From Chloranthus sessilifolius (taxonomy: Eukaryota; Streptophyta; Magnoliopsida; Chloranthales; Chloranthaceae): a stretch of 64,000 bases of DNA. How positions within the stretch are numbered: position 1 is the stretch's first letter; every line of letters starts with the position of its first letter. The stretch lies in assembly GCA_021018995.1 (NCBI GenBank), contig CM037588.1, forward strand, positions 141,481,725 through 141,545,724, written 5' to 3'. Shown piece by piece: positions 1 to 64,000 of this stretch. The notes under the pieces are model-generated. The model ran no database searches and had not been told where the DNA came from. It saw only the letters and a list, made by a program, of their open reading frames with translations. A program made the position numbers and the translations under genes.

Positions 1-299
1 CGATGGGCAGTGATGAAGTGGAAGGAGCAAACTGTGATTAGTCCTGTGGGGGGGGAGGGGTGGATAACAGTGGGTAAGTCTAGTTGTGAGGGAGGGGATA
101 GGTTGGGGTGCTTGTGTATGTTTGTCTGAATGTTGGAGGGGTAGGATAAGAGGGGGATGGAGGGTATAGGGGAAAGGAAAATGGAGTAGGCTTAGTAGAA
201 GCAGGGGGTGATGGGGGGGGGGAAATGGGAATGGTGAAAGGGATGAAAGAGAATGGTGTTGTTGTGGGGATTAAAGGGATTGTTGGTGGTGGGGGGGGG

Positions 300-2103
300 G
301 GTTAGGAGTTAGGGCTGAAGTTTGTCTAGGTCTCTTTGTCAGTGGAAATGTCCAGGGGGGGTGTAGGGGATTGTTGAGGGATGGGTGGGTTGGTTAATGT
401 CTGAAGGGTGGATTGGATGGATGTGAGTTCAGTCTGCATCTGGTCCTATGTGTGTATAGTGGTGAATAATTGGGATTGGATGTCTTGGATAAGGGATAGG
501 ATAAGTGTCAGTGTGTCGGGGCTGGGAGGTTGAGTCTGTGTAGAAGAGGGCACTGGTTGGAAAGGTGAGGAAGGTGCATGATGGAAAGTGGAGGGAGGGG
601 GAGAGTGGGGTTCTGATGAGTGATGATGGGATGTAGTTGGAGAGTCCGGGAGGGGGGTGTAGTGGCTGGGCATGGTGTCAAGGAAACTAGCCATAAAGGC
701 TTGGAATCCTATGGTTGTGTTAAGGTGTAAGTCAATGTCTGTGAGGGGGGATGTAGTAGGTATGGCTGGGGTGGTGTCTTCTTCAAGGTGAGTTGTGTCA
801 CTTGGGAAAGAAGGGATTGTGGGAGGTGTCTAGGATGTGGTGGGGATTGTCTCAGTGATTTTCCATTTTTTATAGGAAATGAGTGGAGGGCTGTCAGGTT
901 TATGTGTAGCTGATGGGGGTATTGCGGCTGTGTACTGAGGTAGGGTAGGGGATGGGGAGTCCTCCCAAGTACCAATCATAGGTGAAGGGAGAGTGGGCAT
1001 AGATGATGAAAATAGAGGAGGGTGAGAGATAGATGGAAGAGGGGTAGTGGATGCAGGAGTAAAAGGTGGAGTGGCTGAGGTGGCTACTGCAGTAGTGGTG
1101 GTCATGACAAGCTCTAGAAGCACCTCCTTGGTAGCAGGGGTAGAACTTGTTATAGCTGCCTCTTCTGCTTGCTTGGGAAGGGCCTGAGCCTCAGCTTTCT
1201 TCTTCTTTTGGGCCTCCATCAGGCTCCTGCTGATTCCCCATTGCCTCTTGGCAAAAGTAGTAGGGGTAAGGGTGGTAGTCTACTCAGTTTTCGCTATCTT
1301 GTACCCCCCTTTGATTAGCAGTAAGGTAATGACTCTAGCATAAGGGAGTGTGTGAGGCTTCTTGTTCGTCCCTAACTTCTCCACCAGGTCCTTCATTGCC
1401 TCAAAGATTAGCCAGGCTGCATGGAAGCCATGGCCCAGGTAGAAGGAGTAGACTACATCAGCAATAGGGGATCTCCTCTCCTGCTGATGGCCTGAGCAAT
1501 ATATGTTCTTTCTTAGGACCTAGTCCATGAAATGGAGTCCAGGCTCCAACTCCCTTCTTCTGATCGAGTCCCCTGAGGCCTTTAATCCTCTGGTCAACTC
1601 CCTTGCAATTGCATCAATGGAGGCGCTCAGGGGGGGGCCATATCCACAGCTAGGGTCGAATGCGGCTGAGATGCCTAAAACTTTAGCAATCACCTTGGGG
1701 CTCACTAGCATCTCAAAATCGTCAATCAACACCAACAAGCATACTTGTCCATCCTTGTCCTTCTTGACCCTGATGTGCTGATAAAATAGTTACACTAGCC
1801 TAGGGTAGGTTAGTGCTGGAATTCCTCTCATCAAGGGTATCAGGCCCACTTTGCTCATAAACTGCACGGCAGGGGCAGAGAGAGGCTCCTTCTCAAAAAA
1901 TGGTAGGTCAAAAGCTGTCTCGGGTTCCAATGGGATTGAAACCATGAGCTCTGAATGAGTAGAAAACTTAGGGGTTAGCTCCTCCGCCTCCTCAACCACT
2001 TCCTTCCCTTTTTTCTATCCTTTGGACGTTTTTACCTTCTTAGCCGCAGGCTCAACAGGGGCCTTATCCTTCCCCTTTCTCTTCTGTGCACTCTTAGGAG
2101 CCA
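300..2103 (-). pseudogene. 3' ORF of element C, 'putative plant transposon protein' family, broken
   Basis: The frame starts at an ATG at 2103 with a basic N-terminus (MAPKSAQKRKGKDK, then KKVKTSK), like a nuclear localisation signal. It then has the family motif YPRLV-stop-LFYQ near 1790 and the downstream motif YARVITLLLIKGGYKI near 1310. The tail (about 1219 to 300) is rich in Pro, Ser and Thr. At least four stops or frameshifts interrupt it. The family is annotated in plants as a putative plant transposon protein domain (Pfam PF20167, from memory) and occupies the position often called env-like in Athila. I see no signal peptide or membrane span that would support an envelope. Its molecular role is unknown. 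Confidence 0.72.
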
Positions 2104-2392
2104 TTTCAAACTCTATCTTCGAATATGAGGAATGGAGACGGAGATCTAAGGGCTTACCCTAAAATCCTAGGGTTTGGTTTGATCTGAAGCACAGGGCACT
2201 GCGAGATCTCTGAGCAGAGGGCAATAGATGGGGGTGATGCTAGGAACAACTCTATAGATTCATGGAGTGAATGATGAGCTTTAGGATTGATGCTGGAGGA
2301 GAGAGGGGGAAGAGTGCTAGAAGCTAGGGTTTCACAGAGGGAAGAAGGAAGAGAATAATAGAAAGGGAGAGAAGCGCGGGGTTAAAATACTT
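2104..2392 (-). promoter_or_regulatory. Promoter-like leader of the C 3' ORF
   Basis: On the minus strand a weak TATA-like stretch (TATTTTAA, plus positions 2382-2389) is followed by a pyrimidine-rich leader with AAACCCTAG motifs running to the ATG at 2103. This composition resembles a plant core promoter and 5' UTR. It directly follows the motif array at 2395-2925. The promoter role is inferred. Confidence 0.4.
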
Positions 2393-2394
2393 AT

Positions 2395-2925
2395 CTTGAA
2401 GCTCGGCGCGCTTTGGAACATCTGGTCGCGGGATTGGAAATGAACCTAGCAAAGGTTCTATTCAATTTGGATTGTGCGACAATCTCCCAGGTTGGCCTTG
2501 GAGTGCGCAACAGTATGTGATGAATTCATGTAAATTGTGCGAGCGGCTCCCAGGTCTCCATTTAGATTGCGTGAAAAGCTCTGAGGTTCACTTAGAATCT
2601 CGCGATAGCCTTAGAATCATGCGATAGCTAATGAAGTATTCCTGTTGAATTGCGCGAGAGTCTCCCAGGTGTCCCTTTGAACCTCGCGATAGCCTTTGAA
2701 TCTCGCGATAACTAATGAATAGCTCTATGTGGATCGCGCGAGAGGATCTTAGGTGCACTTGAATCTCGCGACAGCTATTGAATGTTTTCATGTGAACTGC
2801 GCGAGAGTCTCTTAGGCTTCCTTTTTATCCTCGCGACAGCCTTAGAATCTCGCAGTAGCTGATGAAGTATGTTGTTTGTAGTACGCGAGAGCCTCCCAAG
2901 CTTCCCTTTGGACCCAACGATAGCA
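2395..2925. repeat. Degenerate TCGCGA-type motif array, internal copy in C
   Basis: The core TCGCGA (within CTCGCGATAGC) and the related GCGCGAGAG recur, clearest from 2600 to 2925, roughly every 30-60 bases with degenerate spacers. The same cores form arrays in all three LTRs of the family (around 9390-10010, 16540-17165 and 20620-21060) and in element B at 12503-12690. The stretch is non-coding: the small ORFs across it are repeats of the motif. Confidence 0.75.
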
Positions 2926-2929
2926 AAGT

Positions 2930-3260
2930 AGAAAATAGAGAGCATGTGCTATCTGTTTTGCCATTTCCAGTGTGCTGTGGTTGGATCCTAGTCATGACTC
3001 TCACCATGGGTACCTCTAGACACATTAAAAATCAACCATTCAAGCAAGGACAACAAAAATCAACCTCCCACATTATGCATTCAAACACAAACTATCAATT
3101 AAAGAACAGTAAGCATCAAACCAGGCATATAAAGTTCAAACCAGACAGGTCCAAATTCAGATGGGATCACTACCAATTCCTAGAGAATTTAAATAAAAGA
3201 AAGTAAGATAAATCTATCAAAATCAAAGTACATATGATACAGTAATGATACACCTGTGGA
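2930..3260. other. Spacer between integrase and the array in C
   Basis: AT-rich, non-coding sequence downstream of the integrase stop. No motif was recognised. Confidence 0.5.
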
Positions 3261-4500
3261 TCAGTTTAAAGAAGGATCCTCTTGAAAGTGAATGGTGTTC
3301 ATGGGTTCGGCAGGTTTTTCAAAACAAGGCTTAAACCTCTGACCATTCACCTTCAAGGTTTTTTCAGACTTGGGATCCTTGATTTCCACAACACCAGATG
3401 GGGAAACATGCATGACAATGTAGGGACCTTCCCATCTGGATTTCAATTTGCCAGGAAAATATTTAAGTTTGGAGTTAAACAACCAAACCTTGTCACCAGC
3501 TATGAAACTCTTTCTCAACAGCCCCTTGTCAAAGAAAGCTTTGGACCTTTCCTTAGAGATCCTGGCATTGGCATACGCATCCATCCTTTGTTCTTCCAAT
3601 TTTGACAGCTGCAGCAACCTGTGATGACCAGCAGAAGTTAGGTCTAGATTTAAATGTTTAATGGCCCAATAAGCCCTGTGTTCTAACTCCACTAGGAGAT
3701 GATAAGCCTTGCCATAAGCCAGTCTGAATGGGGACATACCAATGGGAGTCTTATAGGCAGTCCTATAATCCCACAGTGCATCATTAAGCTTGTCAGCCCA
3801 ATCTTTCCTATCAGTCCTCACAGTCTTCTCAAGGATGCGCTTGATTTCCCTATTTGAAATTTCAACTTGCCCACTGGTTTGTGGGTGGTAGGGAGTAGCA
3901 ATCCTATGGGTGATAGAATATTTCCTGAGCAAGCTCTCGAAATTTCTATTGCAGAAATGGCTACCCCCATCACTGATAATGGCTATAGGGGTGCCAAATC
4001 TTGAGAAGATATTCTGCTTTATAAACTTGAGGACAACCTGATTATCATTAGTTCTTGTGGCAATGGCTTCTACCCATTTCGAAACGTAATCCATGCCACT
4101 AAGATGAAATGAAAACCATTTGAAGGAGGAAAGGGGCTCATAAAGTCAATACCCCACACATCAAACAGTTCCACAACAAGGATGGGCTATAAAGGCATTG
4201 GGTTTCTTTTGGACAGCCCTCCTAATTTTTTGACATCTTTCATAGGTCCTGCAGTGTGTATTGGCATCTCTGAAAAGAGAAGGCCAATAGAACCCACACT
4301 GCAAGACTTTATCAGCTATTTTTCTTCCACTAAAGTGGCCTCCACAGGCATTTTCATGGTACATGGCCAGAATACTAGGGACATTACTCTCGAGAACATA
4401 TTTCCGGATGATCTGGTATGCACAGTACTTGTATAAGCAAGGTTCTTCCCAGAAAAAGAATTTAACCTGTGAGAAAAACAGGTCTTTGTACATTTTCGTC
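3261..4500 (-). pseudogene. Integrase of element C, broken
   Basis: The integrase would insert element cDNA into the host chromosome. The N-terminal zinc-binding part (about 4493-4161) shows the two His in YHENACGGH and Cys in HCRTYERC; one zinc Cys looks replaced by Tyr. The first catalytic Asp lies in GIDF near 4150, in a short out-of-frame stretch. The main ORF (4094-3261, 277 aa) has the second Asp in IISDGG (residue 42) and the Glu in GQVEIS (residue 78), giving the DX35E spacing. A GPY/F-type C-terminus follows (RWEGPYIV) and no chromodomain is seen, as expected for Athila. Stops and a frameshift between these pieces make it inactive. Confidence 0.88.
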
Positions 4501-4550
4501 CAATGGGTAGAAATCTTATCTATAACTAGATAATTGACAATATGTGCATA

Positions 4551-4905
4551 CTAGGGATCCAAGGATTGGATGGCAAACAATTGCTCATCCGGGAAGACAT
4601 CATTTGTAGCAAGGTCATCAAGACCTTTTTCCAAAACAATTCTGGACAAGTGGTCAGCCACCACATTTTCTACACCCTTTTTGTCCTTGATTTCGATGTT
4701 AAACTCCTGCAACAGGAGTATCCATCTAATCAACCTGGGCTTTGCATCCTTCTTGGACAATAGGTACTGCAATGCTGAGTGGTCAGTGAAAATTACAGTT
4801 TTAGACCCAAGTAGGTAAGGTCTAAACTTGTCCACAACAAAAACCACTGCCAGAAGCTCTTTCTCAGTTGTTGTGTAATTCAGCTAAGCTTCAGCAAGTG
4901 ATTTG
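4551..4905 (-). pseudogene. RNase H domain of element C
   Basis: This is the Ty3-type RNase H that follows RT and removes RNA from the RNA:DNA hybrid. The motifs [18 protein letters not shown] and VVADHLSR lie in order, as in Ty3/gypsy polyproteins. A TAG separates it from RT near 4884 and another stop ends it at 4551, so the polyprotein is broken here. No second RNase H is present, unlike element G. Confidence 0.85.
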
Positions 4906-5945
4906 CTGAGATAGGCAATGACCACATGCAGCTTATCTTTTCTCTGGCCCAAGACAGCACCTATTGCCAAGTCGGATGCATCACACATCAACTCGAAGGG
5001 CAGGGTATAGTCAGGTGTTTGGAGTACAGGGGCAGGGGTGAGGCAAATTTTTAAAGTTTCGAAAGCCTCAAGATATTCAGCAGAAAAGTCAAAGGGCACA
5101 TCCTGGCAGAGCAGGTGGCACATTGGTTTAGCAATTTTGCTGAAGTCTTTGATGAACCTCCTGTAGAATCCAGCATGTCCAAGGAAAGATCTGATTTGCT
5201 TGACTGTTCTTGGAGGGGGCAAATTTGCAATGAGGTCAACTTTGGCCTTGCCTACATCAGTTCCATCTTTAGAGACTACATGGCCTAGCACAATTCCTTG
5301 TGTTACCATGAAGTGGCTATTTTCCAAACTTAAGACCAAATTGGTCTCCTCACATCTTTGTAAGATCAGGTGGAGGTGTTGTAGACATTGGTCAAAGCTA
5401 TCCCCATAAACCAAAAAATCATCCATAAAAATTTCTAAGAATTTGTCAATCATATCAGAAAATATGGCATACATACACCTCTGAAAGGTAGCTGGAGCAT
5501 TACACAGCCCAAAAGGCATCATTCTGTAAGCAAAGGTGTCAAAAGGGCAAGTAAATGTAGTTTTCTCTTGATCGAGAGGGTGCACAGGGATCTGGTTGTA
5601 CCCTGAGTACCCATCAAGAAAACAGTAAAAAACTTTCCCAGCCAACTTATCCAAAATTTGATCAATAAAGGGGAGAGAGAAGTGGTCTTTTCTGGTCTTG
5701 GAGTTGAGCTTACGATAATCAATGCAAACTCTCCAGCCAGTGGTCTCCCTGGCTGGTCTAAGCTCTCCAGACTCAGTTGTTATCACTGTTATGCCAGACT
5801 TCTTGGGCACCACCTGAATAGGTGCCACCCATTCAGAATCAGAAATGGGGTAAATTACCCCAGCATCCAGCAATTTGATGATTTCTTTTAGGACCACCTC
5901 CTGCATGTGACGATTCAGTTTCCTATGCATTTCCCTGGAGGGTGT
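4884..5945 (-). pseudogene. Reverse transcriptase of element C
   Basis: A 348-codon open stretch carries the ordered RT blocks: VCIDYRKLN (residues 68-76), FLDGYSGYNQ with the first catalytic Asp (106), MPFGLCNAPATFQ (138-150) and IFMDD with the paired Asp (170-171). FMDD takes the place of the commoner YMDD/YVDD box. The sequence is otherwise complete for a Ty3/gypsy RT, which copies element RNA to DNA in virus-like particles. A TGA separates it from the upstream linker at about 5945. Confidence 0.92.
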
Positions 5946-6540
5946 TCAGCCCTCCTCTAGATGGATCCTATGCATACAGATTGATGCATCAATCCCTCCT
6001 AGATCAGCAATGGTCCAGCCAATTGCCTTCTTGTGCTTCCTCAAAACTGTTAGCAATTCATCTTCTTGCTCATTGGTAAGAGAAGAGGAGATAATTACAG
6101 GAAGTTTTTCATCTTTCTCAAGGAAAGCATATTTCAATGTCTCTAGAAGCTTCTTGAGCTCCAGGTCAGGGGCTTGTTGGATGGATGGTAGGATTAATGC
6201 TTTGTTGGTTTGAGGAAGGGGCAGCAATGTAGGTTTCCACTTGGAATGCTGCACTAAGCCCACAGAAGACTCCAATGGGGACATGTCTTCTGGCATTAAA
6301 GCTAGGCTTCCTTCTTCTACCATGTTCCAAACTTCAGTTAAATTTGTGACAATGTTGCCCCACTCCAGCAGAGTGGGCAGTTCTTCTTCAACAACTTCTT
6401 CTAGTACATCCACTGCAAAGCATTCCTCATTATTCAGCTGAGGGTACTTTGCACTGTTGTACACATTAAGCTCAACTTTCATATGTCCAAAAGTTACCTC
6501 CATGATCCTAGACCTACATTGGCAGTGGCCAAGATGGTCT
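5946..6540 (-). pseudogene. Linker between protease and RT of element C
   Basis: A 216-codon open stretch without catalytic motifs. It contains an acidic segment (VLEEVVEEELP), then PDLELKKLLETLKYAFL and KHKKAIGWTIADL. The last two are the conserved run into RT in Athila-type polyproteins (the 'LKPLP..LKYAFL' and 'AIGW' region). It is out of frame with the protease ORF, with the shift at about 6514-6596. Confidence 0.8.
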
Positions 6541-7008
6541 GCCCAAAATAATAGGTATCGGGGATGTACTCTTGTTGCAGCCCATATCCAAAACAAGGAA
6601 GTCTGCAGGGTAGAAGAACTTGTCTACCCCCACTATGACATTCTCGACCACTCCCATGAGTCTCCTCTCAGACCTATCAGCCATCAATAGTACAATGGGG
6701 GTGGGTTTAAGCTCCCCCAAACCTAGCTGCTGATACACACTGTATGGCAGCAGGTTAACACTGGCTCCAAGGTCTAGAAGGGCCCTTCCAATTATGTGGT
6801 TGTCAATTATACAGGGAATAGTGGGTATCTCTTGGTCTTGCAAATTCTCAGGCATTATCATGCTTAATACAGAATTAACTGTCAAATGGCCTCTGGCCTT
6901 CCTTTTTTGAGTACAAAGGTCTTTCAGAAATTTTGCATAGGCTGGGACCTGTCGGATTGCATCAAGTAGGGGAAAATTGATTTTTACCTGCTTAAAGGTC
7001 TCCATCAT
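6514..7008 (-). pseudogene. Aspartic protease of element C
   Basis: A 164-codon stretch with the retropepsin active site LLDLGASVNLLP (Asp79) and the downstream IILGRPS. DLGA in place of DSGA/DTGA is typical of Athila proteins. The enzyme would cleave the Gag-Pol polyprotein. It is separated from gag by a stop at about 7018 and shifts frame at its C-terminal end. Confidence 0.88.
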
Positions 7009-7017
7009 TTCCTCTAT

Positions 7018-7664
7018 CTATGCATTCCCCTTATCAAAAGGGGCAGGGCCACTCAAAGCTTGAGGAAATGGCAGCTGAGGGGCTGCTGGTTCCTCAGCTA
7101 CAAGCCTATGATTGAACTTTTCTTTTTTTCTTTTTTCTTGTTTTATCTCCTGCTGAGGCTCAACTACAGTCTCTTTATTTTTCCCTTGTTGAAGGGTAGT
7201 AGGCAATTCTTGACTCTGTGCTCTAACAAAGTCCTTATCACTTTCACTCGACATTTCTTTGGGAATGACCTCTCCTTGTTCCTTTCCTACCTGGTTGTCT
7301 ACCAGCCTGCCAGACCTTAGGGCAATGATGGCATTAGCCCCCTCAAAATTTGAGGAGCCTTCTCCAATTGAATATTGGCCCTTAGGGTTGGCTATTGGCT
7401 GGCTTGACAACCTGCCCTCTTCTCTTTTGGCCAAGGCATTGGCTATTTGGCCCAGCTGCTCTTCTATTTTCTTTATACTTTGACTGTGAGAAGTCACAGT
7501 CTGATTCAAGGGTCCAAGGCTTGTAATTAGGTCAAAACCTGGTCCTCGAAAGAAGCACTTCGGGGCTGAGGTGGGGGAACTACCAGCTGATTTTATTGTT
7601 GGGGCTGCTGCTGATGTTAGAAACTTGACCTTGGGGCATATCCCTGGTTAAACTGCTGCTGTGG
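7018..7664 (-). pseudogene. Gag C-terminal part and linker of element C, second half of split gag
   Basis: This continues the gag interrupted by element B. It starts with a Gln-rich segment with stops (about 7664-7510), then 163 open codons containing QSIKKIEEQLGQIANALAKR and REEGRLSSQP, a charged linker and PQLPFPQAL. The same LxALAKREEGRL segment occurs in gag B (near 13190) and in D (ALNKRDEGRLSSQP near 36000), which places it just downstream of the zinc knuckle in this lineage. Confidence 0.82.
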
Positions 7665-10204
7665 TGTTGTGACATCTCAGTGTACTTGTTTTATTTGTTG
7701 GTGGTAAAAACAATTTAAAATCAAAGAAAGAGTAAAACAGGGGATGGAATCAGCACAACTGAGAAATCCTAGACCTGCAAGATACAGGGTCCATTTGTAG
7801 CAAGTTTTGATAAGTAAGAGTTTGTCCCACAGGGAAAGGTGATCTACAGCTTCAAAGGAGCCATCTCTAGTAGTCCCTCCAGATCTGACTACAGATCTGG
7901 CAGCCCTAAAAGGAGGGAAGTTTAAGGTCACTTATTCTAAGTATTCTAAGATAGCCTAATGAGTTAACTACAGAAAGGGTTGAGAAGATGGATGGATTGT
8001 GGAAAATAAATATGAAAGGGTGAGAAGTAGGTTATTGAGTCTAGATCAGAGGAGTTTTGTAACTCAGATTCAGATTTGATGTTATGGAAATCCTGTCCAA
8101 TGGCTACATTATCACCAAAGAGGAGGAAGAATTCAACTCATCCCTGTGCCATAATCCAATCCCTTAAGGTTATAACCTGTCCACTTAAATGGTCACAGAC
8201 TATCCCATAGGGGAACCACAATCCAGAGATGGGTCAAAGCAAATTAATCATTGTAGGCACTATTTCATCCAGGCTACAAGCTCAGGAAATCCATAGGGAA
8301 CCTCAACCTCTAAAGCCCTATGTGTGGGGCTAAGGCTGTATAGGACCATGATAGGCCAGACACATAGAACCAACAAGAGATTGAGTACCACCTTAGATCT
8401 AGCTGTCCATTGCTTGAGTGGGGCTGCAATGGTCCAGTCACAACCCTACAATCTCCATAACCAGATCAGATCTAACATTTGATGGCGGGTCTATACAAAT
8501 ATATGGGGAGTCTGCCTCTGCACAATCTCCTACCAGGCTTAGCAGCTCAGGCTCAGGGAAGAAGGATCCATCTTGGATCGGCGGATTGGATTCACCCTAA
8601 GGCTATAGCCTGTCCACTTAAATGGTCACAGACTATCCCAGAGGCTATCCTCCTCATGGATCCCAAGACAAAACAAGTTAATTGCTGCTACCACCATGGT
8701 CAGAAGGCTACCAGTTCAGGCTCCCATGGGAATTTCAGATCTAGTGGGTCCTGTGGTGGGGCAAAGGCTGTATAGGACCGTGATAGCCCAGACACACAGG
8801 TCACTTGGATCTGAGTGGATCCTTAGAATCAGTCCTCCATTGCTTTGAAACACAGCCAAAGCAATGGCGGATCACAAGGCAGCAACCTTGCACAGAACAG
8901 CTCACAAATACACAAATCCCATAAGAGTACAAATCCTATTACAAAAACTCCATTAATCTAACCTCAATAGACATACAAAGGCATGGCCAGCAAGTGCTGA
9001 GCCATGGAGAGAAGAAAAAGAAGAAAAAGAAAACTACTTACAGTTACAGGAAGAACAAGAACGGAAAAGAAAATTAGAAAATCTGAGATAGGAGTTCCTC
9101 TTCTAAATTCTAACTCAAAGTCTCCTTTCTTTTTCTTTCCTCCTCTTTAAACCTAAACCAGGCTTAGGTTTATATAGCAGTGGTGTGACGGCGCATTAGG
9201 GTTAGGAAACCCTAATTTTGACGATGCCACATGGCCGAATAATGATCCTTGGATGCCTCAGGGCGCGTGCACGGAGATTTAAGCGTCGGAGTACGTGCCC
9301 TAATCCTTGGAAATCCCTAGAAAGTCCTCTACAGAATGATGGAAGTTAGAGTTCAGAGCTTCACCAGGTTGCAGTCGATTCCCAGACTTGTCGCGTGGTA
9401 GCTCTAGTCTTCGCGTGGTTGAGTTTAACATTAAAGCTTCAGACGTCGCGTGATTACAGCTTCTTGATGCTTTGAGTAGTCGCGAGGTAGACAGTTAAGC
9501 TCTCGCTGGGTTGGGCTTCACGCAGTTGGATTGATAATTGTGAATAGCATGAGAACTGTGCGAGCTTTCCACTTCACTTTGCGAGGCTAATTCTGGCTTT
9601 CGCGAGACTGCTTTCTTTCTGAACAGCGCGAGAATTGCGCGAGAAGTTCACTTCTTAATGGATCTTCGCGAGGCGTTGAGGCTTTTCTGAACTGCGCGAT
9701 AGGTTCTCTTGATATTTGCATCCCGCGGTTACTGTGCAACAGCTGCATGGGGTAGGATTCTGAAGCTCTCTCTCCTCAGCTATTTTGAGCGAACCGCGCG
9801 AGGGTGAGAGGGGTCTTCTTGAACTGCACGGGAGCTGCGCGACCTTTAACTTCTAAACTTCGCGAGAGCTGCACGACTCAAGGCTTCTGAAGCTCTTCTG
9901 TCACTCTACTGCGCGAGAACTTGTTTGTGAAGTCTTGGGACTTCGCGAAGACTGCGTGAAGTGTATTTTTCTGAATCCTCTAGAGCTTTGTCAGCTGCGC
10001 GAGGCTCTTCTATGGTCTGGATTCATGGTTCATTATTCTGAGGGACTTCTGGTACCAAAACAGGCTCCTTAGCAGGATTCATGGCCTTATTGCCCTGCTA
10101 TTTATTACCTACAGAAAACACTTAACAAGCATTTATTAGATGACTAAGGGTCTAATCAAAGGCTAAGTTAAGGGGTGAAAAGTGGTACTTTTCAGGTCTT
10201 AACA
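7665..10204 (-). repeat. 3' LTR of element B
   Basis: It matches 14858-17361 along its whole length with scattered substitutions and small indels. On the minus strand it starts TGTTAAGACC, directly after a polypurine-like GGTTTGGGAGTG. A TATA box (minus TATATAAA, plus 9169-9176) separates a TCGCGA-motif array (about 9390-10010, upstream) from the downstream part. Two related segments about 433 bases apart (near 8171 and 8604) show an old internal duplication. Confidence 0.9.
9388..10010. repeat. TCGCGA/GCGCGAG motif array in B 3' LTR
   Basis: Many copies of CGCGAG, GCGCGAG or TCGCG alternate with short spacers. The array lies upstream of the LTR TATA box on the minus strand, in the presumed U3. 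The CpG density is far above the surrounding sequence. Confidence 0.75.
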
Positions 10205-10250
10205 CACTCCCAAACCTAATCTTTGCTAGTCCCTTAGCAAAGTTATACTA
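10205..10250 (-). other. Polypurine tract region of element B
   Basis: On the minus strand GGGACTAGCAAAG is followed by TTAGGTTTGGGAGTG, which abuts the LTR start. The same wording precedes the 3' LTRs of D, E and H, so this is the plus-strand priming site of the lineage. Confidence 0.7.
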
Positions 10251-10270
10251 AATCAACTATAGAATTTAAA

Positions 10271-10393
10271 TGCCACTTTCGTAGGGAGCACGGATACATT
10301 TAGCATATGTACCAAGCCTTTTAAACCCCTAGGTGATCCCTAGTGGAGGAGTGAAGTCTCCTGAGGGTTTTCAGTGAAGACACCCACAAACTT
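10271..10393 (-). promoter_or_regulatory. Conserved 3' non-coding block, B copy
   Basis: Read on the minus strand: TGTGGGTGTCTTCACTGAAA, then CCTCAGGAGAC, CTCCACTAGGGATCACCTAG and finally CTACGAAAGTGGCA. Closely similar blocks occur at 28573-28693, 46591-46710 and 50706-50823, always 66-107 nt before the 3' LTR. It is non-coding in all four. A structured RNA role is possible but untested. Confidence 0.8.
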
Positions 10394-10399
10394 CTCAAT

Positions 10400-12125
10400 G
10401 AAGCAGTTAACAAAAGTGCAATTTATCAGATGAGCAGTCAAGGAACAGAGTTAGTTCACCTTTGAATCATTAAAAATATAAGAAATTCAAACACATTGGA
10501 TGCACAGAAATTTAAACAGTATAAGCTTCTCATGAAAGCATAACATTTTCGATCAGTTTACACCAAAGACACTACACATGTGTGTCAACATTGAGCTCAT
10601 CACTGGATCAAAAATTAGGTTGTAGATCATGCTTAATGCATTCAATATCAGACCCAAAACTCTCCAAGGCATACTCTCATAAAGAATTGTTGAGGGTTTC
10701 ATTTTCTCTCAAGCTCAAGAGCAGTTACATCCCCCAAATGGGTCTGTAAGCATGAGCATAGGCATAGCTCTGAAGTTCTGGCATCATTGACAGATCCTCA
10801 CCATAGATTGAACAACTCTCTGTCTCCATGACTCACTCAACTTTGGATCACAAGGGCTTTAACTGGGCTGTAATGTGGCTTATGGAGTGGGGTTAAAAAG
10901 AATGGAAGGTTGAAAAGGGGTTCAAAATTGAGAAATCAGTAGGTGAAAGAGGTGATTCATGACTTCACCTTCTTTGATTCAACGCCTTTCATCTTCTTTG
11001 AGGTTTTCAAATTTGAAGTGATCAGTTTCTCTTCTTGATTTCGATTTTTCCAATGAAAGTTCCCTCTTAACTCCTCTCTTACTCCTCTTCATTATTATTT
11101 TTGTTTCTTTTTGATGCATTTTTCTTCTTTTTATTTTGTTTTTGCTTTTCTGAAATGCCACCATTTTCTCAGTTACCATACTGCCAGACTTTGAGGTACT
11201 TCTTCTTTCTTCACCTAATGTTGACCATAGCTAGTCCATCTTCAACTCTTGTTCCTTTACCTTCTGAATTCTCAGAGTGAGGGTAAGGTTAAATCATATA
11301 CATAGGTTAAGGTGCAAGTACTCAGGTGTATTTTTGAAGAAATTTAGGATTTAAGGCTCAAAGGGGGTATGGACAAGGGCAGTTGCTTAAGGTTGGTCTA
11401 TTTAGGCTCAAACTGTCCAAGAGAAGGCCTTGATCCTTTCCTAAGCCTCATGAGTGCTGTCAGTTGTTTCAACTTGGAGTTGCCTAACTTCTAGTGAGCA
11501 CAGTGACTTAGCTAGTCCTTAGAGCTAGAAAAAAATTGCCTTAGTCACTCCTCAAAGAAAAAATTTTGTATAGTAGGCCCAAATCTCACTGGTTGTGGTC
11601 TTCCTTTGAATTCTTAAGTATGTCCTTACCTTTTTCTCTCTCTAGTGATTCATTCAGTGTTGATACAAGTGAGTGTCCTTGGTGATCTCATCATGGAGAT
11701 GTGAAATTTTAAAAATTTATACTGTCTAAAGTCTGGAAAAATTTTAAATTTTATTATTTTTCTGATTCTCCAGTGAACATGGTTCCATTTCCATATTACT
11801 CACATGATTATGCTGCACTTAGGTTAACTATTCCATTGGCAGGATCTGCCTGCCACACCCCCAAACCTATGAGGAGTAGTGTCCTCATTGGATCAAAGGT
11901 GTGTGTGCAGCAGATTGATTAAGGGCATAATAAAAGGAAACATCAAGAAAGAAAACAACCAAGAATAGAGAATTATACAGAATAACAAAAAAAGAAAATT
12001 TCATTAAGACTAAAAAAAAAAGAAAATTACAAAAAGAAAGAAGAAAGGAGAGATGGATCAAGGATGGGGGGGCTGAGAAGGTGGTGGAAGGGGTTGAGTG
12101 GAGGGGGCAGGGGATGGGGATGGTT
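10400..12125. other. 3' untranslated interior of element B
   Basis: AT-rich sequence without a credible gene. A Lys/Arg-rich 66-codon frame at 10979-11179 is low-complexity and looks accidental. Confidence 0.5.
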
Positions 12126-12305
12126 CTATCTTTTGCTTTTTCTTCTGTGGCTAGAGCTTTTCCTCCTCCTCCTTAGCCAGGATTTGTTGAACCTCCTCGT
12201 ATTCATCCCAGAGGGGTTGTAGGGGTCCGGCTCTTTAGGTGGGGGCGGTTCCAACCACATCGGGTAAAACTTGTTAGGCAGCGCATTAGGCTTGTCATCT
12301 GCCAT
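12126..12305 (-). pseudogene. Short 3' ORF of element B (59 codons), probably frameshifted
   Basis: An ATG at 12305 opens MADDKPNALPNKFYPMWLEP, then a Pro-rich run. In this frame it ends with an Arg-rich tail (WLRRRRKSSSHRRKSKR). If the frame shifts at about 12220 it instead reads WDEYEEVQQILAKEEEEKL, a stop, then PQKKKQKIEP and a Pro-rich end. That composition looks more like real protein, so the present 59-aa frame is probably a decay product. It occupies the 3' ORF position but shows no visible similarity to the larger 3' ORFs. Function unknown. Confidence 0.45.
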
Positions 12306-12400
12306 TGTTAGGACTAGGGAAGGACCGCTAGGGTGAGAGGAGAAAGGATGAGATGAATATGAAAGGGGCTCCCTGTGTATTTAAAGACGAGGATGGTGGA
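12306..12400 (-). promoter_or_regulatory. Promoter-like leader of B's 3' ORF
   Basis: A TATA-like CTTTAAATAC (plus 12377-12386) is followed by a pyrimidine-rich leader of about 70 nt and the ATG at 12305. The motif array lies just upstream. The layout matches that before the 3' ORF in C, D and I. Confidence 0.4.
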
Positions 12401-12502
12401 AGATGAAACGGTGGAATAACATCCAAGTCGCCGCAATTAATTGAGAGTGAGTTGGGAAGTGACAAGTCCCAGCAATCAGCGTGGGAAATGACAAATGCAT
12501 TT

Positions 12503-12700
12503 GACTCGCGCAGCTGGGCAAGGGGGTCGCGAGATAGGAATGAAATCTCGCGATGATGAATGTTGTAGCTTGTAGTGCACGAGAGAGTCTACACAATTGT
12601 ATTGGATCTCGCGACAGTTTAGCAGGCTGACATCTTATGAATTGCGCGAGAAGAAACCACGCCTATTTTTCAAAACCTCGCGACAGCTAAAACAGTGACA
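12503..12700. repeat. TCGCGA-type motif array, internal copy in B
   Basis: Repeated ACTCGCG, GGTCGCGAGAT, TCTCGCGATG, TCTCGCGACAG and ATTGCGCGAG. This is the same motif family as in the LTRs of B and C. Confidence 0.7.
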
Positions 12701-13057
12701 AGGATCACACACCCATTAGTCTGTCATTTTCCTTTGTTTTGTGGGTGGATTCTCTCACATTCTCTGTTCCAAAGACACCCACGGTCATTCTAAAAGGGAT
12801 TCCCTCAGGCGTTCCCAACATTTAAGCATGTAAGTACTCCAAAAACATTTAATCAAAATATCATATTCAAACAACATTCTTATTATCAAAATAGTACAAT
12901 CATCATTCATTTACTCAAAATCATCAATTCAAAGGGAATAAGAACCAAAGCAGGGAGAATAATTCTCAGGTCATGTACATTCAGACTCCGATGAGATCAC
13001 TAGAAGTTCGGGAAAACAGTAAAAAATGAACCATACTAAAATACACACAATTTCTGT
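12700..13057. other. Spacer between gag and array in B
   Basis: AT-rich non-coding sequence. This is where protease, RT and integrase would stand in a complete element; none is present. Confidence 0.55.
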
Positions 13058-14481
13058 GAATCAAGTCAATGAAAGATCCCCTTGCCCCTCAAGGTTTGAG
13101 GATCCTTCACGAATCAAAAATTGTCCCTTGGGATTAACCACTGGTTGACTGGCAACCTCCCCTCCTCTCTTTTAGCTAAGGCATTCGCTAGCTGGCCAAT
13201 CTGCTCTTCCATCTTCTTTATGCTCTGACCATGAGAACTCACAGTCTGAGCCACGGGCCCCATGTTTTACAGTGAGGTCAAGACCTGGTCCTCAAAAGAA
13301 GTATTTCTGGGTTGAGATGGGGGTAGGACCAATTGATTTTGTTACTGATGGGGCTGCTGCTAATGTTGAAAATTAGACCTAGGGGCATATCCTTGGTTGA
13401 ACTGCTGCTGTGGCCTTTGAGGTAAAGCCAACATCTGCTGTGACTGCATATAATTGTCTTGCCTCCACCTCAGATTTGGGTGGTCTCTCTATTGGTAACC
13501 AGTATTTTGGTGCTGGTATCCATATGACTGTCTGTTGTAGCCACCAGATTGTTGCTGGCCAAAAGATTGTGCAGCAGTAGCATGTTCCAATACCAATTTA
13601 GGATATTGCCCTACAGATGGACATTCCTCTACTGTGTGCTGTGGGGACTGGCATATCAGACATGCCTCCACCACTTGAGCAGCCCTTCTGGGTTGCATCA
13701 CAGTCAGTAATTTGTCAAACTTCAAAGAGAGGTTTTCCATTTGCAGCTGCAGGTCATTGTTCCTAGACACCTCATAAAGTTTTCCTCTTGACGATGCAGC
13801 AGGCTCCACTTTTGACACAGACTCCTGACTAGTTCTTGCCTGGGATAACTTTTGAAAAGCATTTTCACTGATTACTTCAAACAATTCCTATGCCTCATCA
13901 GCAGTCTTGTGCATGTAGGTTCCACCACAAGAGGCATCAACCATATCTCTATTTTTCTCATCAATCCCATTGTAGAAGCTTTGTACAAGCTGCCAGTCTG
14001 GGATCTTGTGGTGGGGGCATTGTTTGAGCATTTCTTTAAACCTATCCCAGGCTTGATTAAAGTCCTCAGTTGGGTATTGGGCAAAAGCAAGAATCTCCTT
14101 CCTCAACTGACTAGTTTTGGTCTCAGGGAAGAACTTTGTCAGGAACTTGGTCTGCAGGTCTTTCCATGTAGTGATGCCATTTTTAGGAAGAGTAGCCAAC
14201 CAGGTAGTAGCCCTATCCTTCAGAGAGAAGGGAAAGAGCCTGAGCCTAGTAGCCTCAGGTCCCAAACCAGTGATATTGAAAGTGGTGCACAAGGCCAAAA
14301 ATTGGTCAATATGCTTATAAGGGTCCTCCTTGCTGAGCCCATGGAAAGAGGGCAGCATCTAGATGATTGAAGTTTTAATCTCATAATTCCCTTGAACATC
14401 AGGGAATTGAATGCTGAATGGAGAGTTATAGTCATCCGGAGCATTCAACTCCTTGAGTGTTCTGGGTTGTTCTTCACCCAT
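13058..14481 (-). pseudogene. Gag of element B, broken
   Basis: The chosen start is the ATG at 14481 (MGEEQPRTLKELNAPDDYNS), matching gag C. A retrotransposon gag domain follows (MLPSFHGLSKEDPYKHIDQF, RLRLFPFSLKDRATTWL, FFPETKTSQLRKEI, YNGIDEK). It is followed by a zinc knuckle CLICQSPQHTVEEC (CX2CX4HX4C, near 13660), a Gln/Tyr-rich segment and LANALAKREEGRL. Stops fall at about 14359, 13888 and 13489, among others. Gag would form the particle and bind RNA. The intact knuckle allows comparison with gag C, where it carries a stop. Confidence 0.87.
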
Positions 14482-14834
14482 GAGTACTGTCTCAGATTCA
14501 ATTGGGGGACAACTCCTTGCAGGGACAACTCCTTGCAGGGACATTGCACTTGACTCAAAGAATTTATCTAACAAATTTACAGCTATTTAAGTAAACATAA
14601 ATTTACAGCTATCCTAAATACTGCTATGGAACTTGTAAGAGAAATAGACAGAGTTTTAAAGGTTAGAGAGTTTGCAAACAGAGGTAGCTAATCTCCAAAT
14701 GTAGTCCACTGTCCTTCTCTGCTGCTGTCTAGATCTGCAAGAACGATTAAAAATTACATCAGTAGTATCGATTATTCATAGCTACAAAGAATACTAAAAA
14801 TACAAAAATCCTAGGGGCTACTATTAGATCACTT
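14482..14834 (-). other. 5' leader of element B
   Basis: Between the primer site and gag. It contains a direct duplication of about 16 bases (ACAACTCCTTGCAGGG twice, 14508-14540). The matching site in C holds a 31-bp triplication. Confidence 0.6.
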
Positions 14835-14852
14835 TCCCCGGCAACGGCACCA
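14835..14852 (-). other. Primer binding site of element B (tRNA-Asp-like)
   Basis: Minus strand TGGTGCCGTTGCCGGGGA, a few bases inside the 5' LTR. It is close to the tRNA-Asp type used by Athila elements. Confidence 0.8.
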
Positions 14853-14857
14853 AAAAC

Positions 14858-17361
14858 TTGTGACATCTCAGTGTGCTTGTTTTATTTGTTGGTGGTAAAA
14901 ACAATTTAAAATCAAAGAAAGAGTAAAGCAGGGGATGGAATCAGCACAACTGAGAAATCCTAGACCTGCAAGATACAGGGTCCATTTGAAGCAAGTTTTG
15001 ATAAGTAAGAGTTTGTCCCATAGGGAAAGGTGATCTACAGCTCCAAAGGAGCCATCTCTAGTAGTCCCTCCAGATCTGACTACAGATCTGACAGTCCTAA
15101 AAGGAGGGGAGTTTAAGGTCACTTATTCTAAGTATTCTAAGATAGCCTAATGAGTTAATTACAGAAAGGGTTGAGAAGATGGATGGATTGTGAAAAATAA
15201 ATATAAAAGGGTGAGAAGTAGGTTATTGAGTCTAGATCAGAGGAGTTTTGTAACTCAGATTCAGATCTGATGTTATGGAAATCCTGTCCAATGGCTACAT
15301 TATCACCAAAGAGGAGGAAGAATTCAACTCATCCCTGTGCCATGATCCAATCCCTTAAGGTTATAACCTATCCACTTAAATGGTCACAGGCTATCCCATA
15401 GGGGAACCACAGTCCAGAGATGGGTCAAAACAAATTAATCATTGTAGGCACTACTTCATCCAGGCTACAAGCTCAGAGAATCCATAGGGAACCTCAACCT
15501 CTAAAGCCCTATGTGTGGGGCTAAGGCTGTATAGGACCATGATAGCCCAGACACATAGAAACAGCAAGAGATTGAGTACCACTTTAGATCTAGCTATCCA
15601 TTGCTTGAGTGGGGCTGTAATGGTCCAGTCACAAGCCTACAATCTCCATAACCAGATCAAATCTAACATCTGATGGCGGGTCTATACAAATATATGGGGA
15701 GTCTCACATCAAGACAATCTCCTACCAGTGCTTAACACTGCTGGGAAGAAGGATCCATCTTGGATCAGCGGATTGGATTCACCCTAAGGCTATAACCTGT
15801 CCACTTAAATGTTCACAGACTATCCCAGAGGCTATCCTCCTCATGGAGCCCAAGACAAAACAAGTTAATTGCTGCTACCACCATGGTCACAAGGCTACCA
15901 GCTCAGGCTCCCATGAGAATTTCAGATCTGGGCTAAGGCTGTATAGGACCGTGATAGCCTGCATACATGTGTCACTTGGATCGAGTGGATCTTAGAATCA
16001 ATCCTCCATTGCTTTGAAATAAAGCAATGGGATCACCAAAGCGACCTTGCATAGAACAGCTCACAAATACACAAATCCCATAAGAGTACAAATCCTATTA
16101 CAAAAACTCTATTAATCTAACCTCAATAGACATACAAAGGCATGGCCAGCAAGTGCTGAGCCATGGAGAGAAGAAAAAGAAGAAAAAGAAAACTACTTAC
16201 AGTTACAGGAAGAACAAGAACGGAAAAGAAAATTACAAAATCTGAGATAGGAGTTCCTCTTCTAAATTCTAACTCAAAGTCTCCTTTCTTTTTCTTTCCT
16301 CCTCTTTTAACCTAAACTAGGCTTAGGTTTTTATAGCAGTGGTGTGACGGCGCATTAGGGTTAGGAAACCCTAATTTTAACGATGCCACGTGGCCGAATA
16401 ATGATCCTTGGATGCCTCGAGGCACGTGCATAGATATTTGAGCGTGGGAGTGCGTGCCCTAATCCTTGAAAACCCCCAAAAAGTCCTCTACAGAATGATG
16501 GATGTTGGAGTTCAGAGCTTCGCCAGGTTGCAGTCGATTCCCAGACTTTTTGCGTGATAGCTCGAGTCTTCGCGTGGTTGAGTTTAACATTAAAGCTTCA
16601 GACGTCGCGTGGTTGCAGCTTCTTGATGCTTTGAGCAGTGCGAGGTAGACAGTTAAGCTCTTGCTGGGTTGGGCTACGCACAGTTGGATTGATAATTGTG
16701 AATAGCGCGGGAACTACGCGAGCTTTCCACTTCACTTCGCGAGGCTAATTAACTTTCGAGGCCCGCTTTCTTCTGAGCTATGAGAACTGTGTGAGAATTT
16801 CACTTCTTAATGGATCTTCCCGAGGATCCTCACGAGGTGTTGAGGCTTTTCTGAACTACGCGACAGGTTCTCTTGATATTTGCATCCCGCAGTTACTGTG
16901 CGACAGCTGCGCGAGGCAGGATTCTGAAGCTCTCTCTTGTTCTAAGCGAATCGCACGAGGGTGAGAGGGGTCTTCTTGAACTGCGCGGGAGCTGCGCGAC
17001 CTTTAACTTCTAAACTTTGCGAGAGCTGCGCGACTCAAGGCTTCTGAAGCTCTTCTGTCACTCTACTGTACGAGAACTTGTTTGTGAAGTCTTAGGACTT
17101 CGTGAGGACTGCGCGAAGTGTATTTTTCTGAATCCTCTGGAGCTTTGTTAGCTACGCGAGGCTCTTCTATGGTCTGGATTCATGGTTCATTCTTTTGAGG
17201 GACTTCTGGTGCCAAAATAGGCTCCTTAGCAGGATTCATGGCCTTATTGCCCTGCTGTTTATTACCTACAAAAAATACTTAACAAGCATTTATTAGATGG
17301 CTAAGGGTCTAATCAAAGGCTAAGTTATGGGGTGAAAAGTGATACTTTTTAGGTCTTAACT
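14858..17361 (-). repeat. 5' LTR of element B
   Basis: Partner of 7665-10204. A TATA-like sequence (minus TATAAAAA, plus about 16327-16335) is slightly altered relative to the other copy. The TCGCGA array is at about 16540-17165. The outermost base on the minus strand is A in place of T, so the terminal TG is lost. Confidence 0.9.
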
Positions 17362-18436
17362 TGTGACCTTTGAGGTAAGGCCAACATCTATTGTGGCGGC
17401 ATATAATTGTCTTGCCTTCACCCCAAATTTCGGTGGTCTCTCCATTGGTAACCAGTATTTTGGTGCTGGTATCCATATGGTTGTTTGTTGTAGCCACCAG
17501 ATTGTTGCTGGCCAAATGATTAGGCAGCAGTAGCCGGTTCCATCATGTACTTAGGGTGTATTGCCCTGTAGATGGGCACTCTTCCATTGTGTGTTATGGA
17601 GATTGGCATATCAGACATGCCTCCATCACTTTTGCAGCCATTTTGGGTTGCACCACAGTTAAAAGTTTATCAAACTTATCCAAAAGATTGGCCATCTGCA
17701 TTCTCAGGTCATCATTTCCCCTAACTTCATACATCTTTCCTTTAGAAGTTTCCACAAGCCCTAGCTTAGGAGAAGGCTCTTGGACAGTTCTAGATGAGGA
17801 CATCTTCTGGAAAGCATTTTCACTGATAACCTCGAACAAGTCACATGCCTCATCAGCTGTTTTATGCATGTACGTTCCACCACAAGAGGCATCTACCATG
17901 TCTCTACTTTTCTCATCAATCCCATTATAGAAGCTGTGGACAAGCTGCCAGTCAGGGATCTTATGGTGGGGATATTGTTTGAGCATCTCCTTAAATCTGT
18001 CCCAAGATTGGTTAAAATCCTCAGTTGAGGATTGGGCAAAAGCAAGTATGCCTTTCCTCAGCTGGCTGGTTTTGGTCTCTGGGAAAAATTTGCTTAGAAA
18101 TCTTGTCTGGAGGTCTTTCCAAGTAGTGATACTATTGTTTGGGAGAGTAGACAACCAGGTGCTGGCCCTATCCTTTAGGGAGAAAGGAAAGAGCCTTAGC
18201 CTAGTGGCTTCTAGTCCCAAACCAGCAATGGAGAATGTCGTGCACAGGGCCAAGAACTGGTCAATGTGCTTGTAAGGGTCTTCCTTGCTAAGCCCATGGA
18301 AAGAGGGAAGCATTTGGATGATGGAGGGTTTAATCTCGTAGTTTCCCTGAACATCTGGGAATTGAATGCTAAATGGAGAATTATAATCATCAGGAGTATT
18401 CAATTCCTTCAATGTTCTGGGTTGCTCTTCACCCAT
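17362..18436 (-). pseudogene. Gag of element C, first half, split by B
   Basis: The start chosen is MGEEQPRTLKELNTPDDYNS at 18436. The open frame runs further upstream, but that part crosses a 31-bp triplication that does not preserve frame, so it is taken as leader. The gag domain is the same as in B (HGLSKEDPYKHIDQF, RLRLFPFSLKDRASTWL, YNGIDEKSRDMVDASCGG). The zinc knuckle CLICQSP is cut by a stop at about 17594, and frameshifts follow to 17362, where element B enters. It resumes at 7664. Confidence 0.88.
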
Positions 18437-18909
18437 AACTGCTATCTCAATTTCAATAGGGGGCTCGACTGTGGTGTGTTTGTGCCTTCTCGGTCTTCTA
18501 CCCCTTTCTATCTCAAGATTAGGAGGCTTTAATGTAGGACTGAGGGATCTCCTTCCTAACACCAACTGCAGGGAAGACTTCTCGCAGACACACCAACTGC
18601 AGGGAAGACTTCTCACAGACACACCAACTGCAGGGAAGACTTCTCGCAGACACATTGCACTTAACAAAATTACAACTATCCTAATCAACTGCTATGGAAT
18701 TTTCAAAGGAGAAATAGACTAAGTTTTGAGGGTTAGAGAAGTGCAAACAGAGGTGGCTAGACTCCCAATGCAGTTCTACTTTCCTTCTTTGCTGCTGTCT
18801 AGATCTGGAAGAAAAATTCCAAATGTAAATCAGCAGTATCAATTATTCACAAGTACAACTACCAAAGAATAAAGAATACAAAAATCTAGGGTCTACTAAT
18901 AGATCAAGA
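18437..18909 (-). other. 5' leader of element C with 31-bp triplication
   Basis: It holds three near-identical 31-bp units (18561-18653) starting ACCAACTGCAGGGAAGACTT. The remainder is unremarkable leader sequence up to the primer site. Confidence 0.7.
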
Positions 18910-18927
18910 TCCCCGACAGCGGCGCCA
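18910..18927 (-). other. Primer binding site of element C (tRNA-Asp-like)
   Basis: Minus strand TGGCGCCGCTGTCGGGGA, nine bases inside the LTR end. It matches the Athila tRNA-Asp primer type with a change or two. Confidence 0.82.
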
Positions 18928-18936
18928 AAAAATTAT

Positions 18937-21389
18937 TGAGGTATTTTAAGTGCTTGTTATTAACTATATTGGAGATGGTGATAAGAATTGGGTTAGTTAA
19001 AATCAAAGATGGATTGAAGAGCAGCAAGCCTAAAAATATACAGTCCCGTAAGGTACATGGCCTGTTGTAACAAGTTTTGATAAGTAAGAGTTTATCCCAC
19101 AGGGAAAGCTGATCTAAAGCTCCAAGGGAGCCATCTTTAGTAGGCCCTCCAGATCTGGCTACAGATCTAGCAATCCTAAATGGAAGGGGATTTATGGTCA
19201 CTATAGTCTAAATCCTAAGGTAACTTAATGCCTAAACTACAGAAAGGGTTGCGAAGAGTGATGGAGTGTGAGAAAATATATATAAAAGGGTGAGAAGTAT
19301 GCTATTAGGTACATATCTAATGGGTCTTATAACTCAGACTCAGATCTGTTGCTATAGAAATCCTGTCCAATGGCTACAGTATCACCAAAGAGGAGAAAGG
19401 ATCCAACTCACTCCTGTGCTATGATCCAATCCCTTATGGCTATAACCTGTCCACTTAAATGGTCACAGACTATCTAATAAGGGAACCACAATCCAGAGAT
19501 GGGTCAGAACAAGTTTATCATTGTAGGCACTACTTCATCCAGGCTACAAGCTCAAGAATCCATAGGAACCTTAACCTCTAAAGTTCTGTGTGTGGGCTAG
19601 GCCTACAACGTGCACTAGCCTGGACACACAGAACCAGCAAGAGTTTGAGTACTAGCTTTTAAGCTTGGCTGTTCACTGCTTTAGAAAGACAGCAGTGTTC
19701 CAGTCACAAGCCTACAATCTCTACAGCCAGATCAGATCTGCCATCTGATGGTGGGTCTATACAAATACAAGGGAGTCTGTCTCTGCACAATCTCTCACAA
19801 GGCTATAAGCACAAGTACAGAGAAGAAGAATCTGTCTTAGACATGTGGATTGGCTTCACCCTAGGGTTATAATTTGTTCACTTGAATGGTCACAGACTAT
19901 CCACAGAGGCTATCCCCCTCACAGAGGTCTAAGACAGAATAAGGACATTGCTGCCGCCACCATGTTCACAAGGCTACCAGCTCAAGCTCCCATGGGGATT
20001 CAGATTTAGTGGGTCCTGTGGTGGGGCTAGGCCTGCTATGTGTTTAACCTGGACACACAAGTTACTTGGATCTAAGTAAAGCCTTAAAGACAATCCTCCA
20101 TTGCTTACAATATAACTTAGCAATGGAGGATCTCAAGGCAGCAACCTTGCACAGAACAACTCACAAAACACCAATCCCATATATGCAAAAGATCCTATTA
20201 CAAAACTCCATTAAAACTATACCAAATAATCATACAACGGCATAGCCAGCAAGTGCCGGACTATGAAGAGAAGGAAAACGGAAAAAAGAAAACTCCTAAA
20301 CCCTAACCTTAGCCTACTGTAATTCTACAGTCGGTTTCAAGAAGAAGGAATACAGAAGTTAGGTGCCAAAAGGTCCTCTAAACCTAAGCTAGGCTTAGGC
20401 TTATATAGCAATCGGCTCTCTGTGAATTAGGGTTAGGCAAACCCTAATTTCATCAATGCAATTACGGCCCATTCTTGTCCCTTGGATGCCTCGAGGCATG
20501 TGCACGAAGATTGGAGCATTGGAGTGCATACCCTAATTATTGAAAGTTCCCAGATTGCCCCTACAGAAGTGGGGAGAAGTTAAGAACTCGATCTTCACTG
20601 GGTAGAAAAGATTTCCAGATCTTACCGCGTGGTAGAATTGGCATCGCGGGGTTAAATTAACTTGAAGCTCATGCAGTCGCGGGATTGATGCTTTTGTCAT
20701 CGCGGGATACTTCTGGCTTTCGTGAGATTGCTCTTTCCTTTTGAACGGTGCGAGAATTGCGCGCGCGATTCGTCCCTTGGTGAATCTCGCAGGGATCCTC
20801 GTGAAGAAGCAGTGTTCATAGGCCTATGGATCGCGCGAGCATTTCCTTGAAGGTTTGTATCCCGCGGCCACTACGCGACAGCCGCGCGCTGGAGTGCCTG
20901 GAGCTCTCTCTCTTCAGTGAATCCCGTGACGATTGAAGACTCCTTACTTGAGCTGCGCGAGTGCTGTGCGAGCACTGATGACTGAAACTCGCTAGAACCT
21001 CGCGAAGTATGCTTTTCAATTCTTTCTGTCATTAAACCGCGTGAGAATGGCGCGAAGACCGTCGATTGGTTGCCAGGCCGTCAAGCTCGATCATCCTGAA
21101 GGAATTCTCTTTGGCTTAATTGAACCCTGCGACATTTGCGTGAGGCATTCTTCTTGGTTTGTTTCTACTTTGTTGTGCCTATGCTGCAGCCAATTCTCTG
21201 TCTGGGTACAACCTTCATTCTTCTGAGGGACTTTTGGGGTAACAGTAGGCTTCTTGGTATGGTTATAGGTTCATTTGTAGTTGCTGCTTATTACCTACAG
21301 AATAAACTTAAAACACATTTATTAAATGATTAAGGGTCTAACAGAGATTAAGTTAAGGGGTGAAAAGTGGTGCTTTTCAGGTCTTAACA
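18937..21389 (-). repeat. 5' LTR of element C
   Basis: Minus strand begins TGTTAAGACC at 21389 and ends with CA at 18937. It is related along its length to the LTRs of B but more diverged, with the same order of parts: TCGCGA array (20620-21060), TATA box (minus TATATAAG, plus about 20401-20408), and the internal duplication of about 430 bases (near 19440 and 19867). Flank 21390-21394 (AGCAG) would be one half of the target duplication. Confidence 0.88.
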
Positions 21390-21863
21390 AGCAGCCAAAC
21401 TTTTTAAGGGCAAGGTAACTTTGTGAATTTGAAACCAAAATTAATTTGTTACTATTGTTGCTGTCTTCTTTTATGAGATGAGGTTAAATGCGATTAGCTT
21501 ACCATAAATGTCAAATAACTTGTACTCAATTAAACTTGGGATTTCAGAGGTTGACTTGGTCTACCAATATTATACTCGTTGCATTTATTAGAAACTGGAG
21601 TTCGAATTTGGTAGGCAGGCTTCCACAAATTCATTCCTCACTTCCAAATTTCCAATTTGATCAGGTTTTTTGGATATTGCTACAAGTGATCATCGTAATG
21701 TGAAAATCTGCATCATTATAGTGAATTCCTCATACTAATTTTTCCGTGTAGCCCTTTATTGCTCGTAAGAAATTTGATAGGATTTGCCTCCATGTTCTGT
21801 GATATCCTATTTTTCTAAATCTGAACATATAAATAACTATCTCGGTGTCTCCATTCTTTGTAG
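21390..21863. other. Possible intron or flank of the PDI-like fragment
   Basis: AT-rich, non-repetitive sequence. A short stretch at about 21669-21704 reads FLDIATSDHRNV, faintly like the PDI segment before the recognised exons, too weak to call. Confidence 0.35.
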
Positions 21864-22411
21864 ATTATATTTGTCTACTTGGAATTAGATGATGAAGAGG
21901 TTGGGAAACCGGTTTTAGAGTACTTCGGTATTTCTGGAGATGGTCCCAAAGTAATTTTTTGCTCCTAAGTCTGCTACTTTTTCATTCATGCAAAGCATAC
22001 TTACCTAAAAAATACTTGTATAGCTAAAGAGTTGTAATTCTGGAGATGGATATAGGTGCTTTCTAAGTATTTCATTTGCCTACAGGTTCTGGCATACACA
22101 GCCACAGGAAATGAAGAACTCAAGAAGTACCTATTTGATAGTGAAGTTACTACATACATTATTAAGGTCAGATCAATGGTTGGAAACTCCAAACCTTTTC
22201 TTTTTTCTTTCACACTTAAATAGCATTGAAGTAAAGTTAAGAAAGCTATAAAAATATGTGTAATTAGAGAACATTTACTTCTTACCTAAATGGATCTATG
22301 TTCTTTTGTGTTGACGGTAAGTAAATTTATGCTATTTATGTGACCTTTTTGCAGTCTTTTGGGGATGGTTTATTGGAAGACAAGCTTAACCCTTTTTTGA
22401 AGTCAGATCCA
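21864..22411 (+). pseudogene. Fragment of a plant protein disulfide isomerase-like gene (three exons)
   Basis: Three exons are bounded by good splice signals. Exon 1 (21864-21950) follows TTTGTAG and ends at GT, reading FVYLELDDEEVGKPVLEYFG. Exon 2 (22086-22166) reads VLAYTATGNEELKKYLFD. Exon 3 (from 22355, after TTTTTGCAG) reads SFGDGLLEDKLNPFLKSDP and then loses similarity at about 22411. All three are in phase without stops. This is the end of the non-catalytic thioredoxin-like b' region of PDIL1-3/1-4-type endoplasmic reticulum PDIs. Neither CGHC active site is present. The upstream exons could lie beyond element C, outside the window; the downstream ones are missing. It is a truncated relic or captured piece. 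Confidence 0.75.
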
Positions 22412-23397
22412 ACCATTAAACCAGTTTATTGGCATGGAAGACAATCTTTATCATTTGATTTAACACAGTCAACCATTAAACCAGATGATAGACTTTGACT
22501 GTGTTGAATCCGCTGACAGAGATCATGTTTTGTGCCAATCTTTGGTATCAAAGATCTGTACATCATGACCTTCAAATGCTTAGATGGTGTTCCATGTGGC
22601 AAAGGTCCCAAAAATATCAAGTATTTCATTTTTTAGCCCATGGCCAATAACAAAAAAAGACTCGATCTCCATGATTTGATAAGTAGCCAATATTCTATTA
22701 ATTAAACTAGGCAGTCTTCTGCATCCAGTGAGTTTGCAAAGTTCTTTTTTTAAATGGAAAATATGCGTAATTCATTCTGAAATAATATTTTCGGTGCTAT
22801 AAAATTGCGTACTCTTATTTGTGTAGCTAGTTGGGATTCTGAAATAATATTCTTAATTTAATGATGTTCTCCTTTTGATTTCAGGCAAAACTTTTCAATT
22901 TCAAGCTCACCTCAAACAGATCACTAGGGGGGGACACTTGGCAGGAGAGGCAAAATAAATTTAATTTTTTTTCCTTTTATTTTGGAAATGGGCCATGGGG
23001 ATTTTAGATTGTTAAATCTTTTTTTTTTCTTCTTATTTTTGTTTGAATAAAAGGATTGGGCATGTAGAGTTTAAAATATTTGGCTGATTTGAAAGGTTGG
23101 ATTATAGGTCGAGATACAATCTTTTGTTTGAATAAAAGAATTGGACATCTATTTTATTTATTAATGGCATTGAATGATTTGCATTTGAGTTGAATGGATG
23201 CGTTTAAATATGAGATAAATATCTTTTTTTCTTTATATAATTTTTTTTAAAACATTAAAAAAAAGCATTAAAAAAAAAGTATTACAAAAAGCATAAAAAA
23301 AATTGCATTAAAAAAAGCATAAAAAAAATTTGCATAAAAAATTGTCGACGTAATTTTTTTTTTTTAAATATATATATTTTTTTAAAAAAATTTGCAT
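22412..23397. other. AT-rich sequence without recognised genes
   Basis: A small repeat (CAACCATTAAACCAG at 22408 and 22471) follows the PDI homology. From 23220 to 23400 runs of A and T with GCATAAAAAA units form a simple repeat. Nothing coding was seen. Confidence 0.5.
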
Positions 23398-23602
23398 AAA
23401 AAAATCACTGCCCTAAACAGTTGTAAAAAAAGCAGTGATTTTTTCTATGATTGTTAAGAGCAGTTGTTGTTGAAGTTCATAAACCACTGTCATGTATAGT
23501 GGTAAAAAAAAATCACTCCTTTTTTTACAATTGTTTAGGGCAGTGGTTTTTTGAAAAAATCACTGTTTAGGACAATGTTTTTTTTGGCTTTTTCACGTAG
23601 TG
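23398..23602. mobile_element. Hairpin MITE-like element
   Basis: An inverted repeat of about 45 bases: the left arm starts AAAAAATCACTGCCCTAAAC, and its complement ends near 23553 with GTTTAGGGCAGTGGTTTTTT. Few mismatches are seen. The sequence runs to a CACTA-like terminus on the minus strand (CACTACGTGAAAAAGCC, 23586-23602). The left terminus was not found, so the boundary is uncertain. Confidence 0.5.
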
Positions 23603-24037
23603 TCGTCACGACGGGATCATAAAAAATCCCACGGTTGCACAATAGTCTTGTGATTGCATATTTTTTTTAACATATTACACATTTATATAATGAATGAGCG
23701 GGGAATAAAACATTGGCATGCGAAATTTGATCATCTCAAGTCTAATGAGTGACTATTTAATTGACATGTTTCACTGTTAATTTCACCTATTATGATCATG
23801 TTGTAAACTATAAACTCTAAGAATCAATCTTTCCAGGCATTAGTTTCCGTAAATACCAACACTCTTTTCAATACTATTTATATTCAATGTGTTTATTTCA
23901 TCGGATAGTTCGTTGTTTTTTGTTTTTCCTGTGTGTATTTTGGTTAAAAAATTAGAAAAGTCTAATATCATCGACTGATTTTAGCAAATTTTGTGTTTTT
24001 TTTTTTTTTAATTGAAAATTAAATATGCCCCAACCGG
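23603..24037. other. AT-rich sequence, no gene seen
   Basis: Non-coding; no repeats or promoter recognised. Part may be interior of the small element whose LTR follows. Confidence 0.4.
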
Positions 24038-24050
24038 GCTTTGATACCAA
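24038..24050 (-). other. Primer binding site of a small LTR element (initiator Met type)
   Basis: Minus strand TTGGTATCAAAGC immediately inside the LTR. It is one base off the usual TGGTATCAGAGC primer site found in many plant LTR elements. Confidence 0.65.
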
Positions 24051-24051
24051 T

Positions 24052-24478
24052 TGTTAGACGAAAACAATATCTTAGGCAAAATTAATCTTCAACCAAGTTT
24101 AGGCATACCTTATTTAAGAGAATATTCGCCGATAAAATTAGAGAAGCCGCCTCCGTGGAATACCTTGAGGACAATTCTACCTCGCTTCTATCTCCCTCTA
24201 AGTGATGGGCACGATTGCATTGAGTGGAGATGAAGAGGGGACGCTGTCCTCTTTTATAGCATGCCCTTGAATCCTAACCCATCAAGGATTCAAGGGAGAA
24301 GTGTATCACAAGTAGATAAGGATTGGCTTACCACAAACCAATCATAGTTGAAACCAACTTCTAAAGTTGCGTGGAGTGGAATCACGTTACAAGGAAAACT
24401 CAAAGTCTTTAGTCAATCATATTTTAATTAAAATAGGAAAAAGGGTTAAGTTATTGTGTGGGTCACAAATACCCAACA
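24052..24478 (-). repeat. Isolated small LTR (427 bp)
   Basis: It begins TGTTAGACG and ends CCCAACA on the plus strand, so it has TG..CA ends (minus strand TGTTGGG..CTAACA). A TATA box reads CTATAAAAGAGG on the minus strand near 24250. A primer site abuts its left end, so this is the 5' LTR of a minus-strand element whose interior has been lost. No partner LTR is in the window. Confidence 0.6.
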
Positions 24479-24544
24479 GGACCACCATGGCCTTCAGAAA
24501 GAAGCTCCGTGCTTTGAATATGGTCTGATCTTTATGCATTATAT

Positions 24545-24912
24545 TTTTGGACAGACGTCCATGGTTTCTTCACGGAAATCCATGATTTTCACATGTTCTG
24601 TTCACTGAGCACCATTTTTTTGCACGAACGTCCATGGTTTATTCACGGAAGTCCGTGTTCTTCAAAAACTCTACTCAGTTTTGTTTTGTAATATTACAGA
24701 CGTCTATCACCTTATAACGGACGTCCGCTATACTTTGGGCACTGACGCTTCGATTATCCCATTCTTGCATGGACGCCCGTGAGTACCCCACGGAAGTTCG
24801 TCATTATGTCAGTTTCTATTCTCAACGGCGCGAGATCCTATCACACATATTCAAGGGAATCCGGTCCGTTGGATCATGAACGGACGTCCGTGCCCCTTTG
24901 ACGGATGTTCGT
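24545..24912. repeat. GGACGTCC palindrome array upstream of the I 3' ORF
   Basis: Repeated degenerate copies of ACGGACGTCCGT: GACGTCCATGG, ACGGAAGTCCGTG, GAACGTCCATGG, AACGGACGTCCGC, GGACGCCCGTG, GAACGGACGTCCGTGCC, GGATGTTCGTG. Spacing is about 30-60 bases. The same motif returns at 27057-27107. Confidence 0.78.
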
Positions 24913-25004
24913 GAGGCTTTTTATTTAAATATGACAGACCTCCTTCTGGTTCATTCCGTACAAATTTTCTGATCAATCTTCTTCTTGAGGCTTACATTTT
25001 TGTG
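24913..25004 (+). promoter_or_regulatory. Promoter-like leader of the I 3' ORF
   Basis: TATA-like TATTTAAATA (24922-24931) follows the motif array, with a short pyrimidine-rich stretch and then the ATG at 25005. It parallels the layout in C, B and D. Confidence 0.4.
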
Positions 25005-26311
25005 ATGGCCTCTTGTCGCCGTTTTGGCAACTCCTTCGGCTCCAGTTCTCGTATCGCGCCGCCTCCTCTGCCATCGAAGGCTCGTCGAATTCCTTCCGTT
25101 GCCGCCGAGGAATGCTTCAATCATTATTTCGCTTCCGGGTCCTTGGTGGTTGAGCGCCCTGTGCTCGACACATTCCAACAATCGCATAAACTCTACGAGG
25201 ACTTTGCTCAACGAGAATGGCTCTCGTTTTTGTCTCCTTCTTGACCGGCTTACATAGATTGGACTCAATGCTTCTACGCAAATTTTTGGAATATCACTAC
25301 AAAAATAAGAGGTTTCAGTGGCACCTACTATTAAGGCATTTTTTGGTTGCGGGAAGACTAATAGCGGCAGTTTTTGGTAGCGACAGTACTAATAGCAACA
25401 ATTTTTTGTTAAAAAAACTACCGCTAATAGTCTTATTTTTTGTAGTGACATGCACAACGACGATGACCCTTTGGAACGCATTGCTCATAGCAATGTCTAT
25501 GGTCATTAAGTTCAGATCTCTCTTGCCTGCATGTCTGCCATTTTGGGGCTTCCTGTTGACCTTACCAGATTTCGATTTCCTATCTCCGAGGATGAGATCG
25601 AAACTTTCATCGACCCTCAGGCCGTGTACAATCATGTAAGCTCTACCCTTGGCCATCTTACCAATGTTGCTCTTCACTACATCTAGATGATGGAGTGACA
25701 TCAATGGTTGCGCTTTGTTCTCTTCGCCTTCCTCACCCCTCGTGTCGGGAATATGGATCAAGTGCATTAGGACACCATCCTTCTTATGCTCTTGATGGAG
25801 ACCGGCAAGCCTTTGTGCCTCTCCACGATCCTTTACGAAGTGATCGTTCGTCGGATGCACGATGAGAATTCCAAGTCCGTGCTTCCTTTTTCCATTCTCG
25901 TTGGGAAAGTCATTGTAGGCCAGATGTTCCTTCCTCCAACCCTCGCAGAGTCGAAGATGCTTCCTCCCGTTGGCAAGCTTGCGTGCATCGGAAAATGAGC
26001 CAAGACCTCTCTTGATGAGTTGGAGTTTTCTTTTATCGATCTTGAGGAAGGTGATCAGCTTGCATAGCCTTGGTTGGTGATTTTGGTTTGGTTCCTCCTC
26101 CTATGTTGTAGCCCCCGATAGTCCTTCCATATGACCCTCGATTTGACCGCATTGATGGGGATATACATGCTTTGTTTGCTCAGTTGGATTCTGGCTTTAC
26201 CACTTTTGGGTCGAGTTTGACTTCCCTGGAGAACACTGTTGACTCGGGCTTTGTGGCCCTTATGGCACGTTTCAATGAACTCTTACCTCCCCAGCATCCG
26301 CCATCACCGTA
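25005..26311 (+). pseudogene. 3' ORF of fragment I, 'putative plant transposon protein' family, broken
   Basis: The N-terminus is MASCRRFGNSFGSSS with a Pro-rich start, then AEECFNHYF and YEDFAQREW. After a MITE insertion the frame resumes as HQVQISLACMSAILGLPVDL and FPISEDEIETFIDPQAVYNH. It continues with FAFLTPRVGNMD, METGKPLCLSTILYEVIVRR and LPFSILVGKV, and ends with a heptad-like segment (FAQLDSGFTTFGSSLTSLEN) and a Pro-rich tail at about 26311. This matches the family order seen in D and E: a conserved core and a helical C-terminus. Several stops and shifts are present. Function unknown. Confidence 0.65.
25295..25447. mobile_element. Mini-CACTA MITE (153 bp) inside the I 3' ORF
   Basis: Terminal inverted repeats CACTACAAAAATAAG and CTTATTTTTTGTAGTG are typical of CACTA transposons. 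A subterminal inverted pair also occurs (ACTAATAGCGGCAGTTTTT and its complement). It carries no coding capacity. No clear 3-bp target duplication remains (TAT left, ACA right). It breaks the reading frame of the surrounding ORF. Confidence 0.72.
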
Positions 26312-26904
26312 GATTCATTATTTTGTGATGATGGTTGTTTTTGTTCATATTTGTTTGTGTCTCCTTGTATGGGCTATCATTGAAGCCCATTTTGGTTTTC
26401 TTGATCTTGACGTATACAGTCCAATTGACATATATATAAAAATGAAAATCGTTTTGCTTCCTTTGTACATTGCTTGTTATCTTTTATGGGATATGATTGA
26501 CTGATGTTTTCCCTCTTTGTCACACTCTGACAAAAGGGGGGAGATATGTGTTGTTTTTTATATATGTAGCTTTTTTTATGGATTTTTGGGAGGATCTTAG
26601 CCTTGGTATATTTTAGTCAATTTATTTCTTCATTATATTCTCTGTTATGCTTGATCTTTTGTTCTATTATTTCAGGTAACATGTAAAGGTGCGAATGCTC
26701 ATCGTACATTGAAAGCAAGACTTTATATAGAGCATATGATCATACTGGACAAATAAGTTAGGGGTAGGTAGCGAGTTGTACTTTTTAATTGCATACTAGA
26801 TTAATGTATAGGACTTAAATGAGAGCTAATCTGATATATTTTTATTTTCTTTGAGTCCTTATAAGCTAGGTTTTGTCATGATTGTGATGAAGGGGGAAAT
26901 TATT
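26312..26904. other. 3' non-coding part of fragment I with polypurine-like tracts
   Basis: Purine tracts resembling plus-strand primers lie at 26531-26545 (CAAAAGGGGGGAGAT) and 26888-26903 (GATGAAGGGGGAAAT). Either could mark the start of a 3' LTR. No gene was seen. Confidence 0.4.
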
Positions 26905-27700
26905 AGTTATTTTGTCATAATCATGATCGAACCTAGATTTGCTCCAAAAAGTAGTTATAATGCCAAGTATAATCACTTCGACAGATCAACTCCCATCAAA
27001 ATCTGCTTTTGAATTTTGAAAACTCATTTTACCTGATTCTTGACTAAGTCGGGTAGGACGGACGTCCGTGACCGACTCACAGACTTTTGTGGTCATGGAC
27101 GTCCGTGCCCTGTCGGCTACAAAAGGAAAGCTAGGGTTTCAGTGGTCTACCTATGAAAAATATTATCTCTAAAATCTCAAAAATCCACCAAAAATCTCAG
27201 CTTTCCTTCTCCTTGAGATAATTTGTTATTATTCTCAATTGATCAAATCTCAAGGCGAATTTTACCTCTTTGCTTTGAGGTTGAGCTTCTGTACTTCAAG
27301 CTCGTTGTTGGCTCGTGTGATTCGAGCGGACCGTTGTGAGAAATGACTGTTGAAGGCGATAACTACATGCACTGTGAAAAGGACGATCGTGGGATGCGAT
27401 CATTATTGGTGAAGCTGAGTGATAGAGCATTTCATTCATACCACTATAAGCACTTACTTTTCATAGTTGATTATTTGCCTTGGATCTGAGATAGATCTTG
27501 TGATTTTTAATTGTGAAAGGGTTTTCCACGTTAAAATTATTTGTGTTCAATTTGTGATTGATATTGTATTCATATATTGTCAATATTATTGTTTTGCTAG
27601 TTATATCATCGATTACCCTAAATTTTCAATTACAAAATCTTGGGAAGTGCAGAGGGATTGGGGAAGTTGTGCCTATGCTTGAAAACTCATATATGCTCTG
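26905..27700 (+). repeat. Probable 3' LTR of fragment I (ends uncertain)
   Basis: It follows a polypurine tract and contains two GGACGTCC palindromes (27057-27107), the same motif as the array before the I ORF. A TATA-like CTACAAAAGG lies near 27116, and then AAAGCTAGGGTTTCAG. No partner LTR is in the window, so the call rests on order and motif only. Confidence 0.4.
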
Positions 27701-27759
27701 TCATCACATCGACAACAAAAGCATTTCCATAATGGAAAAAGGCTAGAGTTCGTTAGAGC

Positions 27760-28479
27760 CCCTAAAGTACAGGCAAAGAGGCAGATGATATTCATTAGAT
27801 CCTAAAACTGTAAAATTAGCCACACATTTCAATGTAAAAGTTATAAATCAATGAAATAAATTAAAAATAATTCATTAAAAATGCCAAATTTGAGTCTCCA
27901 ACTTGATCCACAAAGTAGCTTTAACCAACGTGCTATGATTCTATCGAAGGCAATTGCTAATCTATCTTCTAAAAAGATAGAAAACAATAAAAGAAAAATA
28001 AAAGACTGAAAACTAATGTACAAAAAGAGAGAGCTCCCTAACCCTAACTATAACTTTGCCTTTTATAGGGCTCTTTTTTGAAACCCTATTATTTCCCAGA
28101 TTTTTGTGAAATTCGACCCAACTCTTCAGCAGACTCAACCTCAGTATTTTGGCCATAATGTTTTACTCCAAATTCGGATTGGAGCAATTCTTAAGGCATT
28201 GGAAAGAAAATAATGAGCTTTACTACTTTGTGTGAAATAGCAATTTCATGAATCCGATGTTTTATAGGTCAAAATAGAGCTATAAGTTTGAATAAGTTCT
28301 AGATGATCCATGGTTGCACGGATTTGACGTTATTTGCTGAACTCTTGGGCTATTTTATTCTTAACTTATCTCTAGACCTATAAATCATGAAAACTATACA
28401 AAATATATTAAATAGCTTTCATCGGATGATAATCTATAGGTTTAAGGGGTCAAATATTAATTATTTTCAATACTTATCA
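27760..28479 (-). repeat. 3' LTR of element H (left end uncertain)
   Basis: On the minus strand it starts TGATAAGTATTG at 28479, directly after GGTTTGCGGGTG, the polypurine site shared with B, D and E. A TATA box (minus CTATAAAAGG, near 28060) follows about 420 bases in. No obvious palindromic array was seen here, unlike the other families. Confidence 0.6.
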
Positions 28480-28520
28480 CACCCGCAAACCTACCCTTCG
28501 CTAATCCTAGAGCAAAGACA
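28480..28520 (-). other. Polypurine tract region of element H
   Basis: Minus strand GCTCTAGGATTAGCGAAGGG then TAGGTTTGCGGGTG before the LTR start. This is the lineage consensus seen in B, D and E. Confidence 0.65.
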
Positions 28521-28572
28521 AAGGAAAATATAGTAAAAAATAAAATAAACTAATATCCTAGAAAAAATAGAG

Positions 28573-28693
28573 GCCACTTTCATAGCTAACACGGTTCCAT
28601 TTAGCATATTCGACAAGCCATTAAACCACTAAGTAATCCGTAGTGGAGGAGTTCTGTCTCCTGAGGGTTTAAAGTGAAGTTACCCACAAACTT
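28573..28693 (-). promoter_or_regulatory. Conserved 3' non-coding block, H copy
   Basis: It aligns by eye over about 120 bases with 10271-10393 and with the reverse strand of 46591-46710 and 50706-50823. Shared runs include CCTCAGGAGAC, ACTCCTCCACTA and GCTAAATG. It lies 94 nt before the 3' LTR. Confidence 0.78.
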
Positions 28694-28699
28694 TCCAAA

Positions 28700-30455
28700 A
28701 CTTTTTTTTTTAAATCATCATTTCAAATTCAATTTTTGATAAGAATAACACCTTCAAAAGCATTAAAATCATTCACAATTTCAACCTTCAATTAAGTAAT
28801 GAAAAAATTATACTAAAGGTTTTTATTCACCAAACTCTCAAAATTTTGATATGTTCATGCAAAGAGTGATGTGTGTGCTTATCAGAACTAAATACTATCC
28901 ATCTTTAAATACTCCTAAACTATGAACCTTTCAAAAATTTTATCTTGACTCAAGCCTCACCTTAGATATACACTCTCCAAAACAAACACCCATATGAAAG
29001 GGTTACTTTTTCGCACTTATGTGAGGGATAATTCAAAGCAAAGTAAATGGTCTCACAAAATAAAAAAAATAGAATTCAAAGAAAATAAATCTCATATAAA
29101 GACACTTATTTATCCCATACATCCTACATAAATTATCATAGATATTATAAATTTACTCTCCATAAGACAGTTACCAATTGAGATTGGATCATAAAGGTCT
29201 TTTTAAGCCTATAATAGGGCTTAGGTTAAGGATACAAAAGAAAGGAAATTAGGATTCAAAATATTTATGAGAAATAGGAGAAAGAATGCAATAATATCAA
29301 TTATTTTTTTTTATGAAACTTTCTTTTCCCTCATTCCCTTATTTTATGAAACTCAAATTTTTAGTTTCGCTCTTCTTCTTTTTCTTTAATCTCCTATCAT
29401 CTTAACTGCCCTTCTTGAATACTTTTTTCCCCCACTTGACTTTATTCACTTTATTTTTATGTAAACACTACAATTCAGTACCTCTCTCACTTACTCTCTT
29501 TTCATTCATCTTATCCCACGTTGCCAAATTTTCATAAATAAAAAGGTTAAGGGTAAATTTTAGAAATGATGTAGGGTAAATAGATTAATGTGGCTTATCA
29601 AAGAAACATGCAAACATTAAAAATATTCAAAATGGTACTAGAAAGGTAAAATCAATTTAGGTGAGTAATTTTAGCTCGAACAATAAAAACATAGCCTTCA
29701 ATCATATCCTCAATCAATGGTATATTGCCTATTTGCTTTAAATAAATTTACAACATGTTCTAGCAAGTGATATAGATTTGATTTCATACTTGGTCATAGG
29801 TCAAACATAAAATACATGAGATTATCAACAAAAGAATGAAATAAAAGATAGCCTAAAAAACAATTATCAACTTAAAAATGTCTAGCCTGGTAATATGTTA
29901 AAGAGTGTTCTAAGTATGAATTTCACAAAAGATTTATCGTTTAAAGAATAAATTTCCTAAGTTGAATTTTTGACACTCCTTAACTTAAGCACAGTTGGTG
30001 TTAAAACGAAATAAAACAAGGTTTAAAGGGATTCCAATAAAGGAGAAATATTTTAACCATACCCCAAATCTTGAACAAAACAATGTCCTCATTGTTGACT
30101 ATACCCAAAATAAATCGAATTAAGGTGAAAAAATATACCTGCAGTAATGATTTTGAGGCCCGTGATAGCACATTAATAGGGGAGAGATAGGAAAATCTCC
30201 CAAAACCTGCATGAAAATATACCAGTACAAACAAACTTGCCCATCGAGTAATATATGTGTATATCCAAGTATCCTCCCCACACAAAAAAGAACGTCAATA
30301 ATAGAGATGAGATTACCAACACTAACAAAATGCTACCAGTATAATACTATCATAATCATAATTAATCATAAAAATGAGGGTATCCAGACATTTTTTTTCT
30401 TATTTTTATTTTTTATGTTTATTTATTTATTTAAAAAACAATAAAAATTTGTAAA
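28700..30455. other. 3' untranslated region of element H
   Basis: Very AT-rich. The short frames across it are low-complexity. No gene was seen. Confidence 0.5.
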
Positions 30456-31158
30456 ACTAATTTACAAGGTATAATGACATTCCGAGTCCACCAGGATCCC
30501 TAATCTATTAACAGAGACTTAGTTATAGCCTCATGTTGTGCCCACGTTCCACTAATATGGTCCATCTCTAACCTTTCAATCTCTACCCTGTACTTCACAT
30601 CCACAGGATCGCACTCCTGATTCAAACCCATTAGCCTTTTCTGGGCCTTTTGTTAATTGTTTATGTATTCAATAAATGGAAAACAAGTTAGAAATTCATC
30701 TTTCTCCCCCAAACTAAATTCACATTCATCAGAAAATGTTATGTCTCCCTTATCGCAACATTCTAAAAGTGGATGGTCGACTAACATGACTCATTCCTTC
30801 AGGTGCTGACTCGACATCGAACTCATCGGTCAAGCTGGGTAGATAAGCTTCCAACGGGTCTGTAATGGTGTCCTTTTTCATCTCTCTCGACTTGATTCTC
30901 AATTCCCTCATTGACATTAGAATTGCTCCATTCCATTTCCTATTCTCCTCGCACTACATCAACACTCATTGTGCTAGTCTCGAGCGTAGTGACCAATTGG
31001 TCATGCTCATATTCCTGAACGAAATCAGAGGGGTTGATTTGTGTCGAAATATGAATATATTTTGCACCCAAATACTGACATTTGGCTATCCGATGAAGGC
31101 AACCTAGTGGCTTTGGTGTAGGTTTGATGGTTTCAGGTATTTTCAACCATTGGATCAT
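30456..31158 (-). pseudogene. Unidentified decayed ORF at the 3' end of H
   Basis: Three frames carry coherent protein. About 31158-30940 holds WLKIPETIKPTPKPLGCLHR and KYIHISTQINPSDFVQEY. About 30870-30790 holds ITDPLEAYLPSLTDEFDVES. About 30785-30465 holds KGDITFSDECEFSLGEKDEF, then FLTCFPFIEYINN-stop-QKAQKRLMGLNQ and YRVEIERLEMDHISGTWAQH. It lies where other elements have their 3' ORF but shows none of the YPRLV motifs. The upstream end is cut by the insertion of F. I do not recognise the family. Confidence 0.45.
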
Positions 31159-31171
31159 TCATAAGCATAAA

Positions 31172-32536
31172 TGATCATAATTAAGGAGAACGTGGAAGCA
31201 TTGAACCATGGAGCCAACGAAAGCACTAAAATCCGTGAAGAATCGATTGATCCATCCGAGGATCGACCGATTGATGCTGAGAAGGAATAATTGTACAAGA
31301 TCTCACAGGCCAAAGTCGATCGATCGAAGCTTTAAATTTGATCGATTAATTGACAAATTTTTTATGTGTCAAAAGAACCAAGTCAAAATTGATCGATTGA
31401 GACCTTAGATTCGACCGATCGAGTTTATGAGGCTTTTTGCTGCTCAATTCATATTTTAAATTCGATCGACTTTAAGATATTTTTGCCCGCCAATTTTTGA
31501 TTTTAAATTCGATCGATCAAAAATTGGAATTCGATCGATCGACCTTAAGAACATAACGAAGTTTAGGGTTCGGGACGGTTATCCTTGGTCATTTTTTGAG
31601 TTTTCTTCTTGGTTTTTTTATTTCTTGTAGCTAGGGTTTAGAATTGGGCATTGTGATCTTCAATTTTTAGGATTGTAATCTCTTCTTTAGGCCTTGTTTT
31701 CATTTCTACTTGTAAGTTCTTATTTTAAATTATTGTAAGGTTTCAGATCTTGTCCAAAAAGATCCAAGCTTTTGATAATTGGAGAACCGTGACTGATGGC
31801 TTCGAACTTGTACGTTGTGTATGGATTGAGGATGAGTGGCTAAACCTCTCATTCAAGGAAGAAGCGACCCTTAGATGAGTAATTAATTTATTTCAATTCG
31901 GTCATTTCTTTTACAAATATTGAATCATACGATTTATCGTTTGTGCAAATCGTAGTATCTTTGAATACTCATCTATAATCGTTGATTTTGTAGATCGGTG
32001 ACCATAGAAGGGTTATTTACACCTAGATCGATCTTGTAGATCGATGTAGGGTGTCGTGTGATTAATTTAACTATTGTGGATGTTTATTTTTGATATGTTA
32101 TGCATATTGCATGATTCATGTCATTAGTGAATGCATCATATTGCTAGGATAGTGTATGCAAGATTCAATAATCATATTCTTTTCAAATCATTTTGCTTGT
32201 AGTAAAATGAGGGTAAATATTTGTTCATGTGAAATTATTGGATTGTTTTTAGATAAATTACAAATCTAGGGTTAGCTGAATCCTTGAATGTTTTGTCATT
32301 GCTGCTTCAATTATCAATTGCTTGCCTTGCATAGGTCCTTGTTTAGATCGCATTTGTTTTCCTTGAGTAGTTGTTAAAAACTTATCACAAAAACTTCGTG
32401 GCTCTGGCAAAACGTTCTAACTTAATACTTTTGCGAATCAATTAACTTACACACTTCCCTGTGGGTTCGACATCCTTGTATTCACCCTGGTACAATTGAA
32501 ATTGTGCACTTGCAAGGTTTCAATGTAAAACTATCA
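31172..32536 (+). repeat. 5' LTR of element F (left end tentative)
   Basis: The right end is firm: it ends CTATCA before a primer site. The left end is placed at TGATCATAAT because sister LTRs begin TGATCAG, TGATTAG and TGATAAG. It contains a CGATCGATCG-type array at about 31240-31550. F is inserted in the H ORF. Confidence 0.6.
31240..31550. repeat. CGATCG-type motif array in the F LTR
   Basis: Repeated GATCGATCGAAGC, TTGATCGATT, GACCGATCGAG, TTCGATCGATCAAAA and TTCGATCGATCGACC with short spacers. The motif is shared with D. Confidence 0.78.
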
Positions 32537-32542
32537 AGTTTT

Positions 32543-32560
32543 TGGTGCCATTGCTGGAGA
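32543..32560 (+). other. Primer binding site of element F (diverged tRNA-Asp type)
   Basis: TGGTGCCATTGCTGGAGA after CAAGTTTT, with a few changes from the Athila primer site. Confidence 0.65.
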
Positions 32561-32696
32561 AGTAGCGGAATTTTGTTGATTTTTGAAGGTATTTTGTTTT
32601 CCTTCCCTTCACCTTTTTTTTTCTTTCTTTAAAAAAAAAAAATTCAAATTAATTTTTTTAAAATTTAGTTTATCCTTGTCACAGCTCGTTTGGTGC

Positions 32697-32819
32697 ATGA
32701 GCTTTACCCGATCTCATCACCCCAATCTACAGCCTTTGAGTCTTGAGATCGAAAGAACATGTAAAACGAACTCTAGAAACCGTAGGGATTGGCGTGATAA
32801 CATCGAGATCATGGCTGAT
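32697..32819 (+). pseudogene. Gag N-terminus of element F, cut by insertion of D
   Basis: Forty-one open codons start MSFTRSHHPNLQPLSLEIER and include the LEIERTC segment typical of the N-terminus of Athila-type gags (compare PEIERTLLRR in E and LELERTCRRV in D). The frame is clean up to 32819, where the TGATCAG end of D begins. The rest of F should lie beyond D, outside the window. Confidence 0.75.
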
Positions 32820-34374
32820 TGATCAGACTCAAAAGATGTATAAGTTATCCCCAAATCTCGGCTCTGTTAATCTTCACTTAACTAATAATGTGCGCTTTTA
32901 GTTCATGTTGTGTTACAACAGGTATAAAAGCTGATTAAATGCAAAAAGTGTTAAAAGAGCGAAGATGTGAAAAAGCCCAAGAAAACGGCAAGAATCCAAG
33001 GAACTCAGCTGAAAAGAGTGTCTTCAAAGGTCAAATAGATCGGTCGAAATTGCAAATTCGACTGGTCAGAATAGCACAGCAGAGGAGGTTCTCTGCTGAA
33101 GAGAAAAGTGATAAAATGGACCGATCGAAGCACTAAAATAGACCAATCAGAACTCCGAAAGCTTCAAAAATCCAAAGAGTGACCGGTCAGGACTCAACCG
33201 ACTAGTTAGAAATGAAATAGACAGAACGAAGAAATCTCAGAGGAATTTATCGACTTGTCTAAAGCCAGTCGACCGGTTTGGAAAATAAAGATTCCTGAAT
33301 CCTTCACGAGTCGTTTCCTACTTGGAGAAGGAAAGTAAACTCGACCGGTAAGTTCTCTGAACTCGATCGATCCCAACTGCGTTTCTGAGCGAAAATCAAG
33401 GTTCATAGCTGTTGATATCTTTTAGGTGCTGAGATCTTCTCCGGGAATCTCTTCTAATAGATGGGTTAACTCCAAATCTTGCGGATTATCTTTCAGAATC
33501 ATCTTCCTTGGAGGATTTTTAGGATTTAAAGATTGCTTGTTGTATATGATTGTTCTAGGGCCATGTAAATCTATAAATAAGGACCCTATGGTTAGGTTTT
33601 AGGGGACTCGCATGCTAGAACTCTTCTAGAGGGCTCTGATGTGAGTTTATGTAGTATTAGGTTAAGAGTAGTTACGGAATGGAGGTAGATTGGATGTAAT
33701 CATCAATTAGAGCCTGCATCAGCAATGATGAAGGTCTCTGATTCGATGTGCGCTTAAAGCTTTGGGCTGGATCTCTTGTAAATTCTGGATAAGTATCTTA
33801 ATATATTTGTATTTTCTTTTTATGTTTGTGAATTCCATTATTGGTATGATTGCATGTTCGAGGCTCTGACTAGATCGAGAATGCGATAGTAACACTGCAA
33901 TCTTATATAGTTTAATCTCAGTGGCCTTGTAGGGATTGGGGATAGATTAGATAGGATATTCACCGACGGACTAGGCCTTGTAGGGTAGTTTTTGTTGGTT
34001 CATACAATGGTTCTTTGACGAGTAGGTTTGTCTAACTCACGATTAGATCTACCTATTTCATATATGAAGTGACTGAGCTTGTAGCCAGGAGTAGGGGTAC
34101 TAGGGATTCACGATAAAAAAGAAGTTGAATTTATTAGTTACGAATCTGGAATCCAAGAGAGATCCCAGTCTGCTTTCTCCTTTCTTATTTCCAAAACTAT
34201 GTAGATTTCTTTTATTTTTATTTTAGAATAATTTAGAAAATCTAATGTTGCAAATTATTGTGTAAAACATAATTAATAGGAGATAAACAACAAATCCCTA
34301 TAGTTCGACACCCTTATACTTGCCCTAGTACATTCGGACTTACGCACTTGTAAGGTTTTGAAATAAAACGATCA
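32820..34374 (+). repeat. 5' LTR of element D
   Basis: It starts TGATCAGACTC and ends CGATCA. It matches 50931-51995 with scattered changes (roughly nine in ten bases by eye in the first 130). The motif array is at 33035-33390 and the TATA box CTATAAATAAGG at 33571. Confidence 0.92.
33035..33390. repeat. GACCGGTC/CGATCG motif array in the D 5' LTR
   Basis: About ten degenerate copies, such as GATCGGTCGAAATT, TTCGACTGGTC, GACCGATCGAAG, GTCGACCGG, CTCGACCGGT and CTCGATCGATC. It ends about 180 bases before the TATA box, so it lies in the presumed U3. Confidence 0.8.
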
Positions 34375-34380
34375 AGTTTT

Positions 34381-34398
34381 TGGCGCCGTTGTCGAGGA
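34381..34398 (+). other. Primer binding site of element D (tRNA-Asp-like)
   Basis: TGGCGCCGTTGTCGAGGA, one base off the standard Athila site, six bases inside the LTR. Confidence 0.85.
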
Positions 34399-34613
34399 TT
34401 TTTGCTTTATTTCTTATTTGAATTCTATTTTACTAGATTTTTGTGTCATTATACTAATTGTAGTGTGTGTGCTTTGTAGGTTTGGAGATTAGAGGCTCGA
34501 ATACACCAAAGCTTGTCACGGGACACTGTGAGAGGCCAAGGTACGCATTTTAGATTTTCGAGTAGTAGACTAACTATTTTATTTTTGTTTTCTTTCTATT
34601 TATTCCAAGGTTG

Positions 34614-36100
34614 ATGTCACAATTTCCCTCTCTTGAGAGACTAGACCTTGAGCTTGAAAGGACGTGTCGGCGTGTTTGTGCTAGCTCTTGGTCCTCTCAA
34701 AACGTCGTAAGTTTTGAACGTTCTAGTCACCCCGCCCTACCCTTGATTTAATTCAATATGGCGGGAGAAGAGCAACTAGAGGCACAACATTGAGAGAATA
34801 TTATACACCGTCTACTCTAACAACTCCCTCATGTATATGATTACCCACAACAGTCGGTAATGGGAACTTCAAATAAGCCCAATCTGACTAAAATGCTCGC
34901 TAGCTATCATGGGCTTAGTAACTGGGATCCCTACGACCATCTTATGACCTTTTTAGAAGTCCTGATTTTATTCAAAATAAACATGTTGTCGGAAGAGGCT
35001 GCTCGTATGAGGCTCTTCCCGTTCTCATTGAAGGATAAGGCAAAGAGGTGATTGAATTCTTTACCTCAAGATTCGATTACTAGTTGAGAATAGCTGCAAA
35101 CGAAATTCTTAGTTAAATATTTCCCAATCGGTAAGATGAACACCATTCAGAAGACCATAACATCATTCAAACAAGATCTGAATGAATCCTTTCATGAGAG
35201 TTGGGAGCGCTTAAATGAACTTCTGCGCAAGTGTCCCCATCATGGGGTTCCGAACTACCAAATTGTGCAAGGCTTCTATTAAGGGTTGACTGAGTCTAAC
35301 TGACAAATGATAGATGCTTCTTATGGGGGGATGTTTCTCACAAAGACCGCATACGACGCTTGGGAATTGTTTGAAAACTTAAGTGAGAATTCGGTGCAAC
35401 AAGATGCATCGAATCGGATTGATCCTGAGATTTCACGAGCTATACCTCCTAAGCGAGGAGGTCTATATGAACTGAAACCAACGACGGATATTTCTACCAA
35501 GGTCGAGGCCTAGGAGAAGAAATTCAAATCCTTGTTGAGTGCAAAATCACACTCAACAACTCCAATAACTGAGGTTTGTGGCATATGCTAAAGCCTAACT
35601 CATACACCTCCCAATTGTCCAGCCGCACCATTATACCCCGAGGTGGTGGAAGAACACATAAATGCTGCAAATTCTTTCTAGAGATCGGACCAAAACAATT
35701 TTGGAAACACATATAATTCGAGCTAGAGGAATCATCCAAATCTGGCCTAGAAAAGTAATGTGAATCAAGGTAGTTCTCAGACTTATAGGCCCGCATTCAA
35801 TTTGCGACCCCTGCAATTCTAAGGCCAGCAGCATAATTGACCTCAATGGAGTAACAATAATTTCGAAGAGACTATGTTGCAAGCAACACAAAGCTGGCAG
35901 CAGCAGTCTCAACAACAAACATAGTTGCTTCATTCCCACACTCAGTCCATTGCTAAGCTGGAAACCCATAAGGGCAACTGGCAATTGCTTTGAACAAGAG
36001 GGACGAGGGCCGGTTATCGTCTCAACCGGTTAATAATCCAAAAGGTCATGTCATGGCTGGGGAGACTTTGTCTTCCCCTGACCCGCCAGCACCACTATAG
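34614..36100 (+). pseudogene. Gag of element D, broken
   Basis: The start is MSQFPSLERLDLELERTCRR. A gag domain follows (MLASYHGLSNWDPYDHLMTF, ARMRLFPFSLKDKAKR, KYFPIGKMN, ESWERLNELLRKCPHHGVPN, MIDASYGGMF). The knuckle region is damaged (VCGIC then a stop), and then come a Gln-rich segment and ALNKRDEGRLSSQPVNNPKG. It ends PPAPL-stop at 36100. At least ten stops were counted. It is longer-diverged from gag B and C than they are from each other. Confidence 0.85.
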
Positions 36101-36112
36101 CACATGAACCTT

Positions 36113-36159
36113 GTCGAGCTACCGACATAATTGTAGTGCTTCTTGGGAGGCAACCCAAG
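36113..36159 (+). other. Post-gag hairpins of element D
   Basis: GTCGAGCTACCGAC (36113-36126) can pair GTCG with CGAC. CTTGGGAGGCAACCCAAG (36142-36159) forms a perfect 6-bp stem around AGGCAA. The first motif recurs with one change in E at 41487-41500, also just after gag. Confidence 0.55.
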
Positions 36160-36299
36160 TCCATTGTAAAGTATTAGTTTAGGGTTTAATTATTAGATCT
36201 AATGTGTTTGGATTGTGCTGGTGTTAACAAAGAAAATAAAAAGTGAAAGAAATATAAAATAGCTGAATGATTGGGTTGAGAATTGAGTTCTCTACAATT

Positions 36300-36595
36300 T
36301 ATTCGATCGGTCGAAATAAATTTTGACTGGTCACTGTAATCTAAAAGGGAAATTGCAGACTGGTCAAGCCTGGATCGATCGGTCAATAGAAATCAAAGGT
36401 TTCTATTTAATGCATTCTGACCAGTCGAAACTATTTCGACCGATCGGTTATAGGGACCCTGCTGCAGAACAGAGGCACTGCTGGAGAACTGTTGTTCTCC
36501 TAATTTTGTGATCGGTCGAAACGAATTCGACCAGTCAAGTTATTCTAAGCTTAGGGCTATATAAGGCTCTAAGATCGGTCAAAATTCCATTTCAA
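36300..36595. repeat. GATCGGTCGA motif array, internal copy in D
   Basis: Repeats such as TTCGATCGGTCGAAAT, TTGACTGGTCA, GATCGATCGGTCA, GACCAGTCGAAAC, TTCGACCGATCGG, GATCGGTCGAAAC and TTCGACCAGTCAAG. It uses the same motif as D's LTRs and stands directly upstream of a TATA box and the 3' ORF. Confidence 0.8.
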
Positions 36596-36837
36596 CTTGT
36601 CTTGCCCTAGCTCCCCTGCATTTCCTTCTTCTTCTTCTTACAGCCTATGGATTTCTCTGCGAATTTTGTGAATATTGTGCATGTTGTGCGGCATTTCAAG
36701 CATACCAACGCAGCACAAGAGTCAACAGCCTACTCGTCGCAGCAACATTCACGCTGTTAGGGTAATCCCGAGCTTTTCTTGTATTTTATTTGCATGAGTT
36801 AGGAAATATTTTCAAAGTTCAACAAAGGCAAGGCACC
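36550..36837 (+). promoter_or_regulatory. Promoter-like leader of the D 3' ORF
   Basis: TATA box TATATAAGG at 36558-36566, then a pyrimidine-rich stretch (about 36596-36640, TTCCTTCTTCTTCTTCTT) and a leader to the ATG at 36838. This is the clearest of the internal promoter-like segments. Confidence 0.5.
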
Positions 36838-38296
36838 CATGGTGGATGCCCCGTCTAAGAAAAAGGCACGTACCACTGTGCCGCCGAACCCTCGTGCTGG
36901 TGTCTAAATTGCTACAAGGTTATCGGCTGTTGCACCACAGCCACCACCGGCTGTTCCCGAGACTCAACCCCTACAGTGGGAGACTCCAAACCCGACAATG
37001 ATGAGCCATGAGTTCTTTGTCAAACCTGAGTTCCACAGGAAAATTTTCAACTAGCTTCCCGAGGCCCAGTTTGCACTAGCCTACTTTTGGCGAGCCGGCC
37101 TCAAGAGCCTATTGATTCCATCAGCGACGGTAGTTTACCCTCGTCTTGTTTGCCTTTTCTATCAAAATCTTACTTATAGTACTGGCAAGCATGAGAGATT
37201 TCTAACTAAGGTCAACGATTTCGACCTTTCAATTGACAGGGCAGCATTAGTTACTGCCCATGGACTCCCTGCGGCATACCCTATGGGAAGTGGCCTAGTG
37301 ACAGGCCAAAACTTCCAAGAATTTGCTGAATTGGTGAATGCCATTTCCGACAAACCACCAGTTGGCCCCACTTTTACCACTCGAGCCACCCTTCGACCCG
37401 ACCTTTTCTTTGCGAACGTAGTGTTATATAAAACACTAAGTCCCATTACACATAAGACCCAACGCTGTGGGGACCTTTTGAAGGTCCTTTACGTTGTCAT
37501 TAAGTGCTAGTGGGTGTCACCGGTGCAGTTGGTTTTCTTTGGGCTGCTTGATATCCACAGGAAATTAGCTGCACCCCACTCCCACAAAAAGTCAATTCGG
37601 CTTTTGTACGGGCGGGAAATCACACACTTGTTACTCCAACAGGGGTACAAGATCGACCCGCGGGAGCCACCGTTGACAAAATTTCCCAAGCTCTATGATG
37701 TGAGCCAATGGAGAAAGGTCCGACCCACTGTTGCTATGGCCTCCACTTCGACTGCACCTCTGGTGGAGACACCAGCTGTCTCCGCCTCTTATCTTGTTGG
37801 ATCTGCTGCTGGGGCAACTGGCACCACCATCTCGGTTCCTTCCCATACTCAGCCTATACCTTTATGCTCTCACCTTCACCACCACTTGAGATGGGGGATA
37901 TATTACACTCCCCTCAGTCTCCTCAACCCCATTTCCTTCCACTCAGGTCGATACTTCATCCATTCACTCACCTACTGTTGCACCTCCGGTCACCGTGCTT
38001 TTAACGGATCCTATCATCACACCGAAGCTTGTACCCACCCCATCCACTTTTATGCCATGTTCTATAGCCCCCACCATGTTCTTTACCGGCACCTTTGATC
38101 TTGAAGTTAGCAAGCAGCTATACTGGCCTCTTAGATGAGGCCATTCATGGGAGCACTGCCCCATCCATGGACCAATTTTTCCCGAGTACATCTTAGTCCA
38201 CGGTGGAGCAGTGCCTCCATGCTTTGGAGGATTGCTACATGAGGCATTAGGGGGGATTTCCTTATTGTTGTCTGGGTCAGGTCTGAGTGGGATTAC
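36838..38296 (+). pseudogene. 3' ORF of D, 'putative plant transposon protein' family, N-terminal part
   Basis: It starts MVDAPSKKKARTTVPPNPRA, with a basic stretch then Pro-rich sequence. The family core follows: FFVKPEFHRKIF, VVYPRLVCLFYQNLTY, DFDLSIDRAALVTAHGLP, RCGDLLKVLYVVIK, RLLYGREITHLLLQQGYKID and PREPPLTKFPKL. A Ser/Thr/Pro-rich segment leads to the insertion point of E at 38296. The stop after DLLKVLYVVIKC and others show decay. It continues at 48196. No signal peptide or membrane segment was seen. Confidence 0.7.
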
Positions 38297-39712
38297 TGAT
38301 TAGTCACATAATTTATCATTTTATCACTCTTAACTTAGTGTTTCTAGGACTTAGTTTATAATTAATGTGATACTGATGTACAGATATTAGAGATAAGCAA
38401 TAAAAGAGAGCCTAAGTGTTAATCTTTAACAAAATGAACTCAAAAAGCAATAAGAAAGACGATTGAGCGAAAACGACATTTTCCCCCCTACTAAAAGCCA
38501 GAGAATCGTAATTAACGATTCTTCAAAAGAGATTAAAAGAGAAAAGAGATAAAGCGTAATTCAGAGAATCGTCAACTATGAGGACGCTTTGAGAAATAGA
38601 AAATCGTGATTAACGATTTTCCATAAAAGAAGCTTTCCTACTATTGTTGTTGCTACTGATCACGTGAGTGAAAGTTATCACCGCCATATCCAAAATTAGA
38701 AGACTCTTGCAATTAGAAGTTTGGTGAACCACAGATCTGAGATGATTGACAAAGATCTATCTGAAGGACTCTGCTGCTACTAAAGAAAGAACAATCCAAA
38801 AGGGCATCAACTAAAGAAAGCAAGAAAAGATAAAATTAGGAATTAGAGCTATATTATGATACTTTTATTTTCTTCTTTTAGAACTACATCTTTGTAAACC
38901 GACTCCTTATCATCTATAAATAAGAGAGCTCAGTATAGGAATAAGCATCAAAGATTTTTAGCATCAATTGACGCCTGAGGTTAGATTTTCTTTCGATCAG
39001 TAGTGTATACTAGTTAGAGTAGATTAGATATCAGAAGTTTCACAAGAGCAATTGACGACGGCAATTGAGTGCTGAAGATTAGTGTAGATATCCTAGTTTC
39101 TCAGAAGTAATTAACGACTGCGGTTGAGGGGTGAAAGATATATTTTACTTTGCTTTCTAATTTAGATTTATTTGCTTTGTAAGCATCTCTAACTTTTGAT
39201 TTAAATTGACGACTCAGGTTGGAATTTGCAAATTAGTGTAATGGTTTTTTATTTTCTATCTTCAATTTTCTAAGGTTTGATTGACGCCCAAATTTTAGGA
39301 AGTTGTTGATTAGATTAAATCTGTATTGATAGGATCTTAGACTTGATTGACGACCAATGCTAGGAGACTAGAAATATGGTGTAACGGTACTATTTATTTT
39401 CATAAATATCCAATAGCTGAAGATTGAGATTGATGACCTTAATCTAAAGAAGGAGGATTAGGATTTATTTTTATGCACTTTAGATTTAGAAAATATTCTT
39501 TTATTCATATTTCTCCAGCAGATTAGATTTTAAAGATAAGTAGAAGTTTTTAAGATAAGAATTTAGATAGAAGATATAACTAAGAAGATAAAATAGATAC
39601 AAACTTCCTTGTAGGGATGATCCTAATGCTAGTACTATAATTTCCATTGTGCACTTGCAATAGGTTAAGACTTGAATTTAATAAAATATATATACACTCA
39701 AGAATACGATCA
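38297..39712 (+). repeat. 5' LTR of element E
   Basis: It starts TGATTAGTCACA and ends CGATCA. The partner is 46784-48195. Two perfect 8-bp-arm palindromes lie at 38507-38627, and a TATA box CTATAAATAAG at 38914. Confidence 0.92.
38507..38627. repeat. AATCGT..ACGATT palindromes in the E 5' LTR
   Basis: AGAATCGT and ACGATTCT around AATTA (near 38510), and AAAATCGT and ACGATTTT around GATTA (near 38600). Between them a half-site GAGAATCGTCAACTATGAGG. They are repeated in the 3' LTR at 46988-47108. Confidence 0.8.
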
Positions 39713-39718
39713 AGTTTT

Positions 39719-39736
39719 TGGCGTTGTTGTCGGGAA
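39719..39736 (+). other. Primer binding site of element E
   Basis: TGGCGTTGTTGTCGGGAA, a slightly changed tRNA-Asp-like site, after CAAGTTTT. Confidence 0.75.
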
Positions 39737-40004
39737 AGCAATTTATCTATATTTCCTTTATTTATATCTAATATTTTCAATCTTTTAAAAACTAATATTT
39801 ATCTTTCCCTTTTTATATTTCTTTATATTTTTATTTTTCTTTAATCACTTCTTACTCTTTTGCAGGTTTATTCAGAATAAGCAAATCAAGGTTTCAACTT
39901 CTCCTGATCACAGAAGCCAGAGGACTAGATATTTTTTCTCTCCCTGCTCTTCTAAAATAAAAATCATATAAATATTATATACAAAAAGATTTATCTTCTG
40001 GTGT

Positions 40005-41474
40005 ATGCACTATACTCGGTCTAGCAACCTAGATTCTTTCGGATATGACCCAGAAATTGAACGAACTCTCTTGCGTAGACTAGTCGTAAGCCGAGCCTCT
40101 GCAAGAGCTTCGAGAACCATGGCTAATGAACTATCAATCGAAGCACATTTCAGCCCTGTAGCCTTTATTGAGCCCTCCTGTATAGTTATACCAGAGGTAG
40201 CTGAAGGTCAAGGTTACGACATCGAGCCCCACATACTTCAAACTTTATCTACTTTTCATGGGCTTGATAGGGAAGAACCCCTACCAGTACCTAAGGGACT
40301 TCATAGAACTTTGTACCATGCTATAGACCACGACTAATAAAGAGGCTATAAGACTGTGTCTGTTTCTTTTTCTCTGAAAGATAGGGTGAAGGCATGGCTA
40401 GTCTCACTGCCTGCCAGGAGTATTACCACTTGGGAAGATCTCTAATTCAAATTTTTGGCTGAATACTTTCCAATTGGTAGAACAAACCAAATTCGCCAAG
40501 CGATTCAAGGCTTCAGACAAAAATCTGGAGATTATTTCATGAGAGTGGGCAACGGATGAAAGATTTACTTCGGAAGTGCCCTCATCATGAGGTACCCAAT
40601 TGGTCCATAGCACAAAGTTTTTACTAGGGATTAACTGAGACCAACCAGTCCACAGTCGATGTCGTAAGCGAAGGAGCCTTCATGGCTTAGAACGGCCAAC
40701 AGACTTGGAAATTATTTAAAAAACTGGCTAATACTTCAAAGCAAAAGTAGGCTTTACTGCTGACCGATCCAGAAATTGTTCATCATACCCCGCTCGCAAG
40801 AGGTGGGTTTACGAAATTAATAAGGAAAAATTAAATGCCGAGGACGACATGAGTGCAAAAGTTTTAATACTTGAGCAAAAAATCACCACACTCATGAGTT
40901 CTAACCCTCACACTCTAGACAGGTCTACGGTAAATCAGTCTAATTGCCAGGCTCAAATATATAATGAAAACTCTGCTGTGCCACAATACCAAGAAGTGGT
41001 GGAAACTGAACAAGTAATGGCCTTTCAGAGGGGAGAATATGGGAATTCCTACAATCCATCATGGAGAAATCATCCGAGATTTAACTACGGTTTCACAGTG
41101 GGAGCACAACTAGCAGCAATAGTTGCACAATCCCGATTCTCTCAGATTCAAGTTTTCCACCAAAGACCCCAAATGCAGGCGGCAAAACCCCAAATTGGAT
41201 CACAGAGTAATATGTCTGATGTTACTATTGTTCAAATCCTTCAAGATTTACAACTGTCGCACCAGCATTCAAAAGACCTACACCAACTTGCTCAATTCTC
41301 TCAGACCCTTCACTCACTTACCCAGTTCATCACCAAGTTAGAAAGCTAGATTGGTTAACTAGCTTCGCAGGTGGCAAAGAGAGAAAGTGGACAATTACCT
41401 ATGCAGCCTATAAAAAATCCTAGAGGTCAAGCTTTCCTGGGGGAGACAGCTACTCCCCAAAATCCAATTTAAAA
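40005..41474 (+). pseudogene. Gag of element E, heavily broken
   Basis: It starts MHYTRSSNLDSFGYDPEIER, then ILQTLSTFHGLDREEP, SFSLKDRVKAWLVSLPARS, FKFLAEYFPIGRTNQIRQAI. Later come a stretch with EQVMAFQRGEYGNSYNPSWR, QLAQFSQTLHSLTQFITKLE and KGQAFLGET-like sequence. The order matches gag D. Many stops and shifts occur between 40330 and 40850, and no zinc knuckle could be read. Confidence 0.78.
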
Positions 41475-41486
41475 ACCTCCCGGATC

Positions 41487-41500
41487 GTCGCGCTACCGAC
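41487..41500 (+). other. Post-gag hairpin of element E
   Basis: GTCGCGCTACCGAC, one base different from D's 36113-36126, with GTCG/CGAC pairing. Confidence 0.5.
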
Positions 41501-41559
41501 TCATCCGTAGCATCATGTGTAAATTATGTAAACTATTTCATGTTTCATTTTTTATTTTC

Positions 41560-41745
41560 CTTTTAGGTATTAAAATACGATCTGTTTCACTCAACGATAG
41601 ATCGTAAATTGTACCTACTGTATAGTATAAGTAGACAATCGTATGGATTTATGATTGTTCGTAGTGTATAACGCAGCGATTGCGATTCTTAGGCCATTAA
41701 GTGCCAGAATCAACTTATGATTCTAGGTTAACTTAAGAGATGATC
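41560..41745. repeat. ATCGT/ACGAT motif cluster, internal copy in E
   Basis: TACGATCTG, CAACGATAGATCGTAAATTG, CAATCGTATGG and GCGATTGCGATTC. It is weaker than the LTR copy but has the same half-site. It lies upstream of the E 3' ORF. Confidence 0.5.
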
Positions 41746-41819
41746 GGCTTAACTGGTCATCACTGAAAACAGGACCCATATATCCTTAAAAAAGGATATG
41801 TTAGTCCCATTTTAAAAAA

Positions 41820-42092
41820 TCCTTCAGTTTTATCCTTTTCCTCTCCTTTCTTCCCTCTCTTTCTCAAACACCCTGAATCTTAACCATTCTAATAACCACT
41901 CCAGCCATATATTTTCTTCAAAATCTCCTTCTATTTCGATTCATTCTATCGCATATTTGTGGAATTAGGGTTTTATCAATAAGGTAAGGGAACGATTTTT
42001 GAAAGAGATGTATTTGCAGGGGTTGTTTATTCAAAAATGGGGTGTTGAAATTTTGATTAAACATTGGTTGATTTTGCAGAAAACAAAATAGA
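41820..42092 (+). promoter_or_regulatory. Leader of the E 3' ORF with a likely intron
   Basis: A pyrimidine-rich stretch (41830-41880) is followed by AAG/GTAAGG at 41984 and TTGATTTTGCAG at 42079. These make a 96-bp intron candidate ending 13 bases before the ATG at 42093. No clear TATA box was seen. Confidence 0.4.
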
Positions 42093-44728
42093 ATGAAAAA
42101 CGAACAAGGAAAAAGGCAGAGAGACGAAGGGGAAGAAGATGAAGGTAATAGCTCCGATAATCTCCCAATCATTCAATGCATTGCACAGTCTGCTGCCCAA
42201 AAAGATAAATCACAAGCAACAGACCGTCCTAAAAAGAAGACAAAGTCTTTAGGGGTGGTTATCTGAGAAGATCTTACATACACAACTGAGACAGAGTCTG
42301 TGTCTGTCCCTCAAAAGGGCTTAAAATTAGATAAAGGAAAAAAGCTAGCATCCTCTGCTATGATAGCAGATAAGGTTCCTCCTTCAATAAAGAATCATAA
42401 TGTGGGCGCTGAAATTGCAGTGGATGTTGAATCCTTAAAAAAATTAGAAATGGGTGGAGAAGCTATTAAGTACTTCAGAGATGCCGAGTTGACCTATTTC
42501 CTGGAGCCCGGAGTCACACCAGTCTATCCCAAATTGGTGAGGCTATTTTATAAAAATAGGACTAAAAGGAGCCAAGGATTACCCCATACCCTCTCCACTA
42601 GTATAGATGGGCTTTTGATCGAAATTTCGAAAGAAATGGTTGCCAAGGTCATGAATGCACCCCTAGAAACACCACGATTATCCCTGGATAACCTCGAGGC
42701 CAACCTTTTGAGGATGCCATTAGATTCCCTTCTATGTTTCTCTCAAAAGGCAACTAAATTATTAGAAAAAGCTCCACAGGACAGGTCCTTTTTCCTTAGG
42801 AAGGATCTAGAAACAAGGAGCTTATCACTCCACTTTTTTTATGTGCTTATCCATAAAACTATTCATCCCACGGGCCATGAAACGCAGAGAAGAGCTTTGT
42901 TTGCTAAGGCATTGTACCTTATGGAAAATCGCTATTGGTTCAATGTACCCTCATATCTTCTTGAAGTCATCATGATCGTAAGAGAGAAGTTGAGTAAAAA
43001 AAAATTCCAGAAGAAAAAGTTGACCTTGCCATTTGGAGGACTTATTACTAATCTACTGATGAATGTGGGGTATAGTATAAATCCCAAAGAAAAAACTCTA
43101 CCCAGACTAGAGGAAGGCTTGACAGTTTTAGCCTATAGGATAACTTTAGGTGCTGACAATAAGAAGAGAATCCCCTTATTCCCTCGTACCAAAAGTACCC
43201 CCTCTATGCCACAAGTCTCTCAAATTCCTGAGCAAATAGAGGAGACTTCGATAGTACAAATAACAGAAATTGTGAGGTCAGAAGATATAGTTTTAGAAGA
43301 TGGTGAAAATATTTTTACTCCACCACATGAAAGGGTAAGAAGCAGTCCCCCAGTGCCAGAGTAAATACCTGAGGAGAGAATACTAGTTGAAAATCAAGCC
43401 AGTCTATATGACTGAGCTCTGGATTCATCAACAGGGATTGCCATGCCCCATGAAATCGAACCCACTCCAACTGAAACAGAACCGGTGGATCCAAGCAGTG
43501 AAGCAGCAGAAGCTTCTCTGGCATTAGTTGAACACCAGAATGTTGAAGTGGCTACTTTTGTCCAAGTTCCTATCAGTCTTCAACCAATTGCCCCATCAGA
43601 GGCATTATCAGCTCCACCTCCTATGTCGCAAATAGAAGGAGTGAACCAAGGAATCGAAGTCACATCCCCTGTTGACTCCATAGCTACCACCACTGCACCT
43701 ACATCCCAAGTTGCGGAATTAAGTCTACATATTGAAACCCCATGAGAGAGCTTCAACGCACTCTTACATCAGGAAATATCTGTTCCAGCTACTACTTCAA
43801 CAGGCCCAGTAATTGAACCTGATCTGGAGAGAAGATTAAAAGTAGAGCAATGATAAATTTCCAATGCCCAATTACCAGATATAGTCAGGAGAATGATGGA
43901 TGAAATATATATGTTGAAATGCAGATTACGGGATAACATACCTATTGCAGAGGAAAAACAAGAGATGATTGCCAACATGAAACAGAAGGCAGTCAGGGAA
44001 TATCGTGTCCATTGGGTAGTCGAAACATATAAGAAAATTCAAGAAGAAACAGCAGCCCTCAAAAACCAACTGGCACAGGTACAAGAAGAGAACGGGATTC
44101 TGTAAGAAAAACATCAAGGGTGGGAAAGAAAAGGAATATGATATGAGGATAGAATAGCACAACTTGTCGCACAATTGATAGAATTCATTGGCAACCCAGA
44201 TGCTCTAGAAATACCAAGAGAAAAAGCCCATCAAGAATATGAACAAACCCTGAACAAATTATGAAAAGAGAAGACTCATGAACTACTATAACTCAAGGGA
44301 AAGTCCTTAAACTTCAAGAGGAGGAGTCCCTGAGTCTCATCTGTGCTATGAAAAATGAAAAGATTGAGTCACTCATCAAAAAAATTTGGACCACTGTAAC
44401 AAAAGAGAAGGCTATTTCTGATAAGCTGAGGGAGAAAAATGATGCAAAATATGTTGTAATTTACCAATTATAGAAATGACAGGCCATGCTAGAAGCAGAA
44501 CTGCAGGCCTTGAAAGCAACTTACGAGCCGGTAGAAACAGAAAAGGGAGAATCAGAAGCACCACCTGAAGAGGAAATAGAGTCTGACCAAGAATACGATT
44601 CTGACTGCAGCACTGCAGAAATGTCTGACTCTGATGAGGACTGCATTAACAACTTGGTTATTATACCAATTGCACCACATTTCCCTTCCAGATCAATTGT
44701 CCCATATCCTGCATCACCTAGTGAGTAA
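42093..44728 (+). pseudogene. 3' ORF of E, 'putative plant transposon protein' family, nearly full length
   Basis: The N-terminus is charged (MKNEQGKRQRDEGEEDEG, then RPKKKTKSLG), like a nuclear signal. The core, a 354-codon open stretch (42300-43364), includes YFLEPGVTPVYPKLVRLFYK, LIEISKEMVAKVMNAPLE, HKTIHPTGHETQRRALFAKA, YLMENRYWF and LPFGGLITNLLMNVGYSINP. A Ser/Thr/Pro/Glu-rich middle and a long helical, probably coiled-coil C-terminus follow (TYKKIQEETAALKNQLAQVQ). The end is acidic and DSD-rich. About eight stops interrupt it. This is the best copy in the window for defining the family's layout. Function unknown. Confidence 0.75.
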
Positions 44729-46590
44729 ATCTCTAGATATATCACAAACCTCATAGGTATAATTCCAATAGATTTTCATTTTTTTTATCCTTGTAAATAT
44801 TCGATTATATATAGAATTTTCTTTTAATTTCCTTACTAACAGTGTGTGTTGCTAACATTGCTAATATTTTTACTAACTCTTTTTTTTTATTTATACTAAG
44901 AGCATAGACCGTTGGCTATTTTTCTCTTAAGTTTAGGGGAAGAATTTTTTATCCAGTAACAGATTTTTTTCGGTATACACTTAAAGTATCAATAATTTCA
45001 TAATATTTTTTTTGTATGTCCCCTGTTTTACACAATGAGGACATTGTCCTATTCAAGTCTGGGGGGAGATATACAAATCTGTATATAGTAGGTAACCATT
45101 TTTTTTTTTCTTTAGTTACCAATTTTTTTTTATTTAACAAATTTTTTTAGTTAATCATTATATGCAAATTATAGAAAATTTTTTTGGAAATCCGAAATTC
45201 TTAGCAATCCATCAAAGTAGTAGTTCAAAAACCAAAATGAAAATAGTAGCAATTCAAAGTAAAGCATCTTTAGACACTATATAAGATGATGTTTAAAACT
45301 ATATGATTGATATGAACTGCAAAATATTTTAGATTATAGTTTTATAATCATATAATCAGTGCGCTTTAGAGCCTATTTCCTCTTTATTCTGAGAAAGAGA
45401 GACTATTTTTATTCATGCTAAATTTTTTTTGAACTTCTCTACTATTTGAATTCTCATACTGCTGAACTTAGAATCAAACGAATTCTGTGAATATGATGAT
45501 TTATTCGTTTAGAACCAGCTACTAAATATATCAAAACAATAAGACATCCATGTCAGAAAATCGTGAAAATGACCAAAGGCCATCTTTTGTTAAACCAGAG
45601 CCAAAAAGCCAGAATCCCAGAACATTTTACCATTTGAACCCATATTAGAAGCCTAAAGCTTATATTTCTTTTTACCGAAATCTTATAAACCTTTAACCAT
45701 ATGTACTACCCAAAGCTTTTTACCTTTAACCCTTACAATTTTTGAGAGTTTTAGAATGTGAAAGAAGGGGAGAAGAGGGAGTGAAAGGAGTATACGCTGA
45801 ATAGATAAAGGATCTGCTAAAAACAAGGTGCAAAGAAAAGAAATAGATTTGTATGAAAATATGGGAGAAAAAGAAAGAAAATTGTGAATAACGATTTAGA
45901 AAAAAAAAATCGTGAAAAGACGATTTTGAAAAAAAAGAAAAAAAAAAGAAGAAACAAAATTGGAATTTACATTAGGAAAAAATGGGAAGAAGTTATCCGA
46001 TTTCTAGATATTTATTGAAGTAGAAAAATAGAAGAAAAAGAAAAAGAAGAGTGAAATTCTCAAGAATAACTTTGAATACTTTTTACCTTTTCTTTGAAAC
46101 TTTCTAAAAATCTAAAGCCCCATTACAAGCCGAAGGAAAGACCTTTGAGATTTATTATTTGCAAAGATATGAGTCTAGTAGGGATATACGAAATAGATGC
46201 TATGAATAAATAAAGAAGTTATAAGAACAGAATTGATTATCTTTTTCATGAGATTTAATTTTTTGATTGATTGTCCTCTAAAAATTTATCATACTTATCA
46301 TATTAAGAGAACCCAAAAATTTTGATTATCCTCAATAAGTGAGTTTGAATGAAAATATTTTCTAAAAATTATAGTTTAGAAAAATCTATGATGAATAAAT
46401 TTTTCACTGATATGCACACACTCCACGCTATACTGAATTGAAATTGTTGAGTGCTGATGAAGGATGATTATGATGATGGAAAGTTAAGGATAAATATTAA
46501 AAAAATTTGGAAATAATGAACATATGATGATTGATTTTGAATTTTTAGTTTTGAGAAATATTTTGAAAAATCTAAAAACATATTTTGAAA
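44729..46590. other. 3' untranslated region of element E
   Basis: AT-rich. A purine run TCTGGGGGGAGATATAC at 45058 resembles a second plus-strand primer. Half-sites of the E palindrome recur at 45885-45925 (AACGATTTAG, AAATCGTG, GACGATTTTG). No gene. Confidence 0.55.
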
Positions 46591-46710
46591 GTTTGTAGGT
46601 AACTTTATTGAAAACCATCAGGAGACTACAACTCCTCCACTAGGGATAACCTAGGGGTTTAAAGGCTTGTTGCATCTGCTAAATGCAATCATGCTCTCTA
46701 CGAAAGTGGC
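46591..46710 (+). promoter_or_regulatory. Conserved 3' non-coding block, E copy
   Basis: GTTTGTAGGTAACTTTATTG, then CATCAGGAGACTACAACTCC and CTAGGGGTTTAAAGGCTTG, ending CTCTACGAAAGTGGC. It stands 73 nt before the 3' LTR. Confidence 0.82.
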
Positions 46711-46744
46711 ATTTAAATTTATAGTTATAGATATTTTTTGTTTC

Positions 46745-46783
46745 CTTGTTTGCTAGGGATAGTAAAACTTAAGTTTGGGGGTG
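46745..46783 (+). other. Polypurine tract region of element E
   Basis: TGCTAGGGATAGTAAAACTT then AAGTTTGGGGGTG, abutting the 3' LTR. It matches D, B and H. Confidence 0.78.
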
Positions 46784-48195
46784 TGATTAGTCACATAATT
46801 TACTATTTTATCACCCTTAACTTAGTGTTGCTAGGACTTAGTTTGCTACTAATGTGATACTGATGTGCAGATATTAGAGATAAGTAGTAAAAGAGAGCCT
46901 AAGTGTTAATCTTTGACAAAATAAACTCAAAAGGCAATAAGAAAGATAATTAAGCGAAAAAGACATTTTTCAGCCTACTAAAAGTTAGAGAATCGTAATT
47001 AACGATTCTTCAAAAGAGACGAAAAGAGAAAAGCGATAAAGCATAATTCAGAGAATCGTCAATTATGAGGAAGCTTTGAGAAATAGAAAATCGTGATTAA
47101 CGATTTTCCAAAAAAGAAGCTTTCCTACTATTGTTATTGCTGCTGATCACGTGAGTGAAAGTTACCATCGCCATATCCAAAATTAGAAGACTCTTGCAAT
47201 TAGAAGTTTGGTGAATCACAGATCTGAGAAGATTGACAAAGATCTATCCGAAGGACTCTGCTGCTGCTAAAGAAAGAATAATCTAGAAGCGCATCACTAA
47301 AGAAAGCAAGAAAAGATAAAATTAGGAGTTAGAGTTATATTATGATACTTTTATTTTCTTATTTTAGAACTAGATCTTTGTAAACCGACTCCTTATGTTC
47401 TATAAATAAGAGAGCTCGGCATAGGAGTAAGCATTGAAGAATTTCAGCGTCAATTGACGCCTGAGGTTAGATTTTCTTTCGATCAGTAGTGTATACTAAT
47501 TAGAGTAGATTATATATCAAAAGTTTCTCAAGTGCAATTGATGACTACAATTGAGTGCTGAAGATTAGTGTAGATATCATAGTTTATCAGAAGCAATTGA
47601 CGATTGCGGCTGAGGGGTGAAAGATATATTTTACTTTGCTTTCTAATTTAGATTTATTTACTTTTTAAACATCTCCAGGTTTTGATTTGAATTGACGGCT
47701 TAGGTTGGAATTTGCAAATTAGTGTAATGAATTTTTATTTTCCATCTTCAATTTTCTAAGGTTTGACTGACGCCTAGATTTTAGGAAGTTGTTGATTAGA
47801 TTAAATCTGTATTGATAGGATCTTAGACTTGATTGACGATCAATGCTAGGAGACTAGAAATATGGTGTAACGGTACTGTTTATTTTCATAAATATCCAAT
47901 AGCTGAAGATTGAGATTGACAACCTTAATCTGAAGGAGGATTAGGATTTATTTTTATGCACTTTAGATTTAGAAAACATTCTTTTATCCATATTTCTCCA
48001 GCAAATTAGATCTTAAAGATAAGTTGAAGTTTTTAAGATAAGAATTTAGATAGAAGATATAAATAAGAAGATAAAATAGATACAAACTTCCATGTGGAAA
48101 CGATCCTAATGCTAGTACTATAATTTTCATTGTGCACTTGCAATAGGTTAAGACTTGAATTTAATAAAATATATATACACTCAAGAATATAATCA
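46784..48195 (+). repeat. 3' LTR of element E
   Basis: Partner of 38297-39712, with palindromes at 46988-47108 and a TATA box at 47400-47409 (CTATAAATAAG). It ends ATAATCA before TTTAC. Confidence 0.92.
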
Positions 48196-48904
48196 TTTAC
48201 CCATGATGATGGGTCTATACCTCCACCGAGTCCACCATCCCCTACATCTTCTGTTGATGAACCCTTCACAGATGAGGGTTCGACCGTGAGGCCCCTCCCA
48301 CGGAGCCTGTTGATCCGACTCGTCCATCTTCTTTGGGAGAGTCGGATGTCAACATTACTCCAAGGCCCGTTGGGTTAAAGGAGCCTAGCTCCTCCTCCCC
48401 AGTCATAGAGGGGATGGTACATGAGGTTCCCGAGGATGGGACCTCCTTAGGTTTGGTTGTGCGCTAAGAGGGTCCACTCGACCTCGTTCATCCGACCCCT
48501 CGACCTGGGCCATTGTGCCTTTTCAAAGTGAACCTACTTGGTCTAGGGTCATGGTTGAAGCCACTTTTGTCCACGTGTTGGGTGTGTACACCAATGCTCT
48601 TGAGGAGGAACTTTATTGATCTAACGCTGCCTTGGCTGCCGAGCGATCCTTGACAGTTTCTCATCGTGAGAATTGGTTTACAATGAATGAGGCCAATGAG
48701 GCATTGAAGCTCAAATTAAAATATGAGGAGTATTACCACAGGGAGGATGCCATATCTTTTATGGAGGTTGCCTTAAAGCATGCGGAGGCACGTCGACAAT
48801 GGGATAAAGAGCTGAATAACTTGCATAACCAATTGTCTCCCATTGTCCTTGATGTTGATGACAATGACTTGGGTGGTTCTCACAAAAAGGGTGACACCTT
48901 GTAG
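48196..48904 (+). pseudogene. 3' ORF of D, C-terminal part after E
   Basis: It continues D's 3' ORF: a Pro/Ser-rich stretch, then 90 open codons (48632-48904) with NEANEALKLKLKYEEYYHRE and ALKHAEARRQWDKELNNLHN. This is a helical, probably coiled-coil segment like the C-terminus in E. It ends at a TAG at 48902-48904. Confidence 0.65.
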
Positions 48905-50705
48905 CCACCTCCTATCTCTTCATTTGCTCAAAATTGTGCGGGACGGTAAGCAGGATTTATTTTTCGTGGTGTATGAGCTGATGTGACTTATTTTGAAATT
49001 TCCTTATTGCTAATATATTAGTTGACTCTTTTGTGCAATGAGGACATAACACCACTTAAGGTTAGGGTGCATTTGTGCTTAATGTGTGGTTAATATTTTT
49101 AATGATTATTATATACATGACCACTATTTTTTTTTATATATACCCTAAAAACCTTGTTTTAAAACCATCAAAACTTATTTTTTGCCGTAGTTTTCAAAAT
49201 GTAATCATAGAAGCATGTAATCTTAGTTTTTCAATACCCATGCCATGATAAACCTATGGTTGTCTAGGATAATTAGTCTCAATGTGAACATTTGAGGACT
49301 GTTCCGGATTTCACACCTAGAAAAATTTTACACCAGTTGCCATGCTTAGGTCTAGAAATCAATGGACTAGTTCAAATCTGGAATTTTAGAATTCCAAGAA
49401 TCGACTAAAACCAGTGAGCTTTAGAACTTTGTCTGTTGTTCTTGATGAGTGTTAAATAAATTCGGAGTGTGCTTGAAATCCGTGCCAAATTGTTTAAATC
49501 TCATATGTTTTACTTTGGTTTGTTGACTATGCATTGATTGTATGTATGTACTAGAACTTATTGTGTTTGAACTTGAAACAAATAGGCATCGCTACTATCG
49601 AGAAAGGAAATGATTAAAGGCCATCTATTGGCTCGTTTGTGTCCGAAATGCTCCACCTTATAATTATCTACCTTTTTGCACCCCCTTTTGAGTCTTATTG
49701 AAATTTTTTTCTGCTATATATATTTCTTGATAAGCCATGTTGACCAAACCCCGACACCATTTCTAAAAATTTTAGCCTTACCCGCCAGTCTCTGAGAAAT
49801 TGGGAATGTGGGGTGAGATTAAATAAAGTAAGTGTAGAAGAATGAGAATGAGGTTTACGGGGAGCATATGGCAAAACTGAAAAGAAGAAAAGGGGAGAGA
49901 AAAAAAGAAAAAAGAGAAAAATATAGTGAAAAAGGTAGAAAAATACATGAGGTGGAATCTAAAAAGAAGATGAAGGAATAAAAAGGAGGAGAAAAATTAT
50001 GAAGAAAGAGCAAAAATTTCTAAAAAATCCAGAGAAGGAGAAGCAAAAATAGAACATTGAATAGTGTTCCTTTTCTAATTTCTTAGAGGCATTTTGAATC
50101 CATACTTCCCTTTCTTTCTTAACCTTCACCCGAGCCCCATTACAACCCTGAATAAAGACCTTTTTGATCCAATCTCAGGTTTTAAATGCCTTGTGGAGGG
50201 TGACGATGAAATAACTATGGCACATTGTATAACATGCATAAGATACGAACATCATTCTCCAATGAGATTACATTTTAATTTCTGTGATGCACTGTCTTTC
50301 TGATATCATGTTATAGATCCTTAAATTGTGTTGTAACTCTATCTCACATGTGAGCGAAATAGAGACCATTCATCGGAGTGACCCTGGTGAGAGTGTATGC
50401 CTAAGGTGAGAATTTAGTCTAGACTTGGGATCCGACGATTCTCGGTTTGGATTAATCTAGAGATAGAAAGATTTTAGCATTGGTATATGCAGACACATCA
50501 CTCTAGGTGTGGATGAAAGATTGGTCTAAGGAACAGAGCATTGGACTGATTGGAATGAATAACAGTGGAAGTGTCATGGTATTGGTACTTGAAAATAAAA
50601 GTTCACATGTTGAAATGATTATAGGTTTTGATTTTTAAATGTATATATTATATGAAAACTGATTTTGAAAACTCTTTTACTGATGGTTTTGAAACAGTCT
50701 TGGAA
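48905..50705. other. 3' untranslated region of element D
   Basis: AT- and purine-rich. No gene seen; the small frame at 50094-50303 has no recognisable content. Confidence 0.5.
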
Positions 50706-50823
50706 GTTTGTGGGTGTCTTCACTAAAACCCTCAGGAGACACAATTCCTCCACTAGGGATCATCTAGGGGTTTAAGGGCTTGTTGCATACGCTAAATGCA
50801 ACCGTGCTCCCTACGAAAGTGGC
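50706..50823 (+). promoter_or_regulatory. Conserved 3' non-coding block, D copy
   Basis: GTTTGTGGGTGTCTTCACTA, then ACCCTCAGGAGAC, CCTCCACTAGGGATCATCTA and GGGGTTTAAGGGCTTGTTGC, ending CCTACGAAAGTGGC. It lies 107 nt before the 3' LTR. Confidence 0.82.
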
Positions 50824-50898
50824 TTTCAATGTCTTAGATTAGTTTGTAAGATATTAGAATAAATTATTTCTGGGTTATGATTTTAAAGTTGTCTTTGC

Positions 50899-50930
50899 TC
50901 GAGGACTAGCAAAGTTGAGGTTTGGGGGTG
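50899..50930 (+). other. Polypurine tract region of element D
   Basis: CTCGAGGACTAGCAAAGTTG then AGGTTTGGGGGTG directly before TGATCAG of the LTR. Confidence 0.8.
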
Positions 50931-51995
50931 TGATCAGACTCAAAAGATGTATAAATTATCCCCAAATCCCGGCTCTGTTAATCTTCACTTAACTACTAAT
51001 GTACGCTTTTAGTTCATGTTCTATTACAACAGGTATAAAAGCCGGTTAAATGTAAAAAGTGTCAAAAGAGCGAAGATGTAAAGAAACCCAAGAAAACGGC
51101 AAGAATCCAAGGAACTCAGTTGAAAGGAGTGCCTTCAAAGGTCAAATGGAACGGTCGAAATTACAAATTCGACCAGTTAGAATAGCGCAACAGAGGAGGT
51201 TCTCTGCTGAAGAGAATAGAGGCAAAATGGACCGATCAAAGCACTAAAATCGATCGGTCAAAAAAGCTTCAGAAGTCCAAAGAGCGACCGATCAGGACTC
51301 AACCGGCCGGTCATAAATGAAATTGACAGAACAAAGAAATCTAAGAGGAATTTATCGACCGGTCTGAAGCCAGTCAATCGGTCTGGAAAATAAAGAGTCC
51401 TGAAGCCTTCACGGGTTGTCTCCTACTTGGAGAAGGAAACTAAACTCGACTGGTCAGTTCTTTGAACTTGACTGGTCCCAATAGCGTTTCTGAGCAAAAA
51501 TCAAGGTTCGCAGCTATGGTTATCTTCTTGACGCCGAGATTTTCTCTCTGGGAATCTCTTCTAACAGATGGGATAACTCCAAATTGCACTGATTACCTTC
51601 CAGAATCATCTTCCTTGGAGGATTTTTAGGACTTAGAGATTGTTTTTCGTGTATGATTGTTCTAGGGCCTTGTAAATTTATAAATAAGGACCCTCACACT
51701 GTAACTTTTCTAGAGGGCTCTGATGTGAGTTTTTGTAGTATTAGGTTAGGAGTAGCTTCAGAATGGAGGGAGATTGGATGTAATCATCGATCAGAGCTTG
51801 CATCAGCAATGATGAAGGTCTCTGATTTGATGCGCACTTAAAGCTTTGGGCCGGGTCTCTTGTAAATTATGGATAAGTGTCTTAATAAATTTCTATTTTC
51901 TTTTTCTGTTTGTGAATTCTATTATTGGTACGATTGCATGTTTGAGGTTCCGACTATATCGAGAATGCGATAGTAACACTGCAATCTTATGTAGT
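50931..51995 (+). repeat. 3' LTR of element D, left part, cut by G
   Basis: It matches 32820-33910 and stops at CTTATGTAGT, where the TGTAAACACC end of G begins. The motif array is at about 51140-51480 and the TATA box TATAAATA at 51679. The missing third should lie to the right of G, preceded by a copy of GTAGT. Confidence 0.9.
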
Positions 51996-53589
51996 TGTAA
52001 ACACCTAAATTCGGCCCAAGGCCAGATCAATTTGTACTTCGGGAGAGATGTACCCCTGTGCTTCCGATGGCCACCCCCCCCCTGAACCCTTAGGAACCTA
52101 CCTAGACCAGTAGGAATCACCCTAAGACCTTTAGAGCCATTTCCCCAATCCTTAGAAGTCACCCCTACACCCTAGAATCCCTTCCCATACCTAACTTAAA
52201 CCCTTCTGGCGGTTGATGGGAGGAGAGATACAGAATTTCACACAGACTAGTACCATGGATGAGCCATATACCATTTGAAAGAGGACTTCTCCAGCTTTCC
52301 AACAAGCTAAAGATCACCCAATTTGGAGCTGCGGTTCAAAAGTTATGGCCATTTTAAGTTTCACATAAAATCATGAATTTTATACAGGCGTAGATATTAC
52401 ATATGCCCAGCCATTTTTACCCCAGATTACTTAGGCGTATATATTATATACGCCTGCCTATTTTGGGAAAATTTGGCCGGGCGTATATAATATATACACC
52501 CAATATAGGTGGGACCCACCACGGGTTTCATCTTCTCAAAACTCCCTTGATTTTGGTGAAAATTACTGTTCCTAAACTGGGCGTATATAATATATACGCC
52601 CAACTTAGCTACAGTAACTGTCATCAGTAGATCGAATTTCCTGCATCTAGTTTGACCCTTTGACCATCCCCTTGGCTGAGGTGGGTGTCTTGAGATTGGT
52701 TGCACCCCCTTTGAGCTTATTGGCAACCCTTAAGTCACCCATGGTCTCACCCCATCATCAGCCATTGAAACTAGTTTCCCAAAACCCTAGGACTTTAAAA
52801 ACCCAAAAAACCTTAGATGGGGGATTACCTAATTGCTAAACCAATTAGCTCTTAAGTAAGCCCCTAACCCATCCATTCTCTGTAAATAGAGAGGCCTCCC
52901 TCTTCCTTAAGGGTTGGAAGAAATTGGAGGTTAAGGATTTGGAGCCCAAGAGAGAACCCTAGTGAGAGAAAGTGCACTCATTTTCCAGAATTCCAGCCAG
53001 CTTAGTTCATCTTTTCCAATCCATTTCCACCATTAGATCACTCCCTTTAGCTAAAACCTAGCCTCTAGCTTCACTCTACACCCCTACTTTATTGAATCCT
53101 AGCATTAGAACCCATTTTCACACCATTTAAGCCATCGGAAGCACGTCAAAGCGAAGATCTTCCACGGTGCAACAAGGGCCCGCGAGATCCGGCTCACCCC
53201 TCTCTTCCTCTACCTTCTTGGTGTCTCCTCCGTCCAAGGATTCAAGCCGTTATGCCGCCGAAATTTCGGTTTGGCTCAAAGCTTGATAGGACCGTATTGC
53301 CTTCGGGCAAGGGGAAACTCTGCCCTCTTTATTTTCATTTTTGGCCATAGATAGAGACCGCTACGTGCGGGTTGATCGGGTGCCTAAACCCTTCCCGATC
53401 GATAACTGAAGCCCCTACCCTAGAGCCTTTGGCAAAGACGGTAAATCAGAGTCATATTTAGCACTTCGGTGGTCAAAATATCGATTTGAAGGTTTCCTGG
53501 GTCACCAAAAGCTCCGGGTGGCGACTCTACATTTTCATCAAAGGCGAGCGCATCGCTGCGACGGGTTCGAGAGGATCCATGATCGCACA
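51996..53589 (+). repeat. 5' LTR of element G
   Basis: It starts TGTAAACACC and ends GATCGCACA. It carries four long palindromes (52385-52605). A weak TATA-like TGTAAATAGAGAGG lies near 52881, and a GC-richer downstream part with plant-like leader composition. The partner is outside the window. Confidence 0.82.
52385..52607. repeat. Long AT-cored palindromes in the G LTR
   Basis: There are four copies near 52387, 52431, 52480 and 52580. The best has perfect 11-bp arms (GGGCGTATATA and its complement) around a single base; the others have one to several changes. Spacing is about 45-100 bases. Confidence 0.85.
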
Positions 53590-53591
53590 GA

Positions 53592-53609
53592 TGGCGACTC
53601 TGCTGGGGA
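53592..53609 (+). other. Primer binding site of element G (tRNA-Arg type)
   Basis: TGGCGACTCTGCTGGGGA two bases inside the LTR, as in Tat/Ogre elements. Confidence 0.78.
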
Positions 53610-54417
53610 CTTCACCCTAGCGCTTCCCCTCTTGTTGGCCTTTCCTTTTATTTTGTTATTTTACTAACCATGGCTGTTTTTTGTTCCAATTTGCTGCTAT
53701 TTTTCGCTATTTTTCGTTGTTTTTACTAACGTACTCACCCCTACGATTCAGTCCTTTAAGTGCCTTAGCCGTTTGGCGGGCCTACTTGCACCATAAATTT
53801 CAATTTTTACAATTCTAGTCATTTAAGCCACCTTAGCCGTTTGGCGGGCCCGCTCGCATTTATTTTCACGTCATTTAAATTTCGGTCATTTACAAGCCTT
53901 AGCCATTTGGAGGGCCTACTTGTGCACTTTATTTCGGTCATCATATTTCACCTTTGAACGTCGGCCCGTTGAGGCGGCACGGGTTTGTCATCTCCGACCT
54001 GATTTTGGACTTAATTTCACTCCCCTATAAAAATTTGTAATTAAAAGTGACCCAATAGTATGGGGACATAATTGAATTTATTTTTGCATTTTTGGGTAGT
54101 TTTCGGGGGGTTTAGGCACAGATACAATTTACCCAGTTCCCAGTAAGGCGGCAGCCCTAGTGGTGATGATCCTGAAAAGAACCACCTTCCAAGACTGAGA
54201 AGGCGCTTGCGCCGGAGGTATATCGGTTGGGTTGCCAATTCCGATCAAGCCGTAAAACCCGCATTGGTGAGAGCGTAGAAAACCCAAAATTCAGCCGTGT
54301 ATCCCTAAGAAAAGGAAAGGAGGGACCCGATAACAAACACAGCAGTCCCCGGGAGCATTTCTCCTAAGAAACCAGTTCAAAGACCCACATTCGGGCTTGT
54401 TGTCCACTATCATACAG
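53610..54417. other. 5' leader of element G, first part
   Basis: Non-coding. The phrase CCTTAGCCGTTTGGCGGGCC occurs three times in variant form (53760-53920), a tandem repeat of about 65 bases. CCTATAAAAATT near 54024 is TATA-like. Confidence 0.5.
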
Positions 54418-54600
54418 AACCTTTTGCCCGGCGTATATAATATATATGCCCAACAAAATAGCCCAAGATTTACACAAGCGTATATAATATATACGCCCAG
54501 CCAAAATCCCCAGATTTAAGCCAGGTGTATATAATATATACGCCCAGCCAAATCTGTACCTTTTTGGCTCAAGGTATATATATACGCCCGATATATCCGG
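54418..54600. repeat. Long AT-cored palindromes in the G leader
   Basis: Four copies (near 54425, 54478, 54524, 54571) of the same palindrome as in the LTR, each followed by CCCAACA, CCCAGCC or similar, as the LTR copies are. They lie upstream of gag. Confidence 0.82.
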
Positions 54601-54919
54601 GCAAAGAATCGACACGAGGCCCAATCCACCACCCCAATTCCCCGATTAGCGGTATTAGTGTCCGCGGTAGCCTCCCACATTCTCTAACACCCAATATGCC
54701 CTCGCCCAGTCAAGAGAAGGCGACTTCTTATTGATTTGCTCCAGGGGATCGGGTCATTTGCGTGAATTCCCTCGCCTTCAATAGAACGAAAGGGTTCCCT
54801 TTCGCTTCTTTCGAAGTGTGTTGGATCCCGCCGTGGGACCTACTAAAGGTACATATATCGCCCGAAACGGGAGTTGACCCTGGGCACCAGGTCATCAGTC
54901 ATCTAAGTAGAGGGGAGTT

Positions 54920-55110
54920 AATTGCAAAAAAAAAAGAGAAAGAAAATCCTCATCTTCAAAAAAAAAAAAAAAATCCACCTTCAAAAAAAAAAAGGGGAAA
55001 AATCAATCAAAATCAAAAATCAAAAATCACAAAATTCACCTTTCAAATCGAAAAAAAATCATTTTTCAAAACCCCAAAAAAAAACACACAAAGAAAAACA
55101 ATCAAAAATA
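54920..55110. repeat. A-rich simple repeat before the G gag
   Basis: Runs of A with TCA and CC interruptions. Frames across it give Lys-rich low-complexity protein and are not credible. Confidence 0.6.
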
Positions 55111-55119
55111 TACCTTAGA

Positions 55120-58100
55120 GTGACCGGCACTACGGCGACCTCAAACCCGGCCCGTAGGAGAAGAACCAGGAAGGTATTCGACCCTTATCCGCGACATCAA
55201 TACAACACTCGTCGGCGGATCATGTCAAGAACCGATACATCCCCACCGTCATCCCCATCCCATTCCCGTATAGGAGAAAACCCGGTCTCCGACACCTTCA
55301 CCCAAGCCAGGTTTGATATCACGGGCCCATTTGGAGCGCCCGTGTTCCCTTCCACCTCATCCCCTTCCCTTACATTCCCCCAAAATACCCCCTTTTCATC
55401 CCCTACTGAAACCCCTCATTTCCCAACCGATCCTTACATCCCCATCTCCCATCCAAACACCGTTACCGCATCCCCATACTTCCAAAGACCTTCCAGGGAG
55501 TCCCATCCCCGCCTACTTCCCACATTCTATCCCTCTCATCACCCATGCCCCCAACATCCTACATCTCATCCACCCCATCTCACATACCATCCACATCCCA
55601 ACATACCCCCCCGTTTACCCAGGTCATACCCAATTTCTCCCAACCACCTCCGTCCTCAAGTAATCCATCACCCCCCAATCCCACACCTGAGTCCATGCCC
55701 TCGATGGAGGACATGAGAACAATGTATGCCCTGTGGGCTGCTTCTCACAACCCTACCTCTCAAACCCCGCATCCAAATTTCCAAAACCTCCACACCCCAT
55801 TCCCTCCCAACCATGCCCAACCACCCATCGTCCATACCTCCCAGAATCCCCCGCCTCAATTCCAGACCCAAACCCACACAAATCCATGGGCCCCAGCCCA
55901 AACACCACTAGAAACATGGGCTCAGGCCCAAAACCCTCACAACCCATGGGCCCAAGCCCAAGCTTACTAAGCCCAGACCCCAGCCTAAACACCTCCAAAC
56001 CTATGGGCTCAAGCCCAAACCCACCAAGCCCAGACCCCAGCCCAAACACCTCCAAACCTATGGGCTCAAGCCCAAACCCACCAAGCCCAGGCCCCAACCC
56101 AAACACCTCCAAACCCATGGGCTCGAGTCCAAACCCACCAAACCCAGGCCCAGACCCAAGACCCTCAAAACCCATGGGCCCAAGCCCAAGCCCACCAAAC
56201 CCAGACCCAGACCCAAGACCCTCAAAACCCATGGGCCCAAGCCCAAGCCCACCAGACCCAAGTCCAAGCCCCCCAGGGCCCATGGACCCAAACCTACCAA
56301 ACTCAAACCCAGGGCCCATGGACCTAAACCCAGCCCCCTCATGCCCCAGTAGCCCAAACTCAACAAGGCCCATTGGCCCAAAGTCATATTAATCCCCACA
56401 CCCCGGCCCAGGGCTCGTCAACTCGAGCCTTCCAAAACCATCAAACCCAAATCCCTCAAACCCAAGGCCCATCCGCCCACACTCATCAAGGCCCATTCAC
56501 TAACCCCATACCCCCCCACCAATACCCTTCATTCACCTATACCCCTTACGCCTCCATCCCACCTCCAATGGGAAATCCAATCCATTCCATTCCTCAAAAC
56601 CACAACATCCCGCCATCTCAATCACACCCCCATCACCCCCAGAATGTGCCACCAACTCAGCACATCACTTACCCACAAAACGCTCACCCATTTATCCCTT
56701 CTCATCCCCTACAAACCATGTGGCCCCACCAAGTCATCCAACCCATCACCCCCCAAGTCCAAATAGCAGAGCTCGTCCCTCACCAATACCACGACCAACA
56801 GTACGAGGAGGATGAGATCCGCAACTGTGGAGGAACTGCCAGTTTTAACCCTCCAGGGCCCACCATCATCACACCTAGGGTCGAACCGAATCAAGGGGAA
56901 GCGGTCCCCACCACAGCCTCGAAGGAACCAGAGCAGGTGAAAGAACAGATAGACAGAATACAAAAGCAGCTGATGAAGATGGGAGGAATGGAACTACACT
57001 CGACGGACTTTTCAGACTTATGTCTGTTCTCTGACGTCCCCCTGCCACCGAAATTCAAGATGCCATCATTTGATAAGTATAATGGCACTGGCAACCCCAT
57101 CGCCCACTTGAAATCTTACTGCGGGGATATGTGCCAATATGGCAGAGATGAACGACTCCTCATCAAAGTGTTCCAGAAGAGTTTGACGGGCCCGACACTG
57201 AGATGGTTCACATCCCTGGACCATCCATGATAAAAAATTGGAAAGATCTGACACGCTTATTTCAAGAACAATATGTCTATAACATGGACATAGAACCAAG
57301 GAAGTCGGACTTGGCCCGGTTAAAGCAAAGACATGATGAAACATTCAGTGCTTACTTAGGGAGGTGGAGGGCCTTAGCCACTCAGGTAACTCATCGAATT
57401 CCCGATGATGAGCAGATTGAATTGATAACCAAGGGAGCCCTCCCAGTCATCGCAGATTTTTTTGGATATCAGCAGCAGTCAAGTTTTGCTGATCTGGTCC
57501 GAAATGCCAATCGTTGCGAAGACACCATTAGAGAGGGCAGGCTAGGAAGGAATGCGGCCAACGGGGCCACTGGGGTTCGAAAAGCCGCCGAACCAAGAAT
57601 TGAAAGAAGACTAGGGACAGAGGTGCAGAACATTGTTTACCCCCAGGCCAATACCAACGCCCCCCCGACACAACTCCAGGTTACACAACCGCCCCCGACC
57701 CGTTTCGAGCAAGTACCAAGGCCAAGCAACGGACCAAGAGCCCCGTTTACCCTGGAACAAATGAAAGCGCGCTTCGAACGAGTATTCACCCCGTTGGGGC
57801 AATCCTTGAGTGTCTTACTGCCGGTGTTACTACAGAAAGGCCTGGTCAATTTACTCCAACCTCGCCCCCCGCCCCACCCAATACCAAGGAATTATGATCT
57901 GAATCTACATTGCAATTTCCACCAGGGACCGGGTCACCCTACAGATCGGTGCTTCCCGTTAAAGCACGCGGTCCAAGATCTAATAGAGGCGGGAAAGATC
58001 ATACCCCCGCCACTTCCCCAAGGGCAGAACCAATATATTCATGAAGCCCCTCTACCACAGCACCCAGGAGGCCCCAGGCCAAACATACATTGGATAGAGG

Positions 58101-58300
58101 AAGAAGAAGAAGAGTTTGACCCTTCAGATTATATTAGTAATCAGGAGGAATTTTCGCTCCCCAGGTCAAACGAAGATGAACTATTTGTTGGGGTGATCGA
58201 GCCACTGTATCTTGCCGATTATTTTCCCACACCAGCTTGCCAAGAGGAGCCCTTAGATTTAGGGCAGTATTTTTCCACCCCCGCTCCCGCCTATCAAATC
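55120..58300 (+). pseudogene. Gag of element G, broken
   Basis: A basic N-terminus (ARRRRTRKVFDPYPRHQYNT near 55155) leads to a long Pro-rich segment (55220-56800) containing a 57-bp tandem repeat. The gag domain lies at about 56930-57500: FKMPSFDKYNGTGNPIAHLK, YGRDERLLIKVFQKSL, then after a frameshift near 57225 NWKDLTRLFQEQYVYNMDIE and KQRHDETFSAYLGRWRALA. A CHHC knuckle follows (CNFHQGPGHPTDRC, CX2HX4HX4C, near 57910) with LKHAVQDLIEAGKI, typical of Tat. At least three frames must be joined to read it through. Confidence 0.8.
55960..56285 (+). repeat. 57-bp tandem repeat encoding 19-residue Pro-rich units
   Basis: ATGGGC recurs at 56003, 56060, 56117, 56174 and 56231, an exact 57-base period. 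The unit reads close to NTSKPMGSSPNPPSPDPSP. A looser version extends on both sides (CCCATGGGC at about 55900-55950 and 56280-56330). Confidence 0.9.
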
Positions 58301-59066
58301 CAAACGGGCACGCAATCATACTATATCCACCCCACGCCCAATTCATCCCATACACCCTCCGTCACACATAAATCATCCTATTCCTACATGAATCGCCATC
58401 CCCATATTATCCTACCCCATACACGCCTCAAGTCCCTCCACCCAATACAATGCTCCGCCATCCTCAAGTTACCCCACGCCATACACGCCGCCAAGTCCTG
58501 CCACCCAATTTACCCCATACACCCCTCCATCACCCCCGAATTACCCCGCTCCATGCACCACTCCGTCATCCTCAATCTATCCCATTTCATCTACCAACCC
58601 CTCATCATCCCACCATGCCCCAAACCCCTCATATCCCCCAATTCACCCACTACCCCGCCATGTCCCGGTCATCCCGCTCAAAGCACAACTCCATTGCCCC
58701 TAATTTACCCCACTTCATCCACAAACCAGCCACCATCCCATCATACCTCCCCATATACCAATCCTTCCTACCCCCCATCATCCACGCCCACCACACCTCA
58801 AACGTCTCCCCATCCCCCAGTCCAGTCACACTCCCGCCATCCCTTCGCTATTTTGGCCCTAATCCAACTCCACCACCACCCGGACAAGCAACCCCTCACC
58901 CAATCCCCGCATCACCCAATCACCACTGGTCCTACCATGCCCAGGTAACGCCAGTACAAGCCCCCTCCGTGCCCACAACTCCAATTTTGTCAATTCCCCC
59001 CACTACCATTCCACTCCCCATTGGAGTTAACCTGGTCGGACCCGAGAAACTAGTATATTCGACCTA
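58300..59066 (+). pseudogene. Pro/His/Ser-rich linker between gag and protease of G
   Basis: Low-complexity, C-rich sequence (CCCCATAC, CATCCTCAAG and CACCCC variants) open in two frames. It ends LVGPEKLVYST-stop at about 59066. The part near the end (GVNLVGPEKLVYST) may be genuine. The rest looks like slippage-grown repeats. Confidence 0.5.
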
Positions 59067-59129
59067 ATCCTCCCCGGAATCCTCACGCACCCATTTCTCA
59101 TCCCAAAACCTGCTTATGACCCGCATCAG

Positions 59130-60647
59130 GTGCCATTGAGCTATGAACAGACGGACATGAATGCCGGGTGCAACCAAGAAGAGGCTGTTGAGTTTGTCAC
59201 TCGATCGGGCCAGATTTCTGCCCAGCCAGAAGCATCAGGGGCAGTCAGAGGAGAAGAAAAGAAGAAAGAACAGGCCACAGGAAATCCCTTTGAAAAAATG
59301 GCCAGGGAACATATACTGGAGACACAGCTCAAGAGAATGCCCGCACATATTACCGTGTGGGATTTATTGATCACGTCTCCACTCCACTTTCAAGCCCTAA
59401 TGGGAGCGCTCAAGGACGCGCATGTCTCCACCCATGTAACTCCAGATGAAGTAGGGGAAATAATAGGGCAAGTGTTGGCCCCAAACGCCATCTCTTTCAT
59501 CGATGCAGACCTACCAATCGAGGGGAATGACCATTCTAAACCCCTGAATATAACAGTGGAAGTAGGGAACTTGGTGGTGCCGTTGGTCCTGATCGACAAT
59601 GGGTCGGCGCTGAATGTATGCCCTTTAAGGACTGCAATCAAAATTGGGGTGAACCCCGACACCTTCCGGCCATCCATATCAAGCGCACGGGGATTCGACA
59701 ACACTAGAAGGGAAATCATAGGAGAAGTAGACCTTGACCTGATCCTCGGACCGCAAACCTTCACCACCCCCTTTCAAGTGATGGACATCAAGTCTACCTT
59801 CAATCTGCTATTGGGCCGGCCATGGATACATAAGCTCGGAGCGATACCATCTACTCTACACCAAAAGCTCCGATTCATTTTAGAAGGAAAAGTTGTCACC
59901 ATCTTAGGTGAGAGCAGAGAAGACATGGAGAAGAGCGCTCTGCACATTGAGAATTCGAAAGTGCTGAACATACCGCACACAGCTGAGGACGCCGATCTCC
60001 ATCGATTTGGGTACGACTTCTCAAGTGTTACCCTCGAACCAATTGAAAAGACCCCGGATAAAACTGGAGGAGGAATGGATGCAGCTGTGTTCATGCTCCA
60101 CAGATGGGGCCATAAAAAAGGGAAAGGACTGGGCCCACGCCTTCAAGGAAGAAGAGACCCTGTCAAGGCCAAGGGGCAACAAACTAAATTAGGCTTAGGC
60201 TACAGGCCCAGAGAAGAGGAAGTCAGAGAAGCCAAGGAGAAGATGAGAGCCGCAGCAGCCGCCAAGGCCAGAGGAATCATCTTGGAAGAGGAACCTCACG
60301 CTCGCCCCCACATCCGTGAAACCTTTGTGAGCGCCGGGGTAGTAAAAATTGATCTGAATGGGGAGACGAGGGTAACCCCACATAAGCCTACTTCAATCCA
60401 CCCCACCAATCCCTACATCATCCCCCCAGACTTCGAAATGGACTTAGCCGCCCTTTCCTTGTTTGAGGAAGAAGTACCCCGATCCACCCCTCACTTCAGC
60501 ACCAACCACTCTGGGCCCCTCCTGACCATAGAGGATAAGGTCCCGGAGGATCCCTCTGTAAATATGTTGAGGGAAGAAATGCAAGAGCCTACCGATGCCG
60601 CTCCTGATCAAAGAGGTAAAGGCCAAGCCTCGCAGGTGAGTAACTAG
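59130..60647 (+). CDS. Protease with G-patch of element G (505-codon open frame)
   Basis: The longest intact frame of G. It includes MPAHITVWDLLITSPLHFQAL (about residues 70-90), the retropepsin site VLIDNGSALNVCP with Asp156, and LLLGRPWIHKLGAIPST (227-243). A G-patch-like segment at about 316-360 reads MDAAVFMLHRWGHKKGKGLG, then LGLGYRP. The C-terminus is acidic. DNGS in place of DSG/DTG is usual for this lineage. The start is taken from the open frame, but the true polyprotein probably begins upstream in gag. It would cleave the polyprotein; the G-patch may bind RNA. Confidence 0.8.
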   Translation: MPLSYEQTDMNAGCNQEEAVEFVTRSGQISAQPEASGAVRGEEKKKEQATGNPFEKMAREHILETQLKRMPAHITVWDLLITSPLHFQALMGALKDAHVSTHVTPDEVGEIIGQVLAPNAISFIDADLPIEGNDHSKPLNITVEVGNLVVPLVLIDNGSALNVCPLRTAIKIGVNPDTFRPSISSARGFDNTRREIIGEVDLDLILGPQTFTTPFQVMDIKSTFNLLLGRPWIHKLGAIPSTLHQKLRFILEGKVVTILGESREDMEKSALHIENSKVLNIPHTAEDADLHRFGYDFSSVTLEPIEKTPDKTGGGMDAAVFMLHRWGHKKGKGLGPRLQGRRDPVKAKGQQTKLGLGYRPREEEVREAKEKMRAAAAAKARGIILEEEPHARPHIRETFVSAGVVKIDLNGETRVTPHKPTSIHPTNPYIIPPDFEMDLAALSLFEEEVPRSTPHFSTNHSGPLLTIEDKVPEDPSVNMLREEMQEPTDAAPDQRGKGQASQVSN

Positions 60648-60990
60648 GCATCCTTGCCGCAACTCTTGAGAGCCGCCAAATGCCATGAAAGTGGCACCGA
60701 CTCTCCAAAAAAAAACAACCTGTAAAAAGTGAGGTTAGCCTCTGGACCACTCTACCTTGTATATATAGAGATCCACCTCGCTAGGGGCTGACCTCCAAAA
60801 AAATACAAAAGATCATAAAAATAGAAAAAATACTAATTCCAAAAATATTATCCTTTAAAATTCCCAATAAAGTAAAAATCAATGTCATAATACCCGTCCC
60901 ACGTGAAGCCAACCCCTTCCCTGTAGAAATACAAGAAGAGGTAGGAGTCACGAGTCTGGACGAGGAAGGCCAAACCGACGAGCTCCCCAA
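60648..60990 (+). other. Spacer after the G protease frame
   Basis: Short A-rich stretches and no good frame from 60648 to about 60890. Coding resembling the run into RT starts near 60890. Confidence 0.45.
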
Positions 60991-62110
60991 TGAGCTCCTC
61001 AAACAATTTGCCGATTTTGAGCATGGCCCTACCCCGATCATCGAAGAGACAGAGGACGTCAATTTGGGCACCACAGAGGCCCCCAGAATCTCCAAAATCG
61101 GAACGTCGCTATCCCCTGAGGAGAGGAAAGGTATGATAGACTTCCTTCGGTCATACTGAGACGTCTTCGCATGGTCGTATGAAGACATGCCTGGTTTGGA
61201 TACCGATCTGGTTGAGCATGAGTTGCCACTCTACCCCAATGTTAAGCCGGTGAAATAGAAGCTGAGACGACTCTGACCTGAATGGATGTTGAAGGTGAAA
61301 GACGAGGTCATTAAACAGTATGACGCAGGTTTCCTCATGGTATCCAAGTACCCGCTGTGGCTAGCCAATATCGTCCCCGTACCAAAGAAGGATGGAAAGG
61401 TTCGAATGTGTATTGACTTCCAAAATCTCAACAAGGCGAGCCCTAAGGACGATTTCTCACTGCCACACATCGACATCTTGGTCGATAACACTGCAAAGCA
61501 CGGAATGCTCTCGTTTATGGATTGATTCTCAGGATACAATCAGATAAAGATGGCAGAGGTTGATCGCGAGAAGATAGCATTCATTACCCCCTGGGGAACC
61601 TTCTACTACAAAGTAATGCCATTCTGGCTGAAGAATGCTGGGGCAACCTATCAAAGAGCAATGACGGCCCTGTTCCACGACATGATGCACCGAGAGATCG
61701 AAGTATACATCGACGACATGATTGCCAAATCACCAGAAAGGGAGGACCACTTGATAAACCTGTAGAAGCTATTCGAAAGGCTAAGAAAATATAGATTGCG
61801 GTTGAATCCCCAGAAATGTGCATTTGGCGCTATGCCCCGAAAGCTATTGGGCTTTATTGTCAGTAGGAGAGGGATCGAGGTCGATCCGACCAAGATCAAG
61901 GCCATCACTGAGATGCCACCACCATCTACAGAGAAGGAAGTCAGAGGCTTCTTAGGCGTGATCCAAAGACATCAGTCGATTCATCGCACAGTTAACTCCG
62001 ATATGCGCACCAATCTTCAAGCTACTGAGAAAGGACTCACCAGTTGAGTGGAATGATGACTGCCAGGCTGCATTCGACAAGATTAAAGGTTATCTCCTGA
62101 AACCTCCGGT
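60990..62110 (+). pseudogene. Reverse transcriptase of element G
   Basis: The lead-in SPEERKGMIDFLRSY-stop-DVFAW and EDMPGLDTDLVEHELPL are typical of the Tat RT N-terminus. The blocks are NIVPVPKKDGKVRMCIDFQN, LSFMD-stop-FSGYNQI with the first Asp, FWLKNAGATYQRAM, and VYIDDMIAKS with the paired Asp at about 61710. RLNPQKCAFGA and GFIVSRRGIEVDPTK follow. Stops fall near 61158, 61258, 61273, 61524 and 61763, and a frameshift near 61960. Several stops are single-base changes at conserved residues. Confidence 0.9.
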
Positions 62111-62111
62111 A

Positions 62112-62560
62112 TTGGTACCACCCGTACCTGATAGACCCCTGATAATGTACTTGTCCACGACTGAGTTTTCCATGGGCTGTGTGTTAGGACAGCATGATGA
62201 GACGGGAAGAAGAGAGCAGGCCATCTATTACCTAAGCAAGAAATTCACTGATTACGAGACGCGCTATTCTCATCTGGAGAAAGCATGCCTGACACTCTTT
62301 TGGGCTACTCAGAGACTTCGACACTACCTGTTATCCCAGGCTGTTCTACTTCTAGCACGGATGGATCCGTTGAAGTACCTATTCGAGAAACCTGCTCTCA
62401 CTGGCCGAACCGCACGTTGGCAACTACTCCTATCCGAGTTTGACATTACTTATGTCACCCAGAAGTCGATTAAGGGGCAAGCACTCGCCGATCATCTTGC
62501 TGAGAACCCTCTGCCGAACTATGAGCCTCTAAGGACCGAATTCCCCGATGAAGACATTTT
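62112..62560 (+). pseudogene. RT-linked RNase H of element G, active site degenerate
   Basis: The order LIMYLSTTEFSMGCVLGQH, AIYYLSKKFTDYETRYSHLE, LARMDPLKYLFEKPALTGRT and QALADHLAENPLP fits the Ty3-type RNase H. The first catalytic Asp (normally in a TDAS-like box) is absent (LSTTEFS). Degeneration of this domain is known for Tat elements, where the second RNase H is thought to take over. Confidence 0.82.
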
Positions 62561-62579
62561 GTTCATGACCGATGAAGAT

Positions 62580-63125
62580 ACAGAGGAAACGGAAGAGCCC
62601 TGGGTAATGCACTTCGATGGGGCATCGCATGTTGAGGGCCAGGGAGTTGGCGCCATTCTTATCTCACCAAAAGGATCCCATATACCCATCTCAATCAAAT
62701 TGAACTTCCCATGCACCAACAATATGGCCGAGTATGAGGCCTGTACAGCTGGTTTACAGGCGGCTCTTGATCTAAATATAACTCACCTTAGGGTCTTTGG
62801 AGATTCACAGTTAATTATATGCCAAACCAACGGGGATTGGAAGACCAAGGATGAGAAACTGATCCCATACCATGAACATCTGGAGGATCTGATAACTTGC
62901 TTTGAGGAAGTCACCTTCTCTTATGTGCCACGAGCAAGAAATCGGTTTGCTGACGCCCTGGCCACCCTGGCCTCTATGGTTGATATTCCATATGGAGTGG
63001 TGATGAAGCCAATCATGATAGAGCAGAGGAACGAACCGGCTTTCTGTCACCTGATCGAAGGACCTACTGAGATAGATGATGAACCACCCTGGTTCTCAGA
63101 CATCAAGAATTTCCTTGAGACCTGA
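62580..63125 (+). pseudogene. Archaeal-type RNase H of element G
   Basis: All four catalytic acids are visible: Asp169 in MHFDGASHV, Glu207 in NNMAEYEA, Asp231 in VFGDSQLI and Asp281 in NRFADALATL, numbered in the frame starting at 62112. This second RNase H, between the RT-linked RNase H and integrase, is the mark of Tat. The frame is open here and ends at a TGA at 63123 before integrase. Confidence 0.9.
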
Positions 63126-64000
63126 ACTGTCCCAGAAGGAACATCAAAGGTAGACAAACGCACCATCCAACGATTGGCAACATACTACGTCATCTGCGGT
63201 GATCTCCTGTATAGACGGTCTCACGACAATATTCTGCTCCGATGCCTAACCCAGAAAGAAGCGGTTGAGATCATGAAGGAGATTCATGAGGGGGTCTGCG
63301 GAGCCCACATCAGCGGTCACATGCTTGCTAAGAAAATTCTAAGGCAAGGATACTTTTTTAAGCACTTACAGAAGTGCTACAAATGCCAAGAGCACTCCAG
63401 CCTAATACATGCTCCGGTCATTGACTTGCACAGCATGGCCACCCCTTGGCCGTTCGCCAGCTGGGGTCTCGACGTCGTTGACAAGGTCAATCCTAAGGCT
63501 TCCAATGGACATCAATTCATCCTCGTCGCTGTGGAATACTTTAAAAAATGGGTAGAGGCGGCCTCCTATACAAGCATTAAAGCTAGCCATGTTGAGAAGT
63601 TCATCAAGAACAACATCATTTGCAGATTCGGCGTACCCAAAGATATCATCACTGATAATGGCACTAATTTCGCTAATAGGCGCATTCGGGCCTTGTGTGA
63701 GCGGTTCAAGATCAAGCATCATCGTTCATCCCCGTATAGGCCTCAGACGAATGGAGCAGTACAGGCAGCCAACAAAACTCTGATCCGCATCCTGGAGAAG
63801 ATCGTAGTGACAGAGATTGGAGTGAGCAGTTACCCTTCACACTTTGGGCCTATAGAACGTCTATCCGCACTGCAACAGGGGCAACACCATTCTCCCTTGT
63901 GTATGGGACCGAGGCCGTGCTACCCGTTGAGGTCGAGGTACCGTCTCTTCGTATCCTTTTAGAATCCCATCTACCTGAAGCTGAGAGGGAAAGAGCCCGT
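63126..64000 (+). pseudogene. Integrase of element G, active site altered, cut by window end
   Basis: The zinc region has His38 and His45 (IHEGVCGAH) and CYKC (68-71). The catalytic core has SWGLD (Asp100) and IITDNG (Asp161), but NGAVQAAN puts Gln197 where the DX35E Glu belongs, a GAG to CAG change. A frameshift near 63812 moves the rest ([34 protein letters not shown]) to another frame up to the window end. It is inactive. Confidence 0.88.

Follow-up and report, generated by a model that had tools for sequence, protein, structure and literature searches.

Palindromic motif arrays in LTRs and internal leaders of Athila-type, Tat-type and Sirevirus-like elements in a 64-kb window of Chloranthus sessilifolius

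The closest described layout is that of the Sireviruses, Ty1/copia elements for which the available parts of Bousios et al. 2010 describe many copies of element-specific palindromes in the LTR, upstream of and near the TATA box, and again upstream of ENV (PMC2829016). These repeated motifs (RM) start approximately 200–400 bp into the LTR. Among 13 Sireviruses with the motif, linker copies occurred in 9/9 elements with ENV and 0/4 without it, and the motif was missing from six ENV-containing Sireviruses (PMC2829016). A CGG-CCG core is found in 12 of the 13 published motifs, Tnd-1 being without it, and the authors regarded RM as confined to Sireviruses within their Ty1/copia comparison (PMC2829016). 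In maize, palindromes of Sirevirus LTRs cluster within the regulatory portion and are discussed as structured regions carrying excess small RNAs (Bousios et al. 2016, as cited in the available text of PMC10760457). A second parallel comes from Arabidopsis and its VANC/VANDAL anti-silencing system (Hosaka et al. 2017, PMC5735166, in the parts available), in which short motifs lie in non-coding arrays evolving by tandem repetition and vary among related families, with near-variants among sub-families. The portions of literature available already contain the proposal that elements may regulate themselves through proteins of their own, posed as a question left open for Athila and put forward for antisense ORFs of Retand.

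The DNA analysed here (the window) is a 64-kb stretch of Chloranthus sessilifolius with nested transposable elements, several of which repeat a short palindromic motif of their own (Table 1). Region borders were set from LTR pairs, primer-binding sites (PBS) and ORFs, those of elements F, H and I being approximate, and array coordinates for the dyad, folding, TATA, start and CpG measurements were those of a first-pass annotation or ≤10–20 bp off. TTTTTGG(C/T)G after the LTR, which we take to be the Athila PBS consensus, was matched at 32539, 34377 and 39715 (+) and at 18931 and 14856 (−); a sixth match at 27194 was put down to chance. With classes assigned by PBS and ORF layout or domains, the group of B, C, D, E and F was Athila-type, in that this PBS follows the LTR and a third ORF lies past gag/pol (in C, D and E; vestigial in B; the F interior is missing). 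The F interior is interrupted by element D, so F has no leader within the window, and no leader was identified there for H. Element G was Tat-type, with a TGGCGACTCTGC PBS at 53592 and RT_RNaseH and RVT_3 in a single ORF; we take this PBS and a second RNase H to be marks of Tat. Element I was termed Sirevirus-like; the Sirevirus polypurine tract AGGGGGAG had near-matches only (AGGGGGGAG at 26535 and AGGGGGAA at 26891), and the Sirevirus PBS TATCAGAGC had no match in the window, which holds just a 3' part of the element. The gap from gag to leader is too short for pol in B, D and E (from ORF positions; D and E gag by eye), and these elements still have LTR and leader arrays, weakly in the E leader.

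Table 1 Arrays, third ORFs and related features in the window.
Feature	Position	Strand	Basis or remark
Element C (Athila-type) LTR array, CGCG-centred (TCGCGA/GCGCGAG)	20620..21060	-	LTR +336 to +776
Element C leader array, integrase ORF to ORF3	2395..2925	-	held-out 0/300
Element C ORF3, broken, basic N-terminus	1283..2104	-	PF20167 E=0.1 in one piece
Element B 3' LTR array, CGCG-centred	9388..10010	-	6-mer enrichment, held-out test
Element B 5' LTR array, more eroded	16540..17165	-	6-mer enrichment
Element B leader array	12503..12700	-	held-out 0/300; ORF3 vestigial
Element I (Sirevirus-like) leader array, ACGGACGTCCGT type	24545..24912	+	held-out 0/300
Element I LTR array, two GGACGTCC sites	27057..27107	+	6-mer enrichment
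Element F LTR array, TCGATCGA type	31240..31550	+	6-mer enrichment
Element D 5' LTR array, GACCGGTC/GATCGGTC type	33035..33390	+	below 6-mer threshold
Element D leader array	36300..36595	+	held-out 0/300; TATATAA near 3' end
Element D 3' LTR array	51140..51480	+	LTR truncated by element G
Element D ORF3, two pieces	37055..38095	+	PF20167 E=0.058 in first, none in second
Element E 5' LTR dyads, AATCGT-N-ACGATT	38507..38627	+	half-site counts
Element E leader, degenerate half-sites in excess, dyad spacing lost	41560..41745	+	half-site counts
Element E ORF3	42267..43364	+	PF20167 E=1e-7, under gathering score
Element E extra dyads, ORF3 to 3' LTR interval	45885..45925	+	half-site counts
Element E 3' LTR dyads	46988..47108	+	6-mer enrichment, half-site counts
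Element G (Tat-type) LTR array of GGGCGTATATAATATATACGCCC	52385..52607	+	6-mer enrichment
Element G array, PBS (53592) to gag, 47-bp tandem unit	54418..54600	+	held-out 0/300
Element H LTR, left end approximate	27650..28480	-	the exception, without convincing array

Enrichment of 6-mers was assessed in 17 regions with 200 dinucleotide shuffles each and the 95% maximum as cut-off. A motif word exceeded it in 12/17 regions: the LTR and leader of C, G and I, both LTRs and the leader of B, the D leader, the F LTR and, barely, the E 3' LTR. Motif words in the two D LTRs were top-ranked yet under the 95% maximum, the E 5' LTR was at the threshold, and no motif word passed in the E leader or the H LTR. 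Some non-motif words passed too (for example CAGATC in the B 5' and C LTRs, CTTGTA in the F LTR, and CGTCAA/ATTGAC in E). Matching of words between regions (66 pairs) placed own pairs at 0/200 in 7/9 cases, with E at 8/200 and 13/200, and kin pairs at 0/200 in 4/4; this matrix was the less specific measure because 8/53 unrelated pairs also reached ≤2/200.

In a held-out test, a palindrome-constrained EM learned its motif from a single LTR of each element (3' LTR of B, 5' LTR of D and E) and was scored, with a floor of 3, on six leaders against 300 shuffles. The LTR-trained motif found its own leader in five of the six elements (C, B, D, G and I, each 0/300). The kin pairs C to B, B to C and F to D also gave 0/300, and three of 39 unrelated pairs fell at ≤3/300 (C to I, 0; B to I, 0; H to D, 3). 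For element E the own pair gave 82/300, a value that says nothing on the AATCGT dyad since the motif learned was a different one. Learned motifs scored above eight shuffles of their own LTR in 7/8 elements (not in C, 48.2 vs 49.2), in a comparison where width was picked on the real data and the real LTR was given more starts than the shuffles. These three tests exceeded base-composition expectation in B, C, D, F, G and I and rule out chance from base composition for those elements. The claim of the first-pass annotation that each family has its own palindrome array in both LTR and leader largely held, for B, C, D, G and I and only partly for E, and its single exception was upheld, the H LTR yielding just a weak 8-bp model unlike the kind of motif it had described (EM).

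Half-site counts gave a divided result for element E. Each LTR holds six exact AATCGT/ACGATT half-sites and two exact dyads (both 0/500 shuffles), in agreement with the array described earlier. The leader dyads did not stand (convergent 128/500, divergent 27/500; exact half-sites 34/500), but half-sites with ≤1 mismatch numbered 16 vs 8.5 expected (1/500). The interval 44730–46783 also has an excess of exact half-sites (1/500) and one exact convergent dyad (0/500).

Matches to the B/C, D/F, G and I motifs cluster in the LTRs and leaders. Outside these regions (39,254 bp) lay 3/47 matches to [TG]CGCG[AC], 7/38 to the D/F octamer, 2/13 to the I half-sites and 0/4 to the G core. The E half-site is not concentrated in this way because 12/37 matches fall outside.

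The layout resembles that of the Sireviruses in its element-specific, multi-copy and CpG-rich LTR palindromes, in their return before an env-like ORF, and in array starts, which for the six elements measured fell at LTR +155 to +385 (borders of the first-pass annotation), near the published 200–400 bp (PMC2829016). Multi-copy LTR palindromes were found in B, C, D, F, G and I and in the E LTRs, not in H; the motif recurs before the env-like ORF in B, C, D and I, partly in E, and before gag in G. The 10-bp core CGGACGTCCG is common to the Usier RM GTCGGACGTCCGAC and the element I motif (PMC2829016). By inspection, element I alone carries the CGG-CCG signature, and B–G are therefore not placed in the Sirevirus motif family. 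Unlike the Ty1/copia Sireviruses (PMC2829016), B–F have an Athila-type PBS and layout, and Tat-type G has its second array ahead of gag. The first-pass annotation knew of no general description for Athila elements. The layout is in print for Sireviruses, and with Tat-type G and Sirevirus-like I it is not confined to Athila; no report of it in Athila or Tat was found in open-licence PubMed Central literature. A layout known in Sireviruses is thus seen here in two further groups, Athila and Tat.

Related elements differ in motif sequence and keep its position, as a cis element had been expected to do. The array stretches of B and C are alignable only piecemeal while long blocks elsewhere in the LTR align at 77–80%, and both retain CGCG-centred sites; CGCG occurs 12 times in the B 5' LTR vs 18 in its 3' LTR. 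D and F have a common octamer scaffold with a differing half-site: CGGTC:CGATC is 19:22 in D and 3:23 in F (Fisher p=0.003; p=0.03 without the D 3' LTR), these being counts of overlapping words on both strands of whole regions and hence not independent. This split recalls the C-type and T-type motifs of VANC21 (PMC5735166). The VANC21 motif itself, YAGTATTAC/T, is non-palindromic, unlike the arrays here, and VANDALs are DNA transposons with a trans factor whose binding was demonstrated, whereas our data are sequence alone (PMC5735166).

By a self-made pattern list used without a chance control, a TATA box lay 181–292 bp downstream of the LTR array in 7/10 LTRs, all of B, C, D and E: TATATAA ~212 bp past the C array and ~211 bp past the B 3' LTR array, TATAAAT ~181 bp past the D 5' LTR array and ~287 bp past the E 5' LTR dyads. 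The placement upstream of TATA described at first pass did not extend to the three LTRs of F, G and I, where no canonical TATA was found after the array. The B, C, E and I leaders had none either, B and I having AT-rich near-matches only. The leader array ends 94–348 bp upstream of the third ORF in B, C, D, E and I, and the second array of G lies between PBS and gag, so the 'internal leader' comprises two sites.

The arrays are probably protein-binding sites that place the LTR promoter and the ORF3 leader under a common regulator. Each family would have an array of dyad-symmetric putative sites for a dimeric DNA-binding protein, located in LTR U3 ahead of the main promoter and repeated in the ORF3 leader (the gag leader in G), and a single regulator would act on the genomic transcript as well as on ORF3. 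The leader might serve as an internal promoter, which is unnecessary if the splice acceptors predicted for Athila ENV (PMC2829016) suffice. We counted in favour the held-out result in 5/6 elements, motif concentration in LTR and leader, the array starts, the TATA boxes in 7/10 LTRs, the leader-to-ORF3 distances, the B/C motif kept in a poorly aligning stretch, the arrays of pol-less B, D and E, and the published co-occurrence of Sirevirus linker motifs with ENV. Counted against were the E leader (82/300), H without a convincing array, the TATA gaps in LTRs and leaders, and the six ENV-containing Sireviruses without the motif. The reading covers about five motif types in one window.

Two other origins were weighed against array composition and folding. 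Functionless repetition of short units that contain CpG, in DNA that evolves fast or is less methylated, would fit the tandem repeats in the C leader (in part; 84, 63 and 19 bp), the G leader and the third E site, and the CpG observed/expected ratio was above the rest in 16/16 array regions. With motif words masked, CpG stayed 1.7–2.8-fold above the rest in 6/13 regions (C LTR, B 3' LTR, C leader, E 5' LTR, E leader and I leader), fell below it in five (B leader, D leader, F, G LTR and G leader) and was about equal in two (D and I LTRs), indicating that the motif itself carries the CpG in those seven. Such a by-product leaves the same motif at two sites of each element unaccounted for and is improbable. 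The plain CpG density of the G leader array was lower than in the remainder of that leader. The arrays could alternatively act as RNA hairpins, in packaging or dimerisation or as small-RNA templates. Folding against 60 shuffles gave excess structure in D (z −2.8, −2.3; leader −6.6), F (−3.8), E (−5.0; leader −4.2; third site −6.3), G (−5.6, −6.1) and I (leader −3.5; LTR −1.9), and small RNAs are drawn to palindromic Sirevirus regions (PMC10760457), but any palindrome raises this score trivially. The four B and C arrays that were folded, unlike the maize palindromes (PMC10760457), had no clear excess (+1.1, −1.2, +0.4, −1.5). Excess structure is therefore not a common property, which rules hairpins out as the common cause; a hairpin role is improbable.

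If the arrays are bound by protein, the factor could come from host or element. Different host transcription factors adopted by each family are a possible though doubtful source. We take the ACGT and CGCG cores to resemble plant bZIP and CAMTA sites, which was counted for this reading. Mostly stress-related factor sites were recovered for Sirevirus motifs, though no common single-factor site was identifiable there (PMC2829016, available parts), and host factors alone give no reason for the same motif recurring before ORF3. A narrower version of the common-regulator reading, held at a similarly tentative level, is VANC-like self-regulation, in which the ORF3 protein, a putative nuclear and sequence-specific factor, would bind the LTR and leader arrays of its own family and activate or un-silence the element. 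It is consistent with the leader arrays upstream of ORF3 in B, C, D, E and I, with basic, nuclear-signal-like ORF3 N-termini in C, D and E (by eye, no predictor; the basic stretch of E lies upstream of an in-frame stop), with a sunflower Athila ORF of PF20167 similarity published as predicted nuclear, with Sirevirus linker motifs accompanying ENV (PMC2829016), and with the co-evolution of VANC proteins and their arrays (PMC5735166). Against it, the B leader array persists with just a vestigial ORF3, the G array sits before gag, and six ENV-containing Sireviruses are without the motif (PMC2829016).

The Pfam and PDB results for the third ORFs also count against this self-regulation. PF20167 similarity is under the gathering score and absent from element I, whose broken ORF after the leader array had no credible Pfam match; Pfam searches found no ORF3 domain common to I and the Athila elements. 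Pfam and PDB sequence searches revealed no DNA-binding domain in the ORF3 proteins (best PDB match E=0.63). A host-like exon peptide matched no PDB sequence at E≤1, and none of 2283 candidate homologues of the E ORF3 reached E≤0.001. Viral contigs gave no Athila PBS match and two RT pattern matches, neither confirmed, and prokaryote contigs 20 pattern matches, none confirmed. Three plasmid records carried reverse transcriptases at 28–35% identity. That Athila ORF3 is a putative nuclear, family-specific DNA-binding regulator rather than an envelope, with the arrays as its cognate sites in a VANC-like arrangement arisen in several unrelated lineages, we regard as unlikely.

Overall, the original observation was partly confirmed and its interpretation partly supported, with regulation of LTR promoter and ORF3 leader by a common binding protein as the preferred reading. 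If general, the Sirevirus layout would span Ty1/copia and two Ty3/gypsy lineages and point to a regulatory logic common to them, and the pair of motif and ORF3 in each family would offer a direct test of the role of the 'envelope-like' gene.

By its appearance, the window is plant-like DNA made up of nested LTR retrotransposons. We considered the Athila-type elements B, C, D, E and F, the Tat-type element G, the Sirevirus-like element I and element H. Near the start of the C gag frame, a 31-bp unit is repeated 3.1 times with 96% match (18559-18654), and the proline-rich frames ahead of the G gag domain contain a tandem repeat of 57-bp period (55862-56312; 6.9 copies at 55862-56260). An exon-like stretch adjoining element C (21870-22180), inspected by eye, presumably resembles host protein disulfide isomerase exons; 27 residues from it had no match at E ≤ 1 among PDB sequences.

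LTRs and internal leaders of the elements. Borders were set from self-alignment, primer-binding sites (PBS) and ORFs; motifs played no part.
Element	LTR	Leader	Strand	Remark
C	18937-21395	2105-3260	minus
B	7668-10205, 14860-17362	12305-13060	minus	inside C
F	~31100-32538		plus	interior truncated
D	32820-34375, 50931-51998	36105-36838	plus
E	38297-39714, 46784-48197	41440-42094	plus	inside D
G	52001-53590	53610-54920	plus	inside D 3' LTR
H	~27650-28480		minus
I	~26903-27640	24480-25005	plus

The first-pass annotation had placed a family-specific array of palindromic motifs in the LTR and again in an internal leader. Motif words exceeded the 95% maximum of 200 dinucleotide shuffles in 12 of 17 regions; both D LTRs, the E 5' LTR, the E leader and the H LTR gave no clear pass in this test, the last agreeing with the earlier view of H as an apparent exception. 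In a held-out test, a symmetric motif was trained on the LTR only and then scored on leaders against 300 shuffles. Own pairs scored 0/300 in five elements (C, B, D, G, I) and 82/300 in E, and the kin pairs C to B, B to C and F to D all scored 0/300, while 3 of 39 unrelated pairs reached ≤3/300; training used 8 shuffles only with motif width picked on real data, C's learned motif fell slightly under its own null maximum, and E's differed from the AATCGT dyad. Comparing 6-mers directly gave the same picture for own pairs, with lower specificity (8/53 unrelated pairs at ≤2/200). Each E LTR has six exact AATCGT-type half-sites (0/500), and the E leader has an excess of degenerate half-sites (1/500) with no excess of dyad spacing (128/500). 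The paired arrangement was borne out in five elements (C, B, D, G, I) and only in part in E. A second repeated word in the E LTRs, ATTGACG/CGTCAA (38968-39430, 47448-47925; by eye), occurs 6–8 times per LTR, 3' of the TATA box, with stronger enrichment than the AATCGT motif. A third E motif site lies between ORF3, the third, "envelope-like" ORF, and the 3' LTR (45874-45936; 29-bp tandem unit, 2.2 copies).

With array borders as first annotated, LTR arrays start 155–385 bp in for C, B, D, E, G and I. A TATA-like box follows 181–292 bp 3' of the array in 7 of 10 LTRs, those of B, C, D and E, counted without a chance control; no canonical box was found after the arrays of F, G and I. ORF3 starts 94–348 bp past the end of the leader array in B, C, D, E and I. 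Because the second array of G is located between PBS and gag, "internal leader" denotes two different places. Among leaders, a canonical TATA box was present in D only (again without a chance control), AT-rich near-matches in B and I, and neither in C and E.

Arrays of B and C align in fragments only, whereas long blocks of the remaining LTR align at 77–80%, and CGCG-centred sites are kept in both. CGGTC:CGATC half-site counts were 19:22 in D and 3:23 in F (Fisher p 0.003; 0.03 without the D 3' LTR), the p values being only indicative since the counted words overlap. Tandem repeats were present in the C leader, the G leader and the third E site. For D, E, F, G and the leader of I, RNA structure was above that of shuffled sequences; B, C and the I LTR showed no clear excess. 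CpG observed/expected was higher in the array than in the rest in 16/16 regions; after masking motif words, the excess was lost in 5 of 13 regions, approximately level in two and still 1.7–2.8-fold in six. These six slightly favor the arrays being a by-product, an explanation that is still improbable. Taken together, these divergence, half-site, tandem-repeat, CpG and RNA-structure results fit putative DNA binding sites better than a common RNA hairpin. The two B LTRs differ at 64/627 positions in the array versus 110/1863 elsewhere, and at 30 of the 77 CpG sites in their alignment the difference is TG or CA, which suggests decay by methylation.

ORF3 of E matched PF20167 at E = 1e-7, under the gathering score; values for D and C were 0.058 and 0.1, and ORF3 of I had no match to this family. 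The N-termini in C, D and E contain basic stretches (by eye), and a sunflower Athila ORF similar to PF20167 is reported to have a predicted nuclear signal. No DNA-binding domain was found in ORF3, so that an array regulator encoded by the element itself stands as a hypothesis. Against this, the B leader array is kept though its ORF3 is vestigial, and the G array lies ahead of gag.

The first-pass annotation knew of no general description of this layout for Athila elements, but one exists for Sireviruses. Bousios et al. 2010 (PMC2829016) report 13 Sireviruses with palindromic, element-specific LTR motifs 5' of TATA, which recur 5' of ENV in the nine that carry it and are absent from six further ENV-containing Sireviruses. 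A regulatory role was proposed there, with an internal promoter favored and none identified; splice acceptors predicted for Athila ENV were cited as well. Hosaka et al. 2017 (PMC5735166) show co-evolution of VANC anti-silencing proteins and their motif arrays. For Athila ORFs, a sunflower study from 2026 treats modulation of their own methylation as an open question; for Retand, a paper from 2025 proposes an antisense protein with a regulatory role and probable DNA binding. Our open-licence literature search found no report of such arrays in Athila or Tat. We regard the arrays here as a variant of the Sirevirus-type layout, and the role of ORF3 is a testable question.
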